Below, piece by piece: positions 1 to 42,475 of a stretch of DNA of 42,475 nt. The position numbers and the translations under genes are program-made. The notes beneath the pieces were generated by a model that saw nothing but the letters and a program-made list of their open reading frames with translations, was not told the origin of the DNA and did no database searches. The DNA comes from an uncultured Thermomicrobiales bacterium (lineage in GTDB: Bacteria > Chloroflexota > Chloroflexia > Thermomicrobiales > UBA6265). Each line of letters starts with the position of its first letter. The stretch's first letter is position 1. Location: the NCBI GenBank assembly GCA_902806405.1, contig CADCWL010000029.1, forward strand, positions 1-42,475, given 5' to 3'.

Positions 1-252
1 GAACGCCTCCTCGACCGCGAGGCGGAGGCGAGCCAGGTCGTGGGCGTCGCGGCCGACGACGGCGTCCCGGGCGCGCGCGAGGTGCCGAAGTGTGCCTTCC
101 CCGCCGTGCGTCTCGGCGGCGCCGGTCAGGCCGTCCTCGCCGACCAGCTCGACGACGGAGCGGAGAGCGTACGGCGCGTGGAGGCCGTAGGAGCTGAGGA
201 GCGGCGGGTCCGCCATCGCGATCGGGGTCACGCGCAGGTCGACGATCTTCAT
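1..252 (-). CDS. Enolase-superfamily sugar-acid dehydratase (glucarate dehydratase-like), N-terminal part, truncated by window edge
   Basis: Reverse-strand translation MKIVDLRVTPIAMADPPLLSSYGLHAPYALRSVVELVGEDGLTGAAETHGGEGTLRHLARARD resembles the glucarate dehydratase N-terminal capping domain; start at 252. Confidence 0.7.
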   Translation of the reverse strand, partial: MKIVDLRVTPIAMADPPLLSSYGLHAPYALRSVVELVGEDGLTGAAETHGGEGTLRHLARARDAVVGRDAHDLARLRLAVEEAF

Positions 253-332
253 CCGTCACCCATCCCTTCCTAGCGGTGGCGGAGGGGCCGCCGACCCGGA
301 GGTCCTTCGCCCACCCCGATGTCCACGGGCGC

Positions 333-381
333 GGGCTGAAGATCCCCCTCGGAACCCACGAAGCCCTACTGGGGGCTGAGG
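333..381 (+). repeat. Dispersed intergenic hairpin repeat, copy 1
   Basis: GGGCTGAAGATCCCCCTCGGAACCCACGAAGCCCTACTGGGGGCTGAG; shares CACGAAGC...CTGGGGGCTGAG core with 11555-11600. Confidence 0.5.
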
Positions 382-510
382 AGTGGCCAAGTTTCGCGGG
401 CGTTCATCCTGCGTCCGTCCGACTCGGCTCTTCGTGCGTTTACGGCGACGGGGTCGGTTGGTATGCTGCCTGCCGGGATCGGGATCATAGCGCTGCGGGA
501 GGAGGGGCGC

Positions 511-1245
511 GTGACGGAGCCGACGCCGCTGCCGCGGGAGGTGCTCGACGCGCTGCGGCGGGCGAGCACCGCGACGATCACGACGCAGCTCTTTCAGCGC
601 GGGCTGCGGAACCAGTTCCTGAACAGGCTCTTGCCGCTCAACCCGAGCCACTGCCGGTTCGTCGGCGAGGCGGTTACGCTGCGCAACATCCCGATGCGGG
701 AGGACCTCGACCGGCTCGACGTCTTTCGCGACCCGGAGCATCCCCAGCGCAAGGCGATCGAGTCGGTCGGTCCGGGCCAGGTGCTGGTCGTCGACTGCCG
801 GGGTGACGTCCGGGCCGCCTCGGGCGGGAACATCCTGATGACCCGGCTGCGGGTGCGCGGGGCGGCCGGCTTCGTCAGCGACGGGGCGGTGCGCGACTCG
901 CCGGAGATTGCCGGGCAAGCCTTCCCCGCCTTCGTCGCCGGGCGGTCGGCGAACCTGAACCTGGCGGTCCACCACGCCGTCGACATCAACGTCCCGATCG
1001 CGTGCGCCGGGGTGCCCGTCTTTCCCGGCGACGTCGTCGTTGGCGACGAGGAGGGGGTGGTCGTCGTGCCGCGCCACCTGGCCGAGGAGGTGGCCGAGCC
1101 GGCCGCCGAGCAGGAGGAGCTGGAGCGCTTCGTCCTTGAGAAGGTCGAAGGGGGCGCGCCGCTAGCCGGCACCTACCCGCCGAACGAGCGGACCCTGGCC
1201 GAGTACGAGCGGTGGCGGACGGAGCGGGCGGCCGAGCGAGGGTAG
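511..1245 (+). CDS. RraA-family protein (HMG/CHA aldolase or RraA-like)
   Basis: GTG start after GGGAGGAGGGG; TATITTQLFQRGLRNQFL...GFVSDGAVRDSPEIA...INVPIACAGVPVFPGDVVVGDEEGVVVVP matches RraA-like fold motifs. Confidence 0.85.
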   Translation: MTEPTPLPREVLDALRRASTATITTQLFQRGLRNQFLNRLLPLNPSHCRFVGEAVTLRNIPMREDLDRLDVFRDPEHPQRKAIESVGPGQVLVVDCRGDVRAASGGNILMTRLRVRGAAGFVSDGAVRDSPEIAGQAFPAFVAGRSANLNLAVHHAVDINVPIACAGVPVFPGDVVVGDEEGVVVVPRHLAEEVAEPAAEQEELERFVLEKVEGGAPLAGTYPPNERTLAEYERWRTERAAERG

Positions 1246-1290
1246 CCCGGAGGTGCGGGGCATCGCCTTCGGTGCGGAGAGGGGATCGGG

Positions 1291-2226
1291 TTGGTTCACC
1301 CGCGACCGTTCCGGTTCGGCGTCCAGGGACGGTCGATGGGGCCGCGCGACGAGTGGCTGGCGATGGTCCGCCGGACGGAGGGGCTCGGCTACTCCAGCTA
1401 CCTGGCGCTCGACCACCTCGTCCGCGGACTCGACCCGGTCGCCTCGTTGACGGCGGCGGCGATGGCGACGACGACCCTGCGTGTCGGCGGCTTCGTCTTC
1501 GACAACGACTTCCGGCACCCGGCGTTCCTGGCAAAGGCGGCGGCGACGATCGACGTCCTCTCCGGCGGGCGGTTCGAACTGGGAATCGGCGCCGGTTGGC
1601 TGCGGGAGGAGTACGACCAGAGCGGGATCCCCTTCGACCCCGCCGGCGTTCGGATCGACCGGATGACGGAGGCGGTCCACCTCCTCAAGCGCATCTTCAG
1701 GGAGGAGCACCCCGTTTCCTTTGCGGGGGAGCACTACGCGGTGACCAACCTGGTCTGCCCGCCGCGCCCGGTTCAACGGCCGTATCCGCCCTTCCTGATC
1801 GGCGGCGGCGGTCCCCGTGTCCTCTCGGTCGCGGGGCGGGAGGGGGACATCGTCGGGATCACGACCCGGGCGCGCCGCGACGGTACCAAGGAGACGAGCG
1901 ACCTGACGGCCGCCGCTACTGACCAGAAGATCGCCTGGGTGCGCGAGGCGGCCGGCGAGCGGTTCGACCAGATCGAGCTGAACGTCGTCGTCGGCGACGT
2001 GGTCTCCACGGCCGACGGCCGGGTCGAGGCGGAACGGCTCGCAGCACGGTACGGCGTCACGGCGGCGGAGATTCTGGAGTCGCCGCAGGTCCTAATCGGG
2101 AGCGTCGACGAGATGGTCGAGCGGCTCCTGGAGCGGCGAGAGCGGTTCGGCTTCTCCTACGTGGTGGTGACGGAGCCGAACCTGGAGGCGCTGGCACCGG
2201 TGGTGGCCCGGCTCGCCGGCGCCTGA
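1291..2226 (+). CDS. LLM-class flavin/F420-dependent oxidoreductase (TIGR03621-like)
   Basis: FRFGVQ...YLALDHL...LSGGRFELGIGAGWLREEY motifs of luciferase-like monooxygenases; exact start uncertain (TTG). Confidence 0.8.
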   Translation: MVHPRPFRFGVQGRSMGPRDEWLAMVRRTEGLGYSSYLALDHLVRGLDPVASLTAAAMATTTLRVGGFVFDNDFRHPAFLAKAAATIDVLSGGRFELGIGAGWLREEYDQSGIPFDPAGVRIDRMTEAVHLLKRIFREEHPVSFAGEHYAVTNLVCPPRPVQRPYPPFLIGGGGPRVLSVAGREGDIVGITTRARRDGTKETSDLTAAATDQKIAWVREAAGERFDQIELNVVVGDVVSTADGRVEAERLAARYGVTAAEILESPQVLIGSVDEMVERLLERRERFGFSYVVVTEPNLEALAPVVARLAGA

Positions 2227-2298
2227 CACCGGTCGGAGACCGGTAGGCGGCCAAAGACGAGGGCGCGCGGCGGTGGCGGCGGGCGAGGAGGCGGAGGG

Positions 2299-3963
2299 AT
2301 GGCCGAGGTGCGCGCCGGGGTCGCGGCGGCGCGGGTGCTCCGGGATCGGGGGGTCAGGTTCGCCTTCGGCGTGCCGGGCGAGAGCTTCCTGGGGTTGCTC
2401 GACGCGCTGCGCGAGACGCCCGAGATCCGGCTCGTCGCCACCCGACACGAGGGCGGGGCGGCGTTCATGGCGGAGGCGGTCGGCAAACTGACCGGCGTCC
2501 CGGCCATCTGCATGGGCACCCGCGGCGTCGGCTCGGCCAACCTTGCAATCGGCGTCCACACCGCCTACCAGGACTCTACGCCGCTGATCGCCCTCGTCGG
2601 CCAGGTGGAGACGCCGTTCCGGCACCGGGAGGCGCTCCAGGAGGTGGAGCTCGCGTCGTTCCTGGGTCCGATCACCAAGTGGGCGGTCGAGGCGCCGAGC
2701 GGCGGGCGGCTTCCCGACCTGGTCGCGGAAGCCTATCGACGGAGCGTCGCGGGGCGCCCCGGTCCGGTCGCCGTTGCTCTCCGGGGGGACATCCTGGACG
2801 AGCCGGCGCGGGCCGATCTGCCTCCGCCCACGGCGGCGCCCACGGCGGCGCCCCGACCCGGTGAGGCCGCGGCGATCGTGGCCCTGCTTGCCGCCGCACG
2901 CCGCCCGCTCGTGATCGCCGGCGGCGGCGTGCTACGCTCGGGAGCCTCCGATCGCCTGGTCGAGCTGGCGGAGCGGCTGGGGCTGCCGGTGGTGACCGCG
3001 TTCCGTCGCCACGACGCCTTCCCGAACCACCACCCCCTCTACCTCGGCCCGCTCTCCTTCGGCGCGCCCCCCTCCGTTGCCGAGCGGGCACGGGCGGCGG
3101 ACGTGATGTTGGCGATCGGCACCCGGCTCTCGGAGCTGACCACGCTCGGCTACACCGTCCCCGCCCCGGGCGCGACCTTGATCCACGTCGACGTCGCGCC
3201 GGAGGTGTTAGGCCGCAGCGTTCCGGCCCGCCACGCCGTCGCCGCCGACGCCGCCGAGACGATCGCCGCCTTGCTCGCTCAAGCCCCGGCTGGTGTCGAT
3301 CCCGATCGGACGGCGGCCAACGCGCGCGACCGCGCCGTGTACGAGGCTGCATCCTTCCCTCCCTCGACAAGCACCGTCGCCGACGGCGTCGACCCGGCGC
3401 TCGTCGTCGCGGAGCTGCAGCGGCGGCTGCCGGTGGAGGCGATTCTGACCAGCGACGCCGGCAACTTCTGGGGTTGGTTCGCCCGCTTCTACCGCTTCCG
3501 GCGACCGGGAACGCTCCTCGGGCCGACCTCTGGGGCGATGGGTTACGCCGTCCCGGCTGCGGTTGCCGCGGCGCTGGTGCGCAGCGGCGCGGCGCCGGTG
3601 GTGGCGCTGGCGGGGGACGGCGGCTTCCTAATGACCGGCGGCGAGCTGGCGGTCGCCGCCCAGCACGGGTTGAAGGTTACGTGCGTCGTTTTCGACGACG
3701 CGCTCTACGGGACGATCCGGCTGCACCAGGAGCGGGCCTATCCGGGCCGGGTCGCCGGCACCGAGCTCTGGAGCCCCGATTTCGTCCGCTACGCGGAAGC
3801 GTTCGGCGGCCTCGGCGTCCGTATCGAGCGGAACGAGGAGATCGTCGACGGCGTCCGGGCGGCGCTGGCCCACCCCGGCATCGCGATCCTCCACGTTGTC
3901 GTCGCGCGGGAGACGATCGCCGTCGGGCAATCGCTCGGTAGGGTGTCCGGGCGGGCGGGGTAG
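2299..3963 (+). CDS. Thiamine pyrophosphate-dependent enzyme (acetolactate synthase-like)
   Basis: GVRFAFGVPGESFLGLLDAL N-terminus; central TPP-enzyme domain; C-terminal GAMGYAVPAAVAAAL...VVALAGDGGFLMTGGELAVAAQHGLKVTCVVFDD TPP motif. Confidence 0.9.
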   Translation: MAEVRAGVAAARVLRDRGVRFAFGVPGESFLGLLDALRETPEIRLVATRHEGGAAFMAEAVGKLTGVPAICMGTRGVGSANLAIGVHTAYQDSTPLIALVGQVETPFRHREALQEVELASFLGPITKWAVEAPSGGRLPDLVAEAYRRSVAGRPGPVAVALRGDILDEPARADLPPPTAAPTAAPRPGEAAAIVALLAAARRPLVIAGGGVLRSGASDRLVELAERLGLPVVTAFRRHDAFPNHHPLYLGPLSFGAPPSVAERARAADVMLAIGTRLSELTTLGYTVPAPGATLIHVDVAPEVLGRSVPARHAVAADAAETIAALLAQAPAGVDPDRTAANARDRAVYEAASFPPSTSTVADGVDPALVVAELQRRLPVEAILTSDAGNFWGWFARFYRFRRPGTLLGPTSGAMGYAVPAAVAAALVRSGAAPVVALAGDGGFLMTGGELAVAAQHGLKVTCVVFDDALYGTIRLHQERAYPGRVAGTELWSPDFVRYAEAFGGLGVRIERNEEIVDGVRAALAHPGIAILHVVVARETIAVGQSLGRVSGRAG

Positions 3964-3976
3964 GCCTAATGCAGCG

Positions 3977-4870
3977 CTACCTCGCCGTCGCCGGTTCGGC
4001 GAGCGCGGTGGCTAGGGCCGCCACGACGCCGGCCAGGTCCCGGTTCGGGTCGCGGCTCTCCGGAGACTCGGTGCCGATCGGCGTGGCGGCGACGAAGCGG
4101 TAGACGTCGGCGGCGCCGGTCAGGATGTTCGGGGTTAGGCCGAGGTCGGCGAAGCAGGTGGCAATCTCCTCCATCTCGCCGACCCAGCGGTACGCCTTCG
4201 GCGGCATCGTCGGCACCGACCGCTCCAGCCAGGCGAGAACGTCCGGGATGCTCTCCCGCTGCTCGGCGCGGAGCGTCTCCTCTAGCCCCATCAGGCGGGC
4301 CGCGGTCAGCAGCTCCGTGCCGAGCGCCTGGAGCCCCTTGGTCAGCGCGCCGTAGCACATCTTCAAGCCGGAGGCCTGGCCGATCTCGTCGCCGATGACG
4401 CGGACGTCGAGGCCGAAGCCCGAAAGCTCGGCGAACGCCGCCGCCCCGGGGCCGGAGGCGTAGAAGTGCGTGCCGGGCTGCCGCGGCGGCGGCCCGACAA
4501 TGCCGACGTCGGCAAAGCGGCCGCCGGCGCCGAGGATCGTGTCGCCGATGGCGCGGACCGAGCTCGGGGCGATCGCGTTGCAGTCGGCGTAGAGGAGGTC
4601 GGCGCCAGTGGCTTGGATCGCGAGCGCGACGTCCGCTGCCACCACCCGCGCCTTCGCCGGCACGAGGACGCAGAGGAGAAGATCGGCCTCGCGCACCAGT
4701 TCCTTGAGGCCGGCGGTGTCCTCCATGCCGGCCCGCTCCGCCAACTCCCGCGAGCGCTCGCTGCGGCCACCGAGGTGGGTGACGACCCGCAGGCCGTTCG
4801 CGCGCAGCACGCCGCCGATCGAGTGCCCCATGTCGCCGGGGCTGAGCACGCCGACGGTGGTCGGTGCCAT
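3977..4870 (-). CDS. NAD(P)-dependent oxidoreductase (6-phosphogluconate/3-hydroxyisobutyrate dehydrogenase-like, DUF1932 C-terminal)
   Basis: MAPTTVGVLSPGDMGHSIGGVLRANGLRV Rossmann start; YGALTKGLQALGTELL...C-terminal DUF1932-like. Confidence 0.8.
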   Translation of the reverse strand: MAPTTVGVLSPGDMGHSIGGVLRANGLRVVTHLGGRSERSRELAERAGMEDTAGLKELVREADLLLCVLVPAKARVVAADVALAIQATGADLLYADCNAIAPSSVRAIGDTILGAGGRFADVGIVGPPPRQPGTHFYASGPGAAAFAELSGFGLDVRVIGDEIGQASGLKMCYGALTKGLQALGTELLTAARLMGLEETLRAEQRESIPDVLAWLERSVPTMPPKAYRWVGEMEEIATCFADLGLTPNILTGAADVYRFVAATPIGTESPESRDPNRDLAGVVAALATALAEPATAR

Positions 4871-5039
4871 GGCGGTCGCTCCTTGCCGATGATCGGAAGG
4901 TCGGGGATGCTCGGCTACCGTAAGGGCACTCGCCGGCCGTGGCAAGGGGGCCGACGCCGCGACCGCTCCGGTTGGGAAGGGTGCTGCGGGGAAGCGTCCG
5001 AATGCGGGGACGGCTCGGGGCGGGCTCGTGCTTCCCGTG

Positions 5040-5930
5040 TTACCCGGTGCCGGCCCCTGCCATCCCGGCCCGGAGGCCGGCGACGGCGTCGATGACGGCC
5101 GCGCGGTCGACGCCGGTCTCGATGCCCTGGCGATCAAGGAAGGCGACCAGTTCCTCCGTCGCGAGGTTGCCGGGGGCGCCCGGGGCGAAGGGGCAGCCGC
5201 CGAGACCGCCGGCGGCGCCGTCGAAGACGGTGATGCCGCGGGCGAGGCCGGCGGCAACGTTCGCGATAGCCCGGCCGCGGGTGTCGTGGAAGTGGAGCGC
5301 GAGCCGGTCGACCGGGAGATGCGCCAGCGCGACGTCGAGGAGGGCGTCGACCGCCTCCGGCGTCGCGGCGCCGATGGTGTCGGCGAGCGCCACCTCGGCG
5401 CAGCCGAGATCGAGCAGCCGCCGCGCGACCCCGAGCACGGCCGCCGGGGCGACCGCCCCCTCGTACGGACAGCCGAAGGCGACGGAGACGTAGCCGCGGA
5501 CCCAGAGCCCCTCGGCGCGGGCACGGGCGACGACCGGACCGAAGCGGGCGAACGTCTCCTCGATCGAACCGCGGACGTTCGCTTGGGCAAACGCCTCGGT
5601 GGCGGCGGTGAAGAGGGCGATCGCCGGGACCCCGGCCGCCAGCGCCCGCTCCAGGCCGCGGGGGTTTGGCACCAGGGCCGGGTAGCGCACGCCGGGGCGG
5701 CGACGGACGGCGCGCACGACCGCGTCGGCGTCGGCGAGCTGCGGGACGGCGGCCGGATTGACGAAGCTCGTCGTCTCGACGGTCGGCAAGCCGGCCGCGG
5801 CAAGCGCCTCGACGAAGGCGACCTTGACGGCGGTTGGCACGCGGGCTGGTTCGTTCTGGAGGCCGTCCCGCGGCCCGACCTCGACGACCGTCACCCGCCG
5901 CGGCGCGCCCCCCGCCCGCTCCTCCGTCAT
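5040..5930 (-). CDS. Hydroxymethylglutaryl-CoA lyase
   Basis: VTVVEVGPRDGLQNEPARVPTAVKVAFVEALAAAGLPTVETTSFVNPAAVPQLADA is diagnostic; start overlaps the stop of the upstream gene (ATGA). Confidence 0.93.
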   Translation of the reverse strand: MTEERAGGAPRRVTVVEVGPRDGLQNEPARVPTAVKVAFVEALAAAGLPTVETTSFVNPAAVPQLADADAVVRAVRRRPGVRYPALVPNPRGLERALAAGVPAIALFTAATEAFAQANVRGSIEETFARFGPVVARARAEGLWVRGYVSVAFGCPYEGAVAPAAVLGVARRLLDLGCAEVALADTIGAATPEAVDALLDVALAHLPVDRLALHFHDTRGRAIANVAAGLARGITVFDGAAGGLGGCPFAPGAPGNLATEELVAFLDRQGIETGVDRAAVIDAVAGLRAGMAGAGTG

Positions 5931-7942
5931 CGCGACCCTCCGCCGCGCTCGCCGGCCGCTGCCGGTTCCGGCTCCTCGTCCAGGTCGAGCTCGACGAGGA
6001 CGTCGCCGGCTTCGACCTGCTCGTCGGGGCGGCGGTGAACGGCACGGACGACACCGGCCGCCGGTGCGTCGCAGGCGAGCTCGATCTTCATCGACGAGAG
6101 GGTGACGAGCGGCGTGCCGGCCGCGACGCGGTCGCCGACCGTGACGTCGACGCGCAGGACCCGCCCCGGCAGGGGGGCACGGACGCGCCCGTCGCCGCGG
6201 ACGCCGCTCGATCGCCCGAGCGTCGGCGGCAGGGGGCCGGCTCGCAACCGCCAGCGGCCGCCGGCGCCGGCGACCTCCAAGCCGTCTCCCTCCTCGACGA
6301 CGGCGACGCGGGCGACCTGGTTGCCGAGGGCGACGGACCAGACCCCGTCCGCGCCGCGCCACCAGCGTAGCGGTTGCTCGTCGTCGCCGAGGCGGACCAG
6401 CCAGTGGTCGCGGTCCCCGTCGCCGCGGACGGCGGCGCGCTCCTCCCAGGCTTCGGCCTCGTCGTCGCCGTGGAAGGCGAGCGAGGCGGTGCCGGCGAGG
6501 CGGAAGGGGCCGATCGCGGCCCAGGGGTTGTCGCTCGGCGGCCGGTCGAGGGCGTGGGCGACCGCCGCCGCGAGCGCCGTGGTGCGCGGCGGGCGCGGGG
6601 TGGGAACCCGGGCTGCCGTCGCCGTCGTCGTCCGGCCGGTTGCCATCTCGGGATGGGAGAGCGCGGCGAGGAGCCAGGGGACGTTGGTCGCGACGCCGGC
6701 GACGACGGTGCGATCGAGGGCATCGCGCAGGGCGGCGAGGGCGGCGTCGCGGTCGGGGCCGTGGGCGATCAGCTTCGCCAGGAGCGGGTCGTAGGCGGCG
6801 GGGACGGCGTCGCCCGAGGCGTAGCCGGCGTCGACACGGACGTCGGGCCGCACCGGCCAGGCGACGGTTCGCAGCGTGCCGGGGCTGGGCAGGAAGTCGG
6901 CCGCCGGGTCCTCGGCGTAGACCCGCGCCTCGACGGCGTGGCCCCGGGGCGCGGGGGCGTCGTGCGCGGGGAGGCCGTCGCCGGCCGCGACCCGGAGCTG
7001 CCAGGCGACGAGGTCGATTCCGGCGACGAGCTCCGTGACCGGGTGCTCGACCTGGAGGCGGGGGTTGATCTCCAAGAAGGCGAGGGTGCCGTCGGCGCCG
7101 AGGAGGAACTCGCAGGTGGCGACCCCGGAGAGGCCGACGGCGCGGGCGAGGGCGGTCGCGTGGTCGTGAAGGGCGCGGCGGGCGTCGGCGGCGAGGTTTG
7201 GGGCGGGTGCCTCCTCGACGACCTTCTGGTGGCGGCGCTGGAGGGAGCAGTCGCGGTCACCGAGGACGAGGACGGCGGTGCCTGCGGCGACGACCTGGAC
7301 CTCGACGTGGCGCGGCTCGGTCAGCTCCCGCTCCAAGTAGACGACCGCGCCGGCGCCGGACGCGGCGGCCTCCCGCCGGGCCGCCGCCACGGCGGCGGCA
7401 AGTGCCGCCGCGTCGCCAACGCGGCGCATGCCGCGGCCACCGCCCGCGCCCGCCGGCTTGACGAGGAGCGGAAAGCCGACCTGTGCGGCGGCACGGTCCC
7501 AGCCGGCCGGGTCGTCGCCGAGGGGGAGGCTGGCGGGGAGCGTCGGCACCCCGGCAGCCCTGGCCGCGTGGAGGGTAGCGATCTTGTCGCCGCAGAGGGC
7601 GAGCGTCTCGGGGGATGGGCCGACGAAGCGGATGCCGGCGGCGGCGCAGGCGGCGGCGAGCTCGGAGCGCTCGCTGAGGAAGCCGTAACCTGGGTGGAGC
7701 AACCCCGCTCCGGCCCGCTGCGCCGCCGCGACGACGCGGGCGGCGTCGAGCTCCGCCCCCGCCTCGCCGACGACCTCGACGCGGCCAACCTGGCGCGCGG
7801 CGTAGCCGTCCCGGTCCGGCTCGCCGAGGAGCAGGATCGGGGTCGCCCCCAGGCGGCGGCAGGTCGCCGCGATGCGGACGGCGATCTCGCCCCGATTCGC
7901 GATCGCGATCCGGGCGCCCGGGAGCGGGGTTACGTCGGACAT
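5927..7942 (-). CDS. Acyl-CoA carboxylase alpha subunit (biotin carboxylase plus biotin carboxyl carrier; probably methylcrotonoyl-CoA carboxylase alpha)
   Basis: RIAIANRGEIAVRI...LEINPRLQVEHPVTE...C-terminal LSSMKIELACDAPAAGVV biotin attachment (variant of the MKM motif). Confidence 0.92.
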   Translation of the reverse strand: MSDVTPLPGARIAIANRGEIAVRIAATCRRLGATPILLLGEPDRDGYAARQVGRVEVVGEAGAELDAARVVAAAQRAGAGLLHPGYGFLSERSELAAACAAAGIRFVGPSPETLALCGDKIATLHAARAAGVPTLPASLPLGDDPAGWDRAAAQVGFPLLVKPAGAGGGRGMRRVGDAAALAAAVAAARREAAASGAGAVVYLERELTEPRHVEVQVVAAGTAVLVLGDRDCSLQRRHQKVVEEAPAPNLAADARRALHDHATALARAVGLSGVATCEFLLGADGTLAFLEINPRLQVEHPVTELVAGIDLVAWQLRVAAGDGLPAHDAPAPRGHAVEARVYAEDPAADFLPSPGTLRTVAWPVRPDVRVDAGYASGDAVPAAYDPLLAKLIAHGPDRDAALAALRDALDRTVVAGVATNVPWLLAALSHPEMATGRTTTATAARVPTPRPPRTTALAAAVAHALDRPPSDNPWAAIGPFRLAGTASLAFHGDDEAEAWEERAAVRGDGDRDHWLVRLGDDEQPLRWWRGADGVWSVALGNQVARVAVVEEGDGLEVAGAGGRWRLRAGPLPPTLGRSSGVRGDGRVRAPLPGRVLRVDVTVGDRVAAGTPLVTLSSMKIELACDAPAAGVVRAVHRRPDEQVEAGDVLVELDLDEEPEPAAAGERGGGSR

Positions 7943-7958
7943 GGGACCCTCACCCCCG

Positions 7959-7986
7959 CCCCCTCCCCCTCGCGAGGGAGAGGGGT
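7959..7986 (+). repeat. Near-perfect palindrome just upstream of the carboxylase alpha gene
   Basis: CCCCCTCCCCCTCGCGAGGGAGAGGGGT. Confidence 0.45.
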
Positions 7987-8039
7987 GCCGGGTCACGGAC
8001 GACCATCGGCGGGCCCGACGGGGCGGTTTGATCGGGCGC

Positions 8040-8882
8040 TCATGTCGCCTCCGGGGGTGTTGGGACCCACGCCGCGGGGCGCTTCTCCAGGAACGCCCGC
8101 AACCCCTCGCGCCCCTCGTCGCTGGCGAGGCGATCGACGAGGAGCGCGGTGGTGGCGGCGCGCGTCGCCGCCGAGTTGGCCCCGCTTACTGCCACGGGGA
8201 GGCGCTTGATGGCGGCGAGCGCCCCCGGCGCGCCCTGAAGCAGGTCGACGACGGCCTCATCGGCAGCGGCATAGAGTGCGGCAGCGGGGACGACCTGATG
8301 GACCAGCCCGCAGCGTAGTGCCTCCTCGGCGCCGAACGGTGCCGCCCGCAGCATCCGCGCCTTCGCCTCGCGTTCACCGAGGGCGGCAAAGACGTAGGGC
8401 GAGATGACGGCCGGGACGAGGCCGAGACGCGCCTCGCTGAGGGAGAAGCGGGTCCCCTCGGCGGCGAGGGCGACGTCGGCGGCGGAGACCAGGCCGACCC
8501 CGCCGCCATAGGCGGCGCCGTGGACGCGGGCGACGATCGGCGCCGGGCAGGCGGCCATCGTGGCGAGGAGGTCGGCGAGCGCCGCGGCGTCGGCGGCGGC
8601 ATGGCAGTCGGCGGCGGCGGAGGCGAACTCGGCGATGTCGCCGCCGGCGCAGAAGGTCGGCCCGTCGCCGGCGAGGAGAACCACCCGCGTCTCGCCCCCC
8701 TCCTTGATCGCGGCGAAGGCGGCGTGGAGCGCGGCGACGAGCGCGCGCCCGAGGGCGTTGCGGCGGTCCGGGCGGGCCAGGGTGATCCGCCGGACCGGTC
8801 CAGCCTGGACGATCGTCAGGTCGTCGTCCCCGCTCGGGACCGGCAACCCAGCCGCCCCGTCACGCCGCCCCTTGGTCGACAT
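8040..8882 (-). CDS. Enoyl-CoA hydratase/isomerase family (possible methylglutaconyl-CoA hydratase)
   Basis: RNALGRALVAALHAAF...FCAGGDIAEFA...GGGVGLVSAADVALAAEGTRFSLSEARLGLVPAVISPY crotonase motifs. Confidence 0.9.
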   Translation of the reverse strand: MSTKGRRDGAAGLPVPSGDDDLTIVQAGPVRRITLARPDRRNALGRALVAALHAAFAAIKEGGETRVVLLAGDGPTFCAGGDIAEFASAAADCHAAADAAALADLLATMAACPAPIVARVHGAAYGGGVGLVSAADVALAAEGTRFSLSEARLGLVPAVISPYVFAALGEREAKARMLRAAPFGAEEALRCGLVHQVVPAAALYAAADEAVVDLLQGAPGALAAIKRLPVAVSGANSAATRAATTALLVDRLASDEGREGLRAFLEKRPAAWVPTPPEAT

Positions 8883-9658
8883 CAGGCGCCCCTCGAATGG
8901 ATGGTCTGCCCCGTGATCCACCCCCCGGCGTCGCTGGCCAGGAAGAGGATCAGGCGCGCCGCGTCCTCGGGCCCGCCGACCCGGCCGAACCGCATCTCGG
9001 CCAGGATCGCGGCCTTGACCTCCGCCGACATCCAGCCCGTGTCGGTGCCGCCCGGGTCGACCGCGTTGACGGTGATCCCCTTGGCGGCGACCCCGGCCGC
9101 CAGCGACGCGGTGAACGCTTCCACCGCGCCCTTCGACGTCGCGTAGGCGAGCTCGTTCGGCATCGCCCCCACCCCCTGACCCGAGGAGAGGTTGACGATG
9201 CGGCCCCCGGCCCCGCCCGGGTATCGCCGCGCGAATTCGACCGAGAGGAGGGCCATCGCCCTCACGTTGACCGCGTGGTGCGCGTCGAGCGCCGCGGCGT
9301 CCAGCGCCTCGTAGCCGCCGCCGGCGAAGTGGGCCGCGTTGTTGACCAGAATCGACGGCGGCCCGAGCCGCGCCGCCGCCGCGTCCAGCACCTCGACCGC
9401 TGCCGCCGGCCGGGCGAGATCGACCTCCAGCGCCTCCGCCCGCGCGCCCATCCCCCGGAGCTCCTCCGCCAACGCCGCTGGGCCGTCGTCGTCGGCGCCG
9501 TGGGGTTGGGTCCGGTCGAACGGCCGCCAGTGGGTGAACAGCACGCCGGCGCCGTGGACGGCGAAGGCGCGACAGACCGCCGCGCCGATGCCCTGGCGCC
9601 GGCTGGCGCCGGTCACGACGGCGACCCTCCCGGCCAAATCTAGATCGAGCTCGGCCAT
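8882..9658 (-). CDS. SDR-family oxidoreductase
   Basis: RVAVVTGASRRQGIG cofactor motif, VNNAAHF, YATSKGAVEAFT catalytic YxxxK. Confidence 0.92.
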   Translation of the reverse strand: MAELDLDLAGRVAVVTGASRRQGIGAAVCRAFAVHGAGVLFTHWRPFDRTQPHGADDDGPAALAEELRGMGARAEALEVDLARPAAAVEVLDAAAARLGPPSILVNNAAHFAGGGYEALDAAALDAHHAVNVRAMALLSVEFARRYPGGAGGRIVNLSSGQGVGAMPNELAYATSKGAVEAFTASLAAGVAAKGITVNAVDPGGTDTGWMSAEVKAAILAEMRFGRVGGPEDAARLILFLASDAGGWITGQTIHSRGA

Positions 9659-9754
9659 CACCGCATCACCCCTCGCTTCGCGGCCGTCCGTGGCCCCGGT
9701 TTCGACGACCCGTCACGGCCGAACGGGGATGCGGCGTCTCGGAGCCTCAGAGTC

Positions 9755-11359
9755 TCAGATCCGCAGCACGCCATAGTCGGTGGCCGGGATCGGGGCGTTG
9801 AGGGTCGTCGCGAGGGCGAGGCCGACGACCTGGCGGGTCTGGCGGGGATCGATGACGCCGTCGTCCCAGAGGCGGGCGGTGGCGTGGTAGGGGCTCGCCT
9901 CCTCTTCGTAGCGGGCGCCGACCTCTCGGCGGAGCGCCGACAGGGCCGCCTCGTCGGGCGGGTCGCCGCGAGCGGCGAGACTCTGGCGGCGGACGTCGGT
10001 GAGGACGCCGGCGGCCTGCTCGCCGCCCATGACCGCGATCCGGTGGGTCGGCCAGGAGAAGACGAAGCGGGGGTCGTAGGCGCGGCCGCACATGGCGTAG
10101 TTCCCGGCGCCGTAGGAGGCGCCGATCATGACCGTGATCTTCGGCACCTGGGCGACGGCGACGGCGGCGACCATCTTCGCGCCATCGCGGGCGACCCCCT
10201 CCTGCTCGTAGCGGCGGCCGACGATGAAGCCGGTGATGTTCTGAAAGAAGAGGAGGGGGAGGCGCTGCTGGGCGCAGAGCATCACGAAGTGGGCGCCCTT
10301 GCGGGCCGACTCGGGGAAGAGGATGCCGTTGTTGGCGAGGACGCCGACCGGTACGCCGTAAAGGTGACCGAAGCCGCAGACGAGGGTTTGCCCGTACTCC
10401 GCCTTGAACTCGCGGAGGCGGCTGCCGTCGAGGACGCGGCGGAGGACCTGGCGGGCGTCGTAGGGGCGGCGTGGGTCGGGGGGGACAAGCGCGAGCATCT
10501 CCTCCGGGTCCTCCGCCGGCGCGGCGATCGGCTCGCGTTGCCAGGGGGTCGGCGGCGGCGCCGGGCGGGGGGCGCTCATCAGGTCGCGGGCGAGCGCGAG
10601 CGCCGCCGGCTCGTCGTCGACGGCGTAGTCGACGAGGCCGCTGAGGCGGGCGTGGACATCGGCGCCGCCGAGCTCCTCGGCGGAGACCTCCTCGCCTGTC
10701 GCCGCCTTCACCAGCGGCGGCCCGGCGAGAAAGATGGTGCCAGCGCCGCGGACGATGATCGCCTCGTCGCACATGGCGGGGACGTAGGCGCCGCCGGCGG
10801 TACAGGAGCCAAGAACGGCGGCGACCTGGCGGAGGCCGTGGGCGGAGAGGAGCGCCTGGTTGCGGAAGATGCGGCCGAAGTGCTCCTTGTCGGCGAAGAC
10901 TTCGCTCTGGAGCGGCAGGAAGGCGCCGCCGGAGTCGACGAGGTAGAGGCAGGGGAGCCGGTTGGCGAAGGCGATCTCCTGGGCGCGGAGGTGCTTCTTG
11001 ACGGTCATCGGGAAGTAGGTGCCGCCCTTGACGGTCGGGTCGTTGGCGACGACGACAACCTCGCGGCCGCCGATGCGGCCGATGCCGGTGACGATGCCGG
11101 CGCCGGGGCTGGCGTCGTCGTACATGCCGTCCGCGGCGAGGGGCGAGAGCTCGAGGAAGGGGGAGGCGGGGTCGAGGACGCATTCGATCCGCTCGCGGAC
11201 CGGCAGCTTGCCGCGGGCGCGCTGCTTGGCCTGGGCCGCCGCACCGCCGCCCTCGGCGGCGCGGGCGAGACGGGCCCGGAGGTTGGCGACGGCGGCCTCG
11301 TTGGCGGCGCGGTAGGTCGCGTCGACCGTCGGGTCGGGTGGGGCGGCGGTGGCGAGCAT
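9755..11359 (-). CDS. Acyl-CoA carboxylase carboxyltransferase beta subunit (probably methylcrotonoyl-CoA carboxylase beta)
   Basis: [81 protein letters not shown]...[10 protein letters not shown]-like motifs. Confidence 0.93.
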
Positions 11360-11554
11360 GGGCACTCCTTCGTGCCGATCGGGGCGCGCCTGCGGCGGCG
11401 CGGCGAGGAAAGTGTGCCATAGGCGCGGGTGCGGGCGCGGCGGGGGAGGATCGTGGCGGGCGCGGGCGAAGGCGGCGACGGGGTTTGGATGGCGACCGCG
11501 GCGTCCGGGGGGCGCGCCATACCGCGCAGGTGGTCGCGCGCGGATGGTCGCGCG

Positions 11555-11600
11555 GAGTTGAAACCCCGGACTGGACTCACGAAGCGCCTCTGGGGCTGAG
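11555..11600 (+). repeat. Dispersed intergenic hairpin repeat, copy 2
   Basis: GAGTTGAAACCCCGGACTGGACTCACGAAGCGCCTCTGGGGCTGAG, ends roughly self-complementary. Confidence 0.5.
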
Positions 11601-11819
11601 TGCGGTCCGAGGAACGTTGGCGTCGATCCGGCGGCGCCGGGCGGTCTGGCGAACGGGGGCGGCGACGTTATCTCCCCCTCCTTCTCTGTATCGTCGCGCG
11701 GGCGATTTGCGTGCGGGTGGTGATGAGAGGAGGCGGGCGGAGATGGGGGGCGGTGGCGCGGCGGAGGAGGCGGAGTTGCTTGCGGAGGTGGGGGGGACGA
11801 CGGTGGTGCCGTCCCCCTT

Positions 11820-12110
11820 GAGGCGCTGGGCGTGGCGGAGGACGCGACGGTCGGGTACGTCTGGCGAGACGTCGCGAACGCCGCTCGCGCTTCGTCGATC
11901 ACCCGGGATCGTTTGGCACCCTCCCGGTCGAGGCGGTCCAGGCGCTCGAGGTCCTCGGCCGAGACGAGGCCGGCCCCGGGGACGCCGGTCTTCTCCACGA
12001 GCACGCGGGCATCGCCCCGGGAAACCCGGCCGACGAGGGCGTCGAGGTTGCCTTCCGCCTCGGCTATCTCCTTCGTCTGGGTTGTCGGTTGGTGCTTACC
12101 TAGGTCCAAC
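11820..12110 (-). pseudogene. Phd/YefM-like antitoxin remnant with a single-base frameshift
   Basis: [67 protein letters not shown] then ATSRQT... in frame 0, but [13 protein letters not shown] in the shifted frame (expected AAFRDVSP); no convincing start; no partner toxin. Confidence 0.6.
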
Positions 12111-12216
12111 GGGACCCGAACACGAAGGGGAGATCGCGGGGTGTGACGGATGCACCGTACCGCACGGGTAAGGGGGCCACCGTTTCCACCGTTCCCCCGC
12201 GTCGGACTGGCGGCCG

Positions 12217-13386
12217 CTACTCGGTGAGGCCCATCTGGCGGGCGATGACGTAGCGGAGAACCTCGCTGGTGCCTTCGCCGATGGTGAGGACCTTGGCGTC
12301 GCGGTAGAAGCGGGGGACGGGGGACTCCTCGATGTAGCCGAAGCCGCCGTGGATCTGGAGGTTCTCCTCGGCGGCGCGGACGGCGAGCTCGGAGGCGAAG
12401 AGTTTGGCGGCCGCGGCCTCCTCGGTGAAGGGTTTGCCGGCCTCCTTCAGCGCCGCCGACCGGTAGGTGAGGAGGCGGGCGGCGGCGATCTGGGTCTTGA
12501 GGTCGGCGAGCTTGAAGTGGATCGCCTGCTGGCGGGCAATCGGGGCGCCGAAGGCGACGCGTACTTGGGCGTATGCGGTCGCCTGTTCGAGCGCGCCCTG
12601 GGCGAGGCCGACCGACATCGCGGCGACGCCGACGCGGCCGCCGTCGAGGCCGGTCAGGAAGACGCGGGCGCCCTTGCCGAGCGGGCCGAGGAGCGCGTCG
12701 TCCGGCACGCGGCAGCCGGCGAAGACGAGCTCGCGGGTGTCGGAGGCGTGCCAGCCGAGCTTGCGGTAGGGCTTCTGCGGCTCGTAGCCGGGGGTGCCGG
12801 TCGGGACGATGAAGGTGCTGAGGGCGGTGCCGCCGTTGCTGCCGGTGCGGGCGGTGGCGATGCAGAAGGCGCTGAGGTCGGTGCCGGCGTTGGTGGTGAA
12901 CGCCTTGGTGCCGTCGAGGACCCAGCCGGTCTCGTCCTCCCCATCGCGGCGGGCGACCGTGGTCGCGGCGCGGACGTCGGAGCCGCCGCCCGGCTCGGTG
13001 CTGGCGAAGGCGCCGAGGGTCTCGCCGCGGGCGAGCGGCACGAGCCAGCGCTGCTTCTGCTCCTCGGTGCCGAAGAGGAGGATCGGCTCGCCGCCGAGCG
13101 AGACGTTGGCGCCGACGGTGACCGCGACGGAAGAGTCGATCCGGGCCAGTTCCTCGATGACGACCGCCTGGGCGACGGCGCCGGCACCGAGGCCGCCGTA
13201 CGCTTCGGGGAAGCCAACGCCCATCGCGCCGAGTTCGCCGAGCTGGCGGATCGTCTCCGTGGGGAAGGTGTGCGTTTGGTCCCACTCGGCGGCGTGGGGG
13301 GCGATCTCGCCCTCGGCGAACTCGCGGATGGTGTCGCGCAGGGCGAGTTGCTCGTCGGAGAGTTCGAAGGAGGGGCAGGAGGTCAT
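12217..13386 (-). CDS. Acyl-CoA dehydrogenase (candidate isovaleryl-CoA dehydrogenase)
   Basis: [31 protein letters not shown]...[14 protein letters not shown]...[40 protein letters not shown]. Confidence 0.92.
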
Positions 13387-13605
13387 CGGCGTCCTCCGGG
13401 GTGTCGGGTCGCGGGCGGCCGCGGCGTCGCGGCCCCTGGCGGGAAGTGTAGCGCCCGGTGGCGAGCCCGCGGAGTAGTTGGGGGAGGCGAGCGGATCCTG
13501 TGGGGCTCGACGGAGCCGGACGACATGCACCCTCCGAGCGTCCCGAGTTGGAAAGCCGCGGGGTCGCGTGGCGACTGAGGGCGGTTTGGCCACGAGGCCG
13601 CGCGG

Positions 13606-13835
13606 CTACGGCGTTTCGGAGGCGTCTGCCCGACCGGTCGCGTTCATCCTGATGTGCAAGATAGGCAGAATGGGGAGGTCAGGCCCTTCATGCGGAAGAC
13701 GACGATGTGGTGACCGATAGGGTGACTTCGGCAGCCGGGACCGATCTCGTTGCGCGCTCGGTCCAACCGGGAAAGGTGCCGATCTCCCGCAAAGCGTCCC
13801 GGATGCGGGCAACGTCGGCACGTGCCCGATCCTCT
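13606..13835 (-). pseudogene. ParE-like toxin remnant, multiply frameshifted
   Basis: Pieces in different minus frames: ADVARIRDALREIG / FPGLDRARNEIGPGCRSHPIGHHIVVFRMKG / [17 protein letters not shown], together resembling a ParE C-terminus. Confidence 0.6.
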
Positions 13836-13910
13836 CCTCGGGTGAGCAAGCCCTGCGGGACGATGCCCTCGTCATCGACCTGGGCGGGGGGAGGGACGAC
13901 GACCGGCAGC

Positions 13911-14189
13911 CTACGGGAGGACCTCAGAGTGCGGGTGCTGGCCCTCCCGCGCCTTCTTCCGAGCAGCTTCGATGATTTCGGCGCGGGGTTCCGGGGCGTG
14001 CTCCCGGCCCTCGCCGCGGCCGAGTTGGTCCTCGCCGGTGGCGAGGGCGGCGTGGAGCCGCTGGAGGTGATCCCGTTCCGAAATCAAGCGTCACGCCTCG
14101 CGGACGACTTCGCCGGCGTTGTTGTAGAGGCCGGTTGCTACCTTCTGCCGGACCATCGCCTCCAGGTGGGAGCTGAAATTCACGTTCAC
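13911..14189 (-). pseudogene. ParD-like antitoxin with in-frame TGA at codon 33
   Basis: GTG start: MNVNFSSHLEAMVRQKVATGLYNNAGEVVREA*RLISERDHLQRLHAALATGEDQLGRGEGREHAPEPRAEIIEAARKKAREGQHPHSEVLP*; TGA (14091-14093) sits where ParD family has L in REALRL. Confidence 0.7.
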
Positions 14190-14485
14190 GCACAGCTCCC
14201 CCCGCACGCGCTGAAGGCAGCAGGGATTGACCCCCTTTGTTGCCGCACGACTCCTCGGGAACCGACGAAGAAGGAACGCGAATCACCCGCGACCGCCTGG
14301 CCGGCGCGGTCCGAGCGGGACATTGCCGTGGTGCGCGGCGGCCAAGGAGGCGGCAGCCGACGGGGGACGGTTTGGCCGGGGGCGGGTCGGAGGGGGTATA
14401 CATTGCCCGACATCCGGGACGGTCGAACGGTTCGGGGGTCGACGATGGGGGCGGTCAACGGCGACCGCCGACAAAGGAGCAGTCG

Positions 14486-15622
14486 ATGGCGACTGAAACC
14501 GGGCCGGCCCCCACGGGGGCGATCCAGGGCGCTTTCCAGGCCGGCGTCGTGCCGCAGGACGGCGCCGCCGCGTTCCGCGCGCCGCTCGACCACGTCGACG
14601 TCGGGGCGGGGACGATCACGGCGAGCGTGGCGCCGGCGTCGGCGGGCGACGGCGGGCTTGACCACGAGACGCTGCGCGAGATGTACCGCTTCGTGGCGCT
14701 GGCGCGGGCGCTCGACGAGCGGATCTGGCAGCTGAACCGGGCGGGGCGGGCGCCGTTCGTCGTCTCCGGGCAGGGGCACGAGGCGGCGCTGGTGGGCGCC
14801 GGTTTCGCGCTCGACCGGGCCAACGACGTGGTCCTGCCCTACTACCGCGACCTGGCGCTCTGCCTGGTCTTCGGCCTCTCGGCGCGCGACGTGATGATGA
14901 GCGTGCTGGCGCGGGCGCCTGACCCGATGTCGGGCGGTCGCCAGATGCCGGCCCACTATGGCTCGGCCCGGCTCCGGATCGTCAGCTCCTCGAGCGTGGT
15001 CGCCTCCCAGTTGCCGCACGCGACCGGCACCGCCTACGCCGCCAAGCTGCGCGGCACGGGCCAGGTCTCCCTCGCCTGCTTCGGCGAGGGGGCCGCGTCC
15101 AAGGGCGACTTCCACGAAGCGTGCAACTTCGCCGGCATCCATCGGCTGCCGGTCGTCTTCTTCTGCGAGAACAACCGCTACGCGATCTCGGTCCCGCAGA
15201 GTCTCCAGATGGCGATCGACAACGTCGCCGACCGCGCCGCCGGGTACGGCTTCCCCGGCGTCGTCGTCGACGGGACCGACCTGCTCGCCGTCCACCGGGC
15301 GGTGGGGGAGGCCGCCGCGCGGGCGCGCCGCGGCGAGGGACCGACGCTGGTCGAGGCGAAGGTCTACCGCTTCCACCCGCACACCTCCGACGACGACGAC
15401 CGCACCTACCGCAGCCAGGACGAGGTCAAGGCGTGGCGGGCGTGGGACCCGCTGGCCCGCTTCGAGGCGCGGCTGCGCGAGGTCGGCGCCCTCGACGACC
15501 GGACACGCGCCGAGATCGCGGCCGGCGTCGCGGCCGAGGTCGAGGCGGCGACCGACGCGGCGGAGGCGGCGCCCTTCCCCGACCCCGCCACCTTCGATCG
15601 CTACGTCTACGACGGGGGCTAG
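14486..15622 (+). CDS. 2-oxoacid (probably branched-chain) dehydrogenase E1 alpha subunit
   Basis: REMYRFVALARALDERIWQLNRAGRAPFVVSGQGHEAALVGAGFAL...GEGAASKGDFHEACNFAGIHRLPVVFFCENNRYAISVP; RBS AAAGGAG. Confidence 0.9.
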   Translation: MATETGPAPTGAIQGAFQAGVVPQDGAAAFRAPLDHVDVGAGTITASVAPASAGDGGLDHETLREMYRFVALARALDERIWQLNRAGRAPFVVSGQGHEAALVGAGFALDRANDVVLPYYRDLALCLVFGLSARDVMMSVLARAPDPMSGGRQMPAHYGSARLRIVSSSSVVASQLPHATGTAYAAKLRGTGQVSLACFGEGAASKGDFHEACNFAGIHRLPVVFFCENNRYAISVPQSLQMAIDNVADRAAGYGFPGVVVDGTDLLAVHRAVGEAAARARRGEGPTLVEAKVYRFHPHTSDDDDRTYRSQDEVKAWRAWDPLARFEARLREVGALDDRTRAEIAAGVAAEVEAATDAAEAAPFPDPATFDRYVYDGG

Positions 15623-15695
15623 GGGCTGGGGGTGGGGCGGCCGGCCCGACCCGGCTCGGTCGCGCTGGTCGGACCCGGGCGGAGGGAGGACTTCG

Positions 15696-16742
15696 ATGGT
15701 ACAGGCTCCGGAGCGGCCGGCGGTGGCGCGGCCGGCGGGCGACGCCGAGGCGGACGAGGCGCCGCAGCGGTCGTTCATCGAGGCGATCCACGACACGCTG
15801 CACGAGGAGATGCGGGCGGACGAGCGGATCGTGGTGCTCGGGGAGGACGTGGGGCGCCGCGGCGGCGTCTTTCGGGTGACGGAGGGGCTGCTGGCCGAGT
15901 TCGGCGAGGGACGGGTGATCGACACCCCGCTCGCCGAGTCGGGGATCATCGGCAGCGCGATCGGGATGGCGCTGAACGGGTTGCGGCCGGTGGCCGAGAT
16001 CCAGTTTCTCGATTTCATCCACTCGGCGATGGACCAGCTGATGAACGAGGCTGCGCGGCTCCGCTACCGCTCGAACAACGACGTCTGCTGCCCCCTCGTC
16101 GTCCGCGTCCCCTTCGGCGGGGGAGTCCACGGCGCCCTCTACCACTCGCAGAGCATCGAGGCGGTCTTCGTCCACACCCCGGGCCTGAAGGTCGTCGCTC
16201 CCGCCACGCCGGCCGATGCTCGTGGGTTGCTCCGCGCCGCGATCCGCGACGACGACCCGGTGCTGTTTCTGGAGCACAAGCGGATGTACCGCCTGATCAA
16301 GGGGTCGGTGCCGCCCGGGCCGCACGAGGTGCCGCTCGGCCGGGCACGGGTGGCGCGGGAGGGGAGCGACGCGACGATCGTGACGTACGGCTTCATGGTC
16401 CACGAGGCGGAGAAGGCGGCGGCGGCGGCGGCGGAGCGCGGGGCGAGCGTCGAGGTGATCGACCTCCGGTCGCTCAAGCCGCTGGACGAGGCGGCGGTGA
16501 TCGCTTCGGCCAAGAAGACGGGCAAGGCGCTCGTCGTCGCCGAGGCGAACCGGCCCTGCTCGGTCGCGAGCGAGGTGGCGGCCCTGATCGCGGAGGAGGC
16601 GTTCGCCTACCTCGACGCGCCGGTGATGCGGGTGGCCGGGCCGGACGTGCCGGCGATGCCCTTCAGCCCGCCCTTGGAGAAGGCGTTCCTGGTCGACGCC
16701 GAGAAGATCGGCGCCGCGCTGGGGCGGCTGCTGGCGTACTAG
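15696..16742 (+). CDS. 2-oxoacid (probably branched-chain) dehydrogenase E1 beta subunit
   Basis: SFIEAIHDTLHEEMRADERIVVLGEDVGRRGGVFRVTEGLLAEFGEGRVIDTPLAESGIIGSAIGMAL; RBS GGAGGGAGG. Confidence 0.93.
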   Translation: MVQAPERPAVARPAGDAEADEAPQRSFIEAIHDTLHEEMRADERIVVLGEDVGRRGGVFRVTEGLLAEFGEGRVIDTPLAESGIIGSAIGMALNGLRPVAEIQFLDFIHSAMDQLMNEAARLRYRSNNDVCCPLVVRVPFGGGVHGALYHSQSIEAVFVHTPGLKVVAPATPADARGLLRAAIRDDDPVLFLEHKRMYRLIKGSVPPGPHEVPLGRARVAREGSDATIVTYGFMVHEAEKAAAAAAERGASVEVIDLRSLKPLDEAAVIASAKKTGKALVVAEANRPCSVASEVAALIAEEAFAYLDAPVMRVAGPDVPAMPFSPPLEKAFLVDAEKIGAALGRLLAY

Positions 16743-16752
16743 CTATGACCTA

Positions 16753-16943
16753 TGAGCGGTCAGCCAGGGGTGGGCAGCGTTCTGCCTCGGCGCTTTCCCG
16801 TCATCCCGAAGCACGAGGGATCTCTGCTGGGCGGCGTAGCGGTGGGGAGACCCCTCCTTCGTGGGGATGACGCGGCTCGGGGGCTTGCGAGGGCGGGTGA
16901 CCTGGTCGTGGCTCATCGCGGGTCGCTCGTGGCTGACCGCTCA
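16753..16943 (+). repeat. Nested inverted-repeat element (MITE/REP-like) between E1 beta and E2 genes
   Basis: Outer perfect 14-nt inverted repeat TGAGCGGTCAGCCA (16753-16766) / TGGCTGACCGCTCA (16930-16943); inner imperfect inverted repeat GTCATCCCGAAGCACGAGGGATCTC ... GGAGACCCCTCCTTCGTGGGGATGAC. Confidence 0.6.
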
Positions 16944-16994
16944 CGGCTGACGGATGACCGCACATGGCTCATCGCTCACCGCTCGGAGGCTGGC

Positions 16995-18443
16995 ATGGCG
17001 ACGGGGACGGCGACGACGATCACGATGCCGCAGCTCGGGGAGAGCGTGACGGAGGGGACGATCGGGGCCTGGCTGAAGCGGGTCGGCGAGCCGGTCGGCA
17101 AGTACGAGGCGTTGGTCGAGGTTGTGACCGACAAGGTGAACGCGGAGGTGCCGTCGCCGGTCGCCGGCGTTCTCGCCGAGATCCTGGTCGAGCCCGAGAC
17201 GACGGTGCCGGTCGGGGCCGTGCTCTGCCGGATCGAGGAGGCGGGCGCCGGGGCGCCCTCCACGGCGGTGGCCGGGGCGGCGCCGGCGCCGGCGATGGGA
17301 GGCGACGGGGACGTGGCCGACGGCGGCCGGGCGCCATTTGGCTCGCCCACGGCCACGGTTCGGCGGCGGGGCGAGATCGCGGACGAGATGGAGTTGCTGC
17401 GCGTCCGTTCGTCGCCGGCGGTGCGGCGCATCGCGGAGGAGCACGGGATTGAGATCGCGCGGATCGGGGGGACCGGCATCGGCGGTCGGGTGACGAAGCA
17501 GGACCTCGTCGCCCACCTCGCCGTGACCCCGGACGCGCCCGAGGCACGCGCCGTCCCGGGGGCGGGTGCCGCGGCCCCGCTCCCGGCACCGGCAGTCGAC
17601 GCGGGCGCGGCCTCCACGCCGCCGGTCGTGGCGGTCCGTGAAGGGGTGGGGCCCGCTCCCGCGGCCGAGGTGATCCCCGTCCCGCCGCCGGCGCTCGAGC
17701 CCGGGACGGAATCCGTCGGGGGGCGGACGCGAGCGGCGGTCCTTCCCGGCGACGAGGTCGTTCCGGTCACGCCGATGCGGCGGACCATTGCCGAGAACAC
17801 GGTCCGCTCGGAGCGGACGGCGCCGCACGCGACGGTCGTCATGGAGGTCGACATGACCCGCGTCGTCGCCTTCCGGGCGGCCCAGAAGGAGGCGTTTCGG
17901 CGGCGGGAGGGGATCGAACTGACCTTTCTGCCGTTCGCGATCAAGGCGGCGACGCTGGCGCTGCGGGATCACCCGCGGCTCAACGCCGTCTGGGACGGGG
18001 ACCGGATCATCCACCGCGCGGCGATCAACGTCGGCGTTGCCGTGGCGCTGGATGACGGGTTGATCGTGCCGGTGATCCGGAACGCCGACCGGCTGAGCGT
18101 GGCCGGGCTGATGCACGCCGTGGCCGACCTGGCGGCGCGCGCCCGCGACGGCGGGCTGACGCCGGACGACGTCGCCGGCGGCACCTTCACCGTCAACAAC
18201 CCGGGCAGCTTCGGCTCGCTCGTCTCGACGCCGATCCTGGTCCAACCGCAGGCGGCGATCCTCTCGACCGAGGCGATCGTGAAGCGGCCGATGGTGGTCG
18301 ACGACATGATCGCCGTCCGCTCGATGATGAACCTCTCGCTCACCATCGACCACCGCGTCCTCGACGGCCTCGCCGCCGCCCGCTTCCTGCAGGCGGTCAA
18401 GGGGTGGCTGGAGGCGGCGGACGGGGCGCTGTCGGTGTACTAA
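16995..18443 (+). CDS. Dihydrolipoamide acyltransferase (E2) of 2-oxoacid dehydrogenase
   Basis: Lipoyl domain ITMPQLGESVTEGTIGAWLKRVGEPVGKYEALVEVVTDKVNAEVPSP; peripheral-subunit-binding domain VRSSPAVRRIAEEHGIEIARIGGTGIGGRVTKQDL; catalytic LTIDHRVLDG. Confidence 0.94.
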   Translation: MATGTATTITMPQLGESVTEGTIGAWLKRVGEPVGKYEALVEVVTDKVNAEVPSPVAGVLAEILVEPETTVPVGAVLCRIEEAGAGAPSTAVAGAAPAPAMGGDGDVADGGRAPFGSPTATVRRRGEIADEMELLRVRSSPAVRRIAEEHGIEIARIGGTGIGGRVTKQDLVAHLAVTPDAPEARAVPGAGAAAPLPAPAVDAGAASTPPVVAVREGVGPAPAAEVIPVPPPALEPGTESVGGRTRAAVLPGDEVVPVTPMRRTIAENTVRSERTAPHATVVMEVDMTRVVAFRAAQKEAFRRREGIELTFLPFAIKAATLALRDHPRLNAVWDGDRIIHRAAINVGVAVALDDGLIVPVIRNADRLSVAGLMHAVADLAARARDGGLTPDDVAGGTFTVNNPGSFGSLVSTPILVQPQAAILSTEAIVKRPMVVDDMIAVRSMMNLSLTIDHRVLDGLAAARFLQAVKGWLEAADGALSVY

Positions 18444-18459
18444 CGGCTTTCGCACCTCG

Positions 18460-19623
18460 TCACCGTTCGACCAGCCACCACGCCTCGGCGAACTGGCGGA
18501 CCGCAGCCTCGTCGACGGCGACCCCGAGGCCCGGCCGGTCGGGCGGGGTGATCCGGTCCCGGTGGTACCAGGAGGCGGCGTCGGCGACGTCGGCGGCAAG
18601 CATCAAGGGACCGCCCATCTCGACGGTGAGGACGTTGGCGAGGGCGAGGGCGAGGTGGAGGCCGGCGGCGGAGGCGACGGAGCTCTCGACCATGGTGCCG
18701 ACCTGGGCACCGATGCCGGCGGTCTCGGCGACGGCGTTGAGGGCGAGGGCGGGCCCCAGGCCGCCGCACTTCATGAGCTTGATGTTGACGAGGTCGGCGG
18801 CGCGGAGGGTGGCGACGCGTGACATTTCCCGGGGCGAGCGGCAGCCTTCGTCGACCATGATCGTGGCGCCGGTCTGGCGGCGGACCTCGGCGAGACCCTC
18901 GAGATCCCAGGCGGCGACGGGCTGCTCGATGTAGGCGGGGCGGATGGGGGCGCAGGCGCGGATGGCGGCGATGGCGACGCCGGGGGTGCGCCAGCCCTGG
19001 TTGGCGTCGACCTTGATCGCGACGTCCGGGCCGACGGCTTCCCGGACCGCGGCCAGGCGGCGGGCGTCCAGGGCCGGGTCGTCGGGGTCGCCGAGCTTGA
19101 CCTTGACGGTGGCGAAGCCGGCGGCGACGTGGCGTGCGGCGGCGGCGGCCATCGTTGCCGGGTCGGCGAGGCCGACGACGCGGGAGATGGTGAGGTGGGG
19201 TTTGCCGCGGCCGCCGAGGAGGACCCAGAGGGGGACGCCGAGGGCGCGGGCGAGGATGTCGTGGAGGGCGATGTCGAGGGCGGCCTTGGCGGCGGGGGCG
19301 CCTTCGAGGCGGGCGTCGAGGGCGCGGCGGGCGCCGTCCCGGTCGCGGGCGTCCCGGCCGAGGAGGGCGGGGGCGAGGGTGTGGCGGAGGATCGCGGCGA
19401 CGCCTTCGTAGGTCTCGCCGGTGACGTTGGGGTCGGGCGTGGCCTCGCCCCAGCCGAGGGCGCCGCCGGTCGTCGTGACCCGGACCAGCACCGTCGGCAC
19501 GTCGGGGTAGGTCGCGTAGGCGATCGCGAACGGCTCACGCAGCGGCAGGCGGACGGGGACGACCTCGACGGAGGCAATGGTTAGGGGGGCGGACGCGGTC
19601 GCCGGCGGCACGGGCGTGCTCAC
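18460..19623 (-). CDS. Mandelate racemase/muconate lactonizing enzyme family protein (dipeptide-epimerase-like)
   Basis: FATVKVKLGDPDD, AIKVDANQGW, YIEQPVAAWDLEGLAEVRRQTGATIMVDE, LVNIKLMKCGGL; GTG start overlaps the stop of the upstream gene (GTGA). Confidence 0.85.
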   Translation of the reverse strand: MSTPVPPATASAPLTIASVEVVPVRLPLREPFAIAYATYPDVPTVLVRVTTTGGALGWGEATPDPNVTGETYEGVAAILRHTLAPALLGRDARDRDGARRALDARLEGAPAAKAALDIALHDILARALGVPLWVLLGGRGKPHLTISRVVGLADPATMAAAAARHVAAGFATVKVKLGDPDDPALDARRLAAVREAVGPDVAIKVDANQGWRTPGVAIAAIRACAPIRPAYIEQPVAAWDLEGLAEVRRQTGATIMVDEGCRSPREMSRVATLRAADLVNIKLMKCGGLGPALALNAVAETAGIGAQVGTMVESSVASAAGLHLALALANVLTVEMGGPLMLAADVADAASWYHRDRITPPDRPGLGVAVDEAAVRQFAEAWWLVER

Positions 19624-20516
19624 GGCGCCGGCATCCGCTCGAGGACGTAGGTTGCCTCGCCCAGCGCCCGGTCGGCGACGAAGCCGGTGACGGCGTAGCC
19701 TTCGTCGAAGGCCGTCCGCAGGGTCTCCCGCAGCGCCAGGCGCCAGCGGAGGGCGGCGTCGAGATCGTCGGCGAGGAGGCGGTCGATATCGGCCGGGAGG
19801 GGGACCAGGGCGCGAGGGGCGGCGAGGCCCGGGGCGTAGCGGGGGAGGCCGCTGACGTCGGCGGGGACGATCGGGCGGGTGCGGCCGAGGAGGCGGTCGC
19901 GGACGCGCCGGTCGTGGAGGGGCCAGGTGAGGTGGAGGCGGTCGGTCGGGAGGCCGCCGTAGAGGCCGGCGCCGTAGCCGCCGCCGTAGCGATCGACCTC
20001 GTAACGGTCGGCGACGGCGCCGAGCTTCTCCAGGTTGAGGCGGGCGTTCGCGGCGCGGAGCGGGTCGACCGTCCACGTCATCTCCGGGAACCCCCGTTCG
20101 AGCGCGACCGCGGCCTGGAGCTTCTTCAGCTCGGCACCGAGGCCGGCGGCACGGGCGGTTGCCCGCACCCCGAGCATGTCGGAGACGAGGATCGGTCGCC
20201 CCTCCCGGTAGCCGCCCCAGCCGACGACGAAGCCGACCGGCTCCGGCGCGGCGGCGACGAAGGCGGCGATCACCTCGCCGCCGGTCTCGGGGAGGGTGAC
20301 GAGCGCGCTGGCGGCGAGGAGGTCGCGGTCGGAGACGCCGAAGACCTCCCGCTGGAGCGCCTCGACGGGGATCAGCTCCGGCAGCCGGCGAAGGGGGCGG
20401 AACGCGACGAGGCGGTCACCGACGGGCTTGCGCCAGCCCCCGTCCGGCAGGACCGAGAAACCGAGGTCCGCCGCGGTGAACGGAGCCTCGGCCGTCGGGT
20501 TAGGGGCGCCGCGCAC
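19620..20516 (-). CDS. Predicted GNAT-superfamily acyltransferase (COG3375-like)
   Basis: GFVVGWGGYREGRPILVSDMLGVRATARAAGLGAELKKLQAAVALERGFPEMTWTVDPLRAANARLNLEKLGA is typical of COG3375. Confidence 0.75.
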   Translation of the reverse strand: MRGAPNPTAEAPFTAADLGFSVLPDGGWRKPVGDRLVAFRPLRRLPELIPVEALQREVFGVSDRDLLAASALVTLPETGGEVIAAFVAAAPEPVGFVVGWGGYREGRPILVSDMLGVRATARAAGLGAELKKLQAAVALERGFPEMTWTVDPLRAANARLNLEKLGAVADRYEVDRYGGGYGAGLYGGLPTDRLHLTWPLHDRRVRDRLLGRTRPIVPADVSGLPRYAPGLAAPRALVPLPADIDRLLADDLDAALRWRLALRETLRTAFDEGYAVTGFVADRALGEATYVLERMPAP

Positions 20517-21303
20517 GGACCATCAGCCAGTAGGGATCGGTTCGCTCCACCTGGTCGGGCGTCACGGCTCGCGTCCCCTGTCGAAGGGTGGGGTCGAGCC
20601 CATGCCGACCCAGGATCTCGAGCACCCGCTCCAGGCCGTTCGCGCGGTTCGTGCTGCTGCCGTGGAACTCCAGGATCACCTCGTTGACCCGATCGAGCAC
20701 GTCCTCGTTGCCGGCCAGGACCAGCGCCTCCATCCCTTCGACGTCGAGCTTCAGCAGGTCGACCGGGCGGTCGACGTAGGGCGCGAGGCGGACCGCCGGG
20801 ACTTTGATGCGGCGGCTGCTCCGGGGATCGAGCCACAGGTTGCGGACGCCGGAACCGCCCCAGGTCCAGGCGCGTGGCCCGCCCCGTTGGGCGTAGAAGT
20901 CGATCTCGCCCGCGACGTCCGCCACCGCCGCGTTGACGAGCGCGACGCCGGTCAGGCGGTTCGCCCGCACGTTGCGGGAGAGGAGCGCGAAGACCGCGGG
21001 GTTCGGCTCGAAGGCGACGATCCGCGCCCGCGGGTAGCGCGACTTGACGTAGAGGACGCTGAGGCCGATGTGCGCGCCGCAGTCGAGGACGAACGGGGCG
21101 TCGGTGGACGCCGCGAAGCGGTAGTCCTCGTCGACGAAGACGTGCTCGCGGATGCGCGCGAACTCCTCGCCGTTGGCGAAGGCGACGGCCATGCCGTCGA
21201 TCGTCGCGGTGCGGGCGGGCACGAGCCGGCACCGGAACAGGCCCGCCTCGACGGCGGACCGGAGTCCACCGCCGCCGCGTCGGCCGGCCGCCGCACTTGC
21301 CAC
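20500..21303 (-). CDS. FkbM-family methyltransferase
   Basis: FVLDCGAHIGLSVLYVKSRYPRARIVAFEPNPAVFALLSRNVRAN...LLKLDVEGMEALVLAGNEDVLDRVNEVILEFHG. Confidence 0.88.
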   Translation of the reverse strand: MASAAAGRRGGGGLRSAVEAGLFRCRLVPARTATIDGMAVAFANGEEFARIREHVFVDEDYRFAASTDAPFVLDCGAHIGLSVLYVKSRYPRARIVAFEPNPAVFALLSRNVRANRLTGVALVNAAVADVAGEIDFYAQRGGPRAWTWGGSGVRNLWLDPRSSRRIKVPAVRLAPYVDRPVDLLKLDVEGMEALVLAGNEDVLDRVNEVILEFHGSSTNRANGLERVLEILGRHGLDPTLRQGTRAVTPDQVERTDPYWLMVRARRP

Positions 21304-21431
21304 CCTCGCCTCCCCCTCCTCGCGGCCGCCCGACCCGCGCCGCCGCGTCCCCCGCCGCGCGGAAGGCCGGCATTGTCGGGGCGGGTTGACAGGCTCGTCA
21401 ACGGGTGACCGCCCGCCCGAGCCGAGCGGAC

Positions 21432-22364
21432 TCAGTCCCGGCCAGCCGGGGTGGCGGGCAGCGCGGACGCGGCGACCGGGGTGCTGGCGGCGGGCGGCTC
21501 GATCGTGAGCGGCAGGTCGTAGGCCGCGAAGGTCTCGCGACCGCCGGCACTGCCGGAGCGGGTCTCGACGAAGCAGGGTCGGTCGTCGGCGTCGATCGCG
21601 AAGGTGAGGTCGATCCGGACGCCGAGTTCGGTCGTATTGGCGGCGCCGTACGCCTCGCAGCGGCGGCCGGCGACCTCGACCGGGCCCAAGGGCCGGAGTT
21701 CCTGGGGGCGGAGGTTGTCGGGGACCGCTGCGGTCGGGGAACCGGCGGGGAAGGGGGCGGCGAGGCGGGCGAGGAGCGGGTCAGCGGCCGCCGGGCCGAG
21801 GGCGGCGCGGTCGACCGCGAGCCAGGCGGCGGGGTCGGCGCCGGGCAGGAGCGCCTCGGCCGCCGCGCCGCGGACGAAGACCTGGTCGCCGATTGCTACG
21901 CCCTCGGAGACGACCGCGCCGCCAGCGCGCCGCTCCTGGCGCTGCCGGTCGGGCAGGAGCACCTCGCGCGAGATTTCGATCCGGTCGACGACGGCCGGCG
22001 GCGAGGCGGCGGGGGAGGCGGCCGGGGAGGCGTCGGGCAGGGCGGCGGCCGGGACGGGGATGCCGGTCCCCTCGGCGGTGTAGACGGAGCGGTAGGAGCG
22101 GACGCCGGCCCAGGCAGCGTCGACGCGGTCGGCGAGCTCGCCGACGGTGCGGGGGGCGCCGGTCGGGGCGGCGGCGGTGGTGGCGGAGTTCGCCGCGGCG
22201 ACGGTCGGCGGGACGGCCGTCGCCGCCTGCCCCCCGGACCCACCGCCGCAGGCGGCGAGCAGGAGCGGCACCGCCAGGAGGGCGGCGAGTGCCGCCTCGG
22301 GACGCGGGCCGCGGCCCCCCGCGAGCGCGCTCCCCACGCGCCGAGTCTGCTCCGCTGATCGCAT
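21432..22364 (-). CDS. Secreted lipoprotein (LppX/LprG-like or DUF-type)
   Basis: Signal with lipobox LLAVPLLLAACGGG; low-complexity Ala/Thr/Pro linker; remaining family assignment uncertain. Confidence 0.75.
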   Translation of the reverse strand: MRSAEQTRRVGSALAGGRGPRPEAALAALLAVPLLLAACGGGSGGQAATAVPPTVAAANSATTAAAPTGAPRTVGELADRVDAAWAGVRSYRSVYTAEGTGIPVPAAALPDASPAASPAASPPAVVDRIEISREVLLPDRQRQERRAGGAVVSEGVAIGDQVFVRGAAAEALLPGADPAAWLAVDRAALGPAAADPLLARLAAPFPAGSPTAAVPDNLRPQELRPLGPVEVAGRRCEAYGAANTTELGVRIDLTFAIDADDRPCFVETRSGSAGGRETFAAYDLPLTIEPPAASTPVAASALPATPAGRD

Positions 22365-22651
22365 CGCGCCCCCGTCCCCGTATCCGAACGTACACTCGGT
22401 TGGGGAAAGGGTACCAGACGGCCGGGCGGGGTGACCGCCGGCCTCCCCGATCTCACAACCGGCGGGCTGGGGCGTCTTATCTCTGCCCCCGAACGCGCGG
22501 CCGGAACGCCGGCTCGGCCGGGCGATGGGGGCCACGAGCGGGCGGCGGCGCGGCGGCGGGCACGGCCCGACCGGGACGACGCCCCCGACGGACGCCGCGG
22601 AGCCCACGGACCCGGGACCGCGATCCGGCCCGGGAGAGCAGGAGACGACCC

Positions 22652-22852
22652 ATGACGATCCCCTTCGGCCGCCGCCGGCTGACCCTGACCCTCGCTCCGG
22701 CTCCATCGCCGCGCCTTTCTCCCGCCGAGATCCCGATCGACGCCTCCGACGCGGAGTTCGTCCGACTCGTCCGAGGCGGGCACGTCGACGTGGACCGCGC
22801 CCGCTGGGAAGGGCTGGCCCTCCTCTACGGCGGCCTGCGACGTCGCCCGTGA
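22652..22852 (+). CDS. Small hypothetical protein, 66 aa
   Basis: ATG with upstream GGAGA; MTIPFGRRRLTLTLAPAPSPRLSPAEIPIDASDAEFVRLVRGGHVDVDRARWEGLALLYGGLRRRP. Confidence 0.55.
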   Translation: MTIPFGRRRLTLTLAPAPSPRLSPAEIPIDASDAEFVRLVRGGHVDVDRARWEGLALLYGGLRRRP

Positions 22853-23100
22853 CCCGTCGTGATGGGGGTGCCAGGAGCGGGGGCGGTCGGCTTCGCCCAC
22901 CCCGTTCCGGCCCGCCGGCGTCCCCACCCGGAACGGGGCGCGAGGGTGGAGGGCGTCTTCCCTATCCGGGCGGGCGCGCCGGCGGGGTGGATGCGCGGCC
23001 GTAAGCCCCTGCCACCGTGCGGCGCGTCACCGCGGCCGGATTGTCTCGGCAGTTCCCAGCGTCGCTTCCCCACAGATCGATCGTGAAAGCAGGTACCGTC

Positions 23101-23220
23101 ATGGACCCGACGTCGATCGGCCTCGCCCTTCTCGTCCTCGGCCTGGTGCTGCTCGACCTCGCCGCCCTCCGCTTCGGGGTGGACACCCGCCCCGGGCCGC
23201 GGGACCGCCCGGACTGGTAG
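23101..23220 (+). CDS. Small single-TM hypothetical protein, 39 aa
   Basis: MDPTSIGLALLVLGLVLLDLAALRFGVDTRPGPRDRPDW; hydrophobic helix; stop is about 35 nt before a perfect terminator hairpin. Confidence 0.5.
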   Translation: MDPTSIGLALLVLGLVLLDLAALRFGVDTRPGPRDRPDW

Positions 23221-23254
23221 CCGCCTTCGGGGCCGCACCCGGGCCGGGACACCG

Positions 23255-23293
23255 AACGGCGCGGCCGCCCCGACCGGGGCGGCCGCGCCGTTT
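23255..23293 (+). terminator. Intrinsic terminator hairpin
   Basis: Perfect palindrome AACGGCGCGGCCGCCCC-GACC-GGGGCGGCCGCGCCGTTT. Confidence 0.75.
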
Positions 23294-23327
23294 CGCGCGG
23301 GCGGCGTTCCGGGCCACCCACCGGGAG

Positions 23328-24860
23328 CTACGGGAGCGCGGTCGGCGTCACGACGTCGACGGCCTCGACCGTCTCCGCCGCGTCCTCGCCCTGCTCCACG
23401 GCGTCGGTCTCGCCGTCGGTGGGGGTGCCGACGGCGGCGACCGTCGCGACGGCGCCCGGCGTCGTCTCCACGGCGGCGCCGGGGGTCGCCAGAGCGCCCT
23501 CGCGGACGGCCGCCCGGGAGGCGAGGACGAGCAACTCCAGGCTCTGGTCCTCGGCGCGGCCGACCGCCACGGCGTCGTAGGTGACGCCCGGCTCGAGCTG
23601 GGCGTCGGCCGTGACCGCGATCGTCGCCTCCCCGGCCGGCCGGACCTCCAACGTGTAGGCCCCGGAGTCGACGGTCGCGTAGTCGCTCGCCTGGCCGGGC
23701 TCGATGCCCTCGACCAGGGTCGGCCCCTCGGTGATCCCGACGTCGACGTTCTCGACGTCCTGCGAGGCGTGGATGACGCGCAGCCGCGATTGGTTCTCCG
23801 GGAGGGGCGTCAGGTTGATCTCGTTGACGGTCGCCTCCAGCTCCTCCCCCTCGCCGGTGACGACGGCCTGGTAGGCCTGGCCGGCCGTCAGGTTGGTCTC
23901 CGTCTCCAGGATCGCTTCGTCGACCGAGGCGCCCGCCGCGGTGACGCGGAGCTGCCGGTCTTCCCCGGCCGGGACGATGACGTACTCGGTGGCGGCGGCG
24001 AAGGCGACGCCCTCGGCCAGGGCCGAGTCGTTGACATAGGCGTCGATGTCGGCGGCGCCGGCGGCGGCGTGGACGATCCGGACGCAGGCGTCTTCGGCGC
24101 TGCCGGCCAGGCCGAGGACCTCGGTGCAGGGGCGGGAGACGTTCGTTTCCAGCGGCAACAGCCGCACGCTCTGGTCGCTGACCTGGCCGATGGCGACGAG
24201 GTCGTAGACGCGGCCGGGCTGGATCGTGATCTCCGGCACGGTCGCCAGGGCACGGTCCTCCTCGCCGCGGAGGTCGAAGCTGACGGTGCCCGGCTCGATG
24301 TCCTGGTAGTCGGTGGCGGCCTCGAAGGCGACCCCGTCGAAGAGGGTGTCGCCGCCGGTGACCGCGATGTCGATCTCCCCGGCATCCGGCGCGGCGTTGA
24401 CGACCCGGGCGCGGGCCATGCCCTCCTCGGTCGCGTCGAGGTTGACGTCGACGACCTGGCCTTCGATCTCGTTCAGGGTGCCACGGACGACGAAGATGTA
24501 GGCCGCGCCGGAGTCGGCCTCCAACTCCTGGTCGATGAGGGCGGAGTCGGCCGGCTGCCCGGTGGGGACGACCTGGAGTTGGTGGTTGGCGGGGGTGAGC
24601 GGCACGTAGTCGGTGGCGCTGCCGTAGACGATCCCCTGGGCCAGCGGCTGGCCGTCGAGCAGGACGTCGACGTCGGGCGCCCCCGGCGAGGCGTGGACGA
24701 TCCGGATCGTCGCGTTCGCGGCGACGTCCTCCTCCTGGGCGCCGGCGGTCCGCGCCGCCGGCTGGACCAAGGCAAGCAGCGCCAGCGCGGCGACGATCAC
24801 GACCAGCCCGCGCCCGAGCGCGGCAAAGTCGCCGAGCGCGCGGCGGAACGACCTCGACAT
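23328..24860 (-). CDS. Secreted protein with four tandem DUF4397-like repeats
   Basis: Signal peptide; repeats begin ATIRIVHASPGAPDVDVLLDGQ / ARARVVNAAPDAGEIDIAVTGG / ACVRIVHAAAGAADIDAYVNDS / SRLRVIHASQDVENVDVGITEG. Confidence 0.9.
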   Translation of the reverse strand: MSRSFRRALGDFAALGRGLVVIVAALALLALVQPAARTAGAQEEDVAANATIRIVHASPGAPDVDVLLDGQPLAQGIVYGSATDYVPLTPANHQLQVVPTGQPADSALIDQELEADSGAAYIFVVRGTLNEIEGQVVDVNLDATEEGMARARVVNAAPDAGEIDIAVTGGDTLFDGVAFEAATDYQDIEPGTVSFDLRGEEDRALATVPEITIQPGRVYDLVAIGQVSDQSVRLLPLETNVSRPCTEVLGLAGSAEDACVRIVHAAAGAADIDAYVNDSALAEGVAFAAATEYVIVPAGEDRQLRVTAAGASVDEAILETETNLTAGQAYQAVVTGEGEELEATVNEINLTPLPENQSRLRVIHASQDVENVDVGITEGPTLVEGIEPGQASDYATVDSGAYTLEVRPAGEATIAVTADAQLEPGVTYDAVAVGRAEDQSLELLVLASRAAVREGALATPGAAVETTPGAVATVAAVGTPTDGETDAVEQGEDAAETVEAVDVVTPTALP

Positions 24861-25000
24861 CCCCCGTCCTTTCCTCGACCCGGGCGCCATCGCCCGCCGG
24901 GCGTCCGCCGCAATCCGGCGTGCCGCGGCGGCGAGTTTGCCACAGTTCCGGGCCGGACGGGACCTGCGTCGCGACGGGTCGGAGGGGGAGTGGCTTCGGG

Positions 25001-25372
25001 GTGGGCGACCCGAACCGTTTCCATCCGGCGGCGGTGACCCCGGTCGGCAACGCGGCGAAGCACCGCCCGGCCCGGCCGTGCTTGGGCCCGACCTGCCGCG
25101 TCGCCGACAGCGACCTTGTGGGAGCGGTGGTGACCGCCCGTCCTGGCGTCCCGCCGGAGGATCTGCCGCCGATCGTTGGCCGCTTCTCTCGGGTCGGCCG
25201 GCGGCGGAAGCGGACGAAGGGGGGGCTCGATCTACCGATCGCCAGGGCGCACGGCTGCCGGATCGGGCGGGGGGCCGCGTCGGCGATCCGGCTCCCCCCG
25301 CGTGCGCCCGCGGCCGAACCGGAGGCGGCGGCGATCGCGACGGCGACGCTTCCGCTCCGAAAGGAACCCTAG
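25001..25372 (+). pseudogene. Histidine kinase HATPase-domain remnant
   Basis: DPNRFHPAAVTPVGNAAKHRPA (N-box-like) and GVPPEDLPPIVGRFSRVGRRRKRTKGGLDLPIARAHGCRIGRGAASAIRLPP (degenerate G1/F/G2 boxes); no kinase N-terminus upstream. Confidence 0.6.
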
Positions 25373-26511
25373 CTGCGGAGCACGGCGTCGAGCGCGCCGC
25401 AGAGGGCGGCGAGGGGGGCGTAGGCGGCGCCGCCGGGGCGGAGGTCGGCGGCGGGGGCGCGGGCCAGGGTTTGGGCCAGGGCCAGCACCTCCGCGCGGAG
25501 GCGGTCGGCATCGTAGGGCGGGGCGCCGGCGGCATCGGCGGCGCGGGTGAGCGCCTGGCGGTCGGCGCGGGCGCCGACGGCGGCCGCTGCGAGGGCGGCG
25601 AGGAGGGGTGCCGCCGCCGCCGGATCCCCGCCGTCGGTCGCGGCGCGGGGCGGAGCTGTCGCCTCCCCGGCGCGGAACCCCGCGAGGGCCGTCGCGGCGG
25701 CGGCCTCGTCGTCGGGGAGGTGGGCGTCGCGAAGGGCACGGGCGAGGCGCATCGCCTCCTCGGCCGGCAGCTCCTCGGCCACGATCGCCGCCCGCAGCGC
25801 CTCCTGCTGGCCGGGGGGGAGACCCTGGAGGGCGCGGCTCTGCTTCTCGCTGAGGCGGCCGGCGCGGATGTCGTCCCGGGCGGCGTCCGGCAGCTTCTCC
25901 GTACCGAGGAGCTGGAAGAGGCGGCTGCGGCGGACGCCGACCGCCTCGGCGACTGCCTCCCAGGGGGCGTCGTCGAGCTGGACCTTGAGCGCGCGCAGGG
26001 CGGCGGCGCGGTCGACGGCGTTCAGGTCGTCGCGGACGATGTTCTCCATGAGCTGCTGGATCAGCCGCCGCTCCTGCGGCACCTCCCGCACGATCGCCGG
26101 GATCGCCGCCAGGCCGGCGGCACGTGCGGCGCGCCAGCGGCGCTCGCCGTGGAGGACGACGTAGACGTCGCGCCCGGCGTCGTAGCGGACGGCGATCGGC
26201 TGGAGCACCCCCTCGCGGCCGATGCTGGCGGCCAGCTCCGCCAGCTTCGCCTCGTCGAAGGTGCGCCGGGGCTGGTCCGGGTCCCCTTCGATCCGGTCGA
26301 GCCGGATCTCCTTCGCGTCCGGGAGGTCGCCGACGCCGACGGCCTGGGGCCGGCCGTCGGCGAAGAGGGCGTCGACGGTGAAGCGGCGGCGGCCTTTGGC
26401 GGCGGCCCCCCGACCCGCGATCCTGGCGGGAGCCAGCACGTCGTCGTCGGCTCCCCCCAGGATCGGGGCCCCGCTCTCGGGGCGGGGGGAGGCCGTCTCC
26501 GTCCTAGGCAT
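25369..26511 (-). CDS. parB: ParB/RepB/Spo0J-family partition protein
   Basis: IRLDRIEGDPDQPRRTFDEAKLAELAASIGREGVLQPIAVRYD...VLHGERRWRAARAAGLAAIPAIVRE...QLMENIVRDDLNAVDRA. Confidence 0.93.
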   Translation of the reverse strand: MPRTETASPRPESGAPILGGADDDVLAPARIAGRGAAAKGRRRFTVDALFADGRPQAVGVGDLPDAKEIRLDRIEGDPDQPRRTFDEAKLAELAASIGREGVLQPIAVRYDAGRDVYVVLHGERRWRAARAAGLAAIPAIVREVPQERRLIQQLMENIVRDDLNAVDRAAALRALKVQLDDAPWEAVAEAVGVRRSRLFQLLGTEKLPDAARDDIRAGRLSEKQSRALQGLPPGQQEALRAAIVAEELPAEEAMRLARALRDAHLPDDEAAAATALAGFRAGEATAPPRAATDGGDPAAAAPLLAALAAAAVGARADRQALTRAADAAGAPPYDADRLRAEVLALAQTLARAPAADLRPGGAAYAPLAALCGALDAVLRS

Positions 26512-27346
26512 GGAGCGGGGTCCTCTCGGCGGTGGCCGCGGCGGCGGCGGTCGCGACCGGGTCGTTCGTCTCGAGCCAGGCGCCGACCTCGCGGTAGGCG
26601 GCGGCGACGGCGGAGCGGGGCATGTACTGGAGGATGCTGGTGCGCTCCGCGGCCGACTCGGCGCCCTTGACGGAGAGGGGGACGGCGGGCAGCAGCGCCA
26701 TCTCGGGGAACTCCTCGGCGAGGGTCGCCAGCATGTCGGCGGCGAGGCGGGAGGAGTGGTGGACCTTGGTCGGGAGGAAGCCGACGACCCGCAGCTCCGG
26801 GTTGAGGCGGCGGATGCGGTGGACCGTCTCGAAGAGGCGGCGGAGCACCATCAGCGAGAGGGGGTGGGGCTCGATCGGGACGACCAGTTCGTCGGCGGCG
26901 ACCAGGATGTTGACGGAAAGGACGTTGAGGGCCGGCGGCGAGTCGATCAGAACGTAGTCGTAGGGGGCAAGGTCGGCGGCGCCGAGCCGGTAGTCGAGCT
27001 GGCGCTCCCGCTCCAGGACGTTGAGCAGTTCCAGCTCGGCGGCGGCGAGATCGGGATGGGAGGGGACGAGGGTGACGCCGGGGATCGTGGTCGGGGTGGC
27101 GACATCGGCGATACCGAGGCCGTCCTCGAGGAGCAGGTCGTAGATCGAGCGGTCGAGGCCGGCGACGTCGACGCCGATCGCCATCGTCAGGCTGGCCTGC
27201 GGGTCCATGTCGAGGGCGAGGACGCGGCGACCGCGCTCGGCGAGGGCGGCGGCGACGTTGAGGGTGCTGGTGGTCTTGGCGGTGCCGCCTTTCTGATTGA
27301 AGAAGGCGACGACGCGGGTGGGGGAGGTGCGGGTGCTGCGGGCCAT
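26504..27346 (-). CDS. parA: ParA-family ATPase
   Basis: VVAFFNQKGGTAKTTSTLNVAAALAERGRRVLALDMDPQASLTMAIG deviant Walker A; YDYVLIDSPPAL Walker B; overlaps parB start. Confidence 0.93.
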   Translation of the reverse strand: MARSTRTSPTRVVAFFNQKGGTAKTTSTLNVAAALAERGRRVLALDMDPQASLTMAIGVDVAGLDRSIYDLLLEDGLGIADVATPTTIPGVTLVPSHPDLAAAELELLNVLERERQLDYRLGAADLAPYDYVLIDSPPALNVLSVNILVAADELVVPIEPHPLSLMVLRRLFETVHRIRRLNPELRVVGFLPTKVHHSSRLAADMLATLAEEFPEMALLPAVPLSVKGAESAAERTSILQYMPRSAVAAAYREVGAWLETNDPVATAAAAATAERTPLHA

Positions 27347-27559
27347 CGGTGGGGTGCCCCCATGCTGCCGGATGCGCTCCGCCCCGAGGGCGGCGACGCG
27401 GCGCGGGCGCGTCGGCTCCGCGGCGGAGAGTGTACGTACGGCTACCGAGGAGGATACCACGGGGGTGACGACGAGGCAAGGGATGCGCGGTGATGGCGCG
27501 AGGGGGCCGGCCGGCTTCGCGATGCGGGTCGACGGGGAGCGGGTCTCCTGGGCCGAGCG

Positions 27560-27715
27560 GTCGAGGCCGCGGGGGACGTGCCGGATGTCGATCCCGACCG
27601 GCTGCCCGGCCGCGTTGAGGGCGAGGACGACGCCGGCGCCGACCTCCCGGGCGTCGGCGCCGGGGCGACCGTTGAGGTCGATGGAGAGGGGGTCGGTGTT
27701 GGGGTCGGAGGGAAG
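27560..27715 (-). pseudogene. DUF2283-like remnant
   Basis: SDPNTDPLSIDLNGRPGADAREVGAGVVLALNAAGQPVGIDIRHVPRGLDRSAQE resembles the DUF2283 core (DPETDxLxI...G.VLxxDxxGxxVGI.I); no good start codon. Confidence 0.5.
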
Positions 27716-27861
27716 CGTCGTGGGTGCCCTGTGTCTCCGTTTCGGCGATGCTACGCGCAAGGAGGACACCCCAGCGGCGATGCGGAGACGGCGGGGTGCG
27801 CCCGGGCACGGGCATCCTGTCCGGTGGGTGGACTCGTGGGGAACGCTGCGGTGGCTGTCGG

Positions 27862-28085
27862 ATGAACAAGCGCGGGCTCTCCGACCGGGTGCGCAACAGC
27901 CCGCGCGAGGCGCGGTACTCCGACTCCCAGGTGCTGGTCGAGGCGGTCGGCTCGACACGCCAAGGCACACGGGGACGCCATCGGGTCTACCGGCATCCCT
28001 CCGCTCCCGAGCGCCTCAACGCAGCCGGGTAAGAACGACAAGGCCAAGGAGTGTCAGGCCGCGCCGTTCCTGGACGTGATCCACG
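27862..28085 (+). pseudogene. HicA-like toxin, frameshifted
   Basis: MNKRGLSDRVRNSPREARYSDSQVLVEAVGSTRQGTRGRHRVYRHPSAPERLN then a shift to frame QPGKNDKAKECQAAPFLDVIHA. Confidence 0.65.
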
Positions 28086-28103
28086 CTCGAGACCCGCGGC
28101 GGG

Positions 28104-28371
28104 AGGATGGATCGCGAAGGACGATTGCCCCATCGTCATCTTCTTCTGGGGCGAAGGGGACGAGGTGTACATTGCGGACGTTCGCGACCTCCGCTATTGG
28201 TCGGCCCACGGCGAGATGCCCGAGGAGGCGCTGCGGGAGATCCTGATCGCGTGGGAGCCCTGGCTGAAGGTGGCCCACGAGGACGGCCTGTCCCTCCCTG
28301 ATCCGAGCGCGTTCGGGGCCCTGCCCGCGCCCGCCCGGAAGGCGGCGCCGATCACGGTCGACGCCGCCTAG
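28104..28371 (+). pseudogene. HicB-like antitoxin, apparently frameshifted near its N-terminus
   Basis: ATGGATCGCGAAGGACGA after GGGAGG gives MDREGR; shifted by one base the frame continues CPIVIFFWGEGDEVYIADVRDLRYWSAHGEMPEEALREILIAWEPWLKVAHEDGLSLPDPSA, a clear HicB domain. Confidence 0.7.
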
Positions 28372-28391
28372 GCTCCGACCCCCCCGGAAGT

Positions 28392-28805
28392 CTAGGCGGG
28401 CGACGCGGTGGGGTTGGGCTCGGCGGCGCAGCGGGGGCAACGACCGTAGAGGGTGAGGTGGTGGGCCTCGACGACGAAGCCGTCGGGCAGCGTCGTGCCG
28501 TCCGGGATGGCGACGAGGCAGCCGAGGCAGCGGTCCAGCTCGAACCAGTGGTCGCAGCTCAGGCAGCGGAAGTGGTGGTGGTGGCCGCGGCCGATCGGCT
28601 CGTAGTGCGGCTCCTCGCCGGGGAAGTCGACGGCGACGATGTGCTCGGTGGCAAGGAGGAGCTTGACCGTGCGGTAGACGGTCGCCAGCCCGAGGCCCGG
28701 CGCGTCCTGACTGGCGCGGGCGTGGATCTGCGGGATGGAGAGGGGACCGGCCGCCTGTCGGATGGTATCGAGAATGGCGTGTCGCTGAGCGGTCTGGCGC
28801 TGCAT
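28392..28805 (-). CDS. Fur-family transcriptional regulator
   Basis: QRHAILDTIRQAAGPLSIPQIHARASQDAPGLGLATVYRTVKLL; metal motif GHHHHFRCLSCDHWFELDRC; YGRCPRC. Confidence 0.92.
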   Translation of the reverse strand: MQRQTAQRHAILDTIRQAAGPLSIPQIHARASQDAPGLGLATVYRTVKLLLATEHIVAVDFPGEEPHYEPIGRGHHHHFRCLSCDHWFELDRCLGCLVAIPDGTTLPDGFVVEAHHLTLYGRCPRCAAEPNPTASPA

Positions 28806-28887
28806 CCGGGCAGTGTACCACCGCCCCCGATCGACATCCTCAATGCCCACCGCGCGCGCGGGCTCCGGGATGGGTTCCGGTCGAGGC

Positions 28888-28928
28888 TTGACCCACTGCT
28901 CCAGAGATGTGATAATGAATTATCGATA
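28888..28928 (+). promoter_or_regulatory. Sigma70-type promoter with overlapping Fur-family-like palindrome
   Basis: TTGACC (28888-28893) - 17 nt - GATAAT (28911-28916); palindrome GATAAT-GA-ATTATC overlaps the -10. Confidence 0.6.
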
Positions 28929-28961
28929 TCGGACACTATTCTAGGAAGAAGGGGACGCGTG

Positions 28962-29897
28962 ATGTACGACGCGATCGTCGTTGGGGGCGGGGTGGCCGGC
29001 CTAAGCGCCGGCTTGATGCTGGGGCGGGCGCGGCGGCGGGTGCTGCTGCTCGACGCGGGGGAGCCGAGGAACGCGTCGGCGGCGGCGGCCCACGGCGTCT
29101 TCACGCGGGATGGGACGCCGCCGCTGGAGCTTCTCCGGCTCGCCCGGGAGCAGCTTCGGCCGTACGCGACGGTCGAGCTCCGGAGCGAGGCGGCGGTCGC
29201 CGCCTTGGCCGTCGACGGCGGCTTCGAGGTGGAGTTGGCGGACGGGGAGCGGGCGCGGGGGCGCAAGCTCCTCCTCGCGACCGGCGTCCGCGACGAGCTG
29301 CCGGCGATCCCCGGCTTCGCGGAGCTGTGGGGTGGGAGCGTCTTTACCTGCCCGTACTGCCACGGCTGGGAGATGCGGGACGAGCCGCTCGCGGTCTACG
29401 CGAACGGCGCGGTCGCGATGCACGCGGCGCCGCTGCTCCGAAACTGGAGCCGCGACGTGGTCCTGCTGACCGATGGGCCTGCGGAGCTGACCGCGGAGGA
29501 GCGCGCCAAGCTGGCCGCGTTGGAGATCCCGGTCCGGGAGGAGCGGGTCGCGCGGCTGGTTGGGGCCGCGGCCGGCGCGCCCGGAGGGGGCGAGCGGCGG
29601 CTGGAGTGCGTGGTCTTCGTGGGCGGGGAGGAGCTGCGGCGGCGCGGCATCCTGATGCGGCCCGGGCAGCGGCCGCGGACGGAGCTGGCGGTGGGGCTCG
29701 GCTGCGGGCTGAAGGAGGATGGCCCGATGGCCGGGCTGATCGTGGTCGACGCCACGCAGCAGACGACGGTCCCCGGCGTCTTCGCGGCCGGGGATCTCGT
29801 CGGCATGCCGCAGGTGAACATCGCCGCCGCGTCCGGGTCGACGGCGGGGGCGATGCTCAACGCCGCGCTGATTGCGGAGGAGGTGGCGGCGGCCTGA
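28962..29897 (+). CDS. FAD-dependent oxidoreductase (thioredoxin-reductase-like)
   Basis: YDAIVVGGGVAGLSAGLMLGRARRRVLLLDAG; CPYCHGWE; TTVPGVFAAGDLVGMPQVNIAAASGSTAG. Confidence 0.9.
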   Translation: MYDAIVVGGGVAGLSAGLMLGRARRRVLLLDAGEPRNASAAAAHGVFTRDGTPPLELLRLAREQLRPYATVELRSEAAVAALAVDGGFEVELADGERARGRKLLLATGVRDELPAIPGFAELWGGSVFTCPYCHGWEMRDEPLAVYANGAVAMHAAPLLRNWSRDVVLLTDGPAELTAEERAKLAALEIPVREERVARLVGAAAGAPGGGERRLECVVFVGGEELRRRGILMRPGQRPRTELAVGLGCGLKEDGPMAGLIVVDATQQTTVPGVFAAGDLVGMPQVNIAAASGSTAGAMLNAALIAEEVAAA

Positions 29898-30163
29898 GCC
29901 CGGGTGCCGTCATTGGGGGCGTCGGTGCAGCTCCTCGCGACGCCGGCCCGGCGCGGGGCCGGTGCCGAGGCAATCCCGACCCCGCGCCGAACCTGCCACC
30001 CCCACCGCCGGTCGAGATGGTCGCCTGGCGCGGCGCTCTTCGGCGGCGCTTCGAGGTCGGTTCGGCCGTTCGGGACGACCGAACCGGTGTCTCCACCGCC
30101 GCCGCCGGCGCGGCCACGTCGTACGACGGATGAGACAGCGAGCGGCGGGAAGGAGGACCGACG

Positions 30164-30817
30164 ATGATCGATGAGATCGACGGCGAGGTCGGCGGCGGCG
30201 AGGCGGAGCGGTTCTGGGAGAGGCACTACACGGGGCGCGAACAGGTCTGGAGCGGGAACGCGAACGCGGTCCTCGTCGACGTCGTCGGGTCCCTGCCGCC
30301 GGGGACGGCGCTGGACCTCGGCTGCGGCGAAGGGGGGGACGCGATCTGGTTGGCCGGGCGCGGCTGGCGCGTGACCGCGGTCGACGTCTCCGCCACGGCC
30401 CTTGGGCGGGGGGCGGCCGCCGCGGTGGCGGCCGGAGTCGGGGACCGGATCGATTTCCAGCGGCACGACCTGGCCGAAAGCATTCCCGATGGCCCCTTCG
30501 ATCTGGTCTCCGCCCAGTACCTGCAGTCGCCGGTGGATTTCCCCCGCGAGCGCGTCTTGCGGGTGGCGGCGAGCGCGGTGGCGCCCGGCGGCCTCCTGCT
30601 GATCGTCGCCCACGCCTCGGTCGCGCCCTGGTCGTGGGACCAGGACCCGCATCGGCGCTTCCCCACCCCGGAGGAGGAGCTTGGCGCGCTCGACCTGAGC
30701 CCCGAACGTTGGAGCACCGAACGGCTCGGCACTCCCGCGCGTCGGGCCGTTGGCCCGAGCGGGGAAGCCGCCACCGTTCGGGACAACGTGATCGCTGTCA
30801 GACGCCTTCCCCGGTAA
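30164..30817 (+). CDS. Class I SAM-dependent methyltransferase
   Basis: GTALDLGCGEGGDAIWLAGRGWRVTAVDVSATAL; RBS AAGGAGG. Confidence 0.88.
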   Translation: MIDEIDGEVGGGEAERFWERHYTGREQVWSGNANAVLVDVVGSLPPGTALDLGCGEGGDAIWLAGRGWRVTAVDVSATALGRGAAAAVAAGVGDRIDFQRHDLAESIPDGPFDLVSAQYLQSPVDFPRERVLRVAASAVAPGGLLLIVAHASVAPWSWDQDPHRRFPTPEEELGALDLSPERWSTERLGTPARRAVGPSGEAATVRDNVIAVRRLPR

Positions 30818-31080
30818 CGCCCCCGTCCACTCCCCGACCGTCGCTACGACGTCGACCGCGACACTCGCCGCGGCGACGGGCGACTCTGCCGCCGCCGCGG
30901 ACGGCGCTGTAACGGAGTCATCCGCCGCCGAGGGCGACTCGGGAGTGGCCGATTCCGCGCGGGGGGCTGGGCCCGGCCGCCGACGCCGCGTGGACACCGG
31001 CGGTCGTGCTCGACGCCTCGATCGTGGAAATCGACCTGCGGGGCGCGGACCGATCCGGTCCCGCGGACGCGGTCGCCGGG

Positions 31081-31420
31081 GAGAAGCCCGGGCGCCGCTG
31101 CGCTGGGATGGTCGTGGCGTGCGTCGACCCGGATCGTCCGGCGGAGGACGGCGAGGAACGGCGGCGCGCGATCGGCGCCGCTCCTCGCCCGCTCAGGACG
31201 GTGGTCTTCACCGACCGCGGCGATACCCGGCGCATCGTCTCCACGCGGAGGGCCAGAGACGAGGAGCGGGACCGATACGACCGGGGCGGTCCGGCTACCC
31301 GACGGAACCGCGATCCTCACCCCGATCGACGGCACTTAGCGGCCTGTCACGGACCCGACGGGCTGGGCGCGGGTCGACGCCCCGACCGGGACGACATCGG
31401 GGCCAACGCCGCGAGGGTCC
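31081..31420 (+). pseudogene. BrnT-like toxin remnant followed by degenerate antitoxin-like sequence
   Basis: VDPDRPAEDGEERRRAIGAAPRPLRTVVFTDRGDTRRIVSTRRARDEERDRYDRG resembles the BrnT C-terminus; an overlapping frame reads GAVRLPDGTAILTPIDGT*RPVTDPTGWARVDAPTG. Confidence 0.5.
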
Positions 31421-31770
31421 GGGATAGGCCGCCGATGACGTCGATGCGCTCGCGCGGACGCGACCCCTGCCGAGCCCGACGGCGGTGCGGTAGCACCTGC
31501 GCTCGTCCGAAGAGGCGGTTTGCTGCCAGTTCCGGAACCCTCCCGGCGCGCTCCGAGGCTGGGAGCAGGGGGTTGGCGGCCTCGACCGTGTCGCCCTGAC
31601 GCTGCTGCGCGGGATCGGTCCCGATCCCGCGGCCCGGTCGGAGGCGCACGCGCGTAAGCGCCCGTGCGGGCTGGGACGCGGCCCTCGTCTTCGGTCGGTC
31701 GTGCTTGGGCTTCGGGTTGACCATTGGGATGGTCGTGGCTGGGCGCAGCTGGCGCGAGAATCCGCTTCCA

Positions 31771-32176
31771 TCAGGACCGCATCTGCCCCGCGACGAAGCC
31801 GGCGAGCTCGCCGAAGACGGCTGCAGCCGCGTGTCCGGTAGAAGTTCGGCGCCTGGAAGGAGACGGTGTCGAGGTGGGCGCGCGCGCAGCCGCGGCGGGC
31901 CGCCTCCGCCTCGGCGGCTGCCAGCAACCGCCCGCCGTGCCCCTGGCCCCGGAGGTCCTCGCGGCCCCGCAGGACGTCGACGCGGAGCAAGTCCCGTTTC
32001 GCGTCGCCGCCGAGGCCGGCCAGGTCGCCGTTTGGGTCGCGTAGGAGGAGCGTTAGCGGCCAATGGCCGTCGTCGCCGCCGAGGCGGCGGTCGAAGGCGG
32101 CCAGCTCCCGGCCGATCACTGCGACGTCGGCGCGGTCGGGCGCGTCGGTCAGTCTCGTCTGATGCTCCGCGTCCAT
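31771..32176 (-). pseudogene. GNAT acetyltransferase with C-terminal frameshift
   Basis: VREDLRGQGHGGRLL-type motif (here GREDLRGQGHGGRLLAAAEAEAARRGCARAHLDTVSFQAPNFYRTRG) then AVFGELAGFVAGQMRS* only in the shifted frame. Confidence 0.6.
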
Positions 32177-32207
32177 CGTTCCCCGAGACCAACCCTGCGG
32201 TCGACGT

Positions 32208-32951
32208 TCAATACCGGCGGTGATAGAGGGCGTAGTGGTAGTCAACGCTCGTGCCGGGATGCTCCATCAGGATCGTCGCTGCCAGGTCGGGCGGGAACTC
32301 GAGGCGGACCACCGCGTCCAAATCCTCACGGCGCTCGAAGCGCCACTCGCTCGCGATCCGCGTCAGGTCGAAGCCGCGGCCGGCCCAGAAGCCCTCGATC
32401 TCGTCGGGGTCGGCGTTGGCCCAGTCGGGACTGCGGCGCAGCCAGGAGGCGAACGTGCCGGTGCGGAGGTCGTTGTCGATCATGAAGGCGGCGCCGCAAG
32501 GCCGGATCACGCGCGCCAGCTCGGCGAGGCCCGGCTCGCAACCGGGGCCAAAGAAGTAGGCGAAGCGGGCGTGGACGACGTCGATGCTGGCGTCGGGGAG
32601 GAGGAGGCGCTCGGCGGAGCCGGTCGTGACGGAGACGCGCTCCAGGCCGAGGGCGGCAACGCGGGCCATCGCCCGGACGCGAGATGGGCCGTGGGGCTCG
32701 ACGGCGATCACGTGGGCCGCCGTCTCGTGGAAGCGGGGGAGGTGGTAGCCGGTGCCGGCCCCGAGGTCGAGGAGGACCTTGCCGTCCCAGGGGGCGGCGG
32801 CGGCCATCGCGGCCTCGATCTTCCCGCCGGGGTCAACGGCCCGGTTCTCGCGCTCGTACACGTCGGGTGCCTTCTGGATGTTGGGGGATGGGTGGACGCC
32901 GGGGAGGGCGAGCGTCGGTGGCTCGCTCCCGCCGGAATGGTTCGATGCCAC
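32208..32951 (-). CDS. Class I SAM-dependent methyltransferase
   Basis: GKVLLDLGAGTGYHLPRFHETAAHVIAVEPHGPS; ASIDVVHARFAYFFGPG. Confidence 0.85.
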   Translation of the reverse strand: MASNHSGGSEPPTLALPGVHPSPNIQKAPDVYERENRAVDPGGKIEAAMAAAAPWDGKVLLDLGAGTGYHLPRFHETAAHVIAVEPHGPSRVRAMARVAALGLERVSVTTGSAERLLLPDASIDVVHARFAYFFGPGCEPGLAELARVIRPCGAAFMIDNDLRTGTFASWLRRSPDWANADPDEIEGFWAGRGFDLTRIASEWRFERREDLDAVVRLEFPPDLAATILMEHPGTSVDYHYALYHRRY

Positions 32952-33018
32952 GGGTCGCTCCTCCTGCCGATTGCCGTGACGCCGGGCGCCGGCCGCGATG
33001 GCGCCTTTCCGGCCGTTT

Positions 33019-33870
33019 CTACCCGGCGCCGACCGAGGTCAAGAAATCCAGCACGAGCCGGTTGAACGCGGCCGGGCGCTCCATGTTCGGGACGTGGGCG
33101 GCGTCGGGGATGACCGCTTTGCGGGCGCCGGGGACGCCAGTCGACAGGAGGTCGCCGCCAGCGAGCACGTCCGGTTGGTCCTCGGCGCCGACGATGACGA
33201 AGGTTGGGGCGCGGATCGCGCCGAGACGCCCGACGGCCGGCGGATCGGGCGGCCGCGGCTCCCCCTGGTCGGGGAGGGCGAAGAGGGCGGCGTCCATCTC
33301 CCGGACCCGCTCGCGGACGGTGGGGTCGACTTGGTCGGGCGTGCGGTTTGGGCCATCGACCCACATCCGCAGCTCCAGCTCGACCGCGCCGGCCACATCG
33401 CCGGCGGCGAGCGCCACGTCGACCGCTTCCCAGGCGCTGCGCAGCGCCCGCGACGGGACGAGGCCGCTCGGCCGGGCGCCGGCGACGACGAGGCCGGCGA
33501 CCAGATCCGGGTAGGCCAGCGCCGCGTCGACGGCGACGGTGCCGCCCATCGAGAGGCCGACGAGGTGCGCCCGCGACACGCCGAGGATGGCGAGGAGGGC
33601 GGCGAGATCGGCGATGGGAGAAAAGCCGCCCGTCGCCGGCCCGGAGCGGCCGAAGCCGCGGGCGTCGTAGCGGATCACCGGGAAGCGTTGCGCGAAGGGG
33701 GCGACCTGGTCGTCCCACATCCGGGCGTCGCCGATGCCCGCGTGGAGGAGGACGATCGGGGGCGCCGCGCCGAGCGAACCCGTGACCTCGTACCAGAGGT
33801 TCGCACCGTCGACCTCGGCGCTGCCGGTTGGACCGGCAGCGCTCGCTTGGACGAGGGCAGCGTCGCGCAT
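33019..33870 (-). CDS. Alpha/beta hydrolase
   Basis: PIVLLHAGIGDARMWDDQ; VIRYDARGFGRSG; LVGLSMGGTVAVDAAL. Confidence 0.9.
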   Translation of the reverse strand: MRDAALVQASAAGPTGSAEVDGANLWYEVTGSLGAAPPIVLLHAGIGDARMWDDQVAPFAQRFPVIRYDARGFGRSGPATGGFSPIADLAALLAILGVSRAHLVGLSMGGTVAVDAALAYPDLVAGLVVAGARPSGLVPSRALRSAWEAVDVALAAGDVAGAVELELRMWVDGPNRTPDQVDPTVRERVREMDAALFALPDQGEPRPPDPPAVGRLGAIRAPTFVIVGAEDQPDVLAGGDLLSTGVPGARKAVIPDAAHVPNMERPAAFNRLVLDFLTSVGAG

Positions 33871-33880
33871 TGGGGGCTCC

Positions 33881-34342
33881 TTATCGGGGCTGCTCGAGAC
33901 GCATCCGGACGCCCGTGGTCGCAAAGCTCTCGTTGCCTTCGAGCTTGCCGGTGACGCTCTCGACCACGGCGAACCCCTCGCTCTCGTAGAGGGCGATGGC
34001 CGGCGCGTTCGCGCCGAGCGCCTCGGTCGTCACCACCGGACCGCAGCGCTCGACGGCGCGCCGGAGCAGCCGCCGACCGATGCCGCGCCGGTACATGTCC
34101 GGGTCGACGTACAGCCAGGTCACTTCGTCGTCCGCGACGGCCACGAATCCGAGCACGCGGTCGGCATCGCACGCCACCCACAGCTCCCCGTCGAACAGCC
34201 CCTCCGGCCCGGCCGTGTCGGTCAACGGGAGGAATGCGGCCAGATCGACCGACCCTCGCAGTTCGTCCAGGCGAGCGCGGTCGTGGATTTCGCACAGGCG
34301 CTCCCAGTCCGCATCGAGGTACCGACGGATGGTGACGGACAT
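33881..34342 (-). CDS. GNAT N-acetyltransferase
   Basis: VTWLYVDPDMYRRGIGRRLLRRAVERCG...ALYESEGF. Confidence 0.88.
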   Translation of the reverse strand: MSVTIRRYLDADWERLCEIHDRARLDELRGSVDLAAFLPLTDTAGPEGLFDGELWVACDADRVLGFVAVADDEVTWLYVDPDMYRRGIGRRLLRRAVERCGPVVTTEALGANAPAIALYESEGFAVVESVTGKLEGNESFATTGVRMRLEQPR

Positions 34343-34472
34343 CGTGATGCTCCAGCGGGGGACCGATCGGGGGCTGTTCGCAACCCCTGATCGACCGGTC
34401 GTGACGGCGGCGGCTCGACTTCATCCCGACGGCGGTCTCGGCGGGGTGGCGGGATTGGCAACAACCCGGACC

Positions 34473-34506
34473 GCGCGGGCGGCCCCGCCGATGGGGCCGC
34501 CCGCGC
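34473..34506 (-). terminator. Terminator-like hairpin downstream of the 34550-35017 ORF
   Basis: GCGCGGGCGGCCCC...GGGGCCGCCCGCGC palindrome; weak T tract. Confidence 0.5.
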
Positions 34507-34549
34507 AGTCGGTCGGTGCGACATCCGATGGCATCGGCGGGCCGATGCC

Positions 34550-35017
34550 TCAGCGCACGGCGCCGAGGGTGCCGACGCCGGGGAGGGCGTCGGCGGGGCG
34601 ACCGGCCCCGCCGCCCTGGAGGCGCTGGCCGGCGCGGACCAGCGCGCTCCCGATGCCGTGCCGCAGGGCGGCGATGGCGGCGGCGATGCCGACGCGGCGA
34701 GGGGTGGTCCGCCGCGGCGCCAGGGCCAGACGACGCTCCTGCGCGGCCTCGGCCAACAGGTCGCGGCGGCGCGACTCGGCGTGGATCTGGGGCAAGCCCG
34801 GCCCCTGGTGGACGGTGTACATGGCGGTCTGCTCCTTGGCGGCGGACCCGAAGGCCCGTCGGGTGGTCATTGGCGTCGCGGCCGGATCGTGCCCGGCGCG
34901 GTGGGTGCCCGAGGCGGGCGGGACGAGACGAAGGTGCATGGCGTGGTCGGCTCCTGTGGTGGGTCGGCGGATGGGCGTCGGCAACAGCCGAAGGTGCGGT
35001 CGGTCGCGGGTGGGCAT
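34550..35017 (-). CDS. Small hypothetical ORF (155 aa) with nested in-frame starts at 34939 and 34822
   Basis: GGGAGGTGACCCG-ATG very strong SD; nested MYTVHQGPGLPQIHAESRRRDLLAEAAQERR with AAGGAG upstream. Confidence 0.5.
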   Translation of the reverse strand: MPTRDRPHLRLLPTPIRRPTTGADHAMHLRLVPPASGTHRAGHDPAATPMTTRRAFGSAAKEQTAMYTVHQGPGLPQIHAESRRRDLLAEAAQERRLALAPRRTTPRRVGIAAAIAALRHGIGSALVRAGQRLQGGGAGRPADALPGVGTLGAVR

Positions 35018-35141
35018 CGGGTCACCTCCCTCCGCGGGCGCGGTCTGGTTGGGGCCGCGCAGTGGCGGCCGTCGTCGTGGTCGGCGGGCCCGTGCTCCCT
35101 GCCGGCGTGGGGAGGACGGGGGGCGCGACCGGAAAATGGGC

Positions 35142-35175
35142 AAAAAGAACCCCGGGTCGGTTGCCGACCCGGGGG
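35142..35175 (-). terminator. Intrinsic terminator after the 30-aa ORF
   Basis: On the minus strand CCCCGGGTCGG-CAA-CCGACCCGGGG-TTCTTTTT. Confidence 0.85.
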
Positions 35176-35213
35176 AAGAGGCTGCGGTCTGCGCGGCGCG
35201 GACGCCAAAGGCG

Positions 35214-35306
35214 TCACGTACGGCAGGCGAGCTCCTCCCGCGGGCAGGCGGGGACGAGGCGGAGATCGGAACCGAAACCGATCCAGCGCTGGGTCAGCAT
35301 GACCAT
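35214..35306 (-). CDS. Putative 30-aa peptide
   Basis: AAAGGAGGGACGACG-ATG; MVMLTQRWIGFGSDLRLVPACPREELACRT*; lies between a predicted promoter and a terminator. Confidence 0.5.
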   Translation of the reverse strand: MVMLTQRWIGFGSDLRLVPACPREELACRT

Positions 35307-35485
35307 CGTCGTCCCTCCTTTCCCGGTGTGGTGTGCGTCCATCGCCATCGGGGTGATCCCGTCGCTCTCTCGCCGCGTTCGGCCGCCCGTTGCCCGTCGT
35401 GGGCCGCGCCCGCCGGCGCGTGGTGAAGGGCGACCTCAAGGCTCAACCCGCGGGGCAACCGCGCTCGCGGCCCGCCCTGCCCTCT

Positions 35486-35514
35486 TTATTTATCACCGAG
35501 ATGTCCTCGTGTCA
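35486..35514 (-). promoter_or_regulatory. Near-consensus sigma70 promoter with extended -10
   Basis: Minus strand TTGACA (35509-35514) - 17 nt - TAAATA (35486-35491), preceded by TGA (extended -10-like), in an AT-rich island. Confidence 0.65.
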
Positions 35515-35655
35515 ATAGGTTCGGGGGCGCCGCCGCCGCCGTTCGCGACCCCGATGCGCGGGACGCGCTCGCTTTCCAAGGCGAGACCCTCCAGCGTTCT
35601 CGACTCATACGACGCCAGAGAAGCCTGCGCGTGGCTGTCACGCGCCGAGGTTCCG

Positions 35656-36447
35656 CTAGCTGAAGCGGGGTGTCCGGCCGAAGACCCGCGCCATCTTGCC
35701 GCAGCCGAGGGTGGAGGCGCCGCCGTCGTGGTCCGGCGTGACGATGTTGCCCGCGGCGTGGCGCTCCGCCATCAGATCACGCAGCCTCCGGTCGGCGCTG
35801 GTGTCGGCGGCGGCGGCGAGGGACGATCTCGCGGCCGAGTGTGTCTCCCACCAGCGCCGCGAGGAAGGCGCCGCCGAGGTCGCGGGCGTCGACGTCGCTC
35901 CAGAAATTGTCCGGGCCGGCGCGGCGCTCGGTGAGGACGCGCCGCCGTCCGCGGGGATGACGTTGCTGGGGCGCTACCCGGCGAAGGTGGTCGCCGGGTA
36001 GCGGACGGCAAGCGAGTCGGCGACCACCTCGGCCCGGTACCTGATGAGGGCGTAGACGGTCGGCGGGGGGTGTCGCTCCGCCTCGTCGACGGGGATGCGG
36101 CCCGGCAGGATACCGGTGAGGAGGCCGGTCGCCATCTCGCTCGAGGCGGCGACGACCCGCCGCGCGTCGGGATCACCGGCGGCCGGCATAACGCCGCAGG
36201 CGCTCTCGACGTTGCTGTCGAAGACGGTGAGCCGGGCTCGGCGGGAGGGGTGGGGGTTGGCCGCGAGGTGACAGACGCCTACGGCGCCGGACTGGCAAAA
36301 GGCGTCGTCGACGGCGTCGGCGTCTGCGTCGGCGAGGGCATCGCGGCAGAAGTCGCCGGGCGGGCGCAGATCCGCCGCGGGCGGGACCGCGTCGACGGTG
36401 ACCACCTGGGGCCCCGCGGCCGCGACCGCCCGCGCCACCTCGCTCAC
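35656..36447 (-). pseudogene. NAD-dependent epimerase/dehydratase, degraded
   Basis: GAVGVCHLAANPHPSRRARLTVFDSNVESACGV...TVYALIRYRAEVVADSLAVRYPATTFAG*RPSNVIPADGG; then frameshift to RAGPDNFWSDVDARDLGGAFLAALVGDTLGREIV and again to AAADTSADRRLRDLMAERHAAG...GRTPRFS*. Confidence 0.7.
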
Positions 36448-36683
36448 GGCCTAACCCAGGCCCCCGCTCGCCATCACGCGCATCGTCGCCCCCCCTTTGC
36501 GTCCTCGCCGCTCCTCCCGTGGCTTCTCCGCGTCGTCATGCGGGCTTTGACGGCAGGCCCGTCGGTTCGCCCGCGGCCCGGGCCCCGGCGGCCTCGGTTT
36601 CCCGCCTCGGTGGAAGCCGCAGGATGACAGGGGCAGTCCGGGGGGGCGTGTTGGTGGAGTTGGGCAAGGGGAAGTACCGTGCG

Positions 36684-37090
36684 CTACCGGTCCCGATTGG
36701 GATCCACGAACGGTCGCAGACCGAGGATGCGCGAGAAGTGACGCCGGTTGCGGGTCACGAGGGCGAGATCGTGGGCCAGGGCGCTTGCGCCCATGAGGTG
36801 GTCGGGGTCCGGGAGGAGCCGGCCCTACCGCTGGAGAAGGGCCCGCACCCGTCCGAACGCTGCCATCGTCGAGTCTGAAATCTCGCACGGTGTATCCGTT
36901 CAGGAACCCCCAAATGGCTGCCGGTGCGGCGACGGGGTCCGACGAACGATGTGTCCCGTCGTCGGGTTCGCCCATGGTGACGATGCCGACCGCCAAGCCG
37001 TCCCGGCGAAGGTTCCGGTGGAGGTTGCCGGCGCCGGGGGCAAGCGCCAGGGCGTCGATGACGACCGCGGTGTCGACCCAGGTATCTCAC
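36684..37090 (-). pseudogene. VapC-like PIN-domain toxin with at least two frameshifts and a nonsense codon
   Basis: GTG AGA TAC CTG (extra G) then [37 protein letters not shown]; shifted [58 protein letters not shown]. Confidence 0.75.
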
Positions 37091-37317
37091 GACTCGTCGT
37101 CGAGCGGCCCGGTTCCCTCCTCCCGACCTCGGGAGATGCAGACTTTCAGCTCCTCGGCGTCGAGGGCCGTCCACGCTCCCGCCGCGGCCCGCATTCCCGC
37201 ATGCGCCCGCTCCGGGTCGTACCCCGCCCGGATGTCGTCCTCGTCGTCTTCGCGGCGGAACCGGAGACCCTCCCCGCCGCGCACCAATCGCAGCGGCGCT
37301 CCCGCCGCTCCCTCCAT
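37087..37317 (-). CDS. VapB-like antitoxin, partner of the decayed VapC (start uncertain)
   Basis: [68 protein letters not shown]; stop overlaps the vapC-like GTG start (GTGA). Confidence 0.5.
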
Positions 37318-37440
37318 CAAGCGGTCGGGCCCACCGCTCGGCTCGACCTCAAGTCCTCGGCTCGCTCGCCATGTCGCGTCCTCCTCGATCTCGCCCAAGG
37401 CGTCGCGGGCGGCCGGGAAGGAGGGCGACGCGGGCGGACG

Positions 37441-38484
37441 TCAGACCGCCGCCAGCGCCTCCCCGACCGGCAGGCGCCGACCAACCGCCCCGGCGACGCG
37501 GGCGATGCGGGGGGTGAGGGCGGCGAACTCGGGGAAGGTGAGGGACTGGGCACCGTCGGAGAGGGCGTGGTCGGGGCTGGGGTGGACCTCGATCATCAGG
37601 CCGTCGGCGCCGGCGGCAACGCCGGCCAGGGCGAGGGCGGGCACGAGGGCGCGCTTGCCGGCGGCGTGGCTGGGGTCGACGAAGACGGGCAGGTGACTCA
37701 TCCCCTGGATCACCGGCACGGAGCTCACGTCGAGCGTGTTCCGGGTGGAGGGCTCGAAGGTGCGGATGCCGCGCTCGCAGAGAATCACGTCCGGGTTGCC
37801 CTGGGCCATCACGTACTCGGCGGCGAGCAGCCACTCCTCCAGCATCATCGAGAGGCCGCGCTTGAGCATCACCGGCTTGCCCGCCTTGGCGACCTCCTCC
37901 AGCAGCAGGTAGTTCTGGGCGTTGCGGGCACCGATCTGGAAGACGTCGGCGAAGTCGCCGACCTGGGCGATGTCGGCCGGGGTCATCACCTCGGTGATGA
38001 TCGGCAGGCCGGTCTCCTCCCGCGCCCGGGCCAGGATCTCCAGACCGCGGCGGCCCATGCCGCGGAACTCGTAGGGGGAGGTGCGGGGCTTGTAGGCGCC
38101 GCCGCGCAGCATCGTGGCGCCGGCGGCCTTGACCGCCCTGGCGGTCTCGACCGTCTGCTCCTCCCCCTCGACCGAGCAGGGACCGGCGATGATGACCAGG
38201 TCGTCGCCGCCGATGACCACGTCGCGCACCCGAATCCGGGTCTTCTGCGGGTGGAAGTCCCAGCCGGAGAGCTTGTACTTCTTGGTGATGCGGACGACCT
38301 GCTCGACGCCGGCGTGGACCTCCAACATTTCGTCGAGGGTCGGCGGCAGCGGCGCGCCGACGACGCCGACGATGGTCCGCTCCTCCCCCTCGGAGAGGTG
38401 GGCGTCCAGGCCCAGCCCGCGGACGCGGGCGACCACATCGTTGACCTGCTCGCGGGTCGAGCCCCGCGCCATGACGACGATCAT
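37441..38484 (-). CDS. aroF: 3-deoxy-7-phosphoheptulonate synthase (AroF/KDPG-type with N-terminal regulatory domain)
   Basis: [75 protein letters not shown]. Confidence 0.96.
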
Positions 38485-38551
38485 GCGGCACCTCCGACGG
38501 AGCGGGAAGCGGGGGGACGGAAGAGGGAAGGACGAGGAGCGGGGCGGGGGG

Positions 38552-39013
38552 TCATGCGCGGTCTCCGGGGGTGGCGGACAGGGGGCGGCCAAGGAGGGCC
38601 GCCAGCTCGTCGTCGGGGATCGCCCAGTCGGGGCGGAGGGCGCGGGCCTCTTTGAGGTAGACGTGGCGGATCTCGGCGGCGGTGCGGGGGGTGTTGACGT
38701 GCAGGAGGATGCGGACGACCCGGTCGAGGGCGCCGGGAACGGCCATCTCGTGGGCGCACAGCAGTGGCACCTCGGCCCAGCCCAGTTCCCGCGCCGCGAT
38801 CGCGGGGAATGTCGCCGTCAGGTCCGGGGTGGTGGTGAAAACGGCGCTGACGACCTCCTCCGGGACGATGTTGTTCAGGCCGATCACGGCGGTGAGCAGC
38901 TCCGTCGTTGCCTCCAGGATGTCCTCGGCGGTGTTCGTGTCGGCGACCGTGGCGGCGCGGATGCCGCGGCACGCCAGAGGGGAGGCGGAAGAGGTGAGCG
39001 GGGCGTCGTTCAC
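38552..39013 (-). CDS. aroH: Chorismate mutase, AroH type
   Basis: [91 protein letters not shown]. Confidence 0.95.
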
Positions 39014-39980
39014 GGCGTCACCCCCGCGGTGTCGGGCCCGTCGTTCGGTCCTCCCTCTCCGCCCAAGGCGCGCATGAAGGCCTCAGCGGCGGCAGGTTGG
39101 TCGGCCACGGGGACGCCGTCGAGGTGGGCAATCAGGGCGCTGCCGACAACGGCGCCTTCGGCGAGGGCGCCAACCTGACGGACGTGGGCCTCGGTCGAGA
39201 TGCCGAAGCCAACGGCCAGCGGCAGGTCGGTCCGCTGGCGGACCCGGCCCAGGTAGGCTGCCAGGTCCGGCAGTTCCTGGCGGCCGCCGGTGACGCCGGT
39301 CAGGGAGACGCAGTAGACGAACCCGCTCGCCCGTTCGGCGACGTCGGCGATCCGGGCGTCGGTCGAGGTCGGGGCGAGCAGGAAGATCAGGTCGCGGCCG
39401 TGGGCGCGGCAGGCGGCCAGCAGCTCGCCGCTCTCCTCGGTCGGTAGGTCGGGGACGATGAAGCCGTCGGCCCCGGCCGCGGCGGCGTCGGCGACGAAGC
39501 GGGCCGGGCCGTACTGGAGGATCGGGTTGTAGTAGCCGAAGAGGATCAGCGCGGCGGTCAGGCCCCGGTGCGCGCGCAGCCGCCGGACCAGGGCGATGCA
39601 GTCGGTCAGGGTGACGCCGTTGGCGAGGGCGGCCTGGCTGGCACGCTGGATCGTGGCGCCATCGGCGAGGGGGTCGGAGAAGGGGACGCCGATCTCGATC
39701 ACGTCGGCGCCGCCGCGGACCAGCGCCGGGATGGTCGCCTCCGTCGCCGCTAGGCTCGGGTAGCCGGCGGTGACGAACGGGATCAGCGCGGTGCGCCCCG
39801 CGGCTTTGGCGGCGGCGAAGGCGGCGGGTATGCGGCTAGGGGTGAAGGTCCCCCCCGCTCCCCAATCCTGGGAATCGCCACGCCCTCCCCCCTCGGGTTT
39901 GGGCCGAACAGCAGGAGGCCTCTCGTCGTTTTTTCCCCGGGGTCGGGTCCCCGCGTCCAGGGTCGGGGGGGCCGTAATCG

Positions 39981-39984
<4 letters not shown>
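39010..39984 (-). CDS. trpA: Tryptophan synthase alpha subunit with a 49-aa N-terminal extension
   Basis: [66 protein letters not shown] start overlaps trpB stop. Confidence 0.95.
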
Positions 39985-41219
<1,235 letters not shown>

Positions 41220-41389
41220 GCGGGTCTCCTGCGGCGTGAGGGAGGACGGCGGGTGTCCATCGAGCGCGGGCCGCACCCGCGCACGACGCGAGCGGCGCCG
41301 CGTGAACGCGCGCACTATACCCGGTCGGTGCGGTCGGGGGGAGTGGTCCCGACGCGGCGGCGATCGAAAGGTTACGGGGCCGAAGAGTT

Positions 41390-41690
41390 CCCTGCGTCGC
41401 ATCCCCGGCAAGGACCGTCTCCCAGGGCGGGCGTCGGGGGATCACGTCGGGCTCCCCGACCGGGAGCCACACCACGTTCACGAGCCGTATCAGTCCGGCC
41501 GGGACGTGCATCGCGATGACGGCGACGGGGTCGCCGTCGAGCGCGACCGGGCGGACACGGCTGGCCAGGTGGAGGTGGGGCGTGGTGATGTTGCCGCGAC
41601 CGGACGGGTGCCTGTGGTAGGGCAGGAGCTCGCGCCCGAAGGGGTCGAGGATCTGGTACGGACAGGCTGAGGCGCCGAGGGCCAAGGCAG
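41390..41690 (-). pseudogene. Possible remnant of a conserved hypothetical protein
   Basis: YQILDPFGRELLPYHRHPSGRGNITTPHLHLASRVRP...[32 protein letters not shown] is protein-like but has no identifiable start or stop in context. Confidence 0.35.
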
Positions 41691-42179
41691 TGCTGGCGAC
41701 CGAGCGTACGCCGAGGCTTCGCACCCGAGGCGCAGACGGTGCGGGTACACCAGCGGGGCGTCCGCCAGGGCTCGCGCCCGCCGCCTCGCGAAGACCGAAG
41801 CCGACGTCCTCCTGGCGCGCCGTTGGCGTCTGGTGCCATCCGGCCCGAGGGCGGGCCGGATTGTGCGCTCCGTCGACAGAGTGTGGCAGGAGCGGAACCC
41901 GACGTTGGGCTGGGACGCCGTGGCGACGGGGGCTGGTGGGCCTGGTCCCGTCGGGTGGCCGCAACACCAGCCTCGTCGACAACCCCGAAACGTGCGGTCG
42001 AGCGGGTGCGGGGCCTGCGGGCCGATATCTCGCACCCACCGGGCGTCCCGCCGCGGGTCCGACCTGCGCGACCGGCGACGACGACCCGTGGGGGAAGCGG
42101 GGCCGGGTAGGAGGCCGGGTCGGGCAGCCCTCGCGGGTGCGCCGCCCGCTCGAGCCGCCGCCGGGAGAAGGAGAATGCG

Positions 42180-42475
42180 GTGCCTCTATGGAATGCCCCC
42201 CCACTGACGCTAACGCTCGGCGCGGACGCGGTCCACGTCTGGCGGGCGGCGCTCGATCGGCCGGGGGAGTTGCCGGGTCTGCTCGCCGCGCTCTCGGCCG
42301 ACGAGCGGGAGCGGGCAGGCCGGTTCCGCGCCGACCGCGATCGGGGCCGGTTCGTCGCCGCGCGCGGTCTGCTGCGGGAGATCCTCGGACGCTACCTCGG
42401 GCGGGAGCCGGGATCGCTCCGGTTCCGCTACGGCGCCCATGGCAAGCCGACCCTGGTCGAGGACCGGGCAGGGGA
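42180..42475 (+). CDS. 4'-phosphopantetheinyl transferase, N-terminal part, truncated by window edge
   Basis: GTG after AAGGAGAA; LGADAVHVWRAALDRPGELPGLLAALSADERERAGRFRADRDRGRFVAARGLLREILGRYLGREPGSLRFRYGAHGKPTL. Confidence 0.85.
   Translation, partial: MPLWNAPPLTLTLGADAVHVWRAALDRPGELPGLLAALSADERERAGRFRADRDRGRFVAARGLLREILGRYLGREPGSLRFRYGAHGKPTLVEDRAG

Follow-up and report, generated by a model that had tools for sequence, protein, structure and literature searches.

Mycobacterium leprae is an obligate host-associated bacterium marked by wholesale gene decay. No toxin-antitoxin (TA) loci were detected in this species (PMC2374986), and in mycobacteria pseudogene TA loci are found at similar or different positions while relatives keep coding copies (PMC2781298). 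The DNA analysed here, contig C29 (42,475 bases, hereafter the window) of the draft genome G000 (4.6 Mb, 266 contigs, about 91% complete), resembles the mycobacteria, M. leprae included, in having decayed TA loci whose counterparts in relatives are still coding. It differs from M. leprae, with its wholesale gene decay, in a coding density like that of a relative and in the presence of several families within 25 kb. The relatives used for comparison were Thermomicrobiales metagenome assemblies, Thermomicrobium roseum and similar genomes. Among genomes of the same family (G004, G005, G006 and G014), chromosomal Phd/VapC, ParDE, HicAB, BrnTA and VapBC modules belong to the same TA families as those in the window, at best about 46–62% identical, but they are intact where those of the window are broken, and two of the intact ones occupy gaps orthologous to relic sites. 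Decayed TA modules as such are already known; the point of interest lies in the contrast inside one bacterial family, without general gene decay.

Broken TA modules in the window

Six-frame translations of the region from 11.5 to 37.9 kb, with X in place of stops, were scanned against Pfam. Apart from enzymes, which were expected, the scan recovered four TA-type families (Phd/YefM, ParD, DUF2283 and BrnT). HicAB and VapBC were first suspected from the gap sequence and then confirmed by homology to proteins of relatives. When intact proteins from relatives in the family served as tblastn queries, the two partners of HicAB, BrnTA, VapBC and ParDE were each matched, in several frames. For the homology searches the relic peptides were trimmed and composition-corrected and run with reversed-sequence controls, which gave no match at E ≤ 0.001; matches from untrimmed relic frames without composition correction were GC-driven floods of false hits and were discarded. 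Two panel entries were left uncounted, L113 (really acyl-CoA dehydrogenase sequence) and L198 (a dubious BrnT). Scanning of the window with Rfam and for tRNAs found nothing.

Five type II TA modules were recognisable, all of them broken, in about 25 kb among intact metabolic genes (Table 1). The graveyard of different decayed modules proposed by the first-pass annotation is thereby confirmed; of the up to six modules it had counted, Phd, ParDE, HicAB, BrnTA and VapBC were recovered by profiles or tblastn, while DUF2283 stays tentative. For four modules (HicAB, BrnTA, VapBC and ParDE) both partners could be recovered, out of frame and adjoining uninterrupted genes. Several independent lesions were observed per module, namely a lost start, stops, a spread over two or three frames and replaced conserved residues. 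Homologues of the window modules were intact in genomes of the same family.

Table 1. TA relics and associated genes in the window.
Feature	Coordinates	Strand	State or evidence
Phd module	11873–12103	-	broken; toxin not found
Phd/YefM antitoxin relic	11873–12103	-	Pfam PF02604; relatives' Phd
Acyl-CoA dehydrogenase, intact	12217–13434	-	Pfam; flanked by Phd and ParDE relics
ParDE module	13624–14189	-	broken
ParE toxin relic	13624–13843	-	colinear pieces in three reading frames, directly downstream of ParD
ParD antitoxin relic	13914–14189	-	PF03693, TIGR02606, ParD of G004
parA and parB, intact	25369–27358	-	Pfam; orthologues in relatives and on the T. roseum megaplasmid
Possible DUF2283 relic (tentative sixth module)	27578–27706	-	just upstream of parA; Pfam PF10049
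HicAB module	27901–28308	+	broken
HicA toxin relic	27901–28081	+	split across two frames
HicB antitoxin relic	28120–28308	+	open frame kept
BrnTA module	31003–31655	+	broken
BrnT toxin relic	31003–31287	+	decayed in its N-terminal half, still recognisable in the C-terminal half
BrnT partner (BrnA-type antitoxin) relic	31223–31655	+	two frames, with stops
VapBC module	36714–37353	-	broken
VapC (PIN) toxin relic	36714–37080	-	N-terminal and C-terminal halves in different frames
VapB-type antitoxin relic	37099–37353	-	E 1.5e-7 to the VapC-partner ORF of L060 (G017)

The Phd/YefM relic matched PF02604 at 11933–12076 below the curated cut-off (E 7e-4 in the window scan, 1.9e-5 in the genome search) and was 55–60% identical to the intact Phd of G005, G006 and G020. 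Its frame is open, with CTA where intact relatives have the start codon and a decayed 3' end. No toxin partner was detected between 11300 and 11870 with the relatives' neighbouring ORFs as queries; that the relic once belonged to a module is what we infer. A duplicated gene end was sought beside it and none was found. ParD exceeded the cut-offs of both Pfam (PF03693 at 14028–14180, E 1.9e-5) and NCBIfam (TIGR02606, E 8.7e-15, 54.5 bits against 46.2), and was 48–57% identical to the intact ParD of G004, with an in-frame TGA after 'VVREA'. ParE was recovered by tblastn with lineage ParE proteins as pieces at 13843–13769, 13757–13683 and 13686–13624, the best of which scored 27.3 bits against a maximum of 26.2 among 1500 random stretches; its match to Pfam PF05016 was weak. 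With the TGA in ParD and ParE spread over three frames, ParDE lacks two intact open frames.

The order HicA then HicB is retained, with HicA broken and the HicB motif lost. HicA was matched in two colinear tblastn pieces (E 1.3e-4) by the ORF in the HicA position of L038 (G009). HicB, which is weakly UPF0150-like, was 55–62% identical to its intact counterparts in G017 and G009 (lowest E 5e-18) and carries RDLRYW in place of the conserved PDLPGC core. BrnTA likewise keeps the order BrnT then antitoxin and lacks intact frames. The BrnT match at 31129–31267 covered profile positions 33–77 of 77 (PF04365, E 5.8e-6, below cut-off), and the relic was 52% identical to the intact BrnT of G012; its partner aligned in two colinear pieces with the 160-aa partner ORF of L203 (G006) at E 3e-14. 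In VapBC a PIN-domain VapC sequence is present and intact VapB and VapC frames are absent, the VapC relic bearing an in-frame TAG or other stop and a frame change. Its C-terminus matched the NCBIfam tRNA(fMet)-specific VapC (E 1.3e-10, below the full-length cut-off), and identity was 57% to the intact VapC of G019 (L061) and 46% to that of G004 (L009). NCBIfam recognised ParD (above cut-off) and the VapC C-terminus independently. The DUF2283 call comes from a single match below the curated score (PF10049, E 4.6e-3, 17.6 bits against 23) and is a tentative one; NCBIfam gave nothing, and a lineage homologue was absent among the fetched loci.

Orthologous sites and TA content of related genomes

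Orthologues of the acyl-CoA dehydrogenase, 78–85% identical, were present in G004, G010, G014, G018 and G020 and served as anchor, so that the gaps on either side could be aligned in relatives. In G004 an intact VapB-VapC pair occupies the upstream gap, the site of ParDE in the window; in the downstream gap, the Phd relic corresponds to an intact Phd-PIN pair in G014. TA genes were absent from these gaps in G018 and G020. At these sites the intact modules of G004 and G014 are different from those of the window. Between parA and the hydrolase, the loci L330 and L331 of relatives have 1.6–2.2 kb and no TA match; the window has about 5.7 kb there, with DUF2283, HicAB, BrnTA and several genes in addition. 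These comparisons fit modules being gained and lost in series at intergenic sites that tolerate them. The repeated acquisition and loss suggested by the first-pass annotation is upheld by the different families involved and by the dehydrogenase gaps, which hold different modules or none in relatives. The other possibility raised there, a region in which modules are tolerated only once inactivated, is not supported, as almost all TA copies inspected in the rest of G000 are dead too and orthologous gaps of relatives hold intact modules.

Two further observations were made in relatives. In G014 a fragment with 88% identity to the acyl-CoA dehydrogenase lies at the contig end (L025, 1–78), beyond the intact Phd-PIN pair; it is possibly a trace of the insertion event or of a paralogue. 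Tandem TA arrays also occur, with three ParE in 1.9 kb (L033, G004:C54) and four BrnT in 2.4 kb (G001:C268).

The window is enriched in TA traces. At E ≤ 0.001, four TA places were found in its 42 kb against one in 878 kb of unselected sample and none in reversed sequence. The panel for this density held entries from Pfam searches alone, with one contaminated entry removed, and twelve stretches sampled because they held TA matches were excluded. The chance of at least four of the five places falling in the window is about 2e-5, or about 0.002 when some 109 windows are allowed for, figures to be taken as a guide only since the window was picked for this feature.

A genome-wide census was made for five Pfam families (PIN, Phd, ParE, HicB and BrnT). 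G000 gave 3 PIN, 1 Phd, 1 ParE, 6 HicB and 1 BrnT; only two of the PIN matches exceeded the curated cut-off, and the sole Phd and BrnT matches were the window relics themselves. The corresponding counts were 39, 17, 6, 1 and 4 in G005, 23, 11, 6, 6 and 4 in G006, and 3, 2, 0, 0 and 2 in G007, at the low end of the same-family range. Frame breaks, stops or lost conserved residues were seen in G000 copies on C3, C58, C75, C78, C108, C113, C205 and C247, the inspection outside the window covering most of the traces. One PIN protein, on C132, has an open frame and looks solitary. With that exception, the matches in the five families were decayed or below cut-off, and G000 seems almost devoid of living TA genes in these families. 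An intact Phd-PIN pair was present in a 263-kb sample of the close relative G018. The TA graveyard is genome-wide in G000, and the window is only its densest known part. Simple coding density was 0.74 in G000; the values for G018 and for other Thermomicrobia stretches were 0.75 and 0.76. General gene decay was rejected on this ground, and the decay of TA genes is thus not part of a general gene collapse.

Origin of the relics

The relics are very probably pseudogenes of several unrelated type II TA modules that were inserted repeatedly and decayed once the toxin had been lost, in a lineage that has seen its TA repertoire collapse. Each module would have entered a gap between intact operons separately, the modules coming and going singly. 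The toxin was probably lost first, since loss of the antitoxin first would poison the cell; the antitoxin, then without function, would have drifted unselected. The HicAB, ParDE and VapBC toxins are broken and that of Phd was not found, and the frames of HicB and Phd are still open, which agrees with this order. The setting would be a lineage stripped of nearly all living TA modules of the tested families.

Errors of assembly or sequencing in genes that are intact in the organism might be suspected in a fragmented draft of 266 contigs, but this explanation is barely credible. Low sequence quality fails to account for the lesions, since none of the 16 genes neighbouring the relics contains an internal stop; the first-pass annotation had argued likewise from the open enzyme genes. 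Each module, moreover, bears several independent lesions, and many contigs carry broken copies of the same families. Pooled third-codon GC was 0.85 in the relics against 0.92 in the genes, an erosion which consensus errors would not produce and which counts against sequence error, although the gap could also stem from other reasons for a differing composition of TA genes. The open HicB and Phd frames, with their toxins broken or missing, also raise the idea that some remnants are kept as anti-addiction antitoxins against incoming plasmid toxins. This is very unlikely, given the CTA at the start position of Phd, the lost core motif of HicB, the in-frame stop in ParD and the broken state of VapB and the BrnT partner.

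A somewhat better case, though still an unlikely one, can be made for the relics having once served as stability modules on a secondary replicon (chromid), near whose par locus the window would lie; they would have become dispensable once the replicon itself was indispensable. TA modules are what one would expect on a second replicon, and the window may be part of one: the ParB of the window has orthologues on the T. roseum megaplasmid and on the second contig of the two-contig genome G038, whose other ParB lies on the first. TA traces are, moreover, denser in the window than in the sampled contigs. Against this, the best DNA match of the acyl-CoA dehydrogenase in G038 is on the first contig, the T. 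roseum megaplasmid around parAB has little else in common with the window, and the window carries trpA/trpB and chorismate mutase. Relics are also found on many other contigs of G000.

Beyond the decay of separately inserted modules, G000 might represent a free-living, non-reduced bacterium in which the type II TA repertoire is extinct as a class, leaving fossils, while other genes are maintained and members of the family keep dozens of living modules; we regard this wider reading as possible but rather doubtful. If this is true, the lineage would provide a natural test case for the importance of TA modules to the bacteria that carry them, a long-standing question being whether chromosomal modules serve the cell or merely persist. 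A lineage with nearly all modules dead, set beside TA-rich genomes of the same family with identifiable insertion sites, would allow a natural comparison of gain, order of inactivation and rate of decay. TA censuses based on annotated genes overlook this history kept in intergenic DNA.

Minor features

Besides a ParB of the window type, most relatives carry a second, different ParB. Upstream of the conserved start of ParA, the parA frame remains open for about 204 codons (27359–27970), across the DUF2283 trace; this long ORF is probably an accident of high GC. At 35974–36465 an Epimerase-family frame covers only profile positions 11–176 of 240 and ends early, and it is possibly another truncated gene.
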